Below the pieces are notes generated by a model. It had not been told where the DNA came from. It worked only from the letters and a program-made list of their open reading frames with translations, and did not search any database. A stretch of DNA of 64,000 nt from Parabacteroides faecis (GTDB taxonomy: Bacteria > Bacteroidota > Bacteroidia > Bacteroidales > Tannerellaceae): positions 124,001 to 188,000 of the forward strand of contig NZ_BMPB01000009.1 of the NCBI RefSeq assembly GCF_014647375.1, in the 5' to 3' direction. The translations under genes and the position numbers were made by a program. This document shows, piece after piece, positions 1 to 64,000 of the stretch. Each line of letters starts with the position of its first letter. Position 1 is the stretch's first letter.

Positions 1-261
1 GCCTGCCCCCCAGCGAAACTTACTTCCGAAATGCTGATTATGGAATACACCGGCATTTAAGAAACCGTTCCCCGCATCCAACGGGATAACTCCATACCGA
101 TTGCTTACCATCCAGAACGGAGTATTTGAACCTGTAGCTGCAGAACCGAACAGCTCTGCTTTATAAATAGTGGAATCTTGTATTTTGTTGATCTGGGAAT
201 AACCATGAACCGAAATACAGAGCAAAATTATTCCTGCAAATATAATATGTAAGGCTTTCAT
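1..261 (-). CDS. Capsule-assembly Wzi-like outer membrane protein, N-terminal part (cut by window edge)
   Basis: The reverse strand reads from ATG at 261 to the window edge without a stop, giving 87 residues. It starts with a basic residue and a hydrophobic signal segment (about residues 2-19, ending HGYSQ). This is followed by the stretch YKAELFGSAATGSNTPFW and then MVSNRYGVIPLDAGNGFL. In Bacteroidales this pattern (a short sequence ending in TPFW, then NRYG, then an asymmetric loop) opens outer-membrane beta-barrel proteins annotated as Wzi-like capsule assembly proteins. Only the N-terminus is present, so the barrel itself cannot be checked. A TACCTTTG -7 element lies 23 nt upstream of the start. 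The family call is recognition from memory of similar N-termini. Another exported barrel is possible. Confidence 0.6.
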   Translation of the reverse strand, partial: MKALHIIFAGIILLCISVHGYSQINKIQDSTIYKAELFGSAATGSNTPFWMVSNRYGVIPLDAGNGFLNAGVFHNQHFGSKFRWGAG

Positions 262-283
262 TCTATTTATTTTTTGTCCGCAA

Positions 284-291
284 CAAAGGTA
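284..291 (-). promoter_or_regulatory. Bacteroidota -7 element for the Wzi-like gene
   Basis: The forward strand reads CAAAGGTA, which is TACCTTTG on the minus strand and an exact match to TAnnTTTG. It sits 23 nt upstream of the ATG at 261. I see no convincing TTTG at the -33 position. Confidence 0.5.
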
Positions 292-364
292 ATGATAAAT
301 ATAATGCTACTATTGAAGCATTTAAAAAAGAAGCTTAAGCATTATAAAAATACAAATATAATTG

Positions 365-372
365 TATCTTTG
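365..372 (+). promoter_or_regulatory. -7 element upstream of the kinase-like gene
   Basis: TATCTTTG matches TAnnTTTG exactly and lies 29 nt upstream of the ATG at 402. No clear -33 TTTG is seen. This suggests the interrupted kinase-like gene still has its promoter. Confidence 0.45.
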
Positions 373-401
373 TTGTCACGGCTTGATTTACAACGTTTAA
401 T

Positions 402-1788
402 ATGGATGATAAGCAACTTTTTTTTGAATTTCTTGAACTTGAAAAGTATAGAATTTCATTATCTTTGGGGGAATGCCTGTTAGATTCCAGACCTTTAGGA
501 AGAGGAGAAACCGGCATTGTCTTCAAAGCTCGCATGAATGGAAAGGATGTAGCTTTGAAATTCTTTTTGTTCAGGGGGGGACGATTCGGGAAAGGAAATG
601 TGGTTAAATAAGCTTAAAGCCAGATACCTGACAATTTCTCTTCTGGAAACGAGAGATAACATTGTGCAGTATGCTGACTTTGATATTGTAACCATACAAG
701 GGGAAGAGATTCCTGTCCTGGTCATGAAACTATATAAATGTTCATTGGAAGAATATAGGAATATTCTTTCTATGGATACTTTTCTCAAGCTGTTCCGTTT
801 CCTAACGAATACCGTTCATTTTTTGCATAGCATGGGGATCTGCCACGGAGCAATCAGGCCGCGTAATATCCTGGTGGATGACCATAATGAGTTTGTGTTG
901 ACCGATGTCTCCATCATTGAGAACAGCGACTCCGGTTACTCGGATATTACTGCGATAGGAGAAGTCTTGCAATGGTATGCTTTTGGCAATACCAGCAACG
1001 ATGTAGCGATAAGCAAAGTCTTCCCGTCTTTGGAGCTGTATGACCAGATTGTGGAACGTTGCCTGACACAGGATAACAGCCAACGGTTCCGTTCAGTGGA
1101 CGAGATATTGTCTTTTGTCGAGATTCAGAAAGAACGTGATCCGAATGAGTTGTTGAAAGAGTTCAGCTTGATTTGCCGGAAGAACTTTCCTAAGGAATTA
1201 CCGGAGTTTGTCCATTGCTCCGACCAGGCGAAGATCGCTAAATTATTCTCCGAGTTTGTTTCCAGAAAGGACTTCTTCGGCAGCAATCTGATTTACTTTA
1301 CGGATGTGGAGCGAAATATCTTTTCTCCGCAGATCTGCAAGAACGGATATATCAAGTTTGATAACTCCGCTCAGTATAAGGTGCTGGATATCTGGATTCA
1401 TAGCGACAGTGACATGCGTAATGATTATATCCTCGTTCACCATTCGAATACATTGCCGGAAAAAGTGAATGGCAAGGATGTGTACCGGTGGGCCGTTTAC
1501 GAAGACCGTACGCAGATCACCTGGGAAGAAGCTATGAACGGCTTCGCGGAAAACGATGGAGATATTGTGGCTCTGGACCGTACCAAGGTCGAGTTTTTCA
1601 ACCGTATTCCCCGTGAAGGTTATACTTTTATAGCTTTAAACCACCTGCATAGTCTGGCTTCTCCTGCCAATACCGGAACGTTGCGCGATTATTTTTTCCG
1701 TTTCAGCTTCAGCTATGTCAACCGTTATATTCTGGAAGATATGAATAATCTGACCAAGCAGCACATTGCCGCTCCGCGAAGGAAATGA
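402..1788 (+). pseudogene. Protein kinase-like gene interrupted by a +1 frameshift in a G7 tract
   Basis: Two overlapping reading frames, 402-611 and 598-1788, make one protein. Removing one G from the seven-G run at 574-580 joins them into a continuous 461-residue product. The first frame has the glycine-rich loop LGRGETGIVFKA (about residues 32-43) and the VALKF lysine (K53). The second has the catalytic-loop region CHGAIRPRNIL (H148, N155) and LTDV (D168). The usual HRD aspartate is alanine (A150) and DFG reads DVS, so even the repaired protein looks like a pseudokinase or a highly divergent kinase. Residues from about 200 to 461 form a C-terminal region I do not recognise. The gene ends directly against the convergent hydrolase gene with no spacer. 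The extra G could be a sequencing error, a phase-variable tract or a true inactivating mutation. Confidence 0.7.
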
Positions 1789-2796
1789 TCAGAAGTTCTT
1801 TGCTGTTATCCAGTCGAATACCGTTCGGTAAGTATAGTCACGGGATGCCTTTTCCGAAAGGATCAGGTCATGAATGCCATTGGGTATTGTGTCGCGTGTG
1901 ACATGTTCTCCGAGCTTAGGGGCATACTTTTGAATATCATGTACATCGAGCACGATATCGGACGACAAATATTCGTTATGCCATTCTTTCGTCTCCGGAT
2001 AAGATTTGTTGGACGACATCACAAGGATCGGGCAATCCAGCTTCAATCCTTTCCGGACTTTCTGCTGTCCTTTCTGAATCGCCTTTATCCACCCCGCCTT
2101 TTTAGGATGTCCGTTAATCATTTTCCAGTTTGTATCGTATTCCCATTCCCCCTTGAATTGTTTCAACAGACTATGTGCATAAGAGGCGATGCCGTAACCC
2201 TGTACGGTCAGATTTGGGAAAAGTCTTCCGACGAATGCCACAGCCGGGATAGTGATCTTCTCCATAAACCAGCCGAAATTCCAGTCGAGGAAAGGACTAT
2301 TCAGTATCAGTCCGTCAACAGGTAGATGACCATTCTTGCTGTCCAGATACAAAGGTGTGATCAATCCTCCCGTAGAATGGGCCATCAAGAGAATCTTGTC
2401 GTTCCCTTCCGAGCGTATGGTTGCCAGTGCCGTATCGATATCTGCAAAATATTCTGTAAGGCTTTTGCAGAAAAACGGATTCTGATTGGGCAGGATGGAA
2501 CGTCCGTATTTCCTCAAGTCCATCGCATAAAAATTGTAGCCATGTGCATTCACGCTGTCTCCCAGTTGCTTTTGGAAGAAATAATCGTTATAACCATGAA
2601 TATACAATACTGCTTGTTTCACATCGGGCAGTTGGGGTTTTTTTACCAATGTACAGACCACTTTCCCTTCATAATCGTCAGGCATCTGAAACGTACGCCG
2701 CAGGTATCCGTCTCCCAATACATCGGGGACGTATTGGGCATACATGCTGATAGCTAGAAAAATAAGTAAGGATGTAAAATACAGTTTGCGTCTCAT
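1789..2796 (-). CDS. Exported alpha/beta hydrolase (serine aminopeptidase / lysophospholipase-like)
   Basis: A 335-residue protein with a Sec signal peptide (about residues 1-21, ending MYAQ). It shows the alpha/beta-hydrolase pattern: an oxyanion strand VLYIHGYND (HG at 67-68), a nucleophile elbow MAHSTGGL (S141) and a late catalytic histidine in NGIHDL (H309). Spacing and length fit the S33-type serine aminopeptidase / monoacylglycerol-lipase-like group, which hydrolyses esters or N-terminal peptide bonds. The substrate cannot be read from sequence. The signal peptide places it in the periplasm or at the outer membrane. It stands alone, with its stop abutting the kinase-like gene and a TACCTTTG element upstream. 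Confidence 0.8.
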   Translation of the reverse strand: MRRKLYFTSLLIFLAISMYAQYVPDVLGDGYLRRTFQMPDDYEGKVVCTLVKKPQLPDVKQAVLYIHGYNDYFFQKQLGDSVNAHGYNFYAMDLRKYGRSILPNQNPFFCKSLTEYFADIDTALATIRSEGNDKILLMAHSTGGLITPLYLDSKNGHLPVDGLILNSPFLDWNFGWFMEKITIPAVAFVGRLFPNLTVQGYGIASYAHSLLKQFKGEWEYDTNWKMINGHPKKAGWIKAIQKGQQKVRKGLKLDCPILVMSSNKSYPETKEWHNEYLSSDIVLDVHDIQKYAPKLGEHVTRDTIPNGIHDLILSEKASRDYTYRTVFDWITAKNF

Positions 2797-2844
2797 AATT
2801 GTTTTCCTTTTATAACCGCGACGGGTATGTCATTGTTCCGGTTA

Positions 2845-2852
2845 CAAAGGTA
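2845..2852 (-). promoter_or_regulatory. -7 element for the alpha/beta hydrolase
   Basis: CAAAGGTA on the forward strand gives TACCTTTG on the minus strand, 48 nt upstream of the start at 2796. A CAAA (TTTG on minus) lies at 2868-2871, but its 15-nt spacing is short for the -33 box. Confidence 0.45.
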
Positions 2853-3101
2853 GGTAAACTATTAGCACAAAAGAACCGGTGTTTTGATCTTTTCCCTATT
2901 ATTATTTGGAGCCTGTTTAAATTTAAAATATCGAGCTCAAAGGGATATTTCTTTTTATTATCTACAATAATAAGATCATATCTAGCACTATTTACTACTT
3001 TATGAGTACTGAATACAACCATCCTACACTTATAGGTTACAACAATTCGCTCTATGTCCACCACCTGTTACCTGACATGATTTGTTTGTTTTTCTGCCTG
3101 G

Positions 3102-3189
3102 AAAACTTTTGTTTATTCAGTACGAAACTAAAGTTTCCCAGGCAAGAAACTTTAGTTTCCTCCTATAGAAACTTTTTATTCGTCCTTAT
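3102..3189. repeat. 22-bp-period array A (core GAAACTWWAGTTTC), 4 units
   Basis: Units start at 3102, 3124, 3146 and 3168, spaced exactly 22 bp apart. Units 2 and 3 have the cores GAAACTAAAGTTTC and GAAACTTTAGTTTC. Each is nearly self-complementary, and the two are reverse complements of each other. Unit 1 begins AAAACTTTTGTTT and unit 4 GAAACTTTTT, both degenerate at the edge. The 8-bp remainder of each unit is not conserved. It lies between divergent genes, about 300 bp from either start codon. Confidence 0.75.
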
Positions 3190-3224
3190 CCCTTTCTCTA
3201 TTGAAAAGCAGAATGGCATATAAA

Positions 3225-3330
3225 GTGGTAGATAACAATAAATATTGTAGATATATTATCATCTACAACCACTGTATAAGAAGCTTGTTTACAAGGAGTC
3301 TATGACATGATTGTAGATGTTGTAGATAGT
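3225..3330. repeat. Cluster of TGTAGAT-type words, including an inverted copy
   Basis: TAGAT words occur at 3229-3233, 3248-3252, 3314-3318 and 3323-3327, with an inverted ATCTA at 3261-3265. Three of the direct copies read TTGTAGAT or TGTAGAT and the inverse reads ATCTACAA. AGTGGTAGAT and ATCTACAACCACT can pair around the segment between them. It could be an operator region or a cruciform. No function is known. Confidence 0.4.
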
Positions 3331-3483
3331 ATAAACTATTTAAATTTCGTTTTTTTGAGCTTTAAAGCAGATTAGATAGGCGTTGTTTTTCGATTAATAT
3401 GATTAGTCTTGCTCTTTATTTCATTAAATAAAAGAAATGTGTACTTTTAGGACTTCATTTATAATCATAAAGGGGAGATAGTT

Positions 3484-4704
3484 ATGAGACGTATTTATTA
3501 TTTGTTGCTGGTTAGCCTGTGTTGCACCAGTTTGTTTGCAAAAACAAAGAAAGCTGTGTATATAATCATTGACGGAGTTCCTGCCGATCAGATCGAGCGG
3601 CTTCATACGCCGGCCATATTCGATATTGCTTCCAGAGGAGCTTATGCGAGGGCTTACACCGGAGGTGAGATAGGCGGATATTCACAGACTGCAACGATCT
3701 CAGCCATCGGTTATACCAATCTGCTGACGGCTACCTGGTTTAATAAACATAACGTAGGGGGTAACTCCGACCTGAAACCCAATTATAACTACTGGACTAT
3801 CTTCCGGATAGCCAAAGAACAACCCAAAGATTACAAAACAGCCATTTATTCCAGCTGGACAGACAATCGTACCGTTTTGATCGGGGAAGGAAAGAAGGAA
3901 ACAAACTATTTGAAAATAGATTATGTAAAGGACGGTTACGATCTCGATACAATCCGCTTCCCGAAGAAGGAAAAAGATTTGCATATTTTCGATATAGACG
4001 AACAAATTTCGAAGGATGCCGCCGAAGGAATCCGTAAAGATGCCCCTGATCTGAGTTGGGTTTATCTGTGGTATACCGACGACGCGGGACATATTGCCGG
4101 AAACGGAGCTTTCTTCGATGAATATGTTCGGAAGGCTGACAACCAGGTTGCTCGTATTTGGGAAGCTGTCAAATATCGTGAAGCTAATTTTGATGAAGAA
4201 TGGATGATCATAGTAACGACCGACCATGGTCGTGGCGAGAATGGTCACGGACACGGAGGGCAATCCGGGCGCGAACGTACTACCTGGATTTCGACCAACG
4301 TTCCGGTAAACAACCATTTCAAGGCGGGCGGTCTGGCGATCACGGATATTGCCCCTTCTATCTGCCGTTACATGGGATTCGAGGTGCCGCAATCAGTCCT
4401 TTGGGAACAGGATGGCATGCCGTTCATCGGTAAAACGGATATTTACGATTTGCAGACTTTACCTTATGATAATATGGTGGAACTCTCCTGGAAATCTTAT
4501 TCGGGAAATGTCCCCGTTACGGTTTATGCCGCTGCCGACAATAAATTCAAGGAGGGAGGGAAAGACGAGTGGATAAAAGTCGCAGAGCTTCCTGCCGGAG
4601 CGACGGAATATACAGTCGATCTGCAAACATTGCCGTCTTCGAAATTCTATAAGTTCGTTGTGCTGTCTCCCGGAAATCATTTAAACCGCTGGTTACTGAA
4701 ATAG
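3484..4704 (+). CDS. Exported type I phosphodiesterase / nucleotide pyrophosphatase (alkaline phosphatase superfamily)
   Basis: A 406-residue protein with a signal peptide (about 1-19, ending SLFAK). It carries the metal-site signature of the alkaline-phosphatase superfamily: YIIIDGV (D30), a candidate nucleophile threonine in GYSQTATIS (about 69-71), YTDDAGH, and TTDHGRGENGHGHGG. This is the nucleotide pyrophosphatase/phosphodiesterase (NPP) layout, a two-zinc enzyme that cleaves phosphodiester or pyrophosphate bonds. About 80 C-terminal residues beyond the catalytic domain look like a small beta module. The sulfatase gene, of the same superfamily, follows 18 nt later, so the two are probably co-transcribed and act outside the cytoplasm. 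The substrate is unknown. Confidence 0.8.
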   Translation: MRRIYYLLLVSLCCTSLFAKTKKAVYIIIDGVPADQIERLHTPAIFDIASRGAYARAYTGGEIGGYSQTATISAIGYTNLLTATWFNKHNVGGNSDLKPNYNYWTIFRIAKEQPKDYKTAIYSSWTDNRTVLIGEGKKETNYLKIDYVKDGYDLDTIRFPKKEKDLHIFDIDEQISKDAAEGIRKDAPDLSWVYLWYTDDAGHIAGNGAFFDEYVRKADNQVARIWEAVKYREANFDEEWMIIVTTDHGRGENGHGHGGQSGRERTTWISTNVPVNNHFKAGGLAITDIAPSICRYMGFEVPQSVLWEQDGMPFIGKTDIYDLQTLPYDNMVELSWKSYSGNVPVTVYAAADNKFKEGGKDEWIKVAELPAGATEYTVDLQTLPSSKFYKFVVLSPGNHLNRWLLK

Positions 4705-4722
4705 AAATATAATATAAGTATT

Positions 4723-6237
4723 ATGAAGAAAACTTTATGTGTATCGAGTTTATTGCTTTTGACCGGACAGCCGATGATTGCGCAGGAACGTCCGAATATA
4801 ATCGTTTTTCTTGTAGATGATATGGGATTGATGGATACCTCTTTGCCTTTCCTTACGGATGCAGAGGGGAATCCGGTCCGTTATCCGTTGAACGATTGGT
4901 ATCAGACACCTAACATGGAGCGCATGGCCCGTCAGGGAATCCGTTTCTCTACTTTTTATGCACAGAGTGTAAGTTCTCCGTCGCGTGCCTCTATTATGAC
5001 CGGACAAAACTCGACCCGGCACAGAACAACCAACTGGATCAACTCCGAAAGTAATAACAAAACCCCTTTCGGACCCGAAGAATGGAACTGGGAAGGCCTG
5101 TCGAAGAGCGATGTCACTTTGCCCCGTGTCCTGCACGATGCCGGATATAAGACGATCCATGTCGGTAAGGCCCATTTCGGATGCCAGAGCAGTGAAGGTG
5201 AAAATCCGCAGAATATCGGTTTCGACGTAAATATCGCAGGCTCTTCGATCGGGCAGCCGGGTAGTTACTATGGTGAGAATGGCTACGGAAATATAAAAGG
5301 GAATAAAAGCCGTGCCGTGCCAGGACTGGAGAAATATCACGGTACGGATGTCTTTCTGAGCGAGGCTTTAACTCTGGAGGCTAACGAACAGATCAATAAG
5401 GCGGTGGGAGAGGAGAAACCTTTCTTCTTATATATGTCTCATTACGCTGTTCACGGTCCGTTTGAAGCCGACAAACGCTTTGCCGCTCATTACGGTTATA
5501 CGGGAAAGCCGAAGGTAGCAGCCGATTTCGCCACCTTGATAGAAGGTATGGATAAATCGCTGGGCGATATTATGGATCATCTGGAAGAACTAGGTATAGC
5601 AGAAAATACCTTGATCATGTTCCTGGGAGACAATGGTTCTGACGCTCCTCTCGGTGATGATAAAGGATATACCTCTTCTGCTCCTTTACGGGGAAAGAAA
5701 GGAACGGAATATGAGGGTGGTGTCCGTGTTCCGTTCATTGCTTGCTGGGGAAAGCCGGATGCACAAAATCCAAATCAAAAGAAATTACCGATAGAAGCAG
5801 GCGCGATCCAGCAGCAATTGGGTACGGTCATGGATCTGTTTCCGACCGTTCTGTCTCTTGCCGGAGCTGACAATCCGAAAGGACATACGATCGATGGTGT
5901 GGACTTGCGTGTTCAGTTTGAAGGGAAAAAGAACGCTACCCGCTCGGAGAAAGTATTGATGCATTTTCCTCACGAACATCGTGGAAGTTATTTCACCACC
6001 TATATCGATGGCGACTGGAAGCTGATTTACTACTATAATCCTGAAAGGCCGGCCGAACCCCGTTACCGTCTATACAACCTGAAGAACGACCCGGGCGAAT
6101 CGCTCGATCTCTCCCTTCGTGACGGCAACCGGGTAAAAGCGATGGTGAAAGCCATGAGTGCCCAGCTTGAAGCAGAAGGGGCGCTTTATCCGGAAGATGC
6201 GGAAGGGAATGTGTTGAAACCATTCTTGCTTTTTTAG
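4723..6237 (+). CDS. Exported S1-family sulfatase (serine-type active site)
   Basis: A 504-residue protein with a signal peptide (about 1-20). It has the sulfatase N-terminal metal motif NIIVFLVDDMG (D32, D33) and the activation motif SSPSRASIMTG. Its first Ser (S84) would be oxidised to formylglycine by the anaerobic maturase anSME, as is known for Bacteroidota Ser-type sulfatases. Other conserved parts are HVGKAHFG, SHYAVHGP and FLGDNGSD, plus a C-terminal subdomain with GDWKLIYYY and YNLKNDPGE. It removes sulfate esters from glycans or other substrates in the periplasm. It is paired with the upstream phosphodiesterase rather than with a SusC/SusD pair, so the target cannot be inferred. Confidence 0.88.
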   Translation: MKKTLCVSSLLLLTGQPMIAQERPNIIVFLVDDMGLMDTSLPFLTDAEGNPVRYPLNDWYQTPNMERMARQGIRFSTFYAQSVSSPSRASIMTGQNSTRHRTTNWINSESNNKTPFGPEEWNWEGLSKSDVTLPRVLHDAGYKTIHVGKAHFGCQSSEGENPQNIGFDVNIAGSSIGQPGSYYGENGYGNIKGNKSRAVPGLEKYHGTDVFLSEALTLEANEQINKAVGEEKPFFLYMSHYAVHGPFEADKRFAAHYGYTGKPKVAADFATLIEGMDKSLGDIMDHLEELGIAENTLIMFLGDNGSDAPLGDDKGYTSSAPLRGKKGTEYEGGVRVPFIACWGKPDAQNPNQKKLPIEAGAIQQQLGTVMDLFPTVLSLAGADNPKGHTIDGVDLRVQFEGKKNATRSEKVLMHFPHEHRGSYFTTYIDGDWKLIYYYNPERPAEPRYRLYNLKNDPGESLDLSLRDGNRVKAMVKAMSAQLEAEGALYPEDAEGNVLKPFLLF

Positions 6238-6266
6238 ATAAAATACTAAGAAAAAGAATCGAAGTA

Positions 6267-6297
6267 TTTGTGGTGTAAATAATTCTCCTTACCTTTG
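6267..6297 (+). promoter_or_regulatory. Promoter of the rpsF-rpsR-rplI operon
   Basis: TTTG at 6267-6270, a 19-nt gap, then TACCTTTG at 6290-6297. This is a textbook Bacteroidota -33/-7 pair. The start codon of rpsF is 42 nt downstream of the -7 element. Confidence 0.8.
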
Positions 6298-6339
6298 CAC
6301 CGCAAATTTTAAGTATTAACAAAAATAAAACAGCGTTTT

Positions 6340-6693
6340 ATGAACAATTACGAAACCGTTTTCATTTTGACTCCCGTTTTGTCTGACGCACAGATGAAGG
6401 AAGCGGTAGAAAAATTCACGAACCTCCTGAAAGCAGAAGGCGCAGAAATCGTGAACGAAGAAAATTGGGGATTGCGCAAATTAGCTTATCCTATCGACAA
6501 GAAAACAACAGGCTTCTATCAGCTGGTTGAATTCAAGGCAAATCCGGAAACTATCGCTACTTTGGAAGTTAACTTCCGTCGTGACGAACGTGTGATCCGC
6601 TTCCTGACTTTCCGCCAGGACAAATATGCAGCAGAATATGCAGCTAAGAGAAGAAATCTGAAATCATCTAAAGAAACAGTAAAGGAGAATTAA
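6340..6693 (+). CDS. rpsF: 30S ribosomal protein bS6
   Basis: A 117-residue protein beginning [16 protein letters not shown], the standard S6 start. Also visible are [11 protein letters not shown] and FYQLVEFKA, then [13 protein letters not shown]6 binds 16S rRNA in the small-subunit platform together with S18, whose gene follows 2 nt later. Length is normal, with a basic, lysine-rich tail. It is first in the rpsF-rpsR-rplI operon behind a strong promoter. Confidence 0.97.
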
Positions 6694-6695
6694 TC

Positions 6696-6965
6696 ATGGC
6701 AGCAACTCAATCAGAAATCAGATATTTAACTCCGCCTTCAGTAGACGTTAAGAAAAAGAAATATTGCCGTTTCAAAAAGAACGGTATCAAGTATATCGAT
6801 TACAAAGATCCTGAATTCCTGAAGAAATTCCTGAACGAACAGGGTAAAATTCTTCCGCGTCGTATCACTGGTACATCTTTGAAGTTCCAGCGTCGTATCG
6901 CTCAGGCTGTAAAAAGAGCTCGTCACTTGGCGTTGCTTCCTTACGTAACCGATTTAATGAAATAA
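6696..6965 (+). CDS. rpsR: 30S ribosomal protein bS18
   Basis: An 89-residue basic protein with the S18 hallmarks [26 protein letters not shown] and the C-terminal [10 protein letters not shown]. It pairs with S6 on the 30S platform. An AAGGAG sequence at 6682-6687, inside the end of rpsF, is a good Shine-Dalgarno, which is uncommon for Bacteroidota and supports this start. The gene begins 2 nt after rpsF ends. Confidence 0.97.
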
Positions 6966-6986
6966 TAAAAAGAGAGGAGACAGAAT

Positions 6987-7430
6987 ATGCAAGTTATTTT
7001 GAAAGAAGATGTAATCAATTTAGGTTACAAAGACGATATCGTAACAGTAAAAGACGGTTACGGACGTAACTTTCTAATCCCCCAGGGTAAGGCAGTAATC
7101 GCTTCTGAGTCTGCTAAGAAAGTATTAGCTGAAAACCTGAGACAGCGTGCTCACAAATTGGCTAAGATCAAAGAAGATGCTCAGGCATTGGCTGCTAAGT
7201 TGGAAGGCGTTGCATTGACTATCGGTGCAAAGACCAGTTCAACAGGTACAATCTTCGGTTCTGTTACAAATATCCAGGTTGCTGAAGCTTTGGCAAAGGC
7301 TGGTTTTGAAGTAGAACGTAAGATCATCTATATTAAGGATGCTGTTAAGGAAGTAGGTAACTACAAAGCAATCCTTAAACTTCACAAGGAAGTTTCTGTT
7401 GAAATTCCTTTCGAAGTAGTTTCTGAATAA
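6987..7430 (+). CDS. rplI: 50S ribosomal protein bL9
   Basis: A 147-residue protein with the N-domain signature [32 protein letters not shown], given here as two adjoining motifs ([11 protein letters not shown] and GYGRNFLIP). A central helix and the C-terminal globular domain follow. L9 sits at the base of the L1 stalk of the 50S subunit. AGAGGAG lies about 8 nt before the start. It is last in the operon and is followed 21 nt later by a strong intrinsic terminator. Confidence 0.97.
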
Positions 7431-7451
7431 TTCAGTAAACGATATAAAGTG

Positions 7452-7484
7452 AAAAGGGCAGTCCTTCGGGATTTGCCCTTTTTT
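7452..7484 (+). terminator. Intrinsic terminator of the rpsF operon
   Basis: AAAAGGGCA pairs with TGCCCTTTT, with an inner TCC/GGA around a TTCG loop, followed by a T run to 7484. The UUCG-capped stem is a classic stable terminator. Confidence 0.85.
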
Positions 7485-7633
7485 ATTTTCCGTCATTTCT
7501 TTTTATAGAATTGATTTGTAGTTTTCATATTATTGGGCTAAATCTGTTTTCTAATATTGGATTCTCTTTGCTGTAAACAAGAGACGACCAATTATTTATA
7601 GAAAAAGACTTCGCTTAATCAGCAAAAAAATGC

Positions 7634-7641
7634 TACATTTG
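7634..7641 (+). promoter_or_regulatory. -7 element of the amidase gene
   Basis: TACATTTG matches TAnnTTTG and lies 28 nt upstream of the ATG at 7670. No clear -33 box is seen. Confidence 0.5.
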
Positions 7642-7669
7642 CCCCGAATTTGCATAAAAATACTGTAAA

Positions 7670-8884
7670 ATGGCTAGGATATCTTCTCTATGTATTAATC
7701 TGCTGATGGTCTTGTTTTTGACCCAGCCTGTACTTCAGGCGAGGGAGAAAACGTTTACTGTCGTGATTGATGCTGGTCATGGCGGAAAGGACCCGGGAGC
7801 GAGAGGTACGGTTATCAATGAAAAAGAAATCAATCTTTCGGTAGCTTTGAAACTGGGAGATAAGATATCTGCGAGCCACGATGATGTAAAAGTTATTTAT
7901 ACCCGCAAGACTGATCGCTTTATTGAGTTGGATGAACGTGCAAATATCGCGAATCGGAATAAGGCGGATCTTTTTATTTCTATCCATACAAATTCAGTTA
8001 AAAAGGGTAGTACAGCTCGGGGAACGGAAACATATACGTTGGGTTTGGCTCGTACTGATGAAAATCTGGCGGTGGCTATGCGTGAGAATTCGGCTATATT
8101 ACTGGAGGATAATTATGAACAAAAGTATGAAGGCTTTGATCCGAATTCTTCTGAATCCTATATTATCTTTGAGTTTATGCAAAATAAGCATATGGAACAA
8201 AGTATAGGTTTTGCTTCGGAGATACAAAAGTGTTTTGTGTCTGCTAAACGGGCTGACAGAGGGGTAAGACAGGCTGGCTTTTTGGTTTTAAGGAAAACGA
8301 GTATGCCGAGTGTATTGGTAGAACTGGGATATATTTCGAATCGCGATGAGGAACATTTTATGAAATCATCAGATGGACAAAATAAACTGGCAAATGCTTT
8401 GTTCGATGCATTTACTCGATATAAAAAAGAATATGACCGAAAGCAAGGAGGAGTATCGGGAGGGAATTCTTCTTCCGGAAGCGTAACGACATCGGTAGAA
8501 ACTTCTTATTTTGCAGATGAGCAAGTAGAAGAAGGGGTAGCACCCGGTAGCGAACAGGATATTCTAAATAGAAAGAAGAAGTCTTCCGTCTCTTCACAAA
8601 AAAGGCAGAGTACAACTACCGCTGCGAGAACAAAATCAGTCACAACAGGTAAAATTGTCTATAAAGTGCAAATTCTTACCTCGGATAAAAAACTTTCTTC
8701 GGGGGCAAAAGTGTTTAAAGGATATAAGAATGTGGATTACTTCGTGGAGAAAGGAATCTATAAATATACTTGTGGTGAAACGACTGATTTTGATTCGATC
8801 AGGAAGTTGCGCAGGCAGGTAGCTAAAGATTTTAAAGATGCGTTTATCGTAGCTTTTAAAGATGGCAAAAAGGTGAAATATTAA
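7670..8884 (+). CDS. N-acetylmuramoyl-L-alanine amidase (Amidase_3) with C-terminal SPOR-like domain
   Basis: A 404-residue exported protein with signal peptide about 1-24. The zinc amidase catalytic domain covers roughly residues 28-250: VIDAGHGGKDPGARG (H37), NEKEINL (E51), LFISIHTNS, and LVELGYISN with the catalytic glutamate. It cleaves the lactyl-amide bond between N-acetylmuramic acid and L-Ala in peptidoglycan. A Ser/Gly/Thr-rich linker (about 255-325) leads to a C-terminal module (KVQILTSDKKL, then KGIYKYTCGET) that resembles a SPOR peptidoglycan-binding domain. The MCE protein gene follows after 23 nt and is probably in the same transcript. Confidence 0.9.
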   Translation: MARISSLCINLLMVLFLTQPVLQAREKTFTVVIDAGHGGKDPGARGTVINEKEINLSVALKLGDKISASHDDVKVIYTRKTDRFIELDERANIANRNKADLFISIHTNSVKKGSTARGTETYTLGLARTDENLAVAMRENSAILLEDNYEQKYEGFDPNSSESYIIFEFMQNKHMEQSIGFASEIQKCFVSAKRADRGVRQAGFLVLRKTSMPSVLVELGYISNRDEEHFMKSSDGQNKLANALFDAFTRYKKEYDRKQGGVSGGNSSSGSVTTSVETSYFADEQVEEGVAPGSEQDILNRKKKSSVSSQKRQSTTTAARTKSVTTGKIVYKVQILTSDKKLSSGAKVFKGYKNVDYFVEKGIYKYTCGETTDFDSIRKLRRQVAKDFKDAFIVAFKDGKKVKY

Positions 8885-8907
8885 AGAGAAACATATAATT
8901 TAAAGGG

Positions 8908-9792
8908 ATGAAAAGTATATTGACCAAAGAGGCAAAGATCGGACTTGTGAGTATAGTCAGTCTGGCATTGCTTTATTTCGGGATTAATTATCTGAAAGGT
9001 ATAAATTTATTTAAACCGGTAAATCATTATTTTGTCACATTTCATAATGTAAAAGATGTAACAGTCTCTAGTCCTGTTTTCATTGACGGTTTTAAAGTGG
9101 GGTTGGTGAGAAGTATTGTTTATGATTATGAGAATACTGATAAAATAACGGTTGAGATCAGTCTTGACGATGAGATGCGGTTGACTTCAGGGAGTTATAT
9201 AACTATTATAAAGACGCTTTTAAGTGGTGGAGAGCTTCATATTCATCTGAATAAATATGTACAAGACTATTTGAAACCAGGTGCTACAATCGAGGGGCGC
9301 ATGGAGGAGGATATGATGCAGGCCGTACAGGAAAAGATCTTGCCGGGGGTAGAAGTGCTTTTGCCTAAGCTGGATTCGATATTGGGCGGCTTACAGGCCT
9401 TGATCAATCATCCGGCAATATCTCAGTCCCTGGATCATATTGCGAAGACCACAGGGAACCTGGAGGTTTCCACCCGCCAGCTGAATAGTTTGCTGAGTAA
9501 AGATGTTCCGGGTATCGTTTCTGACCTGAAAGTAATAACCGGTAATTTTAATGAAGTGAGTTCCGGATTGAAGGAGCTGGATTTGGCCACCACGGTCAAT
9601 TCGATCAATGCAACTTTGGCGAACCTGCAACTAACTACAAACAAGCTGAATCAGAAGGATAATACATTGGGCTTATTGTTGAATGACAGGAGTTTATATA
9701 ATAATTTGGATAGTACGATGCTGAATGCTTCCAGGTTGTTGCTGGATCTGAAGCAGAATCCGAAAAGATATGTTCATTTTTCTGTTTTTTGA
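8908..9792 (+). CDS. MCE / MlaD family lipid-transport substrate-binding protein
   Basis: A 294-residue protein. An N-terminal transmembrane anchor (about 11-28) is followed directly by one MCE domain (about 35-125): VTVSSPVFIDGFKVGLV and ITIIKTLLSGGELHIHL. The rest is a long helical region with repeated Leu/Asn patterns ending NTLGLLLNDRSLYNNL, as in MlaD/PqiB-type proteins. These carry phospholipids between membranes with an MlaE permease and MlaF ATPase. Neither partner is beside it here. It follows the amidase closely, a pairing seen in other Bacteroidota. Confidence 0.88.
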   Translation: MKSILTKEAKIGLVSIVSLALLYFGINYLKGINLFKPVNHYFVTFHNVKDVTVSSPVFIDGFKVGLVRSIVYDYENTDKITVEISLDDEMRLTSGSYITIIKTLLSGGELHIHLNKYVQDYLKPGATIEGRMEEDMMQAVQEKILPGVEVLLPKLDSILGGLQALINHPAISQSLDHIAKTTGNLEVSTRQLNSLLSKDVPGIVSDLKVITGNFNEVSSGLKELDLATTVNSINATLANLQLTTNKLNQKDNTLGLLLNDRSLYNNLDSTMLNASRLLLDLKQNPKRYVHFSVF

Positions 9793-10157
9793 CCAAAAAG
9801 ATGATTAAAGAGTCTAATCTTATTTAGAAATTTTCCAATTAAGGAAAAATATATATAAACATAATTGTAGGCATGCATAAGGCCTTTAGATAGAGGAAAG
9901 TAACTTACTCTATAGGTCCTTTTGCATGGAAAACAGTGGGATAGCGTAGTTAATAAAAGTGCCCCAAAATAAAGGCTTCGTGAATAGATGAGTGTGTAAG
10001 TGGCTGTAAATCAGTTTTGTTTTTATAACTACTTGAAAGTAAATGGGATATTAAACATTCAAAAGAACCAAATAATTCGGCACTTTTTTTTTACGAATTA
10101 ATTTCTAAACTTTGTAGTCGGAAAAATAAAAAAGTATAGTTGGGAGAGTAATAAATC
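9793..10157. other. 365-nt gap upstream of dnaA with a structured hairpin
   Basis: No reading frame of note. At 9872-9928 an imperfect inverted repeat is visible: CATGCA pairs with TGCATG, AAGG with CCTT, and TAGAG with CTCTA, closing a 12-nt loop. It could be a small structured RNA or a regulatory dyad. I looked for clusters of TTATCCACA-like DnaA boxes and found none, so an origin cannot be placed here. Confidence 0.4.
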
Positions 10158-11555
10158 ATGCAAACTGAATATCAGACATTGTGGAATAAATGCCTCGCTG
10201 TCATAAAAGACATCGTGCCGGAGGCCGCTTTTAACACATGGTTCATGCCGATCGTCCCGTTATCCTACGAGGATAATAAGTTCACGATCCAGGTGCCAAG
10301 CCAATTCTTTTATGAATATCTTGAAGAGAAATACGTCAATGTACTGAAAGTTACATTGTATCGTGTGATTGGTCAGGGTACAATACTTAACTACCGTGTG
10401 ATGGTAGATAAGACAACAGGTGGTACGGTGGATTATCCGGCAGAAAATGGTTCAGTAGCAGTAAAGAAAATAACTCCCAAAGATGCAAATAAGGCTCCTA
10501 ATCCATTTATTCAAACTGCACCGCAGGATTTAGATCCTCAATTGAATCCCAAGTATAACTTTGATAACTATTTTGAAGGAACCAGTAATAAGTTGGTGCG
10601 TACAGCTGGTGAAGCCGTTGCTCAGAATCCCGGAAAAACAACATTTAATCCGCTGTTCATTTTCGGACCGTCTGGCGTTGGAAAGACACATTTGTGTCAT
10701 GCTATAGGAACCCGTATCCGCGAACTCCATCCGGAAAAGAAGGTGTTATATGTTTCTTCCCACTTGTTTCGTGTACAGTTTACTGATGCGATCCGTAAAA
10801 ATACGACGAATGACTTCTTGAATTTTTATCAGAATATCGACGTGTTGTTGCTGGATGATATCCAGGAATTGATCGGTATGGATAAGACTCAGAATACATT
10901 CTTTCATATATTCAATCACCTCCATCAGTTAGGTAAGCAGTTAATCCTTACTTCGGATAAGGCTCCTGTCGACCTGCAGGGTATGGAAGAGAGATTGATC
11001 ACCCGTCTGAAATGGGGACTTACTGCTGAGTTAAGTCGTCCGGACCTGGATCTTAGAAAGAAAATCCTAAAGAATAAGATCAACCATGACGGTATCGTTA
11101 TTCCGGATGAGGTATTTAACTTCATTGCAAATAATGTAACGGAAAATGTTCGTGACCTGGAAGGAATTCTTGTTTCGTTGATGGCAAATGCTGTTATTAA
11201 TAATAAGGAAATAGATCTGCCTTTGACTAAGCGTGTCGTTAGTCAGGCCGTTCGCTTGGAAAAGAAGCAGCTTTCTGTTCAGATGATCCAGGAGATAGTT
11301 TGTAATTACTTCAATTTGGACCAGGCGGTTATTCAGACCCGTTCCAGAAAACGCGAAATAGTACAGGCTCGCCAGATAACGATGTATCTTGCCAAAAAAT
11401 ATACGGATTGTTCGTTCTCCCACATCGGTAAGATTGTCGGAAAGAAAGACCATGCAACTGTACTGCATGCTTGTAAAACGATCAAAGATCAGATGGAAAC
11501 GAGTAAATCTTTCCGTTCTTCAGTAGAAGAGATCGAAGTGAAGTTGAGAGGCTAA
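10158..11555 (+). CDS. dnaA: Chromosomal replication initiator DnaA
   Basis: A 465-residue protein of normal length. The N-terminal DnaB-interaction domain starts [20 protein letters not shown], here split as [12 protein letters not shown] and [11 protein letters not shown] variable linker follows. The AAA+ domain has Walker [11 protein letters not shown] (about 170-180) and Walker B LLLDDIQ, and shows TSDKAP and LITRLKWGL. The C-terminal DNA-binding domain ends with the signature [15 protein letters not shown]. It opens the replication origin and loads DnaB with helper proteins. It is transcribed alone, with a 365-nt leader region and a terminator downstream. Confidence 0.97.
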
Positions 11556-11578
11556 TAAATCTCTACATATAAAGATTA

Positions 11579-11608
11579 AAAAGGATGTTATTTTTATAGC
11601 ATCCTTTT
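11579..11608 (+). terminator. Intrinsic terminator of dnaA
   Basis: AAAAGGATG pairs with CATCCTTTT around an AT-rich loop. It sits 23 nt after the dnaA stop and is followed by CTGTTTT. Confidence 0.75.
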
Positions 11609-11753
11609 CTGTTTTGGAAAACATTGAATGTGTTGATGTTTTCTTTTTGGAAAATATTTTCGATGGTGTGAAAAGTTATTTTATTGATAATCATATGGTG
11701 TATAAAGAGAAATGGAAAACCTTGAATTCGTTTCGATTTTAGTTGTTGAATAA

Positions 11754-11785
11754 TTTGGTCAATAAATAAAGTATTCTTAAACTTG
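11754..11785 (+). promoter_or_regulatory. Promoter of nrdJ
   Basis: TTTG at 11754-11757, a 20-nt gap, then TAAACTTG at 11778-11785 (one mismatch to TAnnTTTG). It lies 25 nt before the GTG start. No cobalamin-riboswitch core is recognisable in the upstream gap. Confidence 0.6.
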
Positions 11786-11810
11786 CACTATTATTAATAC
11801 AGTATTTATC

Positions 11811-14348
11811 GTGAACCATAAAACTTACACATTCGATGAAGCATTTAAAGCTTCACTGGAGTACTTTACAGGTGATGAGCTTGCCGCTAAAGTATGGGTA
11901 AACAAGTATGCCTTGAAGGATGCATTCGGGAATATTTATGAGGGATCTCCCGTAGATATGCACCATAGGTTAGCTAATGAAATTGCTCGCGTTGAGAAAA
12001 AGTATCCTAATCCGTTATCAGAGCAGGAACTTTATGACCTATTTGATCATTTCCGTTACATCGTTCCTCAGGGTAGTCCGATGACGGGAATAGGCAATGA
12101 TTATCAGATTGCCTCACTCTCTAATTGTTTTGTTATAGGATTGGATGGAGAAGCAGACTCATATGGCGCAATAATCCGTATCGATGAAGAACAGGTTCAG
12201 TTAATGAAGCGCCGCGGAGGTGTTGGACATGACTTGTCTCATATCCGTCCGAAAGGCTCTCCTGTAAAGAATTCTGCATTGACATCGACAGGATTGGTGC
12301 CGTTTATGGAACGTTATTCCAATTCGACACGTGAGGTTGCACAGGACGGACGTCGTGGTGCGTTAATGTTAAGTGTATCGATCAAACATCCGGACTCGGA
12401 GTCTTTCATCGATGCCAAAATGACAGAAGGCAAAGTAACAGGTGCAAATGTATCTGTCAAGATTGATGATGATTTTATGAATGCTGTGGTTAGCGGCAGT
12501 CCGTATAAACAACAATACCCGGTCGATTCGAATGATCCGACAACGGTGAAAGAAATTGACGCACCGGCTTTGTGGAAGAAAATCATCCATAACGCATGGA
12601 AGTCTGCTGAACCTGGGGTATTATTCTGGGATACAATTCTTCGTGAGTCAGTTCCGGATTCGTATGCAGATCTTGGTTTCCGTACGGTTTCTACAAATCC
12701 TTGTGGTGAAATACCTCTCTGTCCGTATGATAGCTGCCGTTTGCTGGCTATCAATCTTTATTCTTATGTTGTGAATCCGTTTACAAAAGATGCTTATTTT
12801 GACTATGACCTGTTTAAAAAGCATGTAGAACTGGCACAACGTATTATGGATGATATTATCGATCTGGAATCTGAAAAGATCGAAAAGATCCTGGAAAAGA
12901 TCGACTCTGATCCGGAATCGATGGAAGTGAAGGAAACTGAACGTCATTTGTGGGAAAAGATCCAGAAGAAGACGTTGCAGGGACGTCGTACAGGTGTGGG
13001 TATCACAGCTGAAGGCGATATGATTGCCGCTTTAGGTCTGCGTTACGGAACAGAAGAGGCTACGGAATGTGCAGAGAAGATCCAGAAAACGTTAGCTTTG
13101 GCAGCTTACCGTTCATCGGTAATGATGGCGAAAGAGCGTGGAGCTTTCGAAATTTACGATTCAAAACGTGAAGAGAAAAATCCGTTCATAAACCGTCTGC
13201 GTGAGGCTGATCCGGAACTGTACGCTGATATGCTGAAATACGGTCGTCGTAACATTGCCTGTCTGACGATTGCTCCGACTGGTACGACCAGTTTGATGAC
13301 ACAGACAACTTCCGGTATCGAACCAGTATTCCTGCCGGTATATAGACGCCGTCGTAAGGTAAATCCGAATGATGCGGAAGCCCGTGTCGATTTTGTGGAT
13401 GAGACAGGAGACGCATTTGAAGAATATGTAGTATTCCATCATAAGTTTGTTACCTGGATGCAGGCCAACGGTTATTCCGTTATTAAGAAATATACCCAGG
13501 AAGAAATTGATGAACTGGTCGCTAAATCACCGTACTATAAAGCTACATCGAATGATGTGGACTGGTTGCAGAAAGTCCGCATGCAGGGACGTATCCAGAA
13601 ATGGGTGGACCATTCTATCAGTGTAACCATCAACTTGCCGGCTGACGTATCGGAAGAATTGGTAGATTCTCTGTATGTTGAAGCATGGAAGTGCGGCTGT
13701 AAAGGTTGTACGGTTTATCGTGACGGTTCACGCTCCGGTGTATTGCTAGCAACCGAAAAGAAGAAGAAAGACGATTGCAACTGTATGGAACCGCCGGTGA
13801 TCGTCTCAACACGTCCGCGTGAACTGGAAGCCGATGTGGTTAAATTTCAGAATAATCGTGAGAAGTGGATCGCTTTCGTCGGTTTGCTGAACGGTCGTCC
13901 GTATGAGATCTTTACCGGGCTTGCAGATGATGATGAAGGTATCATGTTGCCGAAGAATGTTTCTAAGGGAACGATCATCAAGAGCTACGATGAAGATGGA
14001 AAGAAACATTACGATTTTCAGTTCAAAAACAAACGTGGTTATAAGATGACCATCGAAGGCCTGGACGGAAAGTTCGATCCTGAGTTCTGGAACTATGCAA
14101 AACTGATCTCAGGAGTATTGCGTTACGGTATGCCTATCGACCAGGTTATCAAGCTGGTTCAGGGTATGGAACTGAATAATGAATCGATCAATACCTGGAA
14201 GAACGGTGTTGAACGTGCCTTGAAGAAATATCTGCCGAACGGTACGGAGGTAAAAGGACAGATATGTCCGAACTGCGGTCTGGAAACCCTTATCTATCAG
14301 GAAGGGTGTCTGATCTGTACAAACTGCGGAGCTTCAAAGTGTGGATAA
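11811..14348 (+). CDS. nrdJ: Adenosylcobalamin-dependent (class II) ribonucleotide reductase
   Basis: An 845-residue protein starting at GTG; no better ATG lies upstream. Class II reductase motifs are SLSNCFVIGLDG (N-terminal active-site Cys), STNPCGEIPL with the NxCxE radical site, and IAPTGTTSLMTQTTSGIEP. The C-terminus has a zinc-ribbon ICPNCGLETL...CTNCGASKCG that likely includes the re-reduction cysteines. It converts ribonucleotides to deoxyribonucleotides with B12 as radical source, with no oxygen needed and no small subunit, which suits an anaerobe. It is monocistronic, with a promoter and terminator of its own. Confidence 0.95.
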   Translation: MNHKTYTFDEAFKASLEYFTGDELAAKVWVNKYALKDAFGNIYEGSPVDMHHRLANEIARVEKKYPNPLSEQELYDLFDHFRYIVPQGSPMTGIGNDYQIASLSNCFVIGLDGEADSYGAIIRIDEEQVQLMKRRGGVGHDLSHIRPKGSPVKNSALTSTGLVPFMERYSNSTREVAQDGRRGALMLSVSIKHPDSESFIDAKMTEGKVTGANVSVKIDDDFMNAVVSGSPYKQQYPVDSNDPTTVKEIDAPALWKKIIHNAWKSAEPGVLFWDTILRESVPDSYADLGFRTVSTNPCGEIPLCPYDSCRLLAINLYSYVVNPFTKDAYFDYDLFKKHVELAQRIMDDIIDLESEKIEKILEKIDSDPESMEVKETERHLWEKIQKKTLQGRRTGVGITAEGDMIAALGLRYGTEEATECAEKIQKTLALAAYRSSVMMAKERGAFEIYDSKREEKNPFINRLREADPELYADMLKYGRRNIACLTIAPTGTTSLMTQTTSGIEPVFLPVYRRRRKVNPNDAEARVDFVDETGDAFEEYVVFHHKFVTWMQANGYSVIKKYTQEEIDELVAKSPYYKATSNDVDWLQKVRMQGRIQKWVDHSISVTINLPADVSEELVDSLYVEAWKCGCKGCTVYRDGSRSGVLLATEKKKKDDCNCMEPPVIVSTRPRELEADVVKFQNNREKWIAFVGLLNGRPYEIFTGLADDDEGIMLPKNVSKGTIIKSYDEDGKKHYDFQFKNKRGYKMTIEGLDGKFDPEFWNYAKLISGVLRYGMPIDQVIKLVQGMELNNESINTWKNGVERALKKYLPNGTEVKGQICPNCGLETLIYQEGCLICTNCGASKCG

Positions 14349-14375
14349 GTGTAACACTACAAATATTTTTATAGG

Positions 14376-14404
14376 AATGCGGGGAAAATCCCCGCATTTT
14401 TTAT
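14376..14404 (+). terminator. Intrinsic terminator of nrdJ
   Basis: AATGCGGGGA pairs perfectly with TCCCCGCATT across a 3-nt AAA loop, followed by a T-rich tail. Confidence 0.85.
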
Positions 14405-14435
14405 ACCTTCGTCTCCGGAACTAAATTTGATACAC

Positions 14436-17129
14436 ATGAAAGTCACCTTTAATATAAACTTCCATACCGTTTGGGGTCAGAAGTTATGTGTGGTTGGATC
14501 TATTCCCGAGCTTGGCTCATGGGAGCCTGCTTTGGCGAAAGAAATGAACTACAAAGGGGATGGAAACTGGCAGCTTGAGCTGGAACTGGAACTTACATCG
14601 CCTCAGCAGACCATTGAATATCGCTACTTTTTAAGTATAAACGACAAACAGATATTTGAAGAGTGGGAGAAAAACCATCAGGTAACATTTGAAGGACATG
14701 CCAATCATTATACGCTATATGATTACTGGCAGATACGTCCGGCTAATCTGGCCTTTTACTCTTCGGCTTTTACCAAAAGCCTGTTTGCACATCCCTGTAA
14801 TACATATGAAAGAGTTGTAAAAAGCGGAAAGAAACTGACCATTAAGATATCTGCTCCCCGTGTAGAGAAATCGCAAAGTATTGCCATTACCGGGAATCAG
14901 GAATGTCTGGGAAACTGGCATCCGGATAAAGCGTTGATACTTAGTTGCGATACATTCCCCGACTGGCACATCGACCTGGATGCGAATGACATCACTTATC
15001 CGTTGGAATATAAATTCCTGGTATATGACAATGATAAACATCAACCTTTATACTGGGAGGAAGATGAGAACCGGAAGCTCGACTTACCTTCGCAGGATTT
15101 CGGAGAAACGGTAATGATCTCCGGATTGTATTTCCGTGATAATTTACCTTTATGGCGGTGTGCGGGAACAGTTATCCCCGTATTTTCTTTACGTTCCGAA
15201 CAAGGGTTCGGTGTCGGTGATCTGGGAGACTTGCGGATGCTGGTCGATTGGGCGAAGAAAACCCGCCAGCGTATTATCCAGGTATTGCCTATGAATGATA
15301 CGACAATGAGTCATACCTGGATGGATTCTTATCCGTATAGTGCCATCTCCGTGTATGCCCTTCATCCGATGTATATCTGTTTGCCGCAGATGGGAGAATT
15401 GAAGGATGCAGGCCGTGCCGCTTTTTATAAAACAAAACAAGAGGAACTGAATGCAAAAGACTTCGTCGATTATGAAGTTGCAGTAGGATATAAGCTGGCT
15501 TATTGCCGTGAGTTCTTCAGTCAGGAAGGACAGTCTGTTCTGTCGACTCCGGAATATCAGGAGTTTTTCGAACAGAACCAATCCTGGTTGATTCCTTATG
15601 CCGCTTACAGCTATCTGCGTGAAAAGTATGGAACATCCGACTTTAACAAATGGGATAAGAATGCGACCTATAACAAATCTCAGATACGTGAATTATGTTC
15701 GGAAGATAGCGGAGCATATCCGGAAATATCGTTCTATTATTTTCTGCAATATATACTCCATGTACAATTCAAGTCGGCGTCCGACTATGCCCGTAAAAAC
15801 GGTATTGTCCTGAAAGGTGATCTTCCGATCGGAGTAAATCGGACCAGTATCGATGCCTGGACGGAGCCGCAGTATTTCAATATGAACGGTCAGGCCGGAG
15901 CACCTCCCGACGACTTCTCTGTGGAGGGACAGAACTGGGGATTCCCTACTTATAACTGGAATATCATGGAGAAAGACAATTTCTCCTGGTGGAAGAAACG
16001 TTTCCGTAAGTTGAGCGACTATTTCGATTGTTTCCGTATCGACCATATATTAGGTTTCTTCCGTATATGGGAAGTGCCGTTGGATTATATCCAGGGACTT
16101 TGCGGTCATTTTAATCCGGCTTTACCTCTTACCGAGGACGAGATAGAACAATATGGTATGGTATTCAACGAAGCCCGGTTTACGACACCGCATATTAACA
16201 GGAAGTTCCTGCCCGAACTCTTTGGCGATTTAGCTGAAGAAGTGGAGGGAACCTATCTGGCCCAGTCTTCATCCAATCATTTTGTTTTGAAATCGTTCTG
16301 CGATACACAACGAAAGATCGATGCACTATTTGCAGGAAAAACGGATGATGTCTCTTTGCGGATAAAGAACGGCTTGTTTGCCATCGCCAATGAAGTTCTG
16401 TTTTTGCGTGATCCGCAGGAAAAGGAAAAGTACCATCCCCGTATTTCCGCCAGTCATTCTTATATGTATAGTGAGTTGAATACTTCCGATAAGTATGCAT
16501 TCGACCAGTTGTATTGGGATTTCTTCTATCACCGTCATAACGATTTCTGGAAAGCACAGGCATTTAAGCGCCTGACGCCATTGGTTGGAAGTACCAATAT
16601 GTTGGTGTGCGGTGAGGATTTGGGAATGATACCTGATTCCGTACCCGATGTCATGAACAAACTTCAGATCCTTAGTCTCGAAATAGAACGGATGCCCAAG
16701 AGTCCGCAGAGCGAGTTCACCGATATGCATAATCTGCCTTATCATTCCGTTTGTACGACATCGACACATGATATGTCGCCACTCCGGAGCTGGTGGAAAG
16801 AAGACCGGGGAAAGATACAACGCTATTATAATAATGTATTGCATTATGAGGGACAGGCGCCGAAAGAATGTTCGTCGGAGATTGCTTCCCGTATTGTGGA
16901 AAATCATCTGGCGACAAACTCCATGCTGACCATTATCCCGTTACAGGATTGGTTTGCCATCGACGATACGGTAAAAAGGAAAGATATTGAATCGGAGCGG
17001 ATCAATGTACCTGCCAATTCCAATCATTATTGGCGTTACCGGATGCATATCCCGTTGGAAAGACTGTTGTCGGAAGATCGGTTTAATGATAAGATTGCAG
17101 AATTGATTACTGCTTCAGGAAGAAAATAA
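14436..17129 (+). CDS. malQ: 4-alpha-glucanotransferase, GH77, with two N-terminal starch-binding domains
   Basis: Starting at ATG 14436 gives 897 residues. The first 250 or so hold two CBM20-like starch-binding domains (VTFNINFHTVWGQKLCVVGS, and later IKISAPR...AITGNQECLGNW). The GH77 domain follows (VFSLRSEQGFGVGDLGDL, GVNRTSIDAWTEP, CFRIDHILGFFR with the nucleophile Asp, and VCGEDLGMIPDSV with the acid/base Glu). It moves maltodextrin units between alpha-1,4-glucans in the cytoplasm. The two-CBM20 layout is that of DPE2-type enzymes rather than short E. coli MalQ. It fits the glycogen genes found later in this window. Confidence 0.93.
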   Translation: MKVTFNINFHTVWGQKLCVVGSIPELGSWEPALAKEMNYKGDGNWQLELELELTSPQQTIEYRYFLSINDKQIFEEWEKNHQVTFEGHANHYTLYDYWQIRPANLAFYSSAFTKSLFAHPCNTYERVVKSGKKLTIKISAPRVEKSQSIAITGNQECLGNWHPDKALILSCDTFPDWHIDLDANDITYPLEYKFLVYDNDKHQPLYWEEDENRKLDLPSQDFGETVMISGLYFRDNLPLWRCAGTVIPVFSLRSEQGFGVGDLGDLRMLVDWAKKTRQRIIQVLPMNDTTMSHTWMDSYPYSAISVYALHPMYICLPQMGELKDAGRAAFYKTKQEELNAKDFVDYEVAVGYKLAYCREFFSQEGQSVLSTPEYQEFFEQNQSWLIPYAAYSYLREKYGTSDFNKWDKNATYNKSQIRELCSEDSGAYPEISFYYFLQYILHVQFKSASDYARKNGIVLKGDLPIGVNRTSIDAWTEPQYFNMNGQAGAPPDDFSVEGQNWGFPTYNWNIMEKDNFSWWKKRFRKLSDYFDCFRIDHILGFFRIWEVPLDYIQGLCGHFNPALPLTEDEIEQYGMVFNEARFTTPHINRKFLPELFGDLAEEVEGTYLAQSSSNHFVLKSFCDTQRKIDALFAGKTDDVSLRIKNGLFAIANEVLFLRDPQEKEKYHPRISASHSYMYSELNTSDKYAFDQLYWDFFYHRHNDFWKAQAFKRLTPLVGSTNMLVCGEDLGMIPDSVPDVMNKLQILSLEIERMPKSPQSEFTDMHNLPYHSVCTTSTHDMSPLRSWWKEDRGKIQRYYNNVLHYEGQAPKECSSEIASRIVENHLATNSMLTIIPLQDWFAIDDTVKRKDIESERINVPANSNHYWRYRMHIPLERLLSEDRFNDKIAELITASGRK

Positions 17130-17148
17130 GAACAGGATATAACAATAA

Positions 17149-17178
17149 AAAAGCCCGGTAGTAATTTACTGGGCTTTT
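17149..17178. terminator. Bidirectional terminator between malQ and bactofilin gene
   Basis: AAAAGCCCGGTA pairs with TACTGGGCTTTT, giving T runs on both strands. It lies between convergent genes and overlaps the last codons of the bactofilin gene. Confidence 0.75.
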
Positions 17179-17546
17179 GTTTTCTTTGTCGTATCGGGTG
17201 ACATATTACAAACTCCGTTGAAACGGGCATTCGGTTCTATTTCGAGTGACTGTGCAAACACATCTCCTTTGATATTTGCCGTAGCTTTCAGGACTAATTT
17301 TTCACTGACACGTACGGAACCTTCTACTTCGCCCAGGATCTCGGCATTGGAAGAGACAATATTACCGATAACTTGTCCTTTCGGTCCGACAACGATCTTG
17401 CCGTTACAACTGATATCGCCTTCTACCTGGCCGTCTAATCTGAAATCGGTTTCTGTAATAATATTACCTTTTACGGTTGTTCCGGTGGCAAGGGTGTTAT
17501 GTAGGCCACCAGCAGAGTTTTCGTCTTTTTGTTTTATTCCCATCAT
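17166..17546 (-). CDS. Bactofilin (polymer-forming cytoskeletal protein)
   Basis: Starting at the ATG at 17546 gives 126 residues; the ATG one codon later is an equal option. The body is a run of short beta turns (TTVKGNIITETDFRLDG, EGDISCNGKIVVGPKGQV, EILGEVEGSVRVSEKLVL) forming the right-handed beta-helix of the DUF583/bactofilin family. Such proteins polymerise without nucleotide and scaffold envelope enzymes. Short charged tails at both ends are typical. A TATATTTG element lies just upstream, and it is divergent from folB. Confidence 0.9.
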   Translation of the reverse strand: MMGIKQKDENSAGGLHNTLATGTTVKGNIITETDFRLDGQVEGDISCNGKIVVGPKGQVIGNIVSSNAEILGEVEGSVRVSEKLVLKATANIKGDVFAQSLEIEPNARFNGVCNMSPDTTKKTKAQ

Positions 17547-17567
17547 GATACTTTGTTGCTTGAATCG

Positions 17568-17575
17568 CAAATATA
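17568..17575 (-). promoter_or_regulatory. -7 element of the bactofilin gene
   Basis: CAAATATA on the forward strand is TATATTTG on the minus strand, 22 nt before the ATG at 17546. This argues against starting translation further upstream. Confidence 0.5.
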
Positions 17576-17633
17576 GACTATTTTTTTGCAGAAAGGTTTA
17601 CTTTATCTACTTTTACAGATAAAATAACGAAAA

Positions 17634-17996
17634 ATGACAGTACAAATAGAGCTGGAGGCCATGAAATTTTACGCTTACCATGGTGTCGCCCCACAGGAGA
17701 CACGGGTCGGTAATACGTTTGTGGTGAACCTTGTTTTAACGGCACCTCTTGATAAAGCGGTAGCCGACGATACTCTGGAAGATACGATAAATTATGCCGT
17801 TGTCTATGAGGTTGTTAAGAGAGAGATGGCAATTCCATCCAAGCTGATCGAACATGCTGCCGGACGTATCCTGGCGGCATTAAAGGAAACGTTCCCCCAA
17901 CTTCTTATGATCGAACTGAAACTCTCCAAACTGAATCCCCCTTTTGGCGGAGATGTTTACAGTGCCTCTGTAATTCTTAGAGAGACCTACAGTTAG
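17634..17996 (+). CDS. folB: Dihydroneopterin aldolase
   Basis: A 120-residue protein, normal for the family. Motifs are IELEAMKFYAYHGVAPQE (substrate-pocket HG with the following Glu), DTINYAVVYEVV, LIEHAAGRI and a C-terminal LSKLNPPFGGDVYSASV. It converts 7,8-dihydroneopterin to 6-hydroxymethyl-dihydropterin and glycolaldehyde in folate synthesis. It precedes the hydrogenase-like gene by 56 nt, which has its own -7 element, so they may be separate transcripts. Confidence 0.93.
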   Translation: MTVQIELEAMKFYAYHGVAPQETRVGNTFVVNLVLTAPLDKAVADDTLEDTINYAVVYEVVKREMAIPSKLIEHAAGRILAALKETFPQLLMIELKLSKLNPPFGGDVYSASVILRETYS

Positions 17997-18014
17997 TTTT
18001 TGGAGAACTTTCTC

Positions 18015-18022
18015 TATCTTTG
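18015..18022 (+). promoter_or_regulatory. -7 element of the hydrogenase-like gene
   Basis: TATCTTTG, an exact TAnnTTTG match, 31 nt before the ATG at 18053. No -33 TTTG at standard spacing. Confidence 0.5.
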
Positions 18023-18052
18023 CATAATTAAAGCACAAATAAACAAAACACC

Positions 18053-19489
18053 ATGGCATTTACCAACAACGTAATGATTGTGCGCCACGGATTGATGGCG
18101 AAGTTAGTGAAACTTTGGAAAGAGAATCGTCTCCTGGACGAGATTGACCGTTTGCCCATAGAATTAAGTCCCCGTAAATCGAAAGTGATAGGCCGTTGCT
18201 GTGTACATAAGGAGCGTGCTGTCTGGAAATACAAGACACTTCCTCTGCTGGGATTCGATATGCAGGACGAAATAGACGAACTGACTCCGTTGTCTGAATA
18301 TGCCAAACGAGCACTGTTACGTCCGGAAAACAAGAAGGAAAACCTGATGTGCGTTGTCGATGAGGCATGTTCTTCCTGTGTACAGGTAAACTATGAAATT
18401 ACAAACCTATGCCGTGGTTGTGTGGCGCGTAGCTGTTATATGAACTGTCCGAAAGACGCCATCCAGTTCAAGAAGAACGGACAGGCACGGATAGACCATG
18501 ATACCTGTATCAGTTGTGGTAAATGCCATCAGAACTGTCCTTACCATGCCATCGTATATATTCCGATCCCTTGTGAAGAAGTTTGTCCGGTGAAGGCGAT
18601 CAGTAAGGACGAATATGGCGTGGAGCATATCGACGAATCGAAATGTATCTATTGCGGTAAATGTGTGAATGCCTGTCCTTTCGGTGCCATCTTCGAGATA
18701 TCGCAGGTGTTTGATGTCTTGCAGCGCCTGCGTAATAAGGAGCAGATGATCGCCATTGTAGCTCCTTCCATCCTGGCACAATTCAGTGCGCCGGTGGAAA
18801 ATGTATATGGTGCGATCAAGGCGATGGGATTCACGGAGATTGTTGAAGTAGCCCAGGGAGCGATGGAAACGACCCGCCGGGAAGCAGAAGAGTTGAAAGA
18901 GAAACTGGAAGAAGGACAACCTTTTATGACGACCAGTTGCTGTCCTTCCTATGTGCAGTTGGCGGAGAAACATATTCCGGATCTGAAGAAATATATCTCT
19001 TCTACCGGTTCTCCCATGTATTATACCGCCCGCATCGTCAAAGAGAAATACCCCAATGCCCAGGTTGTCTTTATTGGTCCGTGCGTAGCCAAGCGCAAGG
19101 AGGTGAAGATGGACCCGGCAGTCGATTTCACACTGACATTCGAAGAGATTGGTTCTATTCTGGAAGGACTGGATATCAAAGTAGAAGAAGCAAAACCCTT
19201 CTCCGTTCTCTATAATTCTGTGCGTGAAGCGCATGGCTTTGCCCAGAGTGGCGGTGTTATCAATGCCGTAAAAGTGTATCTGAAAGAGGAGCAGGTGAAC
19301 GCCGTACAGGTAGCCAACCTGACGAAAAAGAATGTCGCTCTGCTTCGTGCCTATGCCAAAACAGGCAAAGCCCCGGCACAGTTTATCGAAGTCATGGCTT
19401 GCGAAGGTGGTTGTGTAACCGGTCCTTGCATCCATGCGGATAAGGTTACGGGACAGAAACAGCTGATCAAAGAACTTACTAAATTCTAA
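18053..19489 (+). CDS. [FeFe]-hydrogenase-like iron-sulfur protein, group B type
   Basis: A 478-residue protein. After a roughly 115-residue N-terminal region come several Cys-rich [4Fe-4S] motifs: CRGCVARSCYMNCP (120-133), CISCGKCHQNCP (152-163) and CIYCGKCVNACP (198-209). The catalytic H-cluster region has TSCCP (294-298), GPCVAK (342-347) and MACEGGCVTGPC (448-459). These differ from the classic MPCxxK and GGGQP versions and fit what is described as group B enzymes of anaerobes. It probably makes or consumes H2 with ferredoxin, though physiological data for this group are thin. No hydE/F/G maturases are in the window. A PNGase F-like lipoprotein gene follows after 6 nt, an odd operon partner. 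Confidence 0.85.
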   Translation: MAFTNNVMIVRHGLMAKLVKLWKENRLLDEIDRLPIELSPRKSKVIGRCCVHKERAVWKYKTLPLLGFDMQDEIDELTPLSEYAKRALLRPENKKENLMCVVDEACSSCVQVNYEITNLCRGCVARSCYMNCPKDAIQFKKNGQARIDHDTCISCGKCHQNCPYHAIVYIPIPCEEVCPVKAISKDEYGVEHIDESKCIYCGKCVNACPFGAIFEISQVFDVLQRLRNKEQMIAIVAPSILAQFSAPVENVYGAIKAMGFTEIVEVAQGAMETTRREAEELKEKLEEGQPFMTTSCCPSYVQLAEKHIPDLKKYISSTGSPMYYTARIVKEKYPNAQVVFIGPCVAKRKEVKMDPAVDFTLTFEEIGSILEGLDIKVEEAKPFSVLYNSVREAHGFAQSGGVINAVKVYLKEEQVNAVQVANLTKKNVALLRAYAKTGKAPAQFIEVMACEGGCVTGPCIHADKVTGQKQLIKELTKF

Positions 19490-19495
19490 ACAACA

Positions 19496-20737
19496 ATGAC
19501 AAAGAAAATCTTATTCTCATTTTCATTGGCAGGTGCCTTGTTGCTAACGGCATGCGGGCACCGCGAACTACCGGCAATGGGTGACTATTCCGTGCAGGTA
19601 TTCCATGACACGCCGGTGAAGTTCACACCGGATCAGTATGCCGGTTATAGTGAGCCGGGACCGGATAGTATCTATCATCTGGTAAACGGACGTATCATTC
19701 TGAAGAAGGTCACGTTGCCTGACTATAAGCGCAATGTTTCCGTCAACCTGAAAGTGACGATCGCATCCAACGGTGACCGTTGGGATAAGTCGGGTTCCTG
19801 CTTTATCCTGCCGAAAGAGTCAGCGATCAATTTACTGAATATCGCCAAAGGGGAGAAACAATTTCCGGCTGTAGACAGTACGAAGCTGGAAAATATGATT
19901 GGTATCGTTTCCGGTGAAGACTATGAACCGACAGTCGAGCTGATGCGTTTTATGACACCGTTCGGGGTGGGCCATTACAGCAGTCCCGACGACTCGTTGA
20001 GCAGCAAACGCAAACCGGTTTATATCGACCAGTGGGCTGACAGCGTAAGTTGGGAGCAGAATATCACAGACCTGTATCCTTTGTTTGAAGGAGGTGCTTA
20101 CGTAGGAGTCTTTATCGATACCTGGACGGCCGAGGGATATATTGCCAGCGTGACAATCGATGTGGACGAGTCGGATATCACTTGTGATGCTTTGACGAAG
20201 AGGCATGTAGAACCGTTAATGAATACGGTTTATTATATCGGCCAGTCTTATCCGGATATCTTTGCCCGCAAAGACGTCTCGACCGGTTTTACTATCCCGG
20301 AAGGTGCGAAGAACGTCCGCCTGAAATATATCGTAACCGGGCATGGCGGTCATAACGGTGGTGACGAGTTTGTCCAGAAGCAGAATGTTATCTCAGTAGA
20401 TGGAGAGGAAGTTCTGAACTTCATTCCCTGGCGTAACGATTGTGCCTCTTTCCGCCGTTTTAATCCGGCGACAGGTGTTTGGCTGGAGAAACGTCTGGCT
20501 TCTTATATCGGCCCTAAAGGGTATGCCGAAAAAGAGGTGGAAGAGCCGGTTGCTTCTTCCGACTTCTCCCGTTCCAACTGGTGTCCGGGTTCCGATGTCG
20601 TTCCCGAAGAAGTGGAACTGACGGATATCCAACCGGGCGAACATACCCTGACGGTCAGCATCCCCGAAGCCCAGGAGATAGACGGCAACAAGCTCAACCA
20701 TTGGCTGGTTTCCGCTTATTTGGTGTGGGATGAATAA
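19496..20737 (+). CDS. PNGase F-like lipoprotein (peptide-N-glycosidase F family)
   Basis: A 413-residue protein with a lipoprotein signal, LLLTACGHR (lipid-attachment Cys about 20). The C-terminal half has the PNGase F jelly-roll features [46 protein letters not shown] and [13 protein letters not shown]. PNGase F cleaves N-glycans from asparagine on glycoproteins, and related proteins in gut Bacteroidota act on host N-glycans at the cell surface. I did not verify all catalytic residues (Asp60, Glu206 and Glu118 in the Elizabethkingia enzyme), so activity is inferred. It sits 6 nt behind the hydrogenase-like gene and has no adjacent glycan-uptake genes. Confidence 0.83.
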
Positions 20738-20743
20738 ACATAC

Positions 20744-20769
20744 GTAGGGGTGGGCAAACCCGCCCCTAC
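20744..20769. repeat. GC-rich hairpin GTAGGGGTGGG / CCCGCCCCTAC
   Basis: The arms at 20744-20754 and 20759-20769 pair with one mismatch across a CAAA loop. There is no T run, so it is not a classical terminator. It resembles a dispersed palindromic unit (REP-like), but only one copy is seen here. Confidence 0.5.
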
Positions 20770-20794
20770 ATAAACCTATTAAATCATTGTTATT

Positions 20795-21439
20795 ATGGAC
20801 ACCTTACTCCCTTTCGCCCTTTTGTGCTTCACCTCCTTTTTTACACTGACAAACCCGTTGGGCACTATGCCGGTCTTCCTGACCATGACGAACGGAATGA
20901 GTGATGACGAACGTAAAACCATTGTCCGCCGTGCAACGATCGTATCGTTTATAACCTTGATGGTCTTTACTTTCTCCGGCCAGTTCCTCTTCACATTCTT
21001 CGGTATTTCCACAAATGGTTTCCGTATTGCCGGAGGTATTATTATCTTTACCATCGGATTCGATATGCTGCAGGCACGTTATTCCAAAGCAAAACTGAAA
21101 GACGATGAGGTAAAGACCTATGTAAACGACATCTCCGTCACTCCGTTGGCCATCCCTATGTTATGTGGGCCGGGCGCTATTGCCAACGGCATCATGTTGA
21201 TGGACGATGCAGATACATTGATAAAAAAGATACTGCTTATCAGTGTCATAGCATTGGTTTATTTTATTACCTTCCTGATTCTCCGGGCATCTACCCGGCT
21301 GAACAAGTATATGGGTGAGACAGGCAACAACGTGATGATGCGTCTGATGGGCCTTATCCTGATGGTTATTGCTGTGGAATGTTTTGTAAGCGGATTCAAA
21401 CCCATAATGATTGACATACTACAACAAGCTAATTTATGA
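20795..21439 (+). CDS. MarC family integral membrane protein
   Basis: A 214-residue, strongly hydrophobic protein with about six membrane segments. It shows the MarC family pattern: FFTLTNPLGTMPVFLTMT near the N-terminus, GGIIIFTIGFDML in the middle, and VTPLAIPMLCGPGAIANGIM. The family has no firm function; an antibiotic-resistance role was proposed and withdrawn for E. coli MarC. It overlaps the HAD gene by 4 nt (ATGA), so the two are translationally coupled. Confidence 0.88.
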   Translation: MDTLLPFALLCFTSFFTLTNPLGTMPVFLTMTNGMSDDERKTIVRRATIVSFITLMVFTFSGQFLFTFFGISTNGFRIAGGIIIFTIGFDMLQARYSKAKLKDDEVKTYVNDISVTPLAIPMLCGPGAIANGIMLMDDADTLIKKILLISVIALVYFITFLILRASTRLNKYMGETGNNVMMRLMGLILMVIAVECFVSGFKPIMIDILQQANL

Positions 21440-22128
21440 TAGAAGGAATACAGGTCATCGGTTTTGATGCCGATGACACGCTTTGGGTGAATGAAACTTA
21501 TTTCCTGGAGACGGAGCAGAAGCTTCGTCTTTTGTTGGCCCCTTATGTGGATGGGGATACCGTATCGGCAGAGTTGTTCAGGACGGAAAGCAGGAACATG
21601 CCTCTTTATGGCTACGGTGTGAAAGCTTATATCCTTTCTGTTCTGGAAACGGCGATCCGTATTACGGACGGGACAGTCCCGGCAAACGTATTGGAGCAGA
21701 TTCTTCTTTTGGGAAAAGAACAGCTGTCCAAACCAGTAGAACTTCTGGACGGAGTGGAGGAGACGTTGAATGCCCTTGTGGGTCGTTATCGCCTTATTGT
21801 GGTAACGAAAGGCGACCTGCTCGATCAGGAGCAAAAGTTACGCCGTTCGGGAATCGAACATCTTTTCCATCATGTGGAGATTATGAGCGATAAGACCGGC
21901 AGGGAATATCGTTTGTTATTGAAACATCTCGACATACAACCAGAAGAGTTCTTGATGATAGGGAACTCTGTCCGTTCAGATATCCTTCCTCCGTTGGAAC
22001 TGGGAAGCTATGCCATCCACGTACCTTATCAAACGACCTGGGCGCACGAAAAGGTAGATGAGCCGGTTGTCAGCCCTCGTTTTTTTACCGTTGATTCTTT
22101 ATGGGATGTGATATCCTTGCTACCCTAA
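21436..22128 (+). CDS. HAD-superfamily hydrolase
   Basis: A 230-residue protein with the HAD motifs in order: VIGFDADDTLW (motif I, D-x-D), IVVTKGD (motif II position, Thr), a lysine in MSDKTG (motif III) and MIGNSVRSDILP (motif IV). An alpha-helical cap lies between motifs I and II (about 20-100). It is likely a phosphatase of a small metabolite; the substrate is not readable. It is coupled to the MarC gene by a 4-nt overlap and convergent with the next operon. Confidence 0.85.
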   Translation: MIEGIQVIGFDADDTLWVNETYFLETEQKLRLLLAPYVDGDTVSAELFRTESRNMPLYGYGVKAYILSVLETAIRITDGTVPANVLEQILLLGKEQLSKPVELLDGVEETLNALVGRYRLIVVTKGDLLDQEQKLRRSGIEHLFHHVEIMSDKTGREYRLLLKHLDIQPEEFLMIGNSVRSDILPPLELGSYAIHVPYQTTWAHEKVDEPVVSPRFFTVDSLWDVISLLP

Positions 22129-22192
22129 GCCCGCTTGCCGTTAGATCTAATCTTTTTCATTCTTACTATTAATCTTTTTTGTCCGGACTTTT

Positions 22193-22302
22193 GAGTCTGT
22201 AAGGTGTGCTTTGCGTAAATGTAACACTATAGTTTCATAAATGTAAGGATAGCCTTACATTTATGAATTCTGCATCTTACTTTTATAAAGGTTAGGAGAA
22301 AA
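22193..22302. repeat. 22-bp-period array B (core ATAAATGTAAGG), 5 units
   Basis: Units start at 22193, 22215, 22237, 22259 and 22281. Columns 5-10 of the unit read ATGTAA or close variants in all five, with T at column 6 invariant. Unit 3 continues as GTAAGG, ATAG, CCTTAC, a perfect 6-bp stem. CATAAATGTAAGG at 22236-22248 pairs with CCTTACATTTATG at 22253-22265. It lies in the 221-nt gap between convergent genes, so it is not a promoter region. Confidence 0.6.
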
Positions 22303-22349
22303 AGACTTAAAGGTTACTATGTCTCCTCTTATTTGTAGTGAGGAAACGG

Positions 22350-23378
22350 CTAAAGGTCGGTGAACTTCTTTTTCCCTTTCAGGTAGAAAGAGAGAATAAG
22401 GCTGTTGCGCATCAGTTCCGGGATAGTAGCCAGTGTTGTTTTAGCAAGGTTCTCTTTCCTTTTGGCAACATAATCCGGCTTCATTTCGAAGAATGCTTTC
22501 CGAGCTTCGTATACCGCTTTGGCATTCTGAATGTATCCGCATAGCAGAAATTTGGTGGCCGCAATATAATCCAGAAAGAAACGCGCACGCATCACATGCT
22601 TCAGGTCTTTTTCGGAAAGATTCTTGTAAATCATCAGCAGGTTGTTTCGGAAATTGAGGAAGGTCTTCCGGGGACTTTCCACCTGTAAGGTAGCACCTCC
22701 AACATGATAAACAACCGATCCGGGTGTACATACCAGTCGATACCCGCGGGAACGCAGGCGCCAGCACATATCGATCTCTTCCTGATGGGCGAAGAAACCT
22801 GCATCCAGCCCGCCTATCTCCTTATAAATAGCTGTACGGATGAAAAGACAGGCACCCGTAGCCCAAAGGATATCGGCAGGTGCGTCGTACTGGCCATTAT
22901 CTTTTTCTACGATATGTAGTACGCGGCCCCGGCAGTAAGGATAGCCGTAAATGTCCATATAACCTCCGGCAGCCCCGGCATATTCGAAATATTCCTTATT
23001 ACGCTGTGCCCTGATCTTGGGTTGGGCGGCAACTATTGTCGTGTCGGCTTCGAGAGCAGACAATGGAGCATCGAGCCAGCCCGGTGTAACTTCGACATCA
23101 CTGTTCAGCAGAACGGTATATTCATTGTCTATCTGCTTGATTGCCTGATTGTATCCTTCGGCGAAGCCGTAATTCTTATCGAGCTGAATGATCCGTACGG
23201 ACGGGAACTTTTCTTTCAGCATAGCAATGGAGGCATCCGTAGAACCGTTGTCGGCAACGACTACTTCAGATAGTTCGGAAGGACTGTAATCGATGACCGA
23301 CGAAAGGAATTTCTCCATCAGCTTGCAACCGTTCCAGTTCAATATAACAATAGCGACTTTTTTTGAATTACTATGCAT
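22350..23378 (-). CDS. Family 2 glycosyltransferase (rhamnosyltransferase-like)
   Basis: A 342-residue protein with the GT-A start VAIVILNWNG, VVVADNGSTD and a DxD-type metal motif in VLLNSDVEVTPGW. Then follow WATGACLFIRTAIYKEIGGLD and the acceptor-side HQEEIDMCWRLRSRGY. This is the WcaE/rhamnosyltransferase-like GT2 layout, adding a sugar to a surface glycan with a nucleotide-sugar donor. It overlaps the upstream acyltransferase gene by 8 nt and is last in a three-gene run. Confidence 0.88.
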   Translation of the reverse strand: MHSNSKKVAIVILNWNGCKLMEKFLSSVIDYSPSELSEVVVADNGSTDASIAMLKEKFPSVRIIQLDKNYGFAEGYNQAIKQIDNEYTVLLNSDVEVTPGWLDAPLSALEADTTIVAAQPKIRAQRNKEYFEYAGAAGGYMDIYGYPYCRGRVLHIVEKDNGQYDAPADILWATGACLFIRTAIYKEIGGLDAGFFAHQEEIDMCWRLRSRGYRLVCTPGSVVYHVGGATLQVESPRKTFLNFRNNLLMIYKNLSEKDLKHVMRARFFLDYIAATKFLLCGYIQNAKAVYEARKAFFEMKPDYVAKRKENLAKTTLATIPELMRNSLILSFYLKGKKKFTDL

Positions 23379-24258
23379 CTTCTCGTTTGTATTTCCAACG
23401 TTTGTGAGTCCAGAGCCAATAAGCCGGATTACGAAGGATCATCTTCTCCGTCATGCGGGCATACGATTCGGTAATCTCGTTTTCGGCAGTTTGTTTGGCA
23501 TGGGCTGTCATTAACTTCATTTCAACCGTGTAATATCCGCGCTTCACTTTCTGTACATCGAGGAAGATAACCGGCAGGTCCAGTTTTCGTGCGATACGTT
23601 CGGCGCCGTTCAGCATCGGAGTGTCCTGATTCAGGAAGTTTGTCCAGTAATGCAGGTTCGCCTTGCTTGGTGTCTGGTCTGCAATGAAGATCACGATGTT
23701 CTTGCTGTTTTCGCGCTTCAGTGTCATCATGTCACGTACCGTATCATTCTTTTTCATACCATACGAACCGAAGCGGGTGCGGAGAAAGATGAACAGGCGG
23801 TCGACTGCCTTATTGTTCAGGGGGCGGTAGATTTGCCATAGTCTGGATTCCGTATATACCAGGCTGGAGGCACTGAACCATTCCCAGTTTCCGTAATGTC
23901 CCATCAACATCATAACCGTATTTTGTCCTTCCGCCTGTAGCTTGGTTGCGACTTCGGGGTTCTTGATGTGGGCACGGCGTAACACTTCCTCCGGCGATAT
24001 GTGCGCCAGTTTGATCGTCTCGACAATATAGTCGGAAAAGTGATGATAGAAGGCTTTCTCCAGCCTGCGAAGTTCTATTTTGGACTTTTCGGGAAAGGAA
24101 GCTTCCATATTGCGGCGGACTACCCTTATCCTGTAACGGATTACCCTATAGATAAGTACATACAGGATATCTGACAGTACATATAATACCGGCATGGGTA
24201 GGAAAGCATGAACTTTGGCCCATGAATAGATCAATCCGTATTGAATTTTATTCCACAT
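23371..24258 (-). CDS. Lipid A biosynthesis acyltransferase (LpxL/HtrB family)
   Basis: A 295-residue protein. An N-terminal membrane segment (about 15-40) is followed by the HxxxxE acyltransferase motif GHYGNWEW, KNIVIFIADQTPS, and GAERIARKLDLPVIFLDV. The family transfers acyl chains to Kdo-lipid A or a precursor on the inner membrane. It lies between mtaB (1-nt spacing) and the glycosyltransferase (8-nt overlap), suggesting co-transcription with envelope genes. Confidence 0.9.
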   Translation of the reverse strand: MWNKIQYGLIYSWAKVHAFLPMPVLYVLSDILYVLIYRVIRYRIRVVRRNMEASFPEKSKIELRRLEKAFYHHFSDYIVETIKLAHISPEEVLRRAHIKNPEVATKLQAEGQNTVMMLMGHYGNWEWFSASSLVYTESRLWQIYRPLNNKAVDRLFIFLRTRFGSYGMKKNDTVRDMMTLKRENSKNIVIFIADQTPSKANLHYWTNFLNQDTPMLNGAERIARKLDLPVIFLDVQKVKRGYYTVEMKLMTAHAKQTAENEITESYARMTEKMILRNPAYWLWTHKRWKYKREDA

Positions 24259-24259
24259 A

Positions 24260-25588
24260 TCAGCTGTTTGTTACTAATTCACAATTCAGTGCGGTACGGT
24301 CTTCATTCCAGCCGGTCAGTGTTACCCGTCGGGTCTCGTTTACCAGCGAACTGTCGTAAGGTATCTCTACTTTGATATAATTTTCTGTGAAACCATGCAT
24401 CATGCCTCCTTTACGGGTATGTTCGAACAGAACTTCCGCCTGACTGCCGGTATGGGCATCATAGAAAGCATGTAGTTTCCTGTCGGAAATGTCCAGCAGT
24501 TGCTGGCTGCGGGCATGTTTTATTTTCGGGTCTACCGAATGGGCGATCTTCAAAGCCTGTGTTCCCGGACGTTCCGAGTAACTGAACACATGCAGTTGAC
24601 TGATGTCCAGGCTGTCGATAAAGCTGCGTGCCTCTTCGAACAACTCGTCCGTCTCTCCGCGGGTACCGACAATCACATCCACACCGATAAAGGTGTGCGG
24701 CATGATCTCCTTGATCTTCTCGATCTTATGGCGGAAAAGGGCCGTGTCGTAACGGCGGCGCATCAGTTTCAGAACTTCATCGCTTCCGCTTTGCAGGGGA
24801 ATATGGAAATGAGGGGCAAATCGTTTGCTGGAAGCAACGAAGTCGATCGCTTCGTCTGTGATCAGGTTCGGTTCGATGGAAGAGATGCGGTAACGCACGA
24901 TGCCCTCCACTTCGTCGAGTGCACGGATCAGGTCGATGAATGTTTCACCGGTCGATTTACCGAAGTCACCGATGTTGACTCCCGTCAGTACAATCTCTTT
25001 ACCCCCTTTGCGGGCTACTTCCTGTGCCTGTTCCACCATGCTGGCGATAGTACCGTTGCGGCTCCGTCCGCGGGCAAAGGGAATGGTACAGTAAGAACAG
25101 AAGTAATCGCATCCGTCCTGCACTTTCAGGAAATGGCGCGTACGATCGTCTGCCGAGCAGGAAGGGGAGAATGTGCGTATATCTTTCGTTTGTGAGGCGA
25201 TCACTGCACCGCCTTCTTCTTTTTTCTTCAGGTCGTCCAGATACATTAATATATCCAGTTTCTGTTCGGCACCGAGAACCAGGTCGACACCTTCTATATG
25301 GGAAACCTCTTCCGGTTTGAGCTGTGCGTAACAACCCGTTACAACGATAAAGGCTCCCGGATGTTGTTTACTGATCCGGCGGATGGCCTGGCGGCATTTC
25401 TTGTCGGCAAGCTCTGTCACGGAACAGGTATTAACAACACAGATGTCTGCTTTCTCACCCGCACGGGCTTTGCGTACCCCCTGTTCGGCAAGGACCTTTC
25501 CTATCGTAGAGGTCTCTGCGAAGTTGAGCTTGCAGCCCAGGGTATAATAAGCAGCTATTTTGTTTTCAAATACGGTTTTGTCTATCAT
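24260..25588 (-). CDS. mtaB: tRNA t6A37 methylthiotransferase MtaB
   Basis: Taking ATG at 25588 gives 442 residues; a further-upstream TTG overlaps the -7 element, so it is rejected. The N-terminal MTTase domain has YTLGCKLNFAE, VVNTCSVT and VTGCYAQ with three cluster-binding cysteines. The radical-SAM motif is DGCDYFCSYCTIPFARG (CxxxCxxC). The C-terminal TRAM region ends VRRVTLTGW-like sequence. It methylthiolates t6A at position 37 of tRNAs. The MtaB rather than MiaB assignment rests on overall resemblance, in particular the YTLGCK start. Confidence 0.88.
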   Translation of the reverse strand: MIDKTVFENKIAAYYTLGCKLNFAETSTIGKVLAEQGVRKARAGEKADICVVNTCSVTELADKKCRQAIRRISKQHPGAFIVVTGCYAQLKPEEVSHIEGVDLVLGAEQKLDILMYLDDLKKKEEGGAVIASQTKDIRTFSPSCSADDRTRHFLKVQDGCDYFCSYCTIPFARGRSRNGTIASMVEQAQEVARKGGKEIVLTGVNIGDFGKSTGETFIDLIRALDEVEGIVRYRISSIEPNLITDEAIDFVASSKRFAPHFHIPLQSGSDEVLKLMRRRYDTALFRHKIEKIKEIMPHTFIGVDVIVGTRGETDELFEEARSFIDSLDISQLHVFSYSERPGTQALKIAHSVDPKIKHARSQQLLDISDRKLHAFYDAHTGSQAEVLFEHTRKGGMMHGFTENYIKVEIPYDSSLVNETRRVTLTGWNEDRTALNCELVTNS

Positions 25589-25606
25589 TGCGATTGAATT
25601 ATCGCG

Positions 25607-25614
25607 CAAATGTA
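25607..25614 (-). promoter_or_regulatory. -7 element of the mtaB operon
   Basis: CAAATGTA on the forward strand is TACATTTG on the minus strand, 19 nt before the ATG at 25588. It fixes the likely start codon. Confidence 0.5.
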
Positions 25615-25796
25615 GCTAAAATTATTGACATGTAGATTGTTGATGTTTTATCTGGTTACAGCAATGTCGTTATTTATTTAAACTTAGTGAAAGACTTTGT
25701 TTTTTATATGATATAGTGAATAGTAAATAGCAATTATATGAATTATTATGAATAACTTTCAGCCAATTTTGTAACAAACTAATATAATGATATAAT

Positions 25797-26477
25797 ATGA
25801 AAGAGTTATTTTTGAGTTTTAAATATTCCTTTAGCTCAGGTACAGGAGAATTGGAAGGTTATAGATATATTCAAAATGTATTTATTGACATTTATGCTTC
25901 AGATATAGAAACCGAAGAAGAAGTGTTAATCGGTAAATCTAGATTAAAATTGATACTAATAAATCAAGCTATTGAAGATCATTTTAGCCTACCGGAACTG
26001 TTTGACACAGACCCGGATTTATTTTTTATAGGAGATCAGGTCTTTGATCTGGAAAATGAAAACATTTGTTCTGTTATTCTGGATAAATATCCGGAATGTA
26101 GCTTGAGTTTGAATATCGGAGTATTGGATAGGTTGGTACTTATTCCAGAGTATAGGGGATATGGTATTTCTCAGAAAGTAATCAAAGATACGATATTCCA
26201 TTTTATGACAGCTTGTGGTTTGTTTGTTATTCATCCTTTCCCTTTACAATTTGAAGGAGAACATTGTATGGGAGAAGATACTTGGGAAGACAAGAACTGG
26301 TATAAAGGGCTAGAAACCAATGAAAAGAAAGCATTCAAACAATTGACGGCTTTTTATCAAAAGCTTGGATTTGAGCAAATTAAAGGTGTTGAAGGTCTAT
26401 TGTTTTATTGTCCTTTCTATAAAAATAAGAAATTGGATAAGGTAGATTTGAGTGAATTAACTGTTATTCCAGATTAG
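25797..26477 (+). CDS. GNAT-like acetyltransferase domain protein (uncharacterised)
   Basis: A 226-residue, AT-rich gene with no close family I can name. The centre reads LDRLVLIPEYRGYGISQKVI, which resembles the acetyl-CoA pyrophosphate-binding motif A of GNAT enzymes (RGxGxS/A). The C-terminal LTAFYQKLGFEQI resembles the motif B region (FYxKxGF). The N-terminal 90 residues are acidic and unplaced. Substrate unknown. It is a single gene with low GC compared with its neighbours, which hints at a laterally acquired accessory gene. Confidence 0.6.
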   Translation: MKELFLSFKYSFSSGTGELEGYRYIQNVFIDIYASDIETEEEVLIGKSRLKLILINQAIEDHFSLPELFDTDPDLFFIGDQVFDLENENICSVILDKYPECSLSLNIGVLDRLVLIPEYRGYGISQKVIKDTIFHFMTACGLFVIHPFPLQFEGEHCMGEDTWEDKNWYKGLETNEKKAFKQLTAFYQKLGFEQIKGVEGLLFYCPFYKNKKLDKVDLSELTVIPD

Positions 26478-26822
26478 CACGTATAAGGAGAATATATTTA
26501 GAATGGCATGTAGATTGGGCAGATATGGATGCCCTCTGCATGCCATTTTACATACTTCATATTAGGGTTCAACCAGAATTATTATCGGAGTTTTCTTTTA
26601 GAGAGCAAGATGCCAGACGTAAGAGTCTGGTCAGGGATAAGATTTGTTTCATACAGTGTTTACTTTCTGTGATAAGGTAAATATATCAATAATGATTGTT
26701 AAAGATAAAGTGTGTAATATAAATTAAGTTGTTTATTTGATGGCGAGTACGTATATTTCGTACGATTTATTCGTGCAAGTGTGAGGATGTTCGTAATTAA
26801 AATGTATAACAAACAGAAAGAA
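26478..26822. other. 345-nt AT-rich gap with two hairpins
   Basis: No gene seen. A nested hairpin at 26502-26547 (AATGGCATG with CATGCCATT, and GGGCA with TGCCC inside) lies 25 nt after the GNAT-like gene and may end its transcript, though the T tail is short. A second small stem is CCAGAC/GTCTGG at 26613-26630. Near 26740-26770, GTACG/CGTAC words flank TATATTTC, a one-mismatch -7 element. Confidence 0.45.
26502..26547 (+). terminator. Nested hairpin downstream of the GNAT-like gene
   Basis: An outer 9-bp stem AATGGCATG/CATGCCATT and an inner 5-bp stem GGGCA/TGCCC, followed only by TTTA. A possible terminator, or a structured RNA of unknown role. Confidence 0.45.
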
Positions 26823-27980
26823 ATGAAAAAGTTAAATGCAAGTCTGGTAATGATTCTCCTTTCAATGGCAGGATTCACAGGATGCCAGCAGTCCGGTAGT
26901 CAACATGACGATCTTATCACAGTGGATGTCAGTGCCAGTTATCCCGAGAAGGAACTGGTTCTACAGGATTTTATGGATGTGGAATATGTTCCGTTGGAAA
27001 CAAATGACGAATTTATTACGCAGGGCATTGTGGAAGCCATCGGTAAGAAGGTCATAGTAGTAAGGAATATGCGGGACGGGAATATTTTCGTTTATGACAG
27101 GGCGACTGGGAAAGGGATAAAGAAGATAAACCGCTTTGGACAAGGTGCCGAGGAATATTCAGGGATTAACTCTATTATATTGGATGAAGATAACAGTGAA
27201 ATGTTTGTCTCTGACTATCCCGCACGAAAAATATCGGTGTATGACCTGTCCGGAAATTATAAGAGAAGTTTCAAGTATGCAGATACCGGCTATTATGACG
27301 ATATCTTCAATTATGATCGTGATCATTTGATTTGTTACAAGAAATATTCGACATCGAAAGAAGATGAACAGGCATGCCATTTGCTTGTTTCCAAGCAAGA
27401 CGGAAGTGTCACCCGTGAAATCCGAATCCCTTTTAAAGCGTATAAGACACCGGTCATTATGAAAGATGAATTGACGGTTGTGCCTGAGTTTCACCTGATG
27501 TTCCCCAATCAGAATAATTGGATACTTGTGAACACCTCGTCCGATACGTTGTACAACTATTTGGCTGATGGCCATATGTATCCTATCATTGCGCGGACTC
27601 CCTCCATCAATACCATGGAAACGGAAGTCTTTCTTTTCCCGACCGTTATTACCGATCGTTATTATTTTATGCGGACTATGAAGAAAGAACTTGACTACAA
27701 AACGTTTAAAGGATTCCCTGGTACCGATTTGTTCTATGACAAACAGGAAAAGACTCTTTCTCAGTTTACCATGTACAATGGTGATTATTCAAATAAGAGA
27801 TCGATTTCATTCCTTTTTAAACCCCGCAACTCTGAAATTGCAATCAGCCAGTCTTTGCAGGCTCCTGACCTCGTCGAGGCTTATGAGAAAGGACAGCTGA
27901 AAGGCAAATTGAAAGAAATTGCAGCGGGTTTGGATGAGGAAGCCAATCCGGTGATTATGTTGGCAAAGTACAAAAAATAG
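26823..27980 (+). CDS. 6-bladed beta-propeller lipoprotein
   Basis: Starting at ATG 26823 gives 385 residues beginning with a lipoprotein signal (SMAGFTGCQQ, lipid Cys about 22). Upstream in-frame ATGs only add a polar tail before the signal, so they are not preferred. The body matches the Bacteroidota 6-bladed beta-propeller family: LQDFMDVEYVPLETNDEF near the start, then blade-like repeats such as GNIFVYDRATGK, KINRFGQGAEEY and MFVSDYPARKISVYDL. Members sit on the cell surface or in the periplasm, often near transporters. No partner is adjacent here and the function is unknown. Confidence 0.82.
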   Translation: MKKLNASLVMILLSMAGFTGCQQSGSQHDDLITVDVSASYPEKELVLQDFMDVEYVPLETNDEFITQGIVEAIGKKVIVVRNMRDGNIFVYDRATGKGIKKINRFGQGAEEYSGINSIILDEDNSEMFVSDYPARKISVYDLSGNYKRSFKYADTGYYDDIFNYDRDHLICYKKYSTSKEDEQACHLLVSKQDGSVTREIRIPFKAYKTPVIMKDELTVVPEFHLMFPNQNNWILVNTSSDTLYNYLADGHMYPIIARTPSINTMETEVFLFPTVITDRYYFMRTMKKELDYKTFKGFPGTDLFYDKQEKTLSQFTMYNGDYSNKRSISFLFKPRNSEIAISQSLQAPDLVEAYEKGQLKGKLKEIAAGLDEEANPVIMLAKYKK

Positions 27981-28056
27981 AATATAAACCGGCAGATGAA
28001 TGTAGCGGTTAAGGGTTAAACTCTCCCTATCTGTTGTGTATCTGCCGGATAGTCTG

Positions 28057-28064
28057 TATTTTTG
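28057..28064 (+). promoter_or_regulatory. -7 element of the acyl-CoA ligase gene
   Basis: TATTTTTG matches TAnnTTTG, 24 nt upstream of ATG 28088. It supports that start over the longer in-frame extension. Confidence 0.45.
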
Positions 28065-28087
28065 CACGAAATTTAAGCATCTGTGCT

Positions 28088-29752
28088 ATGATACAAGAGA
28101 ACTTCATTAAGATATACGAAAACAGTTTCAAGGAAAACTGGTCGTTACCCGCCTTAACAGATTACAGCAAGAATGTCACTTTTACATTTGAAGATGTTGC
28201 GAAGGAGATTGCACGCATCCATATTTTGTTTGAGGAATGCCAGATCCGCCGGGGAGACAAGATCGCCCTGATCGGAAAAGACAGTGCCCGCTGGTGTATT
28301 GTTTATATGGCAGCTGTGACCTATGGTGCGATCATAGTACCGATCCTGCAGGATTTTAATCCGAATGACGTGCATCATATTATCAACCATTCCGAATCGG
28401 TGTTCCTGTTTGTCAGCGACCGTATTTGGGATTCGTTGGAAGAAGATAAGATCGAAGAGATACGCGGTGTATTCTCTCTTTCCGATTTCCGTTGCCTGCA
28501 TCAGCGTGACGGTGAAAGTATCCAGAAGCTGATGAAGTCGATGGATGAAAAGATGGAAGAGAAGTATCCGAACGGATTTTCCAAGAACGATATTAAATAT
28601 GCGGAATTGGATAACGACAAGGTTGTCCTGCTGAACTATACTTCCGGTACGACCGGTTTCAGTAAAGGCGTTATGCTGACAGGCAACAACCTGGCCGGTA
28701 ATGTGACTTATGCCAAGACACTGGATCTGATGTATCGGGGTGATCGTGAATTATGTTTCCTGCCGTTGGCGCATGCCTATAGTTGTGCTTTCAACTTCCT
28801 GGTACCGATGGCTGTCGGTGCACATGTTTATATGTTAGGAAAAGTACCTTCTCCGAAGATTTTGCTGAAAGCATTCGAAGAGGTGAAGCCGAACCTGATC
28901 CTGACCGTTCCGCTGATTCTGGAAAAGATCTATAAGAAAATGATTCTTCCCCAGTTGAGTAAGACAACGATGAAGCTGGCTCTGAATATCCCTTTGCTGG
29001 ATTCCCGTATCTATGCACAAATCCGTAAACATCTGGTGGATGCTATGGGAGGCCGTTTCCGCGAGGTTATTGTCGGAGGAGCTGCCATGAACCAGGAAGT
29101 AAGTGATTTTCTGTATAAAATCAAGTTCCCGTTTACGATCGGTTACGGTATGACGGAATGCGGACCGCTGATCAGTTATGATAATAATCGCGAATATGTA
29201 CTAGGTTCTTGCGGGCAGATACTGAAAGGTATTATGGAGGTACGTATCGATTCTGATGATCCGTATAATACGGTAGGGGAGATTCAGGTTCGTGGTGAGA
29301 ACGTCATGAAAGGCTATTATAAGAATGAAGAAGCGACTAAAAATGTTTTTACCGAAGACGGCTGGCTTCATACCGGCGACCTGGGAACGATCGACCACGA
29401 TAATCGTATCTTTATCCGTGGCCGCAGTAAGACAATGATCCTGGGTGCCAGCGGACAGAATATTTATCCGGAAGAGATTGAATCGAAGATAAACAACCTG
29501 CCTTTTGTCATGGAAAGTATCGTTATCGAAAAAAACGGTAAGTTGGTGGCTTTGGTTTATCCAGATTATGATACGGTGGACGGAACCGGTATTTCTCATA
29601 CCGATCTGCCGGTCATTATGGAACAGAACCGGATTGAGTTGAACAAGCAACTGGCTTCCTATGAAGTGGTATCTGAAATACAGTTATACCCGACCGAGTT
29701 TGAGAAGACTCCGAAGAAAAGTATTAAAAGATATTTATACAGTAACTACTAA
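28088..29752 (+). CDS. AMP-binding long-chain fatty-acid-CoA ligase-like protein
   Basis: Starting at ATG 28088 gives 554 residues. The ANL-superfamily motifs are clear: LLNYTSGTTGFSKGVML (P-loop), GYGMTECGPLISYD (A5), GWLHTGDLG (A7/A8) and a C-terminal KTPKKSIKRYLY with the catalytic Lys. It activates a fatty acid with ATP and loads it onto CoA. The similarity is to long-chain ligases (FadD/FAA type), but chain length is not readable from sequence. It is a single gene with its own promoter. Confidence 0.88.
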   Translation: MIQENFIKIYENSFKENWSLPALTDYSKNVTFTFEDVAKEIARIHILFEECQIRRGDKIALIGKDSARWCIVYMAAVTYGAIIVPILQDFNPNDVHHIINHSESVFLFVSDRIWDSLEEDKIEEIRGVFSLSDFRCLHQRDGESIQKLMKSMDEKMEEKYPNGFSKNDIKYAELDNDKVVLLNYTSGTTGFSKGVMLTGNNLAGNVTYAKTLDLMYRGDRELCFLPLAHAYSCAFNFLVPMAVGAHVYMLGKVPSPKILLKAFEEVKPNLILTVPLILEKIYKKMILPQLSKTTMKLALNIPLLDSRIYAQIRKHLVDAMGGRFREVIVGGAAMNQEVSDFLYKIKFPFTIGYGMTECGPLISYDNNREYVLGSCGQILKGIMEVRIDSDDPYNTVGEIQVRGENVMKGYYKNEEATKNVFTEDGWLHTGDLGTIDHDNRIFIRGRSKTMILGASGQNIYPEEIESKINNLPFVMESIVIEKNGKLVALVYPDYDTVDGTGISHTDLPVIMEQNRIELNKQLASYEVVSEIQLYPTEFEKTPKKSIKRYLYSNY

Positions 29753-29851
29753 TCTCTATTATTGTCTCTTGATTAACAGTCTCTTGCATTCGTTGCAAAA
29801 AATATTTGAAAAAAAAGTCTCTTATGTTGTACAACATATTTGATTAATACA

Positions 29852-29859
29852 TACATTTG
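29852..29859 (+). promoter_or_regulatory. -7 element of the small acidic lipoprotein gene
   Basis: TACATTTG; a partial -33 box GTTG (29826-29829) lies 22 nt upstream. The transcript would have a leader of about 40 nt. Confidence 0.5.
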
Positions 29860-29909
29860 CATCGTTTTAAGACAAGAAGATATTATAGACCGTTTAAATT
29901 AAAGACAAA

Positions 29910-30131
29910 ATGAAAAAGTTAGTTGCATTTGCTGCTATCGTTGCAGCCGTTTCTTTCACATCTTGTGGTAACAAATCTGCAGAATCAAATGCTGAAGTTG
30001 CTGAAACAGAAACTACAGTAGAAGAAACTCCTGCAGTTGTTGAAGAAGAAACAGTAACAGAAGAAGTTGCTCCTGCTGAAGGTGATTCAACTGCTGTTGC
30101 TACTGAAACAGAAGCTGCTCCTGCTGAATAA
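29910..30131 (+). CDS. Small acidic lipoprotein
   Basis: A 73-residue product. It has a lysine, a hydrophobic stretch and a lipobox SFTSCGNK (lipid Cys about 19). The remaining 54 residues are almost all Glu, Ala, Thr and Val in a repetitive pattern (AEVAETETTVEE and similar). Such short acidic lipoproteins are common and often abundant in Bacteroidales. The function is unknown; an outer-membrane or periplasmic spacer is one guess. It has its own promoter and a strong terminator, which suggests high, independent expression. Confidence 0.8.
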   Translation: MKKLVAFAAIVAAVSFTSCGNKSAESNAEVAETETTVEETPAVVEEETVTEEVAPAEGDSTAVATETEAAPAE

Positions 30132-30155
30132 TATTCAGTAAACAGTTAGAAGGAC

Positions 30156-30187
30156 AGTCTGTATGCTTACACATACAGACTTTTTTT
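30156..30187 (+). terminator. Intrinsic terminator of the acidic lipoprotein gene
   Basis: AGTCTGTAT pairs with ATACAGACT around an 8-nt loop, followed by a run of seven T. It separates the lipoprotein gene from the following barrel gene. Confidence 0.88.
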
Positions 30188-30207
30188 GTTTATAACGGTA
30201 TATCAAT

Positions 30208-32304
30208 ATGAAAAGAAATCTACTCATTATCCCAGTTGTCGCGTTGTTCAGCCATGCGTTGTCATCCCAGAATCCGGTCGACATGAATCTGTTGTTACAA
30301 AATGTAGAAATACAGGGAAAGCGTTTTTCCGGTTTGAACGGGGGAGAGGTCAAACGTCTGCAGGTTGATAAGAACCTGAGTAGTGTGACGGGGACTGTCT
30401 CGGAAGCCTTTCGCCAGATGCCTTCGCTGGTCACTGATATTGAAGGGGGAGTGACTTATCGCGGTTCCAGTAAGGCGGGGATGCTGATCAACGGTATTCC
30501 TTACGGATTGCTGGAAGAATATAGCGGAGATGTCCTGATCCAGTTGCCTGCTTTGTTCTTCAACCGTATCTCCATGTCTGCCCTGCCCGACATCTTGCTG
30601 GTTCCCGACGGTGATGCCGGTGTACTGAATCTTTCTTCTGCCAACTATACGAAATCCGATTCTCCTTTGACGGTTACATTGGGGGCCGGGTTACAGGAAC
30701 GGTATAATGTCGGTGCGGTCGTCAATCTGCATCCGGGTAAATTCCATATTGTCGGAAAATATAATTATCGTAAGGAATACCGTGAACGTTCATTCGATAA
30801 GACTACATGGACGGAGGCGGGTACAACCCTGATGAATAACAATGCGAAGGCACGTCCCGATGTTCATCTGGCGGATTTGAGCGTTGGTTACGATCTGACT
30901 TCAAATGACCTGCTGACGGTATATGGACTGTATCATTTAATGGATTACAGCCGTTATGGCGGGATCAATAATAAGGTCTTGAATCCGGACGGGACTGTGA
31001 AGAATCAGATGACGCGCCACCGTTACAACGACCAGCGTCAGGATGCTTATGCTGTGGAAGCGAGATGGAATCATCGTTTTGCCAATCCGCTGGACCAGTT
31101 GAGTGTGACATTCAATTACAATGATTTTAGTTACGACGAGGATAATCAGTATGAGAATGAAAAGCCGGGCACCGGAAATATCCTGAAGAAAGATAATATG
31201 TTCGCCAATCAGGACAAACATAATTATTATTTGTCTGCCGCATTCAGTAAATTGTTTACAAACGATTGGTATTTCAAAGCCGGTTATATCGGACGTATAA
31301 AAGATGAAAAGTACAGGACTGAGACGAACGATATCAGCCTGGATGACGATATCTGGACTCCGGTAGATAATAAGACATACGATTATTCTTTCAACCGGAA
31401 TACTCATTTGCTGTATGCTTCTGTAGATAAGCGATGGAATCGTTTTTCAGCCGAGGCTGGTTTACAGGCGGAGATAAATGCACAGGAGTTTAAGACTTAT
31501 GTCCCGGAAGTGGATAAGTCGGAGACTTCGGATTCGGAAAGAAGTCATACTCGTTTCCATCTCTATCCACGTGTGAAACTGTCTTTGCAAACCAGTAAAT
31601 CCGGTAGCCTGTCGTTGAGTTATCTGCAACGGGTGATCCGTCCTTACGGAGCGGATCTGAATCCTTTCATTCAGTATGGCGACCCGACGCATTTGACACA
31701 GGGAAATCCTGACCTGAAAGATGAGTTCATTCATTCTTTGGAGTTGTCTTATTTATTGGTGGCGGATCGTTTCCGTTTCTCTCCGGCTATTTATTACCGG
31801 AATAAGTCAAACCGGATCATGGAAGTGGTGAATGATGAGTCTGTCTGGCAGAAAGAGAATATCGGACACAGCCAGTCATTCGGTTTTGAACTGTCCGGCA
31901 ACTGGAATCCTATCCGTATACTGAATATCGGTTTCTCCGGAAATGTATATAAAGATGAGATTGACGGACGTACGGTCGGCTATGATGAAAAGAAATCGAT
32001 GGTTTGTACGGATTGGAAGGGGAGTGTAAGTATTGCCATAACACCGACCACCGAGTTTCAGTTGGATGGTTTCTTTATTTCGGACCAGTTGACACCGCAG
32101 GGAAAAATAAAGAGCCACAGCAGTGTGAATGCCGGACTCTCGCAGTATTTTATGAATCGTAAATTACGTGCTAACTTAAGTATCAATAATATCTTCGACG
32201 GTCTGGAGGAGACAACGATTATCGATACGAGCAAAATGCATATGGAGCAAATCCGTAATCGGGATGCCCGGGTTACGTGGTTAACGCTTACTTATAGTTT
32301 ATAA
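30208..32304 (+). CDS. TonB-dependent-receptor-like outer membrane beta-barrel protein
   Basis: A 698-residue protein with a signal peptide (about 1-20). A plug-like region follows (SEAFRQMPSLVTDIEGGVTYRG, then MLINGIPYGL, as in the TonB receptor plug). Then come many alternating aromatic strands of a 22-strand-type barrel and a C-terminal aromatic end WLTLTYSL. The usual N-terminal carboxypeptidase-regulatory beta-sandwich is missing and I see no clear TonB box. It fits the outer-membrane beta-barrel family annotated near TonB receptors. The ligand is unknown. No SusD-type partner is adjacent, though an orphan SusD-like gene lies 1.6 kb away. Confidence 0.8.
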   Translation: MKRNLLIIPVVALFSHALSSQNPVDMNLLLQNVEIQGKRFSGLNGGEVKRLQVDKNLSSVTGTVSEAFRQMPSLVTDIEGGVTYRGSSKAGMLINGIPYGLLEEYSGDVLIQLPALFFNRISMSALPDILLVPDGDAGVLNLSSANYTKSDSPLTVTLGAGLQERYNVGAVVNLHPGKFHIVGKYNYRKEYRERSFDKTTWTEAGTTLMNNNAKARPDVHLADLSVGYDLTSNDLLTVYGLYHLMDYSRYGGINNKVLNPDGTVKNQMTRHRYNDQRQDAYAVEARWNHRFANPLDQLSVTFNYNDFSYDEDNQYENEKPGTGNILKKDNMFANQDKHNYYLSAAFSKLFTNDWYFKAGYIGRIKDEKYRTETNDISLDDDIWTPVDNKTYDYSFNRNTHLLYASVDKRWNRFSAEAGLQAEINAQEFKTYVPEVDKSETSDSERSHTRFHLYPRVKLSLQTSKSGSLSLSYLQRVIRPYGADLNPFIQYGDPTHLTQGNPDLKDEFIHSLELSYLLVADRFRFSPAIYYRNKSNRIMEVVNDESVWQKENIGHSQSFGFELSGNWNPIRILNIGFSGNVYKDEIDGRTVGYDEKKSMVCTDWKGSVSIAITPTTEFQLDGFFISDQLTPQGKIKSHSSVNAGLSQYFMNRKLRANLSINNIFDGLEETTIIDTSKMHMEQIRNRDARVTWLTLTYSL

Positions 32305-32317
32305 TCAAAATAAATAA

Positions 32318-32422
32318 ACCGGACGCAGATGTCGCAGAATACGCAGATTAACGCAGACTTATTTTATTGATAATTAATCTATCTGCGTTACTCAGCGCCC
32401 GTCTGCGACATCTTCGTCCGGT
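32318..32422. repeat. Long inverted repeat between convergent genes
   Basis: Arms of 21 bp at 32318-32338 and 32402-32422 (start ACCGGACG, end CGTCCGGT) match with one mismatch. Inner CGCAGAT/ATCTGCG words also pair. No T run follows either arm. The words CGCAGATTAACGCAG and ATCTGCGTTA resemble a dispersed repeat I associate with Bacteroidales intergenic regions. It may form a bidirectional transcript-end hairpin or a palindromic element. Confidence 0.7.
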
Positions 32423-32458
32423 AAATATCGTCTTTTGACATACCTTCTTGTTTTCATT

Positions 32459-33748
32459 TTATATCGTATCCTTTTTCTTTTTGGGTATATAAAGTATCAA
32501 ACGAATAGACTGATCGTAAGTAAAGTAGCTCCATACCCATTCTATCAGTACCATCAACTTATTCTTGATCCCCAAGATAGAACGTAAATGAACCAGCATC
32601 CACACCATCCAGGCAATAAACCCTTGTAACTTCAGCTTTTTTAGATCGGCGACAGCTTTGTTGCGTCCTACGGTTGCCAGTGTTCCGAGATTTATGTAAT
32701 GGAAGGCTTTCAATGTTTTTCCCGATTCCAGGCGTTTGAGGTTATCTGCAAGCAGACTTCCCTGCTGGATAGCTACCTGGGCTACTTGCGGATGGCCGTT
32801 CGGGTATTCTTCTTCTGTCTGGAAACAAACATCGCCGATAGCAAATACGTTTGTCATCCCTGGCATCTGGTTAAATTCATTGACTGTGATCCGGCCACCC
32901 CGGTTCAATGCTTCTTTATCGATATGATCAAAATGCGTGGCGGTTACACCACTGACCCAAACGAGGGTTTTGGTTGTGATAGTGGAGTTGTCATCCAGTA
33001 TGACTTTTCCATCCTGATAGTCTGTTACCCGTTTATTCAGTATGATGTTTACGCCCATCTCTTTCAGGAATTTCTCTGCGTTCTCGGATGCTTCGGTAGA
33101 CATTACTCCAAGTAGCCTGGGAGAACCTTCTATCAAATAGATATTCATATCCGACTGTTTCAGGTCCGGATAATCCTTCGGCATAACGAATCTTTTCATT
33201 TCAGCCAGTACTCCGGAAACTTCTACGCCAGTGGCTCCACCACCAACGATAACCACATTCATCAGTGCTTGTTTTTCTTCCGGGTCGGTAGAGATTGTAG
33301 CCTTTTCAAAGTTGGAAAGCAGGGTGTTCCTTAGTTCAAGAGCTTCCTGAATCGTTTTCATCGGTAATGCTTTTTCTTCAATATTCTTGTTACCGAAGAA
33401 GTTGGTGATGGTACCGGAGGCTATCACCAGATAGTCGTAGCTCAGTTCACCGATCGATGTCTCGATCAGGTTTCGTTCGGTGATAACGGCTTTCACTTCT
33501 GCCATTCGGAAGTAGAAGTCTTTTTGTTTCTGGAATATCTTTCGGAAAGGAAATATGATTGATCCCGGCTCCAGACCGGATGATGCTACCTGATACAATA
33601 AGGGGGGGAACTGATGGAAATTGTTCTTGTCAATCAAGACTACCTGGAAGTTGCTTCCTTTCAGTTTATTGGCCAGCTTTAATCCCCCAAAACCACCACC
33701 AATAATAACAACCCTTTTCTTATCTGTTTTTGCAATGTTGAAGCCCAT
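32459..33748 (-). CDS. Type II NADH dehydrogenase (NDH-2) / NAD(P)-FAD oxidoreductase
   Basis: A 429-residue protein with two dinucleotide-binding motifs: VVIIGGGFGGLKLA (FAD, about 13-26) and VVIVGGGATGVEVSG (NADH, about 166-180). An FAIGDV motif occurs about residue 306. The last roughly 60 residues include a hydrophobic stretch (FIAWMVWMLVHL, then LIEWVWSYF) for membrane association. NDH-2 enzymes pass electrons from NADH to quinone without pumping protons. Length and motif order fit well. It is a single gene, convergent with the barrel protein gene. Confidence 0.9.
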   Translation of the reverse strand: MGFNIAKTDKKRVVIIGGGFGGLKLANKLKGSNFQVVLIDKNNFHQFPPLLYQVASSGLEPGSIIFPFRKIFQKQKDFYFRMAEVKAVITERNLIETSIGELSYDYLVIASGTITNFFGNKNIEEKALPMKTIQEALELRNTLLSNFEKATISTDPEEKQALMNVVIVGGGATGVEVSGVLAEMKRFVMPKDYPDLKQSDMNIYLIEGSPRLLGVMSTEASENAEKFLKEMGVNIILNKRVTDYQDGKVILDDNSTITTKTLVWVSGVTATHFDHIDKEALNRGGRITVNEFNQMPGMTNVFAIGDVCFQTEEEYPNGHPQVAQVAIQQGSLLADNLKRLESGKTLKAFHYINLGTLATVGRNKAVADLKKLKLQGFIAWMVWMLVHLRSILGIKNKLMVLIEWVWSYFTYDQSIRLILYIPKKKKDTI

Positions 33749-33892
33749 GATGTTCTATTTTATGTTTTATAATAGAACAATCGGATGGGGGAATAAGTTT
33801 GTCTGAAACGATTGAGAATGAGCGGTAGATGCAACAAAGTGCAACCATTTACTCTTTTGGCTGCACTTCGTCTTATAGGTAATTAAAGGAAT

Positions 33893-36046
33893 TTATTTAG
33901 TTAAATATCCCGGATTTTGATTGATACCAAAGTAGGTTTCTCTTTCCGGTATCGGGAATATCTTTTGATAGGTTTCAATATTCAGTTTACTTTCTGCCAG
34001 ATTGTTCCTTTTCAAATAAGCAAAGTAAGAGAAGAATCCTTTTAATTCTTCTTCCCAAGTAGTAGTCAGGGCTGTCTCTACATTATCTGTATTTATGCTT
34101 TCTTTGCCTCGTTTATTTCTGACAGTATTAATGAGGTCGGTTGCTTTACTTTTATTACCTGTATGAATTTCACATTCGGCAGCTGACAATACAATATCCG
34201 TGTAGGTGAAAACCGGAAGACGATCACTTTTGAGTATTAGATTGCAATAATCGCTATTGCCATCTTGAATCAATGAGAATATGAGTTCTTGGCTGTTGGA
34301 ACCACATGCTTTTTCTCTGGAAGGTTCAATATTGTAATCTCCATTATTAATGATATCGTTTAACAATCCGAGTGCCTTTGTATATTCTCCAGTTTGTATA
34401 TACATTTTTGCTAATACAGCTCTGGGGGTATCTTTAGATACGAATATTAGATTATTATTTTTCTTTGCAGGGAATAATTCAATACACCGTAATAACTGAT
34501 CTTCAAATAGAGCGAATAAATCTTTTTCTTTCATTTGATTTATGGGAGCATCTATTCCGTTGTCTTTTACATAGGGAACGTTACTCCATAGGATTGCTAA
34601 CTGGTAATAAACTATTGCTTCCAGATTTGTAAATGCGGCCAGACCTAATTCTACATTATTTTGTTCGGACAATTGTTTATATGTGCGCATGATAGGAAGT
34701 GCTTTGTATGCTAGTTCCCATGCTTGGGCAACTGTTGAATTGTATGAGTCCAGTTCATGGTTAAAGAACACTTCCCAGGCTTTATTTTCATAATTATTGA
34801 AACTTTGTGAATAGAACGCTTCCATCAAATAGTTTTGATAGAAGGAATTACGCATTCCCAATAGAATATTAGCATAAAGATTTTTTACATCATTGCTGGC
34901 AATTTCTTTATTAAAGTCACCTTCTTGTGCGATGCATAAAGTAGCACTGGTCTGTTCATCCAAGCTGGTGATAATGACATTATCAGTTGTCATTAAAATT
35001 GATTTGGCCGGTTCTATGGTTAACTCCAGGTAGTCATTATCGGAAATCGTACTCTTGAATTCCGGTTTCCGGAGTCCCCAATCATAAGTTCCTTCTGATA
35101 TATTATCCATTTTAAATACTTTGTATTTTATCTGGCTGTTAACCTTCACTTTGAATATACCACCCTCTTTTCCTACTTTAAGCGTATCCATTTCAAAGCT
35201 TAGATCTTTGTTTCCGACTCCAAATTCATTGCCGGCTATTCCATCTCTATCCCAATCAATAAAATAAGACAGATCGGGAACATTTACATCCTTATTTAAG
35301 GATTTATACCGTTCCACGATGTTGTTTGCAATAGAAGTAACATTCAATTGTGTACTTTTATCCCATATATCTTCCTTATGTTGGTCAGATAGTTTTCCAT
35401 CAACTTTAAGATCTTCGCTAATACTAGCCATATATTCTGTTAGTTTAGCCTCTGATTTGCCATTTAATAATGTTGCAGATACGACTATTAAAGCTCCTGA
35501 TTCATTTGTCCCGGCTGTGATAGAATATGTATTGAATTCTTTCTCTGCATATTTTTGAAGTCCAAAACTTGTTAATAATTCCTTTTGAACCTGTGTGTTA
35601 GCTTCTTTATAAGAAAGTTTATCTTGTTTAATCAGTTGTATCAGTCGGTCTTTTTTCAGATGGGTCAGGATATTGATGTTTATAGATGTACCATCGGAAA
35701 GGTCTGATAGAGCTTGAAGAGTGATTTGGCCGTTTGACAGGTCACCATTGACTTCATTAAAGAAATATCCTTCAGCTTTAAGCAAAACATACGGAGATTC
35801 CAAAGTAATATTGTTTAGGTTGAAATTCCCTTCGTCATCTATAATCGTTGTTGTGAAACTTCTTCCGGTTGGAGATAACGACTCGTTCAGTTCTTGTATG
35901 TCTACAGTAGAACCTTTTACGAATGGACCTTTCTCTACTTTACCTTGAATATTCCATTCACGGGGTTTGTTGTTTTTTTCATCATCAGAACAACTAAAGA
36001 AGAATGTCAGCACAATTAATAGGCTAAGAATGTTTGTTCTTGTCAT
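33893..36046 (-). CDS. Orphan SusD-like lipoprotein with a long N-terminal extension
   Basis: A 717-residue lipoprotein (lipobox FFFSCSDD). Residues about 30-240 form a module I do not recognise: IQGKVEKGPFVKGSTVDI, a beta-sandwich-like start, then a helical region. Residues about 280-370 look like a small beta domain (KVGKEGGIFKVKVNSQIKYK), BACON-like. From about 380 on it is RagB/SusD-like: TPR-type helices AYKALPIMRTYKQL, LAAFTNLEAIVYYQLAILW, PRAVLAKMYIQTGEYTKAL, and the typical tail FPIPERETYFGINQNPGY. SusD proteins cap SusC glycan importers at the surface. No SusC gene is adjacent. GC content is below its neighbours, suggesting acquisition. The fusion is unusual. Confidence 0.75.
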   Translation of the reverse strand: MTRTNILSLLIVLTFFFSCSDDEKNNKPREWNIQGKVEKGPFVKGSTVDIQELNESLSPTGRSFTTTIIDDEGNFNLNNITLESPYVLLKAEGYFFNEVNGDLSNGQITLQALSDLSDGTSININILTHLKKDRLIQLIKQDKLSYKEANTQVQKELLTSFGLQKYAEKEFNTYSITAGTNESGALIVVSATLLNGKSEAKLTEYMASISEDLKVDGKLSDQHKEDIWDKSTQLNVTSIANNIVERYKSLNKDVNVPDLSYFIDWDRDGIAGNEFGVGNKDLSFEMDTLKVGKEGGIFKVKVNSQIKYKVFKMDNISEGTYDWGLRKPEFKSTISDNDYLELTIEPAKSILMTTDNVIITSLDEQTSATLCIAQEGDFNKEIASNDVKNLYANILLGMRNSFYQNYLMEAFYSQSFNNYENKAWEVFFNHELDSYNSTVAQAWELAYKALPIMRTYKQLSEQNNVELGLAAFTNLEAIVYYQLAILWSNVPYVKDNGIDAPINQMKEKDLFALFEDQLLRCIELFPAKKNNNLIFVSKDTPRAVLAKMYIQTGEYTKALGLLNDIINNGDYNIEPSREKACGSNSQELIFSLIQDGNSDYCNLILKSDRLPVFTYTDIVLSAAECEIHTGNKSKATDLINTVRNKRGKESINTDNVETALTTTWEEELKGFFSYFAYLKRNNLAESKLNIETYQKIFPIPERETYFGINQNPGYLTK

Positions 36047-36155
36047 AATTTGTTTTTAATATAGGTAAACGTTTGTTTTTTAATACACTGGTAAAATAAA
36101 CGAAATAAAATCACATACATTATATAATATCTGATAATTAACACTTTGGAACTGA

Positions 36156-37169
36156 TTATTTGTTTACAGAGACAAGGTGTTTCCTGAAGCCTTCTGAGTA
36201 ATCTGTGCGGAAATCCCCATTCTCGTCGGCATAAATGAACAGATATTCCAGTTCCGGATGCTGTTGCAGGATTTTGTGGGCTTCTTCCCGGCCCATGGCC
36301 ATGAAAGCTGTTGCGTAGGCGTCGGCTGTCATGCAATCGGCAGCAACGATGGTGGCACTGAGGATCGGTTGACCTGCCGGATAACCGGTTCGGGGATCGA
36401 TGGTGTGGGCGTATTTCTTTCCGTCTTTGATATAGAAATTACGATAGTCACCGGAAGTGGCAAGGCCATGACGACCACATAACTGTACGATTTCCTGTAA
36501 CTCCTGGTTGACACCCATCGGATCGTCGGTAGGTTTGGTGATACCGATACGCCAACACTCTCCTTTAGGGTTGACTCCTTTGACTGTCGTTTCACCGCCT
36601 ATGTCGATCATGTAATTTTCAATACCTTTACTATCGAACAGCCGGGCAATGACCTCGCAACTGCAACCGTCTCCCAATGAAGAACAATTCAGCAGGATGC
36701 GTGGATCATCCTTGATTACTTTCTTTCCTTCCAAACGTATTTTCTGATATCCGACAAAAGCACGTATGCTATCTATCATCGCAGGTGTGACACTGTCATT
36801 TTTGCTGAACCCGAATCCCCAAAGATTGATGAAAGGGGCACAAGTAATATCATAAATGCCATTGGTTTGTTCGGATACTTCCTTTGCTTTGTTGAATACC
36901 TCCACAAAAAGATCGTCCACTTCTATGTCTTTATTCCTGTTGACCTGAGAAATGACTGAGGTAGAATCGAACGGGTTGAGGCAATGGTAATAACGTTGAA
37001 GTTCTGCATGGATCTCATCTTCCAGCGACTCGGTATAACAGAATTGAATCTGATAAGGAGTGTGAAGTATTCCTGCTACTTTAAAATACTGTTCAGGTTG
37101 TTTGCAACCGATTAATAAGGAGATGATGAAAAAAGACAGACCAGCTGGAAGTAAGTAGGAATGTTTCAT
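36156..37169 (-). CDS. apbE: FAD:protein FMN transferase (ApbE), lipoprotein
   Basis: A 337-residue protein with a lipobox LLIGCKQ (Cys 22). ApbE features include NPFDSTSVISQVNR, YDITCAPFINLWGFG, NCSSLGDGCSCEVIA, MIDIGGETTVKG and HTIDPRTGYPAGQPILSATIVAADCMTADAYAT (quoted in part as HTIDPRTGYP and DCMTADAYAT). It attaches FMN to Thr residues of exported redox proteins such as RnfG or NqrB/C, so it supports respiratory complexes. No nqr or rnf genes lie nearby. It is separated from argF' by 208 nt that hold array C. Confidence 0.93.
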   Translation of the reverse strand: MKHSYLLPAGLSFFIISLLIGCKQPEQYFKVAGILHTPYQIQFCYTESLEDEIHAELQRYYHCLNPFDSTSVISQVNRNKDIEVDDLFVEVFNKAKEVSEQTNGIYDITCAPFINLWGFGFSKNDSVTPAMIDSIRAFVGYQKIRLEGKKVIKDDPRILLNCSSLGDGCSCEVIARLFDSKGIENYMIDIGGETTVKGVNPKGECWRIGITKPTDDPMGVNQELQEIVQLCGRHGLATSGDYRNFYIKDGKKYAHTIDPRTGYPAGQPILSATIVAADCMTADAYATAFMAMGREEAHKILQQHPELEYLFIYADENGDFRTDYSEGFRKHLVSVNK

Positions 37170-37275
37170 GCTTTAGTTGAGATAAATTATGTTCCGGATA
37201 TAGCCAGCTACCTCGGTCTTTGTTCGCTTTATCCGGCAGGTTGTGTTTATTAGGTCCAATTATTTATTCATATCA

Positions 37276-37363
37276 CAGTTGTGAAACACAAGAAACTCAT
37301 CTGTGAAACAGACGGAATCCAACTGTGATATGAAAGAAATCCAGTTGTGAAACGAAATAGAGA
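37276..37363. repeat. 22-bp-period array C (core CAGTTGTGAAAC), 4 units
   Basis: Units start at 37276, 37298, 37320 and 37342, exactly 22 bp apart. Their cores read CAGTTGTGAAAC, CATCTGTGAAAC, CAACTGTGATAT and CAGTTGTGAAAC. Unit 1 with its left flank gives the palindrome TCACAGTTGTGA, and CATATCACAGTTG upstream pairs with CAACTGTGATATG in unit 3. The 10-bp remainder is A-rich (ACAAGAAACT, GAAAGAAATC). It sits downstream of argF' and upstream of apbE. Confidence 0.75.
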
Positions 37364-37377
37364 CTTCGTTTTTAGGG

Positions 37378-38331
37378 TTATAATCCCATCAATATCTTTT
37401 TCAGTACCGTCTGTGCCGAAATTTCGCGATTGGCGGCTTCCGGGATCACGATGCTTTGCGGGCTTTCGATCACGTCGTCGGTAACGATCATGTTACGGCG
37501 AACCGGCAGACAGTGCATGAAATAAGCATTGTTGGTCAGTGCCATCTTTTCCGTATCGACAGTCCAGGCACGATCTTTACTTAATACCTGACCGTAGTTA
37601 GGATCGGTATAAGCGGCCCAGTTTTTGGCATAGATAAAGTCTGCACCTTCGAAGGCTTTCTTCTGATCGTATTCCACACGGGCATTGCCTACGAACTTAG
37701 GATCCAGTTCGTAGCCCTCCGGATGGGTAATCACAAATTCATAATCCGTCGCATTCATCCATTCGGCAAAACTGTTGGGGACAGCCTGCGGAAGAGACTT
37801 GGGATGCGGAGCCCAAGTCATAACCACCTTCGGACGGGCTGTTTTCTTATATTCCTCGATTGTGATCAGGTCGGCAAAACTTTGTAGCGGATGGCGGGTA
37901 GCCGCTTCCATACTGAATACCGGACGACCGGAGTACTTGATAAATTCAGAGATGATCTTTTCGTTGTAATCGTCTTCCTTGTTTTCGAAGCGGGCGAAAG
38001 AACGCACACCGATGATGTCGCAGTAGCAACCCATGACCGGAATAGCTTCCAGCAGGTGTTCCGGTTTGTCTCCATCCATGATGACGCCGCGTTCGGTTTC
38101 CAGTTTCCACGCACCCTGGTTCACGTCGAGAACCATCGTGTTCATCCCCAGATTCATCGCAGCCTTCTGGGTAGAGAGGCGCGTACGCAGGCTGGAGTTG
38201 AAGAATATCATTAACAGCGTCTTGTTCTTGCCAAGTTCTGTGAACTGAAAGCGGTCTTTCTTGATCTCGAAAGCTTCGTTAAGCGCCTGCTTCAGGTCGC
38301 CTAAATCCTGTACACAAGTGAAATGTCTCAT
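37378..38331 (-). CDS. argF': N-succinylornithine carbamoyltransferase
   Basis: A 317-residue transcarbamylase with carbamoyl-phosphate site SSLRTRLS (47-54), HPLQSFAD and HCLPVRRN. Position 90 is Pro (DGDKPEHL). In the characterised Bacteroides fragilis enzyme this Pro gives preference for N-succinyl-L-ornithine over N-acetyl-ornithine, and a P90E change switches it. So this enzyme probably makes N-succinylcitrulline in the succinylated arginine route of Bacteroidetes. It is last in the run with proB and proA, 34 nt behind proA. Confidence 0.92.
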   Translation of the reverse strand: MRHFTCVQDLGDLKQALNEAFEIKKDRFQFTELGKNKTLLMIFFNSSLRTRLSTQKAAMNLGMNTMVLDVNQGAWKLETERGVIMDGDKPEHLLEAIPVMGCYCDIIGVRSFARFENKEDDYNEKIISEFIKYSGRPVFSMEAATRHPLQSFADLITIEEYKKTARPKVVMTWAPHPKSLPQAVPNSFAEWMNATDYEFVITHPEGYELDPKFVGNARVEYDQKKAFEGADFIYAKNWAAYTDPNYGQVLSKDRAWTVDTEKMALTNNAYFMHCLPVRRNMIVTDDVIESPQSIVIPEAANREISAQTVLKKILMGL

Positions 38332-38365
38332 ATTATTAATTTAATGATGGATACAAAAATAGGTA

Positions 38366-39619
38366 TTATTTTCGTATTTGCCCGTTTCCTTCGATAATGT
38401 ATTTATAAGTCGTCAGTTCCGGTAAAGCCATCGGTCCGCGGGCATGTAACTTCTGGGTGCTGATACCGATTTCTGCCCCGAAACCGAACTGTGCGCCGTC
38501 GGTGAAAGCGGTCGATACGTTGGCATAGACACAGGCGGCATCTACCTGTTGCTGGAACAGGCGGATAGCTTCGAATGATTCGCTGACGATGCTTTCGCTA
38601 TGTTTAGAACTGTAACAGGCAATATGTTCCAGTGCTTCTTCGAGCGATGCTACGGTACGGATACTCATCTTGTAGTCGAGGAACTCGGTACCGAAGCTGT
38701 CTTCGTTGGCAGGTTGCAGCAGTGCTGGCGGGTATTGTCCCGACAAAGCTGCGAAAGCCAGCTCGTCCGCATAGATCGTGACATCGCTCTCTTTCAGTTT
38801 ATCGCAGATAAAAGGAAGATCGTTGAGCCGTTCCTGATGGATGATCAGACAATCCAATGCATTGCAAACGCTTACCCGGCGGGTCTTGGCGTTGTTTACG
38901 ATGGCTTGTCCCTTTTCTTTATCTCCATCTTTGTCAAAATAAGTATGGCAGATACCGGCTCCTGTTTCGATAACCGGCACGCGGGCATTGTCGCGCACGA
39001 AATTGATCAGCGAACTGCTGCCACGGGGAATGATAAGGTCTACCAGGCCGACGGCATTCAACAGTTCCGTTGTCGCTTCTCGTTCGGGAGGTAATAAAGT
39101 ACAAACGGCCGGGTCGATGCCGTGGCGTTCCAACACGGTATGGATGATAGTAACCAATGCATGATTGGAGTCGTCTGCATCAGAACCACCTTTTAGTACA
39201 CAGGCGTTTGCACTTTTGAAGCATAGAGAGAAAACATCGAATGTGACATTCGGACGTGCTTCGTAGATAACGCCTATCACTCCGAATGGCACCGATACTT
39301 TACGGATTGCCATGCCGTTCGGGCGGATGGCTTCACTGATCACATTGCCGAGCGGCGAGGGGAGTGAGGCTACGTTCCGCATGTCTCCGGCAATACCGGC
39401 TAGGCGATCGGTGGTCAGTTTCAAACGGTCGTATTTGGGATTGGCCGGGTCCATACGGGCCAGGTCTTTCTCGTTGGCCGTAAGAACTTCCGCCTGTCTG
39501 TTTATCAGTTCGTCAGCTGTATCGGTCAGGATACGGTTTATAGCCTCGTCGCTTAACGTGATAAGTTGACGGGATGCGGTAACGCTTTGCTTTAATAACT
39601 CTGTTATATTTGTTGACAT
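38366..39619 (-). CDS. proA: Glutamate-5-semialdehyde dehydrogenase (gamma-glutamyl phosphate reductase)
   Basis: A 417-residue protein with ProA signatures: [19 protein letters not shown] (quoted as [12 protein letters not shown]), [26 protein letters not shown], and the catalytic Cys in [13 protein letters not shown]. It reduces gamma-glutamyl phosphate to the semialdehyde with NADPH in proline synthesis. Near the C-terminus are [19 protein letters not shown] and [15 protein letters not shown]. It follows proB after 47 nt, the usual order. Confidence 0.95.
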
Positions 39620-39666
39620 ATTATTTCCTGATATTATCTTTTCCCATGATTAAACATACCTATTAA

Positions 39667-40752
39667 TTAATCCAGATATAAGTAATCGTAGTGAACAAGC
39701 GGTTTCAAATCACGTTGACCGATCAGACCAGTAGCTTCCCGGCTGTCGTATCCGGCACAACCGACTCCGATCTGTTCACCTTCTTCATTAATGATCTTTA
39801 CGATATCATTCTTTTCGAAGTCCCCGATGATAGCGGTAACGCCCACCAACAACAGGCTGGTAGCCTTGTTTCCGGTTAAGGCCTCTTCCGTACCCTGATT
39901 GATGTGTATCTCTCCTTTGGCGAAACCTTCAGAGTGAGCGATCCATTTCTTTACGCTGCTGACTGGTTTGGATGCCGGTATGAAACGTGTACATACGGTC
40001 TGGCTGCTTTTTGCCAATAACGAAGGCAGGATATTTTCTTTTTTGCCATTAGCAATAATCACGGTGATTCCTTCGTCAGCTACTTTCTGCGCGATAGTAC
40101 ATTTCGTCAGCATTCCGCCACGTCCGAAAGATGATTTGCTGGTTTGTACATATTCTGAAAGATCCTGTTTACCACCGTCAATCTCCCGGATGACCGTTGC
40201 TGTCGGATCGGCAGGATTACCGTTATAGATACCGTCGATATTACTCAGGATAATAAGCGCATCCATCCCCATCATGGTAGCGATCAGGCCGGATAGTTCA
40301 TCATTATCGGTAAACATCAGTTCGGTAACGGATATTGTATCGTTCTCATTGACGATAGGAATCACTTTGTTGTCGAGCATCACCTCCATGCAATGTTTCT
40401 GGTTGAGGTAATGCGTGCGGCTACCGAAGTTCTCCTTTGTGGTGAGAACCTGGCCGCAAGCGATCTTATGTTCGCGGAATAACTCAAAGTAGCGGTTGAT
40501 CAGCTTGGCTTGACCTACTGCTGAATAGAGTTGGCGGGCAGAGACGGCATCGAGCTTCTTACCGGGTTTCACCTCGCTTCTTCCGGAGGCTACTGCTCCG
40601 GAAGATATTAATACCACTTCTACTCCGTTGCGGTGTAACTCCGCAACCTGATCAACCAATGCCGACATACGGGTGACGTCGAGTGAGCCATCCTTTCTTG
40701 TCAATACATTACTTCCTATCTTTACTGCTATCCGTGTAAACTGATATGTCAT
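39667..40752 (-). CDS. proB: Glutamate 5-kinase
   Basis: A 361-residue protein, with an amino-acid-kinase domain (VKIGSNVLTRKDGSLD, VLISSGAVASGR, VNENDTISVTELMFTDNDELSG) and a C-terminal PUA domain (FAKGEIHINQGTEEAL, GVTAIIGDFEKNDIV). It phosphorylates glutamate, the first committed step of proline synthesis, and is usually inhibited by proline. It starts 14 nt after the acyl-CoA synthetase gene, so it may share that transcript. Confidence 0.95.
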   Translation of the reverse strand: MTYQFTRIAVKIGSNVLTRKDGSLDVTRMSALVDQVAELHRNGVEVVLISSGAVASGRSEVKPGKKLDAVSARQLYSAVGQAKLINRYFELFREHKIACGQVLTTKENFGSRTHYLNQKHCMEVMLDNKVIPIVNENDTISVTELMFTDNDELSGLIATMMGMDALIILSNIDGIYNGNPADPTATVIREIDGGKQDLSEYVQTSKSSFGRGGMLTKCTIAQKVADEGITVIIANGKKENILPSLLAKSSQTVCTRFIPASKPVSSVKKWIAHSEGFAKGEIHINQGTEEALTGNKATSLLLVGVTAIIGDFEKNDIVKIINEEGEQIGVGCAGYDSREATGLIGQRDLKPLVHYDYLYLD

Positions 40753-40766
40753 TTTCGTGTAATCTT

Positions 40767-42422
40767 CTATTTTTTATCTTTATCCCTGATTTCCACACGG
40801 CGGATTTTACCGCTGATGGTTTTAGGTAATTCTTCGACAAATTCTACTACACGAGGGTACTTATATGGAGCGGTAACGCGCTTAACATGATCCTGTAATT
40901 CTTTGATCAATGCTTCGCCCGCTCTCTCCTTGTAATCCTTCGCCAGTACAATCGTAGCTTTTACCACCTGTCCGCGAATTTCATCAGGTACACCTGTGAT
41001 CGCACATTCGACAACAGCAGGGTGTGTCATCAGTGCACTTTCCACTTCGAACGGGCCGATGCGGTAACCGGAGCTTTTGATCACATCGTCGGCACGACCG
41101 ACAAACCACAGATAACCGTCTTCATCACGCCAGGCAACGTCGCCCGTATAATACATGCCGTCGTGCCAGGCTTCATGAGTAAGCTCGGCATCGCGATAAT
41201 ATTCTTTGAACAGACCGATCGGTTTGCCCTGAGTCGTATGAATAACGATTTGTCCCTGTTCTCCATCTTCTGCGCGGGTTCCGTCCGGACGGATCAGGTC
41301 TACATCGTATTGCGGGTTAGGTACCCCCATAGAACCTGGTTTCGGCTCCATCCATGGGAATGTAGCAACAGTCAGTGTTGTTTCCGTCTGACCGAATCCT
41401 TCCATTAATTTAATGTCGGTGAGTTTATAGAATGCTTCGAATACGGCAGGGTTCAGTGCTTCACCGGCAATCGTACAATATTGCAGGGAAGACAGATCGT
41501 ATTTCGTCATATCTTCACGGATCAGGAAACGGAAGATCGTAGGAGGTGCACACAAAGAGGTGATCTTGTAATCCTGGATCATTTGTAACATATCGGCAGG
41601 AGTGAACTTCTCGTGATCGTAAACGAATACGGTTGCTCCGGCAATCCATTGTCCGTATAGTTTTCCCCAAACGGCTTTCCCCCAGCCGGTGTCGGCGATG
41701 GTGAGGTGAAGGCTGTCACGGTGCAGGTTGTGCCAGAAACTACCGGTTACGATATGTCCCAGCGGATAAGTGAAATCGTGTGCCACCATTTTCGGATTAC
41801 CTGTCGTTCCGGAGGTAAAATACATCAATGAAATGTCATCATTGCTGTTCGGGTGAGACGGGCGTATGAATGGTGCGGCATTTTCGATCCCTTTATGGAA
41901 ATCTTCGAAACCTTCCGGTATTTCCGGACCTACGGAAACTAATTTCTCAATAGTCGGAGATTCCGGCAGTGCATCGATAATATGTTTGGTGATAATATCT
42001 TCGCCGGCACAAACGATCATTTTTATATCGGCAGCGTTATTACGATAGACAATATCCTTTTTTGTCAGCAGGTGAGTTGCCGGAATGACTACGGCTCCTA
42101 GCTTATGTAGTGCGATGATCGAAAACCAAAATTCGTAACGACGTTTCAGGATCAACATGACCATGTCGCCGTGCCCGATTCCTAAAGACTGGAAATAGGC
42201 AGCCGTCTGATCAGTATATTTCTTCAGTTCGGCAAAAGTGAAATCAATATGTTCACTCTGGTCGTTTGTCCAGCACAAGGCTTTTTTGTCGGGTTCTTCT
42301 GCAGCCCAAGCATCTACCACGTCATATCCGAAGTTGAAATTTTCGGGTACTTTTATTTTGAAGTTATTTATAAAATCTTCCTGCGACGTAAAGGTCGTCT
42401 GATCTAAGAATCTTTCTAACAT
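40767..42422 (-). CDS. AMP-dependent acyl-CoA synthetase (acetyl/medium-chain family)
   Basis: A 551-residue ANL enzyme: MYFTSGTTGNPKMVAHD (ATP loop), GFGQTETTLTVATFP, YYTGDVAWRDEDGYLWFVGRADDVIKSSGYRIGPFEVE (quoted as YYTGDVAWRDEDGY and SGYRIGPFEVE) and TISGKIRRVEIR with the catalytic Lys. The form is that of medium-chain or acetyl-type acyl-CoA synthetases. It lies directly behind a cupin-XRE regulator (11-nt gap) that may control it. The acid substrate is not readable. Confidence 0.88.
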   Translation of the reverse strand: MLERFLDQTTFTSQEDFINNFKIKVPENFNFGYDVVDAWAAEEPDKKALCWTNDQSEHIDFTFAELKKYTDQTAAYFQSLGIGHGDMVMLILKRRYEFWFSIIALHKLGAVVIPATHLLTKKDIVYRNNAADIKMIVCAGEDIITKHIIDALPESPTIEKLVSVGPEIPEGFEDFHKGIENAAPFIRPSHPNSNDDISLMYFTSGTTGNPKMVAHDFTYPLGHIVTGSFWHNLHRDSLHLTIADTGWGKAVWGKLYGQWIAGATVFVYDHEKFTPADMLQMIQDYKITSLCAPPTIFRFLIREDMTKYDLSSLQYCTIAGEALNPAVFEAFYKLTDIKLMEGFGQTETTLTVATFPWMEPKPGSMGVPNPQYDVDLIRPDGTRAEDGEQGQIVIHTTQGKPIGLFKEYYRDAELTHEAWHDGMYYTGDVAWRDEDGYLWFVGRADDVIKSSGYRIGPFEVESALMTHPAVVECAITGVPDEIRGQVVKATIVLAKDYKERAGEALIKELQDHVKRVTAPYKYPRVVEFVEELPKTISGKIRRVEIRDKDKK

Positions 42423-42433
42423 GACTTTTTAAT

Positions 42434-42988
42434 TTATAAAATGATAGCCAGAAAACTGACCTTCTCTCCATCCAACGCTTTCATACCATGAGGCAGTTCG
42501 GAATTAAAATATATACTGTCTCCTTCTTCCAGGATCAAATCTTTGTTATTGATCTGCAGGAGCATGCGGCCCTTTAATACCAGATTATATTCCTGTCCGG
42601 GATGCGAATTCAGATAAATAGGCTCATCTTCCGGTTTCGGATGAACAGTAACCATGAACGGATCGGCTTTACGTCCGACAAATCCGGCAGCCAGCGATTG
42701 GTATTTGTAGGCTTTGGTGCGTTCAACAGCGATACCTTTACCTTTACGAGTAATAAAATAAGAACTCATTTTAGGTTCGTCGCCAAACATCAAGGTAGTA
42801 AGTTCTACACCGTATGCCTGTGAAATCTGATGTAAAAGGCTGACTGAAATATCGACTGTGCCGCTTTCCAGTTCCAGGTATTGCTCTGTGGTCAGGTTAC
42901 AGACCTTGGCGATCTCTTCAGGAGTAATCTCCAGTGCGTCCCGCAATCCGGCCAGACGCTCAGCTATCTGTTTTATCTGTTCGTTCAT
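42434..42988 (-). CDS. XRE-type regulator with C-terminal cupin domain
   Basis: A 184-residue protein: an N-terminal helix-turn-helix (about 8-65, EEIAKVCNLTTEQYLELESG) and a C-terminal cupin (about 110-184, LNSHPGQEYNLVLKGRMLLQ and GDSIYFNSELPHGMKAL). This layout (PuuR/SutR-like) binds DNA and probably senses a small ligand in the cupin. It is first in a run with the acyl-CoA synthetase and the proline/arginine genes, so it may regulate the whole run or itself. The ligand is unknown. Confidence 0.9.
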   Translation of the reverse strand: MNEQIKQIAERLAGLRDALEITPEEIAKVCNLTTEQYLELESGTVDISVSLLHQISQAYGVELTTLMFGDEPKMSSYFITRKGKGIAVERTKAYKYQSLAAGFVGRKADPFMVTVHPKPEDEPIYLNSHPGQEYNLVLKGRMLLQINNKDLILEEGDSIYFNSELPHGMKALDGEKVSFLAIIL

Positions 42989-43086
42989 CTCCGTAGATTA
43001 TTAATATATTTATGTTGCCCCAAAGATATGAATAAAAAGCAAAATGACTAGAAAAATGGGGGATAGAATGTTATTTGGATATTTCC

Positions 43087-43118
43087 TTTGGAAAAGAGAT
43101 TGTTAAATCTTATATTTG
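43087..43118 (+). promoter_or_regulatory. Promoter upstream of the AraC-type gene
   Basis: TTTG at 43087-43090, a 20-nt gap, then TATATTTG at 43111-43118: a full Bacteroidota -33/-7 pair. It implies transcription from about 43125, 63 nt before the coding start. Confidence 0.7.
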
Positions 43119-43187
43119 CTTTGAAGTTCAAGCGGTAACGCTTTCTTTACGATAATATTACCTTGAATCAGACTAATAAAGAGTATA

Positions 43188-43694
43188 ATGGGGAGAAATT
43201 TTTTTCATGTTTACCTGATTGTTGTTACATGTAGGATATTCATTCTTTTTTTGTATAAAGTACAGAATAAATGTCTAGGGTATATAAATTGTACTCGTTC
43301 AACGAATATAACTGAAGTATCTCCCGAAGATCAGCTTGTATATGATACAGTGTGCAAAAGGATTAATAATTTCCTGATAAATGAAAAACACTTTCAGGAT
43401 AAAAATATAAATATAGTAGTAATGGCACATCAGTGCCATATCAGGAAAGATTTGGTGAATAAAACATTGAAAGCCAAATATGATTTAACTTTTTCAAATT
43501 ATCTTAGAGAAAAGCGTATTAAATACGCGTGTACTTTATTACTTGATCCATCCAATATGAAGATAGACGTGATTTCAGATGCTTCTGGATTTAAAACAAC
43601 ACGAACTTTTGTCAGGAGTTTTAGGTCTGTGAAAAATGTATCTCCGACCGAATACCGGCATCTTCAAGTATTCAAAAGAAATATGTTTTGTTGA
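43188..43694 (+). CDS. AraC-family DNA-binding domain protein with an N-terminal membrane segment
   Basis: A 168-residue AT-rich gene. Residues about 7-25 form one hydrophobic segment (HVYLIVVTCRIFILFLY). Residues about 65-160 form an AraC/XylS HTH domain: INIVVMAHQCHIRKDLVNKTLKAKY (first helix pair, quoted here as MAHQCHIRKDLVNKTLK), SNYLREKRIKYACTLLLD, and the second HTH with FVRSFRSVKNVSPTEYR, which carries the family end motif. The protein is short and has no ligand domain, so it may be a truncated relic of a larger membrane regulator or a true small one. It has a good promoter. Target genes are unknown. Confidence 0.7.
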   Translation: MGRNFFHVYLIVVTCRIFILFLYKVQNKCLGYINCTRSTNITEVSPEDQLVYDTVCKRINNFLINEKHFQDKNINIVVMAHQCHIRKDLVNKTLKAKYDLTFSNYLREKRIKYACTLLLDPSNMKIDVISDASGFKTTRTFVRSFRSVKNVSPTEYRHLQVFKRNMFC

Positions 43695-43898
43695 CAAATT
43701 GTTGACAGACCTGTCGTTTTCGGGTTTGGCATGTGACAAAAATGGCTTTGTCCTTTCTGTATCTTGCTTTTTCTTGTCTGCGTGGAATTTTTGTTATTCA
43801 TTTGCTGGAAAGAAAAGGTTTAAGAGTTTGATACAAATAATGAAGTGTTAATATACCTTGACTATGAAGAAGAGAAAGAAGAAGTGATTCTTCTTTGG

Positions 43899-43933
43899 GT
43901 AGTCCGATAAAGACGTTTGTCGGACTACTTTTT
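43899..43933 (+). terminator. Plus-strand intrinsic terminator
   Basis: GTAGTCCGA pairs with TCGGACTAC across a 12-nt loop, followed by TTTTT. It is 205 nt beyond the AraC-type gene, so either that gene has a long 3' UTR or something small is transcribed just before it. Confidence 0.75.
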
Positions 43934-44028
43934 CTAAAATATTAGTGGGCTATGATTAAGTTTACGTATTTTGTTTGGAGAGAGTTGATCAACTTTATTT
44001 TTCCATAGTTTTTTGGTTAGTAATAAGG

Positions 44029-44060
44029 AAGTCCCGGCTTGTGAAAGTCGGGACTTTTGC
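44029..44060 (+). terminator. Second plus-strand intrinsic terminator
   Basis: AAGTCCCGGCTT pairs with AAGTCGGGACTT across a GTGA loop, followed by TTG. No gene lies between this and the terminator at 43899. Confidence 0.6.
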
Positions 44061-44064
44061 ATAT

Positions 44065-44095
44065 AAAAAAAGGATAACCTTTCGATTATCCTTTT
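44065..44095 (-). terminator. Terminator of the tRNA-Tyr/tRNA-Gly transcript
   Basis: On the minus strand AAAAGGATAA pairs with TTATCCTTTT with a CGAAAG-type loop, then a long T run. It follows the tRNA-Gly gene by a few nucleotides. Confidence 0.8.
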
Positions 44096-44101
44096 CTTGA
44101 G

Positions 44102-44174
44102 AGCGGAAGACGGGACTCAAACCCGCGACCCTCAGCTTGGAAGGCTAATGCTCTATCAACTGAGCTACTTCCGC
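44102..44174 (-). tRNA. tRNA-Gly (anticodon TCC)
   Basis: The minus strand folds as a 73-nt cloverleaf: acceptor GCGGAAG pairs with CTTCCGC, D-loop AGCTCAGTTGATAGAGC, anticodon loop CTTCCAA (anticodon TCC), and T-arm CGGGTTTGAGTCCCG. The 3' CCA is not encoded. It is downstream of tRNA-Tyr by 26 nt in the same transcript. Confidence 0.95.
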
Positions 44175-44200
44175 AATTTTAATTGCTTTTGAAAAGTTAG

Positions 44201-44283
44201 TGGGCAGTGATGGATTCGAACCACCGAAGTCGAAAGACAGCTGAGTTACAGTCAGCCCCATTTGGCCACTCTGGTAACTGCCC
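44201..44283 (-). tRNA. tRNA-Tyr (anticodon GTA)
   Basis: An 83-nt type II tRNA on the minus strand: acceptor GGGCAGT pairs with ACTGCCC, discriminator A, anticodon stem-loop CTGACTGTAACTCAG (anticodon GTA), a long variable arm typical of Tyr, and T-arm GGTTCGAATCC. CCA is not encoded. Confidence 0.95.
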
Positions 44284-44304
44284 CTATTATTTTCAATTGC
44301 GATG

Positions 44305-44335
44305 CAAAGGTACGATTATTTTTGAAACCTGCAAG
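44305..44335 (-). promoter_or_regulatory. Promoter of the tRNA-Tyr/tRNA-Gly transcript
   Basis: CAAAGGTA on the plus strand is TACCTTTG on the minus strand, with CTTG (one mismatch to TTTG) 19 nt upstream. It lies 22 nt before the mature 5' end of tRNA-Tyr. Confidence 0.6.
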
Positions 44336-44338
44336 CGT

Positions 44339-44821
44339 TTAGTCAGAAAAATGAATCATTTTTAATGCAGTCACTGCTGCTTCATCCCCTTTATTTCCGT
44401 ACTTACCGCCTGCTCGGTCTTCCGATTGCTGCATGTTGTCAGTAGTTAACAGACCGAAAATGAACGGAATATCATACATCAGATTTAACTCGGTAATACC
44501 TTGTGTAACGCCTGAACAAACATAGTCGAAATGGGGAGTATCGCCTCTGACAACGCATCCCAGAACGATCACGGCATTTACATCTTTTGTTTCAGCCATA
44601 CGTTTGGCTCCGAAAGTCAGTTCAAAACTACCCGGTACACGTTTGACATATATGTTTTCCGGTTTTACACCATGTTTTTCCAGCGTGTTACAGGCACCTT
44701 CCAGTAGTTTTTCTGTGATGTGCTTATTCCACTCTGCGACTACAATACCGAATGTCATTTCTGAGCCGTCCGGAACGCTGTTGAAGTCGTAATCTGATAA
44801 ATTTTGATAAGCTGTAGCCAT
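44339..44821 (-). CDS. ribH: 6,7-dimethyl-8-ribityllumazine synthase
   Basis: A 160-residue protein with [60 protein letters not shown] (quoted in part as [16 protein letters not shown]) and [21 protein letters not shown]. It joins the ribityl-uracil and dihydroxybutanone-phosphate units in riboflavin synthesis and usually forms 60-mer shells. No other rib genes are adjacent, which is common for ribH. Confidence 0.95.
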
Positions 44822-44896
44822 AACTCTATATTTAAAATAAAAGGATGCCTTTTTTGATGAGACATCCTCTTATATAGTTTATATCGTATGATTATA

Positions 44897-45580
44897 TTAT
44901 TTAGCAGCAGAAGCACGGGCGATATATTTATCGATATCGGCAGCTTCCATTGAGTTGAAATATTTTTCTTTAATCGTAGTATATGCTTTAACAGCATCAC
45001 TGTACTGTTTCTGGTTTTCGTAAGCAATACCTGCTTTTTTCAGATAAACCGGACTGATCACTTCGTTGTCTGCTTTCTTGGCTGCTTTTTCGAAATAGCT
45101 GATACCTTCTTTTATATTACCCATATTTACGTAGCAGTCACCGATCAAACCTATAATAGCCGGAGAAATCATGTTGTCATCTCCGCTGAATGATTTCAGT
45201 TTATCAATAGCCTTTTCCGTATCGCCCATTTTGAAATAGCAGATACCTGCATAGGCTTTTGCCAGATTACCGGAAGTTGTGCTTCCATATTGATCAATGA
45301 TTCCTTCAAAGCCGTCGAAATCAGCTCCATTGCCGTTCAATGCCAGATTGAAAGAGTCTTTAGCGAAATACTGTTCTCCTTTAAATATAGCAGCGGCTGC
45401 TTTCTTTTCCTGAGGAATCAAATAACCGTGTTTAATTCCCAGAACAGCTCCAACAACAAGTGCGATAGCTATAATTCCGTAAATGATCTTTTTTGAATTG
45501 TTTTCAATGAACTGTTCCGATCTCGAAACAATCTCTTCTACTTCTAACTCCTTGTTGGTGTCTTTTCCCTTAGTAGCCAT
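44897..45580 (-). CDS. TPR-domain membrane-anchored protein
   Basis: A 227-residue protein. A charged N-terminus is followed by one membrane helix (about 33-52, IIYGIIAIALVVGAVLGI). The rest is made of tetratricopeptide repeats (KAYAGICYFKMGDTEKAIDKL, IIGLIGDCYVNMGNIKEGISYFEKAA, LKKAGIAYENQKQYSDAVKAY). This is the YfgM/TPR_21-like layout, an inner-membrane protein with the TPR part in the periplasm. YfgM is an ancillary factor of the Sec machinery in E. coli, but this protein's role is not established. A TACTTTTG element lies upstream. Confidence 0.82.
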   Translation of the reverse strand: MATKGKDTNKELEVEEIVSRSEQFIENNSKKIIYGIIAIALVVGAVLGIKHGYLIPQEKKAAAAIFKGEQYFAKDSFNLALNGNGADFDGFEGIIDQYGSTTSGNLAKAYAGICYFKMGDTEKAIDKLKSFSGDDNMISPAIIGLIGDCYVNMGNIKEGISYFEKAAKKADNEVISPVYLKKAGIAYENQKQYSDAVKAYTTIKEKYFNSMEAADIDKYIARASAAK

Positions 45581-45640
45581 AATGTGTTATAGTTATTTAT
45601 TATTTTATCTACAGATTTATGCCAATGGCAATTCAAAGCG

Positions 45641-45648
45641 CAAAAGTA
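45641..45648 (-). promoter_or_regulatory. -7 element of the TPR protein gene
   Basis: CAAAAGTA on the plus strand is TACTTTTG on the minus strand, about 60 nt from the start codon. No -33 TTTG is seen. Confidence 0.4.
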
Positions 45649-45690
45649 GTTTTTTTTACTGATATAATCTATACTTAGAAGTATATTTTT

Positions 45691-45698
45691 TAATTTTG
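45691..45698 (+). promoter_or_regulatory. -7 element of recF
   Basis: TAATTTTG matches TAnnTTTG and lies 20 nt before ATG 45718. No -33 TTTG at standard spacing. Confidence 0.4.
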
Positions 45699-45717
45699 TA
45701 CGATTAATAAAGTACAG

Positions 45718-46821
45718 ATGATACTCAGAAAGCTTTCTATTCTCAACTACAAAAATATTCTTCAGGCGGAAGTTGTTTTCTCCCCGAAAATGAATTGTTT
45801 CTTTGGAAATAACGGGATGGGGAAAACGAACCTGTTGGACGTGATCCATTATCTTTCGTTTTGTAAGAGTCATATAAATACTCTTGACAGTCAGATCATC
45901 AACAATGATCAGGAGATGTGTGTGATCCAGGGAGAGTATGATTACGAAGGGAGGGCGGAGGATATTTTCTGTGCTATCCGTCGCCGTCAGCGAAAACAGT
46001 TCAAGCGGAATAAAAAGGAATATGAAAAATTGTCCGAACATATCGGACTATTGCCTTTAGTCATGGTTTCACCTGCTGATTCGGATTTGATCCGTGGCGG
46101 AAGTGACGAACGACGCCGATTTCTGGACCTGATCATTTCACAGCAGGACAAGCAATATCTGCATGCTCTGATACAGTATAACAAGGCGTTGCTTCAGCGT
46201 AATATGCTTCTTAAGAATCAAAGTACGGATGCCGCTTTGTATGAAGTATTGGAAATGCAGATGAGTATGTACGGAAAAATGGTTTTCGATAAGCGTCAAT
46301 TACTGGTGGAGAGTTTTATTCCTATTTTCAATGAGTACTATCAGACTATTTGCCGTTCTACCGAACAGGTCGGATTACGCTATATTTCCCAGTTGGAGGA
46401 TAGAGACTTGACAGAATCATTGGCTGCCAACAGGGAACGTGATCGTATCCTGGGATATACATCCAACGGCGTGCATAAAGATGAACTGGAAATGACACTG
46501 AATGAGCAGCTGATCCGCCGAGTAGGTTCTCAGGGACAGAACAAAACTTATCTGATTGCGCTAAAATTGGCCCAGTTCGCTTTTCTTAACCGAAAAGGCC
46601 AGACGACTCCCATTTTGCTTTTGGATGATATTTTTGATAAATTGGATGCGGCTCGTGTTGCCGAGATTATAAAACTGGTTAGCGGTGACAGTTTCGGACA
46701 AATATTTATAACTGATACCAACAGGAAATATCTGGATGAAATACTGCAAGCTATGAATCATGATTATGCCTTGTTCAGGGTAGAACAGGGTGAGGTGCAA
46801 CCTATGGAGGATCGTGTATGA
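45718..46821 (+). CDS. recF: DNA replication and repair protein RecF
   Basis: A 367-residue ABC-type ATPase. Motifs: Walker A FGNNGMGKTNLL (about 29-40), an arginine-rich region typical of RecF (RRRQRKQFKRNKKEY), VSPADSDLIRGGSDERRRFLD, signature VGSQGQNKTYLIALKLAQF and Walker B PILLLDDIFDKLD. It loads RecA at single-stranded gaps with RecO/RecR. It overlaps the following DUF721 gene by 4 nt. Unlike the textbook dnaA-dnaN-recF order, it lies 34 kb from dnaA here. Confidence 0.95.
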   Translation: MILRKLSILNYKNILQAEVVFSPKMNCFFGNNGMGKTNLLDVIHYLSFCKSHINTLDSQIINNDQEMCVIQGEYDYEGRAEDIFCAIRRRQRKQFKRNKKEYEKLSEHIGLLPLVMVSPADSDLIRGGSDERRRFLDLIISQQDKQYLHALIQYNKALLQRNMLLKNQSTDAALYEVLEMQMSMYGKMVFDKRQLLVESFIPIFNEYYQTICRSTEQVGLRYISQLEDRDLTESLAANRERDRILGYTSNGVHKDELEMTLNEQLIRRVGSQGQNKTYLIALKLAQFAFLNRKGQTTPILLLDDIFDKLDAARVAEIIKLVSGDSFGQIFITDTNRKYLDEILQAMNHDYALFRVEQGEVQPMEDRV

Positions 46822-47111
46822 AACGGCGGAACACACAAGCTATCGGTGAAGTCCTGAGAGATTTCTTTGAAGATAATACGGAACTTTATGAAAAGATTCT
46901 GGAGATTCGGGTGGAACGTGCCTGGAAAGAGGTGCTCGGACCGATGGTTATGCAATATACCCGTAATATATATGTACGCGATCATATATTATATGTATCG
47001 CTGACTTCTTCCGTATTAAGGAGTGAGCTTACTTTATGCCGCGAAAGGTTGGTGAAGAGCTTGAATGAATATGCTGGTGCTACTGTTATTCATGATATAA
47101 TTATCCGGTAA
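46818..47111 (+). CDS. DUF721 protein, DciA-like helicase loader
   Basis: A 97-residue basic protein starting MKRRNTQAIGEVLRDFFEDN. ERAWKEVLGPMVMQYTRNIYVRDHILYVSLTSSVLRSELT (quoted in part as ERAWKEVLGPMVMQYT and LYVSLTSSVLRSEL) matches the DUF721 pattern of a KH-like fold. In other bacteria DciA loads DnaB when DnaC is absent. The tight recF coupling (4-nt overlap) supports a replication role. Confidence 0.88.
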   Translation: MKRRNTQAIGEVLRDFFEDNTELYEKILEIRVERAWKEVLGPMVMQYTRNIYVRDHILYVSLTSSVLRSELTLCRERLVKSLNEYAGATVIHDIIIR

Positions 47112-47670
47112 TAACTTCTTTTTCTGTAATGATCATATCCATTTTTTTGTCGAAAGGTTCAACCGGGATCATTTCCTGTAACTGAAAATCGAAACAGATT
47201 CCAATTTTAGGTGCTTGTAAAGTGGATAATAACCGGTCGTAATATCCTTTTCCGCGTCCCATGCGGTTCAATTGGCGGTCGAATGCCACACCGGGAACAA
47301 CGATCAGATCAATATCCGTTTCAGGAATAGTCGTTTCCTGATCGGCAGGTTCCAGAATGCCGAAAACTCCGGGTTTTAAGGAATCTATTCCTTCGTAAGG
47401 TAATAAACGAAGATCGTCGCCAACTACCAGTGGGAGGAGAAGTTGTTTTTTATCATACCATTTTTCGAGAAAAGTGGCTGTCTGAACTTCTCCGGGGATA
47501 GCGTTGTATAATGCGACACAAGAAGCCTGCCGGAAGAGTTCAGTCCCTTCCAGCTGCTTCAGTATTGTTCCAGAAAAATCAAGCAATGTAGTCTTCTCGT
47601 ACGAACTCTTTAGAGAGGCTATGTATTTTCGAAGGTGTTGCTTGGATTCTTGCAATTCCTTTATCTGCAT
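47101..47670 (-). CDS. 5-formyltetrahydrofolate cyclo-ligase
   Basis: A 189-residue protein with VALYNAIPGEVQT, PGVFGILEP, DLIVVPGVAFDRQLNRMGRGKGYYDRLL (quoted as VPGVAFDRQLNRMGRGKGYY) and the C-terminal IPVEPFDKKMDMIITE. It converts 5-formyl-THF to 5,10-methenyl-THF with ATP. Its N-terminal 30 codons overlap, in another frame, the end of the upstream protease gene by 92 nt. The basic start HLRKYIASLKSSY resembles other cyclo-ligases, so the overlap seems real. The 3' end overlaps the convergent DUF721 gene by 11 nt. Confidence 0.9.
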   Translation of the reverse strand: MQIKELQESKQHLRKYIASLKSSYEKTTLLDFSGTILKQLEGTELFRQASCVALYNAIPGEVQTATFLEKWYDKKQLLLPLVVGDDLRLLPYEGIDSLKPGVFGILEPADQETTIPETDIDLIVVPGVAFDRQLNRMGRGKGYYDRLLSTLQAPKIGICFDFQLQEMIPVEPFDKKMDMIITEKEVITG

Positions 47671-49300
47671 CTTTTTTCTCTAATGTAGGAATCGATTTTC
47701 CTTCGTTTATGATCTGAATGGCACGTAATAAAGTAGGGTCGTCTTTCAGGAAGATCGGATAGAATCCGGCTTCGTCGAAGAAATTCCGTACAATATACGC
47801 ATGTAACTGGTTTTCGATCAGTTTGCCTGATATATTGATCAGGTTCGGACGTTTCTTGATGCCTTTGGATGCTGCAAAATTGGTGAAATCGTACAACAAA
47901 GGTTGAGATTGTAAATATTTGTACAGATCCTGATAATCCGTGAACGATGATAACTTTTCACGATTCTGATCAGAATATTCCAAAGCATACAGATAAAGCG
48001 TTCCGCTGTTAACAATGCTGGTGAAATAAGTAGTGATGCCGCTCGTATCACGCGGAATGAAGATATCCGGCATGATACCGCCACCGCCATAGACGGTTCG
48101 TCCGATCATGGTATGATATTTTTCCGTGTGTGTATTCTTGATACTGTCAGCTGAATCGAATTCACCATGAATGAAGCGATTATACAGATCCTGATCGTAG
48201 TCTGCGGAATCTCCCAATTTATAGTCTTTTTGAATACTTCGTCCTGAAGGCGTATAATACCGGGCAATCGTCAGTCTGATTTCTGAACCATCGCTTAGTT
48301 TGATGGGCGATTGTACCAACCCTTTTCCATAGGTACGGCGTCCGATGATCAATCCGCGGTCATTATCCTGGATCGCACCTGAGAAAATTTCACTGGCAGA
48401 AGCTGAAAATTCATCTGTCAGGACAACGATAGGAGTCTCTTTGCAAGTACCGGTACCATTGGTGTACACATCGTTTCTCGGGAATGCTTTACCTTCTGTG
48501 TAAACGATTAGCCGTCCTTCCGGCATAAATTCGTTAACCATATTGATAGCAGCATCCATATAGCCACCGGTATTTCCACGCAGGTCGATGACGAAAGAAC
48601 TGCATCCCATTTCTTTCAGTTTGGCAATCGCTGTGATAAATTCGTTATAGGTTGTCCGTCCAAACTTACTAACTTTGATATAACCGATTCCTTTACTCAC
48701 CTCATAAGAAACATCCACGGAATTAACCGGAACATCTCCGCGTGTCACATCGAAGTAAAGCAGGTCGGGAGCACCTCCACGTTTCACACCAAGTTTAACC
48801 GTACTGTTCTTCGCTCCGCGTAGTGTACGCATAATCTTTGCCTGGCTGGTGTTATTCCCGGAATAAATGGAGTCGTTGATCGTGATGATACGGTCGAACG
48901 GCAATAATCCAGCCTTTTCGGCCGGACCTTTAGGGATGACGCTGATCACCAGGATGGTATCTGTCTGCATATTGAATGAAACCCCGATGCCACTGAATGA
49001 ACCTTCCAGGTCTTCGTTTACGATCGTTGCATCTTCGGCAGGGATATAAACGGAGTGGGGGTCTAGCTCACTGAATATTTTAGGTATTGTGCCTTCCACC
49101 AACTTACCCATATTCACAGTATCGACATACTGTTCATCGATAATATCGAGTATGGCATTTATTTTATTCCCGCTGGAAAACATCCGGCGTTTACCATGTT
49201 GGGTAAGAGAAAGATAGTTGTTCCCGATAAAGATACCGAGAGCAATACTAGCTGCAATGATAACAGGTAACCAAATAGTTAACCTTCTGTTTTTGTCCAT
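47579..49300 (-). CDS. C-terminal processing protease (S41 family, CtpA-like)
   Basis: A 573-residue protein: a membrane anchor or signal (about 8-25), a PDZ domain (FSGIGVSFNMQ, KGPAEKAGLLPFDRIITIN), and the S41 catalytic core with nucleophile Ser in TDEFSASASEIFSGA and the Lys of RRTYGKGLVQ. It degrades or trims periplasmic proteins from the C-terminus. The last 30 or so residues (from about ADKGIARI) lie inside the cyclo-ligase start and look like an extra tail compared with typical CtpA ends. It is probably co-transcribed with the cyclo-ligase. Confidence 0.9.
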   Translation of the reverse strand: MDKNRRLTIWLPVIIAASIALGIFIGNNYLSLTQHGKRRMFSSGNKINAILDIIDEQYVDTVNMGKLVEGTIPKIFSELDPHSVYIPAEDATIVNEDLEGSFSGIGVSFNMQTDTILVISVIPKGPAEKAGLLPFDRIITINDSIYSGNNTSQAKIMRTLRGAKNSTVKLGVKRGGAPDLLYFDVTRGDVPVNSVDVSYEVSKGIGYIKVSKFGRTTYNEFITAIAKLKEMGCSSFVIDLRGNTGGYMDAAINMVNEFMPEGRLIVYTEGKAFPRNDVYTNGTGTCKETPIVVLTDEFSASASEIFSGAIQDNDRGLIIGRRTYGKGLVQSPIKLSDGSEIRLTIARYYTPSGRSIQKDYKLGDSADYDQDLYNRFIHGEFDSADSIKNTHTEKYHTMIGRTVYGGGGIMPDIFIPRDTSGITTYFTSIVNSGTLYLYALEYSDQNREKLSSFTDYQDLYKYLQSQPLLYDFTNFAASKGIKKRPNLINISGKLIENQLHAYIVRNFFDEAGFYPIFLKDDPTLLRAIQIINEGKSIPTLEKKDADKGIARIQATPSKIHSLSKEFVREDYIA

Positions 49301-49313
49301 AAAAACGTATATT

Positions 49314-49748
49314 TTATTCGTTTATATCAATATAATCTATGCTAATACCTGCACGTTGCAATAAATTGCATCCGTCTTCCATCCGATACTTCTCTGAATA
49401 TACAACACGCTTAATACCTGATTGGATAATCAGTTTGGCGCATTCTATACAAGGTGCCGAAGTAACGTAGATTGTTGCCCCTTTGCTGCTGTTTGAAGAT
49501 GCCGCCACTTTTGTTATGGCATTAGCTTCGGCATGTAACACATAGGGCTTGGTTACATTATTTTCATCTTCACAGATATTTTCAAAACCGGCAGGTGTCC
49601 CGTTGTATCCATCGGAAATAATCATTTGGTCCTTAACTATCAGTGCACCGACCTGTCGCCGTTTGCAATATGAATTTTCGGCCCAGACTGCGGCCATTCT
49701 CAGATAACGTTTATCTAATTCATATTGCTTTTCTGTTTTTTCGCACAT
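49314..49748 (-). CDS. Deoxycytidylate (dCMP) deaminase
   Basis: A 144-residue protein with the cytidine-deaminase zinc motifs: HAEANAI (HAE) and SAPCIECAKLI (PCxxC). It also has QVGALIVKDQMIISDGYNG and a substrate-loop GTPAGFENICEDE. It makes dUMP from dCMP for thymidylate synthesis. Size and motifs fit the comEB/dCMP-deaminase group. A TACCTTTG element lies upstream and the protease gene follows after 13 nt. Confidence 0.9.
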   Translation of the reverse strand: MCEKTEKQYELDKRYLRMAAVWAENSYCKRRQVGALIVKDQMIISDGYNGTPAGFENICEDENNVTKPYVLHAEANAITKVAASSNSSKGATIYVTSAPCIECAKLIIQSGIKRVVYSEKYRMEDGCNLLQRAGISIDYIDINE

Positions 49749-49783
49749 TGTTTACCTGATTTTGTACTTATTATTTTAGCTAG

Positions 49784-49791
49784 CAAAGGTA
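49784..49791 (-). promoter_or_regulatory. -7 element of the dCMP deaminase gene
   Basis: CAAAGGTA on the plus strand is TACCTTTG on the minus strand, about 35 nt before the start at 49748. No clear -33 box. Confidence 0.5.
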
Positions 49792-49833
49792 AATATAATT
49801 GATTTAACTATTGTATGTTTAGCTATTTTTATA

Positions 49834-51909
49834 TCAATTGCTATTTGCTTTCGGTTCAGCCTGTTTAATGCCGTTTCGTATAAGCAGGGCATCGATGGTC
49901 GGCTCCTGTCCGCGGAAGCGTTTATACAATATAGCCGGGTCTTCTGTTCCTCCTTTCGACAGGACGTTTTCACGGAATGATCGGGCTGTTTCACGGTTGA
50001 ATATCCCAGTTGCCTTGAAAACGGAAAAAGCGTCTGCATCCAGCACTTCTGCCCATTTATATCCGTAATATCCGGCTGCATAGCCTCCGGAGAAGATATG
50101 ACCGAAACTGCTGCTCATCAATGTCCCGGATACTTCCGGAACAATAACGGTCTGTGCCCATGCCTGCTTCTCGAAAGCGATAACATCTCCATCAAATGGT
50201 TCTGTCCGGGTATGCCATGCCATATCCAGCATACCGAAACTCAGTTGGCGGCAACAGAAATATCCTGTGTTGAAATTGGCGGCATCGACTAGCTTGCGGA
50301 TAAGCTCCTGAGGTATCTTTTCTCCTGTCTCGTAATGTACGGCGATCTGATCCAGGAATTCTTTTTCCGTCAACCAGTTTTCCATAAGTTGGGAAGGAAG
50401 TTCTACAAAGTCGCGATACACGTTCGTACCGGACAGGCTGGCATATTTCCCTTTGGCGAACATGCCGTGCAGCGCATGTCCGAACTCATGCAGGAGGGTA
50501 TTCACTTCGTCGAAAGTCAGTAAGGACGGTTTGGTTTTTGTCGGACGCGTAAAGTTCATAACAATGATGATCTGTGGACGGCTGTCGTTACCATCGGCTT
50601 CGTTGTATTGCTCTTTGATACTGTTCATCCAGGCTCCCGATTGTTTACCGTCGCGTGGATGGAAGTCTGTATACAGGATAGAAAGAAATTTACCGTCGGC
50701 ATCATATACTTCGTAAGCATCGACTTCCGGATGGTAAACAGGAATTTCTTTGTTTTCCCTGAATGTGATTCCGTACAATTGTGTTGCAAGTCCGAAGACA
50801 CCGTTTTTAACATTATTCAGTTCGAAGTACGGACGCGTCATCTCGTCATTTACATTGAAACGGATGTCCTTCAGTTTTTCGGAATAATAACTCCAGTCCC
50901 AGGGCATGACGGTGATATTCTCTTTTTCAATTCCCATCGCGAAGCCCTGAACGGCATTGTATTCATTGATAGCAACCGGTTTATAAGCTTTTAGTAATTG
51001 TTCCAACAGCCTATATACGTTGGTCGGTGTTTTAGCCATCGTTCGTTTGAGTGAATATTCTGCATAGGTGTTGTGTCCCATGAGCCGGGCTATTTCCAAC
51101 CGGATGTTGACGATCCGGCGGATAATCTCTTTGTTATCATATTCATCCCCTTTATTTCCGATGCTCATATATTCCCGGTACATAGCTTCACGCAGAGGGC
51201 GTAGAGCCGAATAGCGCATGAAGGGAATATAACTGGGGGCAGACAGGTTGAACAGCCAACCATCTTTCCCTTTTTCCTTTGCCCTGTGTGCTGCCGCTTC
51301 GCGGATGCTTTCGGGAAGTCCGGTCAGATCTTTTTCTTCTGTGAGGAGCAGTTCGTATCTGTTTTTGTCTTTCAATGCATTCTGGTCGAAGGTTAGCGTC
51401 AAGGTACTTAGCTCTGAACTGAGTTTACGATATTTCTCCTTGTCTTCCGGACTTAAATTTGCTCCGCGTACGCAGAATGATTCGAACGTATCTTCCAGTA
51501 ATTTGGCGTCTTCCGTTGATAAGCTTAGCTGTTCCTTTTGTCCGTAAATATTTTTAATACGTGCGAACAGTTTCTCGTTGAGAAATATATTATTGGAACT
51601 TTCCGATAATTTCGGGGAGACTTGTTGTGAAAGATCCATCATTTCATCATTAGCTTCTGCATTAAGCACATTGAAGAATACTGAACTTACTTTTTCAAGT
51701 AGCTTGCCACTCCTTTCCAATGCAACGATTGTGTTTTCGAAAGTAGCAGGTTGTTCGTTTTCTGCTATCTCCTGAATTTCTTTTTCCAGTTGTTTGATTC
51801 CTTCATCGAATGCAGGTTCGTAATGCTCGATCTTTATGTCGTTGAAAGGAGGTGTTGCAAACGGAGTATTATATTGTTGAAAGAATGGATTATTTACTGT
51901 TTGTGTCAT
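49834..51909 (-). CDS. dcp: M3-family zinc peptidase (peptidyl-dipeptidase Dcp-like)
   Basis: A 691-residue protein with the M3 zinc site LLHEFGHALHGMF (HExxH) and its downstream glutamate region YRDFVELPSQLMENW. No signal peptide is visible, so a cytoplasmic site is likely. The rest is the helical thimet-oligopeptidase fold (for instance ATFENTIVALERSG near the start and FSGGYAAGYYGYKWAEVL near the end). It cleaves dipeptides from the C-terminus of short peptides or degrades oligopeptides. Dcp versus PrlC/OpdA is chosen on length and general similarity. Confidence 0.88.
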   Translation of the reverse strand: MTQTVNNPFFQQYNTPFATPPFNDIKIEHYEPAFDEGIKQLEKEIQEIAENEQPATFENTIVALERSGKLLEKVSSVFFNVLNAEANDEMMDLSQQVSPKLSESSNNIFLNEKLFARIKNIYGQKEQLSLSTEDAKLLEDTFESFCVRGANLSPEDKEKYRKLSSELSTLTLTFDQNALKDKNRYELLLTEEKDLTGLPESIREAAAHRAKEKGKDGWLFNLSAPSYIPFMRYSALRPLREAMYREYMSIGNKGDEYDNKEIIRRIVNIRLEIARLMGHNTYAEYSLKRTMAKTPTNVYRLLEQLLKAYKPVAINEYNAVQGFAMGIEKENITVMPWDWSYYSEKLKDIRFNVNDEMTRPYFELNNVKNGVFGLATQLYGITFRENKEIPVYHPEVDAYEVYDADGKFLSILYTDFHPRDGKQSGAWMNSIKEQYNEADGNDSRPQIIIVMNFTRPTKTKPSLLTFDEVNTLLHEFGHALHGMFAKGKYASLSGTNVYRDFVELPSQLMENWLTEKEFLDQIAVHYETGEKIPQELIRKLVDAANFNTGYFCCRQLSFGMLDMAWHTRTEPFDGDVIAFEKQAWAQTVIVPEVSGTLMSSSFGHIFSGGYAAGYYGYKWAEVLDADAFSVFKATGIFNRETARSFRENVLSKGGTEDPAILYKRFRGQEPTIDALLIRNGIKQAEPKANSN

Positions 51910-52028
51910 ATCTCTTATACATTATATATTATATTTCTTGATTATTTCCCTGATATTTCTTTTTAAGGTGCAAATATGGAAAAAATACCTGGGTTATAGA
52001 ATAATTCCCCTGCAGATTTCCTATTCGA

Positions 52029-52138
52029 TTCGTTATCTGTTTGCCTATCGATAATTGTGGGCAGACTTGTTCATAATTATCGACAAGTTTACCTATAATT
52101 GTCGACAGGTTTACCGACAATTATCGACAAGCAATTAC
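52029..52138. repeat. 22-bp-period array D (core ATAATTATCGACAAG), 5 units
   Basis: Units start at 52029, 52051, 52073, 52095 and 52117. Units 3 to 5 read ATAATTATCGACAAG, ATAATTGTCGACAGG and ACAATTATCGACAAG. Units 1 and 2 are degenerate but in phase (TTCGTTATC, ATAATTGTGGG). The remainder of units 3 and 4 begins TTTACC. Partial dyads such as GTCGAC are present. It lies 120 nt upstream of the M3 peptidase start and about 280 nt upstream of the glycogen-cluster promoter. Confidence 0.75.
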
Positions 52139-52419
52139 AATGTGAAGAAATAGTCTTCATTACATACGATTCTTTGTTTTATAACCCGTAGAATAAATAT
52201 TTTGTTCTCGTAATCAAGTGTAGTTGTCCGAAAGTAATGAAATTCGAACCTTTTTAGAGCAAGTCTAAGATATTCATAGTGTGGTGTATTTGATGTTTTT
52301 AACAACTTAGTATGTGTTTGACAACACATCTCTGGTCGTGCTACATTTTCTAATCTGTTATTTATCAATATCTTCGTTGTTTTAAAAAAATAGAGTTTCT
52401 AAATAAATATGAAAGCTAG

Positions 52420-52451
52420 TTTGTTTTTTTAGTTTTTAAGTGATACATTTG
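52420..52451 (+). promoter_or_regulatory. Promoter of the glycogen cluster
   Basis: TTTG at 52420-52423, exactly 20 nt, then TACATTTG at 52444-52451. Transcription would start near 52458, so translation cannot begin at the upstream in-frame codon at 52440 and the ATG at 52509 is preferred. Confidence 0.8.
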
Positions 52452-52508
52452 GTCTGGATATCATATCATTTTAATTATATAAGCATAAACTTAAAACCAA
52501 ATACAAAT

Positions 52509-54443
52509 ATGAGTTATCTTAAATTTGACAAAACAGTAATGATAAACCTGGAGGAGTCGTTGACTCGTGAAGTACTCCGAACCAACCGGACGGGGGCTTA
52601 TCATTGTACGACTGTTGTGGATTGTAATACAAGAAAATACCACGGATTACTCGTTATGCCTGTGCCCGAGATAGACGACGATAACCATGTGCTGCTTTCT
52701 TCACTGGATGAAACAGTGATCCAACATGGTGCGGAGTTCAACCTGGGTTTACATAAATACCAAGGGGATAACTTTAGCCCTAAGGGACATAAATATATCC
52801 GCGAGTATAGTTCAGATACAGTTCCACGTACACTCTATCGGGTTGGAGGGGTTATTTTTTCAAAGGAAAAAGTATTTTCTTTGTATGAAAACCGCATCAT
52901 GATCAAGTACACTCTTGAAGACGCCCATTCTGCAACCACCCTCCGTTTCCGCCCTTTCCTTGCTTTTCGTAGCGTAAAATCACTAACCCAGGCTAACGGG
53001 AATGTGAATCAGTCGTATACAGAAGTACCCAACGGGATAAAGACTTGCATGTATCATGGATATCCGGAATTATATATGCAGTTCAATAAGAAAGTGAAAT
53101 TTGTTTATGAACCTTATTGGTATAATGGGATTGAATACCCGAAAGAACAGGAGAGAGGTTATCCGTATAAGGAAGACCTGTATGTCCCCGGTTATTTTGA
53201 AATTCCTATCAAAAAGGGAGAATCAATCATATTCAGTGCCGGTGATAGTCCGGTTGCCACTACGCGTTTGAAGAGTTTGTATGAAAACGAGGTGAATGCC
53301 CGTACGCCGCGTACCAGCTTCTTTAACTGTCTGAAGAACTCGGCACAGCAATTTTATTTCCGTCCGAAAGAAGACGATGCTTATCTGCTGGCCGGCTATC
53401 CGTGGTTCAAAGTGCGTGCAAGAGACTTGTTTGTGGCACTTCCCGGTTGTACCCTGTCTATTGCCGACCCTGTGCGTTTTGAAAAGATTATGCACACAGC
53501 CATGCCGGCTGTAAGGGCTTATATGGCTGAAAATAAACCGGATGCAGTTATTCGTGAAATAGATGAACCAGATGTGTTCCTGTGGGCTATCTGGGCTATA
53601 CAACAGTATGCCAGAGAGGCAGGTATCGAACGTGCCAAAGAACTGTATGGAGAATTTGTGAATGAGATATTAGAGTTTATCTCCGGGCAGAAACATCCGG
53701 ATATGAAGGTGATGGAAAATGGCCTGCTATTTGCCAATGGCCGCGATAAAGCGATTACCTGGATGAACTCGACCATAAACGGTAAACCTGTTGTACCTCG
53801 TTCCGGTTATATAGTAGAGTTCAATGCCCTGTGGTATAACGCTCTTTGTTTCTATACAGAATTGATGGGCGGCGTGCCAATCGAAAAATACGATAAGCTG
53901 ATCAAGGCAATGGATATTTCTTTCCAGGAAACATTCGTGAATGGATATAACTATCTGTTTGATTCGGTGAATGGTTCTATTGTGGATTGGAGTGTACGTC
54001 CTAATATGATCTTTGCTGTTTCTGTTCCTTATTCTCCGCTGACGAGAGTTCAGAAACGCAGCGTCGTAGATATCGTTACGAAAGAACTGTTGACACCTAA
54101 AGGACTGCGTTCGCTTAGTCCGAAGAGTGAAGGCTACAGACCTTATTATGTCGGTCCGCAATACGAGCGTGATCAGGCTTACCATCAAGGTACGGCATGG
54201 CCCTGGTTATTGGGAGCGTATCTGGAAGCTTATCTTCGGGTATTCGGAAAGAGCGGTGTCTCTTTTGCCGAACGTATGTTGATAAGTATGGAGGATGAAA
54301 TGTCATTGCATTGCATCGGTACTATACCGGAGTTGTTCGATGGTAACCCACCGTTCACCGGTCGTGGTGCTATTTCGTTTGCAATGAATGTGGCCGCTAT
54401 TCTCAGGGTAGTGGATTTATTGAAGAAGTATAACGCCGAATAA
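52509..54443 (+). CDS. Glycogen debranching enzyme (amylo-alpha-1,6-glucosidase, GH133-like)
   Basis: Starting at ATG 52509 gives 644 residues. The N-terminal domain has LTREVLRTNRTGAYHCTTVV, TRKYHGLLVMPVP and SSLDETVIQHG. The (alpha/alpha)6 catalytic part has YLLAGYPWFKVRARDLFVALPG (quoted as AGYPWFKVRARDLFVALPG), VMENGLLFANGRDKAITWM, PRSGYIVEFNALWYNAL, and DQAYHQGTAWPWLLGAYLEA. This is the archaeal/Bacteroidota GDE type that removes alpha-1,6 branch stubs of glycogen. It heads a three-gene run with a GT4 and a GH57 protein. Confidence 0.92.
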   Translation: MSYLKFDKTVMINLEESLTREVLRTNRTGAYHCTTVVDCNTRKYHGLLVMPVPEIDDDNHVLLSSLDETVIQHGAEFNLGLHKYQGDNFSPKGHKYIREYSSDTVPRTLYRVGGVIFSKEKVFSLYENRIMIKYTLEDAHSATTLRFRPFLAFRSVKSLTQANGNVNQSYTEVPNGIKTCMYHGYPELYMQFNKKVKFVYEPYWYNGIEYPKEQERGYPYKEDLYVPGYFEIPIKKGESIIFSAGDSPVATTRLKSLYENEVNARTPRTSFFNCLKNSAQQFYFRPKEDDAYLLAGYPWFKVRARDLFVALPGCTLSIADPVRFEKIMHTAMPAVRAYMAENKPDAVIREIDEPDVFLWAIWAIQQYAREAGIERAKELYGEFVNEILEFISGQKHPDMKVMENGLLFANGRDKAITWMNSTINGKPVVPRSGYIVEFNALWYNALCFYTELMGGVPIEKYDKLIKAMDISFQETFVNGYNYLFDSVNGSIVDWSVRPNMIFAVSVPYSPLTRVQKRSVVDIVTKELLTPKGLRSLSPKSEGYRPYYVGPQYERDQAYHQGTAWPWLLGAYLEAYLRVFGKSGVSFAERMLISMEDEMSLHCIGTIPELFDGNPPFTGRGAISFAMNVAAILRVVDLLKKYNAE

Positions 54444-54455
54444 AACAAGTACCAG

Positions 54456-55718
54456 ATGAAAGCATTGATGTTTGGATGGGAATTTCCTCCGCATATCCTG
54501 GGAGGATTAGGAACGGCCAGTTATGGACTGACCAGAGGCATGGCTATGCAGCCGGATATGGATATAACATTTTGTATACCGAAACCCTGGGGCGATGAAG
54601 ACCAGAGTTTTCTTAAAATCATAGGAGTTTGTAATGTCCCGATCGTGTGGCGCGATGTAGACATGGAACATGTGAAAAATCGCTTGTCCAAGTTTATGGA
54701 CCCACAGAAATATTTTGAATATCGTGACCATATATATGCAGACTTCAGTTATCGTCATGTGAACGACCTGGGGTGTATGGAATTCTCCGGACGTTATCCG
54801 GATAATTTGCTGGAAGAGATCAATAACTATTCCATTGTAGCCGGTGTAATTGCTCGTACAGAGCAGTACGATATAATACATGCACACGACTGGCTGACTT
54901 ATCCGGCCGGTATCCATGCAAAGAATGTCAGCGGTAAGCCTCTGGTGATTCATGTGCATGCAACCGATTACGACAGAAGTCGCGGTAATGTGAACCCGGA
55001 TGTATATGCTATCGAAAAGAACGGTATGGATAATGCCGATCATATTATGACTGTTAGTAACCTGACTCGTCAGACGGTAATTGAAAAATATCATCAGGAC
55101 CCGTCGAAAGTAACGACCGTTCATAATGCAGTGGAACCAATGAGTCCCGAAATCCTGGCTATCCAGGATAAGAAGGGAGTGAAAGATAAAGTAATCACGT
55201 TCCTGGGACGTATTACTATGCAGAAAGGCCCTGAATATTTTGTGGAAGCAGCAGCTAAAGTGTTGGCTAAAGCTCCGAAAACACGCTTTGTGATGGCTGG
55301 TAGCGGTGATATGATGAATAAGATGATCCGTTTGGCGGCTGAACGCAATATTTCCGACCGTTTCCATTTTACCGGATTTATGAAAGGTAAACAAGTGTAC
55401 GAAGTGCTCAAGGCTAGTGATGTGTATGTAATGCCTTCTGTATCAGAGCCGTTTGGTATATCTCCGCTTGAAGCCATGCAATGTGGTGTCCCGTCTATAA
55501 TTTCAAAACAGTCGGGTTGTGCGGAGATTCTGGACTATGCGGTGAAGGTGGATTATTGGGATATTGAAGCGATGGCTGATGCCATGTATTCTATTATTAC
55601 CTATCCGGCTATGCATGAATTCCTGAAAGTGGAAGGAAAGAAAGAGGTAGATAATATCAAGTGGGAATATGCCGGACAGAAAGTTCGCCGTATCTACGAA
55701 CAAGTGATTAATAAATAA
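54456..55718 (+). CDS. GT4-family glycosyltransferase (glycogen-synthase-like)
   Basis: A 420-residue GT-B protein. FGWEFPPHILGGLGTASYGL opens the N-domain; HAHDWLTYPAGIHAK and HATDYDRSRGN follow. The C-domain has ITFLGRITMQKGPEYFVEAA (nucleotide-sugar binding) and the E-x7-E motif SEPFGISPLEAMQCGVPSI. Its place between the debranching enzyme (12-nt gap) and the GH57 amylase (30-nt gap) supports an alpha-glucan synthase role, likely extending glycogen from a nucleotide-glucose donor. It is GT4 by look rather than canonical GlgA (GT5). Confidence 0.88.
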   Translation: MKALMFGWEFPPHILGGLGTASYGLTRGMAMQPDMDITFCIPKPWGDEDQSFLKIIGVCNVPIVWRDVDMEHVKNRLSKFMDPQKYFEYRDHIYADFSYRHVNDLGCMEFSGRYPDNLLEEINNYSIVAGVIARTEQYDIIHAHDWLTYPAGIHAKNVSGKPLVIHVHATDYDRSRGNVNPDVYAIEKNGMDNADHIMTVSNLTRQTVIEKYHQDPSKVTTVHNAVEPMSPEILAIQDKKGVKDKVITFLGRITMQKGPEYFVEAAAKVLAKAPKTRFVMAGSGDMMNKMIRLAAERNISDRFHFTGFMKGKQVYEVLKASDVYVMPSVSEPFGISPLEAMQCGVPSIISKQSGCAEILDYAVKVDYWDIEAMADAMYSIITYPAMHEFLKVEGKKEVDNIKWEYAGQKVRRIYEQVINK

Positions 55719-55748
55719 CGACAAGACAAAAATTAAAACAATTATATT

Positions 55749-57056
55749 ATGAAAACGATCTGCTTTTATTTTCAGATACATCAGCCGTTCCGCCTGAAAA
55801 GATACCGTTTCTTTGATATCGGAAACGACCATTATTACTATGATGACTTCCAGAATGAAGAAATTATGCGTCGTATAGCTGAACGTTGCTATTTGCCGGC
55901 TAACAAGGCAATCCTGGAAATGATCAAAACAAGTGGTGGCAAATTTAAAGTTGCATTCTCTATTTCCGGTTTGGCTTTGGAGCAGATGGAGATCTATTCT
56001 CCGGAAGTGATCGATAGCTTTAAGGAGTTGGCAGCTACAGGCAATGTGGAATTCCTGGCTGAAACATATGCTCACTCGCTGGCTTCTTTGGGCGAGAATA
56101 TCGAAGAGTTTCAGGATCAGGTAAAGAAACATAAGCAAAAGATACACGACCTGTTCGGTGTAAAACCGAAAGTGTTCCGTAATACAGAATTGATCTATTC
56201 AGACGATATTTCTGATGCAGTTTATAAGATGGGTTTCAAGGGTATGTTGACTGAAGGTGCAAAACATATTCTGGGATGGAAGAGTCCGAATTATATGTAT
56301 AGCTCTTGTATACAGCCTCAATTGAAACTGCTGTTGAAGAACGACCGTTTCAGTGAAGATTTATCTTTGCGTTTCAACAACTATAACTGGAATGAATATC
56401 CGTTGACTGCAGATAAATATATTTCATGGATCGCGGCTACTCCGGATTCGGAACAGATTATAAATCTGTTTATGAATTATGAAGTGTTGGGTTCTTTAAA
56501 TCCGGCAGAAACTGGTATATTCGATTTCTTTAAGGCATTGCCTCGTTTTGCAGCTGACAAGGGAATCGGTTTCTCTACACCATCGGAAGTGTTTGCTTTG
56601 CTGAAACCGGTTGATTCGATTTCTGTTCCTTATCCGATGTCATGGGTTGATGAAGAAAAGGACTGCAGCTCCTGGTTAGGTAATGTCCTGCAACAGGAAG
56701 CATTCCATAAGATTAACAGCATAAGCGAACGTGTTGGCCTGGTAGAAGAACGTCGTATTAAACAAGACTGGAATTATTTACAGAGTAGCGATCATTTCTT
56801 CTATATGAGTACGAAGCATGGAAATAGCGGTTTTAGTCCGTATGATAATCCGTATGATGCATTCAATAACTATATGAATGTTTTATCTGATTTCATTGCC
56901 CGTGTAAATGCTCAGTTCCCGGAAACAATCGAAAACGAGGAACTTAACTCACTTCTTACAACAATCAAGAATCAGGGAGAAGAGATTGAAGATCTTCAGA
57001 AAGAGCTTGAAAAGTTGAAAAAGAAAACAACAACGAAGAAGAAAACGGAAGCGTAA
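55749..57056 (+). CDS. GH57-family alpha-amylase / glycoside hydrolase
   Basis: A 435-residue protein beginning ICFYFQIHQPFRLKRYRFFD (quoted as FYFQIHQPFRLKRY), the GH57 motif 1. Others are FKVAFSISGLALEQM, EFLAETYAHSLA, KVFRNTELIYSDDISDAVYKMGFKGMLTEG (quoted as VFRNTELIYSDDI, with the candidate nucleophile Glu) and NYEVLGSL. The C-terminus ends in a charged coiled coil (EEIEDLQKELEKLKKK) and a lysine-rich tail. It acts on alpha-glucans in the cytoplasm, matching its glycogen-gene neighbours. No signal peptide. Confidence 0.9.
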   Translation: MKTICFYFQIHQPFRLKRYRFFDIGNDHYYYDDFQNEEIMRRIAERCYLPANKAILEMIKTSGGKFKVAFSISGLALEQMEIYSPEVIDSFKELAATGNVEFLAETYAHSLASLGENIEEFQDQVKKHKQKIHDLFGVKPKVFRNTELIYSDDISDAVYKMGFKGMLTEGAKHILGWKSPNYMYSSCIQPQLKLLLKNDRFSEDLSLRFNNYNWNEYPLTADKYISWIAATPDSEQIINLFMNYEVLGSLNPAETGIFDFFKALPRFAADKGIGFSTPSEVFALLKPVDSISVPYPMSWVDEEKDCSSWLGNVLQQEAFHKINSISERVGLVEERRIKQDWNYLQSSDHFFYMSTKHGNSGFSPYDNPYDAFNNYMNVLSDFIARVNAQFPETIENEELNSLLTTIKNQGEEIEDLQKELEKLKKKTTTKKKTEA

Positions 57057-57064
57057 TAATACTG

Positions 57065-57098
57065 AAAAAGACTGATTCGTAGAGTCAGTCTTTTTTTT
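57065..57098 (+). terminator. Terminator of the glycogen cluster
   Basis: AAAAAGACTGA pairs with TCAGTCTTTTT around a 9-nt loop, then further T residues. It is 9 nt after the GH57 stop. Confidence 0.85.
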
Positions 57099-57119
57099 GT
57101 ATAAGTTAGTTTAAGCAAT

Positions 57120-57157
57120 AAAAAAGCGGATAATCAAATAAGATTACTCGCTTTTTT
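57120..57157 (-). terminator. Terminator facing the DUF4270 gene
   Basis: AAAAAAGCG pairs with CGCTTTTTT, with an inner TAATC/GATTA stem. T runs lie on both strands; it is placed to end the minus-strand DUF4270 gene that stops at 57175. Confidence 0.75.
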
Positions 57158-57174
57158 ATATGATATAAAGTTTA

Positions 57175-58557
57175 TTATTTGTACTCTGTTGTTGTTACAA
57201 TAATTTTTGTAGCATCTTCGGATTTAAGTAATTTCACTCCTGAAGGTAATAAATAGTTATTTAATGCAGTTGTATATGTTTGAGATTGGCCGTAATAACT
57301 ATTTGATTTAGCTGTAATACGTTCAACCGGAATCAAAAGTAATACCATATCTTTATCCGGATTGTTCTTTATATGCTCTTGCATTAAATTAGCGATATTT
57401 CCGAATGGATAAGACCGACTGCTGGCATTATAGTCTGCACGGAATGCCGTTTTATTATCCTCTATCTTATTATTAACAAAGAATGTTGGCAAAGAATCTT
57501 TAGGCAATAATAATAAATTAGCAGGAGCCGGAAGTGCCCATTGCCATTCTTCCTGTGGATACGCTTTCATTGTCAGAGGAATATTGTTGATAACCCGGTC
57601 TCCTATTCTATCAACGATATCCTGTGCAGGAATAGTTAACTGGGTATATACACCGGCTGGTGTTTTCAGATAAGCTATTGAATCACTCGGTTCCAATAAC
57701 GAGTTTAAATCCGTATTCTTGAAACGGTTCAACTGCAATACTTCTTTTGTAACATTGAATGTTTCACTAGCACGTGCAGTCGAATCCTGCCCTTGGCTAC
57801 CTTTCAAATTGTATTTATAATAAATAGAAATAGCAGAATAGTTGATTTGTAGGATATTTCCGCTACCATATGTGTTGGTAACATACAAACCCTGAAAGAA
57901 TTTATTGAAATTCTCCTGGCTATTAAATGTACTCGGATTCTTGACTGACTCATCGTAAAACTTCTGACCGAACTCTTTTGGCATTCGGATTGTGATAGTC
58001 GGGGTATATAGTGGGTAACCATCACTGTCTTTTGCTCCTCTGATACTATCAGGGATTGAATTGTCATATGCTGTATAGGTCTGCATACCTAGTGATTGCG
58101 TCATATCGCAATATTCCAGCGGATCGAAGTTTGTATAGAAATCCCTTTCCAGTTCTTTAGTTACCTGATATATCTGAGCACGCATAGGAGCTAATGAATC
58201 ACCAACCCAGGCACTGTTCTGATACATGATCTTAAAATCGACCGAGTCTATCTGACCGTTGATAGGTTCCTTTTTAAATTTGAAATCATCCGGACAGTAG
58301 AACTGGCAGATGTAATCAGATTTCACATTACCGTACAACGGATCATAAAACTCGCCGAGTAGTCCACTAGTAGTTCTTGCATATACCGAATCCATCAGCA
58401 AGGTTGTTGCTTGCATCTGGAACGTATCTACATACACGGGCATTTTGTCTCCGTCAGGCTGAATTGTCGAGCCAACCAGATTCAAATCATCACTACACCC
58501 ACTCAGGATTGTTATTCCCAAGCCCAGGCCAATTAATAAAGGCTTGATATTCATCAT
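57175..58557 (-). CDS. DUF4270 lipoprotein
   Basis: A 460-residue lipoprotein (lipobox TILSGCSDD). The family pattern is seen: NLVGSTIQPDGD near the start, VDTFQMQATTLLMDSV, GLLGEFYDPLYGNVKSDYICQF (quoted as LGEFYDPLYGNVKSDYICQF) and SIDPF-like later parts such as VDFKIMYQ. The DUF4270 family is widespread in Bacteroidota with no established role. It follows the one-domain glycogen-synthase-like gene by 11 nt on the same strand, a pairing that looks conserved from memory. It is predicted to be at the outer membrane or periplasm. Confidence 0.83.
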   Translation of the reverse strand: MMNIKPLLIGLGLGITILSGCSDDLNLVGSTIQPDGDKMPVYVDTFQMQATTLLMDSVYARTTSGLLGEFYDPLYGNVKSDYICQFYCPDDFKFKKEPINGQIDSVDFKIMYQNSAWVGDSLAPMRAQIYQVTKELERDFYTNFDPLEYCDMTQSLGMQTYTAYDNSIPDSIRGAKDSDGYPLYTPTITIRMPKEFGQKFYDESVKNPSTFNSQENFNKFFQGLYVTNTYGSGNILQINYSAISIYYKYNLKGSQGQDSTARASETFNVTKEVLQLNRFKNTDLNSLLEPSDSIAYLKTPAGVYTQLTIPAQDIVDRIGDRVINNIPLTMKAYPQEEWQWALPAPANLLLLPKDSLPTFFVNNKIEDNKTAFRADYNASSRSYPFGNIANLMQEHIKNNPDKDMVLLLIPVERITAKSNSYYGQSQTYTTALNNYLLPSGVKLLKSEDATKIIVTTTEYK

Positions 58558-58568
58558 TTTTCTCTCAC

Positions 58569-59387
58569 TTATTTAGAATCTAATACGACATCGTAAAATT
58601 CGTTGAATGCATCCATATAAGTTTCCGGCGATTGATAAGGAAGGAACGGAGTGTCCTTTTTAGTGGCGATATAATCCAGGATATCCTGATTGATCGTTTC
58701 ACTACCTTGTATCACGCCATCTGCCATATCGATAGCCAGTTTAGTCAGGCCGACAAAGCTGGTATCAGCTTTGATGCCTTTCAGGTCACTGTCTTTTGCA
58801 CCGTCAGTTTTCAGCTTGTGGGCCAATTCTTTTCTTAACGGTGAATTAAAGTCATCATTATAAATAGAGTAGACTATTTTTGCATTTTTAAGACATGGAT
58901 CGTCTGCATACATTCTTTTTATATATAATGCAGTCAGTGCAGACATCCATCCGTGACAATGTATCACATCCGGGATCCAGCGAAGTTTCTTCACTGTTTC
59001 CAATACACCACGTACATAGAAGATAGAACGGTCGTCGTTATCTTCATAATCATTCCCATTCTCATCGCTAACAGTATGTTTACGCTGGAAGAAGTCTTCA
59101 TTATCAATGAAGTACACCTGCATGCGTGCGGCCTGAATGGATGCTACCTTGATGATCAGCGGGTGATCCGTATCATCAATGATAAGGTTCATACCTGACA
59201 AGCGGATTACTTCGTGCAACTGATTGCGTCGCTCGTTGATATTTCCGAATTTAGGCATGAAAGTTCTGATCTCGCGACCACGCTCCTGAATGCCTTGCGG
59301 CAGATTCCTGCATATCGTTGCAATCTCAGATTCGGGAAGGTAGGGTGTTATTTCTTGGGCTATAAACAAGATTTTTTTTGCATCCAT
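58569..59387 (-). CDS. One-domain glycogen/starch-synthase-like protein (GT5 N-terminal part)
   Basis: Starting at ATG 59387 gives 272 residues; the upstream frame adds 17 residues before the typical start DAKKILFIAQEITPYLPES. It matches the N-terminal Rossmann domain of GT5 starch synthase (ILFIAQEITPYLPESEIATI, RGREIRTFMPKFGNINERR, WIPDVIHCHGWMSALTAL). There is no second (C-terminal) GT-B domain holding the E-x7-E donor site, so catalysis alone is doubtful. It may be a non-catalytic glycogen-binding protein. A TATCTTTG element lies upstream. It is divergent from panC. Confidence 0.82.
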   Translation of the reverse strand: MDAKKILFIAQEITPYLPESEIATICRNLPQGIQERGREIRTFMPKFGNINERRNQLHEVIRLSGMNLIIDDTDHPLIIKVASIQAARMQVYFIDNEDFFQRKHTVSDENGNDYEDNDDRSIFYVRGVLETVKKLRWIPDVIHCHGWMSALTALYIKRMYADDPCLKNAKIVYSIYNDDFNSPLRKELAHKLKTDGAKDSDLKGIKADTSFVGLTKLAIDMADGVIQGSETINQDILDYIATKKDTPFLPYQSPETYMDAFNEFYDVVLDSK

Positions 59388-59415
59388 TCTGTAAACTAGT
59401 TTTATAAAGACGGCA

Positions 59416-59423
59416 CAAAGATA
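59416..59423 (-). promoter_or_regulatory. -7 element of the GT5-like/DUF4270 pair
   Basis: CAAAGATA on the plus strand is TATCTTTG on the minus strand, 29 nt before ATG 59387. It supports the shorter start. Confidence 0.5.
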
Positions 59424-59488
59424 ATAAATTTCTTTCATTTACGGTAATTATTTATTTGCTTTGCACCGTCAATAAGCATCTAAAAAAG

Positions 59489-60331
59489 ATGAAAATAGTA
59501 AACAGCATCCAAGAATTGAAGCGTTATCTTGCCGAAGAAAGGCAGCATAACAGGAAAATAGGCTTTGTTCCCACCATGGGAGCATTACATAACGGACACC
59601 TGAGCCTGGTTAAGCGTTGTGTAGAAGAGAACGATGTATGCGTTGTCAGCGTCTTCGTTAATCCGACCCAGTTTAATGACAAAAATGACCTTGCCACTTA
59701 TCCCCGTACACTGGATAATGACTGTGCATTATTGGAACCGGCCGGTTGTAATTATGTATTTGCTCCTACAGAAGCAGAGATGTATCCCGAACCGGATACA
59801 CGGACTTTTGACTTTGGAACCGTATCGGCAGTGATGGAAGGTGCTCGCCGTCCGGGACACTTTAACGGTGTTGCCCAGATCGTCAGCAAACTCTTTTATG
59901 CCGTGGAACCGGATAATGCTTATTTCGGGGAAAAGGATTTCCAGCAGATCGCCGTGATCCGTGCGATGGTAAAACAGTTGAACATTCCGGTAAAAATTAA
60001 TGCCTGCCCGATTCTCCGGGAGGATGACGGACTGGCTTTAAGTAGCCGTAATGTCCGATTAACGTCGGAACAACGTCAAAAAGCGCCCCTGATTGCACGT
60101 ACGTTAAAAGAAAGTACTAACTTTGCAGCCGGAAAAAGCGTACAGGAGGTGATCGAATTTGTTGTGAATACAATCAATGCGGATCCTGTTATGCGTGTTG
60201 AATACTACGAAATCGTAGACGGATACACGATGGAATCGATTAAAAACTGGTCGGACGCCGATTATGTAGTGGGCTGTATCACCGTTTATTGCGGTGAAGT
60301 TCGGTTGATCGATAATGTAAAATATAAATAG
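59489..60331 (+). CDS. panC: Pantothenate synthetase (pantoate-beta-alanine ligase)
   Basis: Starting at ATG 59489 gives 280 residues. [17 protein letters not shown] has the HxGH ATP site, [39 protein letters not shown] (quoted as [17 protein letters not shown] and YFGEKDFQQ) and [13 protein letters not shown] follow. It joins pantoate and beta-alanine with ATP to give pantothenate, the CoA precursor. panD, which makes the beta-alanine, follows 150 nt later, with array E between. Confidence 0.95.
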
Positions 60332-60361
60332 CTGGTAAATAAGGAGATATATCTGTTCGGA

Positions 60362-60449
60362 AAAAGTCAGGACTTTTGATTATAAAAGTCCCTTATTTTG
60401 AAGACAAAAGTCCCTTATTTTAAATGCAAAAGACCCTACTTTTGTTTGA
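60362..60449. repeat. 22-bp-period array E (core AAAAGTCCCTTATTTT), 4 units
   Basis: Units start at 60362, 60384, 60406 and 60428. Cores are AAAAGTCAGGACTTTT (a perfect 7-bp dyad with an AG centre), AAAAGTCCCTTATTTT twice, and AAAAGACCCTACTTTT. The last 6 bp of each unit differ (GATTAT, GAAGAC, AAATGC, GTTTGA). The array fills most of the panC-panD gap and so would be present in any panCD transcript as a series of weak hairpins. Confidence 0.8.
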
Positions 60450-60484
60450 GGGACATTTAATGATAATCAAATTATATAAAAACG

Positions 60485-60835
60485 ATGTTTATAGAGGTAG
60501 TTAAATCAAAGATTCACCGGGTGACGGTAACGGAAGCTAATCTGAATTATATCGGTAGTATTACTATCGATGAAGATTTGCTGGATGCCGCCAACCTGAT
60601 TCCGAATGAAAAGGTGGCTATTGTGAACAACAATAACGGTGAACGTTTTGAAACGTATATCATTAAAGGCGAGCGAGGCTCAGGCGTGATTTGTCTGAAC
60701 GGAGCGGCAGCCCGAAAGGCACAGCCTGGAGATATCATCATTATCATGTCATACGCCATGATGGATTTTGAAGAAGCCAAAACATTTAAACCGGCTGTTG
60801 TGTTTCCTGATACAGCAACCAATAAACTGATATAG
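60485..60835 (+). CDS. panD: Aspartate 1-decarboxylase
   Basis: A 116-residue proenzyme. The self-cleavage site is YIGSITID, with Gly24-Ser25; Ser25 becomes the pyruvoyl cofactor. Also present are [45 protein letters not shown] (quoted as [20 protein letters not shown]) and [10 protein letters not shown]. It decarboxylates aspartate to beta-alanine for pantothenate. It is paired with panC upstream and followed by a strong terminator. Confidence 0.95.
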
Positions 60836-60878
60836 AGCATCGAAGCAGCAATTGAAATGTTTTAGAAATAAAAATAAG

Positions 60879-60909
60879 AAAGCTCGCCGGATGCCGGCGG
60901 GCTTTTTTT
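60879..60909 (+). terminator. Intrinsic terminator of panD
   Basis: AAAGCTCGCCGG pairs with CCGGCGGGCTTT across an ATG loop (one T-G pair), followed by TTTTTG. Confidence 0.88.
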
Positions 60910-60946
60910 GTGACCCTATGTTTTCGTTTTGAAATTATTATAGAGT

Positions 60947-62269
60947 ATGTATACAAACAAACAGATCTGGAATGTAAGTTACCCTATCTTTCTGAGTTTA
61001 TTGGCGCAGAATATTATTAATGTGACCGATACGGCTTTCCTGGGAAGGGTAGGTGAAGTTGAGTTGGGAGCCTCTGCGATGGGTGGGCTCTATTATATAT
61101 GTGTGTTTACTATTGCATTTGGTTTCAGCACCGGGTCGCAGATCATGATGGCACGAAGGAATGGCGAGCAGTTGTACAAGGATGTAGGGCCGGTCATGAT
61201 ACAGGGGGTATTTTTCCTTCTGGCACTGGCTGCCGTGATGTTTACTTTGTCCCGTTTCTTTGCCAAAGACATTATGCGGGTGATGATCTCTTCCGATACG
61301 ATCCTGATGGCGACGGAAGAGTTTCTCGACTGGCGTGTGTTCGGTTTCTTTTTCTCTTTTGTGAATGTGATGTTCCGTGCCTTGTTTATCGGTATTACCC
61401 GGACAAAGGTGCTGACATTGAACGCTATTGTGATGGCATTGACCAATGTGCTGCTCGACTATCTGCTGATATTCGGAAAAGGAGGTTTTCCTGAAATGGG
61501 TATCAAGGGGGCCGCTATCGCTTCGGTGGTGGCAGAAGGTGTGTCGATCGTTTTCTTTTTAGTCTATACCCGTTTGACGGTCGATATAAAGAAGTATGCA
61601 CTGAATCAATTCCGGTCGTTCGATATTGAATTACTGAAGCGTGTGTTGAATATCTCCATCTTTACGATGTTGCAGTACTTTATATCGCTGAGTACTTACT
61701 TTTTGCTTTTTGTAGCAGTAGAACATCTGGGACAACGGCAGTTGGCGATAGCCAATATTGTCCGTAGTGTGTATATCGTTCTGTTGATCCCGGTCAATTC
61801 TTTATCGACCGCGACCAATTCTTTTGTCAGTAACAGTATCGGTGCCGGTCATAAAGACCAGGTTATCCCGATCATTCGTAAGATATCTTATATCTCTTTG
61901 AGCATTATGGCAGGCTGTGTTTTTATTGCTTGTATTTTTCCTTCGGCCATATTGTCGATTTATACGAATGACATTACTTTAATACATGCGTCGGTTCCTT
62001 CGCTCTATGTTATCTCCGGAGCGTTGCTGATAGCTGCTGTTGCCAATATCGTATTTAATGGGGTGACAGGTACGGGAAATACCCGTTCGGCTTTTGCGAT
62101 GGAGGTGGTGACGCTTGTTTTTTATACGCTGTTTATCTATGTGGCGGGGATGCGTTTGCATCTTCCGGTGGCGATTTGTTTCCTGACCGAGGTGATTTAT
62201 TATAGCGGTTTGTTGTTGGCTAGTGTAATTTATTTGAAAAAAGCGGCGTGGCAGAATAAAAAGATTTAG
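60947..62269 (+). CDS. MATE-family efflux transporter
   Basis: A 440-residue integral membrane protein with about twelve helices. MATE signatures: YPIFLSLLAQNIINVTDTAFLG near the N-terminus (quoted as LSLLAQNIINVTDTAFLG), GFSTGSQIMMARRNGE, and IPVNSLSTATNSFVSNSIGAG in the second half. It exports drugs or metabolites using an ion gradient. This is the DinF/NorM-type superfamily; the substrate is not readable. It is a single gene between panD and ffh. Confidence 0.9.
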   Translation: MYTNKQIWNVSYPIFLSLLAQNIINVTDTAFLGRVGEVELGASAMGGLYYICVFTIAFGFSTGSQIMMARRNGEQLYKDVGPVMIQGVFFLLALAAVMFTLSRFFAKDIMRVMISSDTILMATEEFLDWRVFGFFFSFVNVMFRALFIGITRTKVLTLNAIVMALTNVLLDYLLIFGKGGFPEMGIKGAAIASVVAEGVSIVFFLVYTRLTVDIKKYALNQFRSFDIELLKRVLNISIFTMLQYFISLSTYFLLFVAVEHLGQRQLAIANIVRSVYIVLLIPVNSLSTATNSFVSNSIGAGHKDQVIPIIRKISYISLSIMAGCVFIACIFPSAILSIYTNDITLIHASVPSLYVISGALLIAAVANIVFNGVTGTGNTRSAFAMEVVTLVFYTLFIYVAGMRLHLPVAICFLTEVIYYSGLLLASVIYLKKAAWQNKKI

Positions 62270-62288
62270 AGGATTACATCCTTTTTCT

Positions 62289-62296
62289 TACCTTTG
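62289..62296 (+). promoter_or_regulatory. -7 element of ffh
   Basis: TACCTTTG, with TTTA (one mismatch to the -33 TTTG) 20 nt upstream at 62265-62268. It is 52 nt before ATG 62349. Confidence 0.65.
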
Positions 62297-62348
62297 CACC
62301 CTATTACGTTAGAAATTAGAAAGAAAAAAATAAATACACATACAAATT

Positions 62349-63674
62349 ATGTTTGAAAATTTAAGCGAAAGGTTAGACAGATCGTTTAAGCTGTTGAAAG
62401 GTGAAGGCAAGATCACCGAGATCAATGTGGCTGAAACACTGAAAGATGTGCGTAAAGCCCTGCTTGATGCCGACGTAAACTACAAGGTGGCTAAGTCATT
62501 TACCGATACGGTAAAAGAAAAAGCGTTGGGACAGAATGTACTTACGTCTGTTAAACCCAGCCAGTTAATGGTAAAGATAGTACACGACGAACTGGCCAGC
62601 CTGATGGGTGGAACAGCTATCGATATCAATCTGGCCGGTTCACCAGCCATCATCCTTATGTCTGGTCTGCAAGGTTCGGGTAAGACTACTTTCTCCGGAA
62701 AGTTGGCGAATATGCTGAAAACCAAAAGAAATAAGAAGCCGTTGCTGGCTGCTTGTGACGTTTATCGTCCGGCTGCTATCGAACAGTTGCGTGTAGTCGG
62801 TGAACAGGTTGGCGTTCCTGTTTATATGGAACTGGAAAATAAGAATCCGGTAGAGATCGCTATGAACGCAATTCGCGAAGCCCGTGCAAAGGGTAACGAT
62901 GTCGTGATTGTCGATACTGCCGGCCGTCTGGCTATCGATGAGCAGATGATGAAAGAGATCGCTGCCATCAAGAGCGCTATTCAACCGGACGAAACATTGT
63001 TCGTAGTGGACTCCATGACCGGACAGGATGCCGTTAATACTGCAAAGGAATTTAACGAACGCCTGAACTTCGACGGGGTTGTTTTGACTAAACTCGACGG
63101 TGATACCCGTGGTGGTGCCGCTCTTTCTATTCGTACGGTTGTCGATAAACCGATCAAGTTTGTCGGAACCGGTGAAAAGATGGATGCACTCGATACATTC
63201 CACCCGGAACGTATGGCCGACCGTATCCTCGGTATGGGTGATATCGTTTCTTTGGTAGAACGTGCACAGGAACAATACGACGAAGAAGAAGCCAAGCGCT
63301 TACAGAAGAAGATTGCCAAAAACCAGTTCGACTTCAACGACTTTATCGCCCAGATCCAACAGATCAAGAAGATGGGTAACCTGAAAGAACTCGCTTCCAT
63401 GATCCCCGGTGTCGGCAAAGCCTTGAAAGATATCGATATCGATGACAATGCCTTCAAGAGTATTGAAGCAATCATTTATTCAATGACTCCGGACGAACGT
63501 GTCAATCCGGCTATCCTGAACGGTTCTCGCCGCCAGCGTATTGCCAAAGGTAGCGGTACGACGGTGCAGGAGGTAAACAAACTGATCAAACAGTTCGACG
63601 AAACCCGTAAGATGATGCGTATGCTTACTGCCGCTAAACCGGGAAGTAAGAAATTTCCTTCATTAAAGAGATAA
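62349..63674 (+). CDS. ffh: Signal recognition particle protein Ffh
   Basis: A 441-residue protein. The N domain starts MFENLSERLDRSFKLL. The G domain has MSGLQGSGKTTFSGKLA (G1), ACDVYRPAAIEQLR, IVDTAGRLAIDEQMM, VLTKLDGDTRGGAALS and IKFVGTGEKMDAL. The methionine-rich M domain (about 300-441) ends with GSRRQRIAKGSGTTVQEVN, the SRP-RNA binding region. With SRP RNA it targets nascent membrane proteins to FtsY. Length is normal. Confidence 0.97.
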   Translation: MFENLSERLDRSFKLLKGEGKITEINVAETLKDVRKALLDADVNYKVAKSFTDTVKEKALGQNVLTSVKPSQLMVKIVHDELASLMGGTAIDINLAGSPAIILMSGLQGSGKTTFSGKLANMLKTKRNKKPLLAACDVYRPAAIEQLRVVGEQVGVPVYMELENKNPVEIAMNAIREARAKGNDVVIVDTAGRLAIDEQMMKEIAAIKSAIQPDETLFVVDSMTGQDAVNTAKEFNERLNFDGVVLTKLDGDTRGGAALSIRTVVDKPIKFVGTGEKMDALDTFHPERMADRILGMGDIVSLVERAQEQYDEEEAKRLQKKIAKNQFDFNDFIAQIQQIKKMGNLKELASMIPGVGKALKDIDIDDNAFKSIEAIIYSMTPDERVNPAILNGSRRQRIAKGSGTTVQEVNKLIKQFDETRKMMRMLTAAKPGSKKFPSLKR

Positions 63675-63692
63675 ACATTAAAGACATATATT

Positions 63693-64000
63693 ATGGAAGA
63701 CAATCATTATCAATTACTGGACGGAAAAGCGGTCTCTGCTCAGATGAAGAAAGAGATGGCTGAAGAAGTTGCCCAGATCAAAGCGGCAGGAGGTAAGATT
63801 CCTCATCTGGCAGCCATTCTGGTGGGTCATGACGGAGGTAGCGAAACCTATGTGGCCAGTAAAGTGAAAACCTGTGAAGAGATTGGTTTTAAATCCACAT
63901 TGATCCGTTATGAAGATGATGTGACCGAAGAAGAATTACTTCGTCGTGTGGATGAACTGAACAATGACCCGGATGTAGACGGTTTTATTGTACAGCTTCC
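63693..64000 (+). CDS. folD: Bifunctional methylenetetrahydrofolate dehydrogenase/cyclohydrolase FolD (cut by window edge)
   Basis: The first 102 codons are present, starting at ATG 63693. Characteristic FolD sequence: [49 protein letters not shown] (quoted as [20 protein letters not shown], with the catalytic Lys in YxxxK) and [12 protein letters not shown]. It interconverts methylene-, methenyl- and formyl-THF with NADP. It starts 18 nt behind ffh and is likely co-transcribed. Confidence 0.95.

Follow-up and report, generated by a model that had tools for sequence, protein, structure and literature searches.

What are five intergenic arrays with one shared spacing and five different words, and what might read them? 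The arrays lie in a 64,000-nucleotide stretch of the Parabacteroides faecis genome, hereafter the window, and none is assigned a strand. Array 1 (3102..3189; word GAAACTWWAGTTTC, period 22 bp) occupies the divergent gap between an alpha/beta hydrolase gene (1789-2796, minus strand) and a phosphodiesterase-like gene (3484-4704, plus strand), both named from Pfam. Array 2 (22193..22302; word ATAAATGTAAGG with inverted units) lies in the convergent gap between a HAD hydrolase gene (21436-22128, plus strand) and a glycosyltransferase gene (22350-23378, minus strand). Array 3 (37276..37363; word TTTCACAG / CAGTTGTGAAAC) is positioned between an ApbE-family gene (36156-37169) and a carbamoyltransferase gene (37378-38331), both on the minus strand. 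Array 4 (52029..52138; word ATAATTATCGACAAG) is located in the divergent gap between a peptidase M3 gene (49834-51909, minus strand) and a glycogen-debranching-type gene (52440-54443, plus strand). Array 5 (60362..60449; word AAAAGTCCCTTATTTT) separates panC (59456-60331) from panD (60485-60835), which are named from Pfam and are both on the plus strand. Each unit is composed of a diverged core of 12-16 bp and a variable stretch of 6-10 bp.

The positions given in an earlier note, made from the window sequence alone, are confirmed. The 22-bp direct-unit scores of arrays 1-5 (67, 69, 70, 80 and 71) all exceed the maxima from 200 Markov shuffles of each array's own gap (55, 67, 55, 69 and 59), calculated for a single placement with the choice of phase uncorrected. 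The top lag within 10-40 is 22 in all five gaps, and the best-lag score was equalled, at any lag, by 1, 11, 0, 0 and 0 of 300 shuffled gaps, respectively. Array 2, partly composed of inverted units, is the weakest of the five by these statistics.

Arrays with a 22-bp period occur in intergenic DNA throughout the genome. The excess of lag 22 over shuffled sequence, which the earlier note had named as the check to make, is present: 29 segments score at least 14 in 1,264,000 bases of the same genome, 28 of them intergenic, against none in shuffled sequence. Lag 44 yields 13 segments in the same 1.264 Mb, and the remaining lags from 12 to 45 yield 0-8 each. The same test on other species (80 titled loci, 1.36 Mb, from Bacteroidales with some other Bacteroidota and related records) identified 18 segments at lag 22, 16 at lag 21 and 8 at lag 23, together with 13 at lag 14 and 11 at lag 42. 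Chance as the origin of the arrays is ruled out by shuffled sequence, both genome-wide and in the arrays' own gaps.

Similar arrays precede genes of the HU-HIG family (PF18291: an HU domain fused to a winged helix-turn-helix (wHTH), Ig or glycine-rich motif), a Pfam name that covers domains only. The paper defining the family is reportedly Burroughs et al. 2017. Upstream dyad arrays with a period of 21-23 bp were found at 85 of 94 HU-wHTH genes in the genus, a non-redundant set with at least 200 bp of upstream sequence available; the other nine have no array at the threshold. In three genomes, arrays are borne by 29 of 33 HU-wHTH genes and five of nine short HU genes. The corresponding counts are 4/29 for Gly-tail HU-HIG paralogs, those in hand from the genome of the window (G000) and from G027, and 41/815 for G000 control genes, which still include the sampled HU genes; the HU-wHTH genes differ from these two classes with p=4e-9 and 2e-30, respectively. 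The leader array comprises about four dyad units and follows a Bacteroides-type -7 box, ahead of the start codon, with a median span of 82 bp and a median distance of 69 bp from its end to the ATG. In 53/85 leaders an exact TAnnTTTG box lies no more than 50 bp ahead of the array, and in 4/85 it lies after the array; with one mismatch permitted, the counts are 77/85 and 26/85. The leader word is private to each paralog group. The same layout is found at 10 of 13 loci fetched from plasmid and phage collections, including P. distasonis WP_005858123.1. A strict promoter-array-gene filter was applied to 1.26 Mb to see whether other kinds of gene share this geometry; just two genes passed, one of them HU and the other sigma-70-like, and the idea of a further gene class of this kind was dropped.

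HU-HIG proteins of about 200 residues contain an HU domain and a winged helix, and some of about 130 residues lack the winged helix. Since genes for the short proteins also have arrays, the winged helix cannot be the sole reader of the word. The protein of L320, an HU-wHTH gene of G000, matches PF18291 with 121.6 bits (cut-off 26.2, E=2.6e-35), and 32 of the 34 PF18291 matches in G000 exceed the cut-off. Residues 139-194 of L320 give weak helix-turn-helix matches, below the cut-off, in agreement with the Pfam family name. Word similarity correlates with winged-helix identity at a partial rho of 0.23 and with HU identity at 0.12. Mobility of the HU gene itself was considered and is disfavoured: in seven of eight G000/G046 ortholog pairs, homology continues beyond the promoter-array-gene cassette, on one side or both, by at least several hundred bases, which suggests that these HU genes have mostly been inherited where they stand.

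Arrays 2, 3 and 4 of the window share words with HU-gene arrays. Array 3 matches the array upstream of L320 (G000 C1:768146-768754) with 84% identity over 87 bp (E=6e-21). The word of array 4 is that of the arrays upstream of the HU-wHTH genes L331 (G000 C1:389385), L338 (G046) and L435 (G030; E=1.7e-15). The word of array 2 is found upstream of L336 (G046; E=1.6e-9), L432 (G030; 8e-7) and L352 (G027), the weakest of the three window matches; the upstream region of their G000 relative L335, whose own array is under the lag threshold, is matched with E=7e-4. Arrays 1 and 5 have no match among the HU-gene arrays compared. Gap arrays of other genomes also match HU genes of the same genome: G038 with its L417 (E=1e-23), G027 with its L355 (1e-23), and G030 with its L430 as well as with L355 and L328 (2e-20 to 9e-19). 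Gap arrays of G027 (array-3 gap), G001, G022, G002 and G021 (panC-panD) match none of the HU-gene arrays compared.

Of 39 sampled arrays away from HU genes, 13 match an HU-gene array, and the matches keep the period: two 21-bp arrays pair with L329 and two 23-bp arrays with L343. The other 26 match no HU-gene array. Some of these are low-complexity or lag-20/24 repeats, and the recurring GAAACT, TGCCA and TTTAAAACG families are neither. The genes flanking the unmatched arrays, judged by eye from their first residues, include no common DNA-binding protein. Families without an identified cognate include GAAACT, TGCCA, TTTAAAACG and AAAAGTCC. Dispersed copies in G000 follow the presence of the paralog group: six of nine present groups have them versus one of 27 absent groups (p=3e-4 (2.8e-4)) after a correction by hand, in which one group with a sub-threshold G000 member was counted as present and absent groups matching only arrays also matched by a present group were left uncounted. 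The uncorrected counts are 5/8 versus 5/28 (p=0.024). The single exclusive match of an absent group, at C1:678897, is made only by G022_L464, and its word resembles that of the present L333 group.

We hypothesize that each array family is a set of DNA binding sites for one HU-HIG paralog, bound cooperatively and probably autoregulatory at the paralog's own genes; the sequence comparisons make this the probable explanation. HU-HIG dimers would bind half-sites that alternate in ~11-bp steps along one face of the helix, and adjacent dimers would touch, so that the HU module would set the period while the winged helix and HU would jointly read the word. By binding in the first ~100 bases to be transcribed, the protein would repress its own HU gene, which would amount to autoregulation. 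The dispersed arrays would be chromosomal landing or nucleation sites for the cognate protein, possibly spread as copies of HU-gene leaders, and some may outlast their protein and become orphans. That about one third of the scattered arrays share HU-gene words suggests parallel protein-and-address pairs on the chromosome. Protein-filament sites are the best supported of three guesses offered in the earlier note: the dyads are those of DNA and three of the five words precede HU-HIG genes, from which we infer binding.

The cores had been thought peculiar to one locus each, but the words group into families with further members elsewhere in the genome and in related genomes. The array-3 family has five matches in G000 (array 3 included), 13 in G002 and ten in G021, yet neither of the two HU-wHTH genes of G021 bears that word. 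Array 4 belongs to a family common to the equivalent gap in G000, G027, G030 and G046. Array 1 is related (E about 1e-6) to an array at G000 C1:323552 that is part of the dispersed GAAACT family, and in a search from another copy of that family array 1 failed to reach E 0.001. The gap orthologous to that of array 1 in G030 and G027 contains a different 22-bp array, with the word TTTGAGCATGCTC, which matches their HU-wHTH genes L430 and L355, respectively. A single gap can bear different words in different species. The second guess, locus-tagging, finds no support in its literal sense, as one word serves many loci and one gap differs in word between species. A co-occupancy statistic (p=1e-6) was discarded as inflated: array 4 was counted three times in a small sample.

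The dispersed arrays could instead be selfish MITE- or minisatellite-like repeats whose spread serves no function, an idea put forward for BrickBuilt-type elements, with the HU genes merely having acquired copies. The copies of a family share chiefly the array and little flank, homology mostly ending near the array, and words switch in gaps between species. The array-3 copies of G002 have longer shared flanks that, by eye, include a degenerate HU-gene start. The panC-panD gap contains four units in G000, three in G004 and none in the sisters G030, G046 and G027; this presence and absence is clean, displays no clear TIR by eye, and fits insertion or deletion alike. Nevertheless, we regard selfish spread as unlikely. 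Accidental acquisition does not give same-place arrays with group-specific words at 85/94 HU-wHTH genes, it leaves the period matching and the scarcity upstream of Gly-tail HU paralogs unaccounted for, and the genome has one match to a Y1 transposase, the family searched systematically. The third guess, decaying minisatellites, similarly fits the unit-number changes and losses at panC-panD but leaves the arrays at HU-wHTH genes unexplained.

BrickBuilt is described as a minisatellite-MITE of Porphyromonas gingivalis with a 23-nt tandem repeat and 19 intergenic copies, forming one family without spacers between repeats and with a leader and a tail that end in inverted repeats (PMC4596501). A table in the same paper lists BrickBuilt_14 beside PGN_0872, 'DNA-binding protein (PF00216)', of the HU family (PMC4596501). 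By description, BrickBuilt shares with our arrays the order Bacteroidales, a multicopy intergenic distribution and a tandem repeat whose length (23 nt) is close to two turns of the helix, and the neighboring HU-family gene brings it closer than the earlier note had allowed. Instead of a single 23-nt spacerless unit, the window arrays have period 22, variable bases and differing words. The arrays here also differ in that a genus has many words, each unit joins a core to variable bases, and there is a systematic tie to HU-HIG genes.

Each word could instead define the regulon of an HU-type transcription factor, with the dispersed arrays as target promoters. The HU-gene arrays do occupy an operator-like position, with an exact -7 box ahead of the array in 53/85. 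One dispersed array with the L325 word is located 16 nt after a -7 box and 214 bp upstream of a gene that we take, from its sequence, to be sigma-70-like. However, none of the 15 HU-matched dispersed arrays has an exact -7 box; with one mismatch, five have it before the array and six after. These copies occur in either orientation, with a codirectional gene downstream in 8/15. Dispersed arrays track gap length and not promoters, without context preference (p=0.57), and they occur in convergent gaps, where the GAAACT family is over-represented (10/26 places, p=0.005; the 26 places are among 30 loci listed and some are orthologous pairs). With neither context bias nor exact -7 boxes, the promoter-operator reading of the dispersed arrays was rejected, and ordinary operators as an account of the whole system are distinctly improbable.

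The position of HU-gene arrays in the inferred 5' leader, and dyads that could form hairpins, would suit RNA-level elements such as attenuators, terminators or mRNA-stability elements. At the best axis, the dyads are 68% Watson-Crick paired versus 43% in random windows. Mismatches in the sense strand are G-T in 209 cases versus A-C in 199 (p=0.66), and 244 versus 221 in a second count (p=0.31); the lack of G-U bias favours DNA over RNA. Several dyads are nearly loop-free, the dispersed copies lie in both orientations, and Rfam at the gathering threshold finds two tRNAs in the window and no match at any array, which makes RNA elements very unlikely. A second dyad axis half a period away in 71/82 arrays is expected of any tandem dyad array and is not separate evidence. 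REP/BIME-like arrays mobilised by a RAYT (Y1 transposase) would also be palindromic, dispersed, intergenic and in some cases 3' of genes, but many unrelated words with a fixed period against a single Y1_Tnp (PF01797) match in the genome make them scarcely credible.

The binding-site explanation can be compared with known systems. The putative cognate proteins are HU-HIG members, and we found no published link between HU-HIG and cognate arrays in open-licence papers. The closest solved relatives of L331 by sequence are IHF alpha and HU (1ihf, E=0.0016). IHF reads one consensus genome-wide, whereas here each of many paralogs seems to combine an additional winged helix with a tandem word of its own. 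ParB-parS, MatP-matS and Noc likewise pair a protein, putative in our case, with dispersed cognate chromosomal sites. Each of those systems has one protein and one word, and its sites are not 22-bp tandem dyads; here a large genome is proposed to have some ten or more such pairs in parallel. REP/BIME are dispersed intergenic palindromic arrays, like those described here, which differ in having many words and a fixed 22-bp period. CRISPR arrays, which are accompanied by cas genes, have near-identical repeats of ~23-47 bp and unique spacers of similar length, unlike the diverged 12-16 bp cores and 6-10 bp variable parts. The earlier note set the arrays apart from a normal CRISPR, REP, MITE or terminator, a reasonable judgement on the whole system, with MITE-like spread as a possible qualification.

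HU-type proteins have been known chiefly as nucleoid proteins that bind non-specifically, and the open-licence papers searched offered no explanation of why these genomes have so many HU-HIG genes. We tentatively speculate, going beyond the binding-site hypothesis, that ~10-13 HU-HIG paralogs per large genome may each polymerise with a two-turn period on a private word at many intergenic arrays and sense their own level via the leader array. Gaps would change word with the HU repertoire, and arrays would mark segments for different HU filaments, a possible multiplexed, sequence-coded chromatin in Bacteroidales. The private arrays at most HU-wHTH genes and their scattered words would make each paralog's targets predictable from sequence alone, and the pairing of array and word makes the role of HU-HIG paralogs testable. 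Should the pairs prove orthogonal, they would also supply a ready-made kit of DNA-binding parts for use in gut Bacteroidales.

In the genus Parabacteroides, genes for HU-HIG proteins (Pfam PF18291) recurrently follow a promoter and a short tandem array, the array words (core sequences) are specific to groups of these genes, and copies with the same word and period are dispersed elsewhere. The five 22-bp arrays of the P. faecis window described in an earlier note (arrays 1–5, at 3102-3189, 22193-22302, 37276-37363, 52029-52138 and 60362-60449) are all present, and each exceeds shuffled controls, array 2 by the least. PanD encoded in the window shares 89–91% identity with two Parabacteroides records, in line with that genus. 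An Rfam scan of the window at the gathering threshold finds tandem tRNA genes at 44102-44174 and 44201-44283 on the minus strand, and nothing else.

The excess of the 22-bp lag over shuffled sequence, on which the earlier note had staked its claim, is borne out in a 1,264,000-base sample of this genome, comprising the window and stretches of contigs C1 and C5. Lag 22 yields 29 self-match segments scoring at least 14, of which 28 are intergenic, versus 0 in shuffled sequence. There are 13 segments at lag 44, 8 at lag 14, 4 each at lags 21 and 23, and 0–4 at each remaining lag from 12 to 45; the shuffled control has none except at lag 28 (2). The same scan of 80 titled loci from other species returns 18 segments at lag 22, 16 at 21, 8 at 23, 13 at 14, and 11 at 42. 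A separate, strongly dispersed element repeats about 33 bp (AGTTGACAGTTGACAAG...) at C5:157476 and about 20 further places on C1 and C5; it has a 7/14/21-bp sub-periodicity and may account for some of the lag-14 and lag-21 counts of P. faecis. In P. faecis, a lower threshold with lags 20–24 gives 44 segments, 41 of which avoid predicted genes. Divergent gaps contain 16 of these, codirectional gaps 12 and 6, and convergent gaps 7, a distribution close to that expected from gap lengths (p=0.57).

The words, held in the earlier note to be locus-specific, instead form families with copies recurring in P. faecis and its relatives. The array-3 family has five matches in P. faecis (array 3 counted), 13 in G002, 10 in G021, two in G046, and one each in G030 and G027, all genomes of the genus, and none in four others searched. 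The array-4 word is matched in three of 21 genomes searched (P. faecis, G002 and G004). For the GAAACT word, which is related to that of array 1, there are 15 matches in G046, 12 in G027, 11 in P. faecis, three in G029 and two in G021, strand duplicates included. The 30 GAAACT loci returned represent 26 separate places, some with short flanking frames and some forming orthologous pairs; 10 of the 26 are in convergent gaps, versus the 16% that gap lengths predict (p=0.005). Within P. faecis, homology among family members is mostly confined to the array, with little flank.

An array-3 copy at C1:768791-768872 directly precedes the gene for a 203-aa HU-HIG protein, which matches PF18291 at 121.6 bits and, weakly, helix-turn-helix domains at its C-terminus. 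Two other paralogs, found by tblastn of the sample, are also preceded by arrays, of the array-4 and array-2 families. In P. faecis, G046 and G027, an array with a period of 20–24 lies within 220 bp of the start of 29/33 genes combining an HU domain with a winged helix (HU-wHTH), 5/9 short HU genes lacking the winged helix, and 1/2 other HU genes. The same holds for 4/29 Gly-tail paralogs, sampled in P. faecis and G027, and for 41/815 genes of the P. faecis sample. The Gly-tail C-termini read DRPEIE in 10/11 proteins sampled from P. faecis and DDRPVIE in 17/18 from G027, as if the tag had evolved in concert within each genome.

A genus-wide search lists 132 matches, spread over 31 of the 39 genomes, short and split genes counted. 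Of the HU-wHTH genes sampled, 94 are non-redundant and have sufficient upstream sequence; 85 of these have an upstream array with a period of 21–23 scoring at least 10. Over 101 rows, 7 of them duplicates, the lag is 22 in 79, 21 in 10, 23 in two, and 15 in one. Rounded array spans correspond to four units in 56 of the 85, three in 19 and two in eight, and the array ends a median of 69 bp before the ATG. In 53/85 an exact TAnnTTTG box, which we take to be the Bacteroides -7 motif, precedes the array by no more than 50 bp, and in 4/85 one follows it within that distance; the commonest position is about 16 nt before the array. The same layout is present in 10 of 13 loci from plasmid and phage collections (the 13 come from 10 of 14 matched plasmid and three of five matched phage records), including records of Parabacteroides distasonis, Bacteroides finegoldii and Phocaeicola massiliensis; L510, L511 and L516 are the three loci without it. 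In a Bacteroides timonensis record, a 22-bp array likewise accompanies a short HU-like gene.

Thirteen of 39 non-HU arrays in the P. faecis sample (42 rows less three at HU genes) match some HU-gene array of the genus, including arrays 2, 3 and 4, and 26, arrays 1 and 5 among them, match none. The period is shared as well: both 21-bp dispersed arrays match L329 and its relatives, where the HU-gene array also repeats every 21 bp, and both 23-bp ones match the HU gene L343, whose array has a 23-bp period. Among 36 paralog groups, dispersed P. faecis copies occur for 6/9 groups present in that genome, versus 1/27 absent groups with a copy unexplained by a present group (p=2.8e-4), after hand corrections that moved a sub-threshold group to present and left uncounted absent groups matching only arrays explained by a present one; the uncorrected table gives 5/8 versus 5/28 (p=0.024).

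The dispersed arrays do not resemble operators, because an exact -7 box is found at 0/15 matched ones. The array at C5:316077 carries the word of the HU gene L325. It follows a -7 box by 16 nt and lies 214 bp ahead of the start of a sigma-70-like gene (C5:315305-315863), the sole non-HU gene in 1.26 Mb to pass the box-array-gene filter and a possible direct target. Array-3 copies in G002 (L292, L298, L304, L307 and others) have common left flanks and, judged by eye, an apparent degenerate HU-wHTH gene start, and look like remnants of a promoter-array-gene cassette. This apparent start suggests that at least some dispersed arrays spread as copies of an HU leader.

Conservation in orthologous gaps, which the earlier note had proposed to compare, holds for array 4, the exception, with one family in all four species compared; at the gaps of arrays 1, 3 and 5 the word differs between genomes, and some genomes have no array at the array-5 gap. 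The array-1 gap of G030 and G027 contains TTTGAGC arrays matching those genomes' own HU genes (L430/L355), whose paralog group has no member in P. faecis. The array-3 gap, 3' of a carbamoyltransferase gene, has a flagged segment in seven of 30 genomes, one AT-rich (G005), and its words differ among P. faecis, G027, G038, G001, G022 and G033. The G038 array matches that genome's own HU gene (E=1e-23); for the G027, G001 and G022 arrays there is no HU-gene array match. The panC-panD gap contains the array-5 word in P. faecis and G004, GAAAC-type arrays in G002, G021 and G029, and no array in G030, G046 and G027.

Pairing across the best dyad axis of 82 HU-gene arrays is 68% Watson-Crick, versus 43% in random windows handled alike. 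G-T and A-C mismatches are balanced (209/199 and 244/221), which is not what RNA hairpins would be expected to give. In 71/82 there is another axis, offset by half a period (11 bp in 60, 10.5 in nine, 11.5 in two), as expected of any tandem dyad array; with axes so spaced, the half-sites appear to switch orientation every ~11 bp. Among pairs of the 85 genes, word similarity is correlated with protein identity: rho is 0.29 (partial 0.23) for the winged helix and 0.22 (partial 0.12) for the HU domain. Only the order of these values matters, because gene pairs are not independent. Since short HU genes bear arrays, we suggest that the HU part alone can suffice to read the word.

BrickBuilt, a 23-nt intergenic repeat of P. 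gingivalis, has 19 copies. One of them, BrickBuilt_14, is tabulated with PGN_0871 on one side and, on the other, PGN_0872, a DNA-binding protein of the HU family (PF00216) (PMC4596501). This position fits the pattern of arrays at HU genes and is not discussed in the part of that text concerned. No prior report tying HU-HIG proteins to arrays was found in the open-licence PMC literature searched.

We propose that HU-HIG proteins bind the arrays cooperatively with two-turn spacing, and that the array in front of an HU gene would mediate autorepression of that gene. The dispersed arrays could be either DNA organisers or passive copies; under the proposed mechanism, they would be chromosomal nucleation sites.
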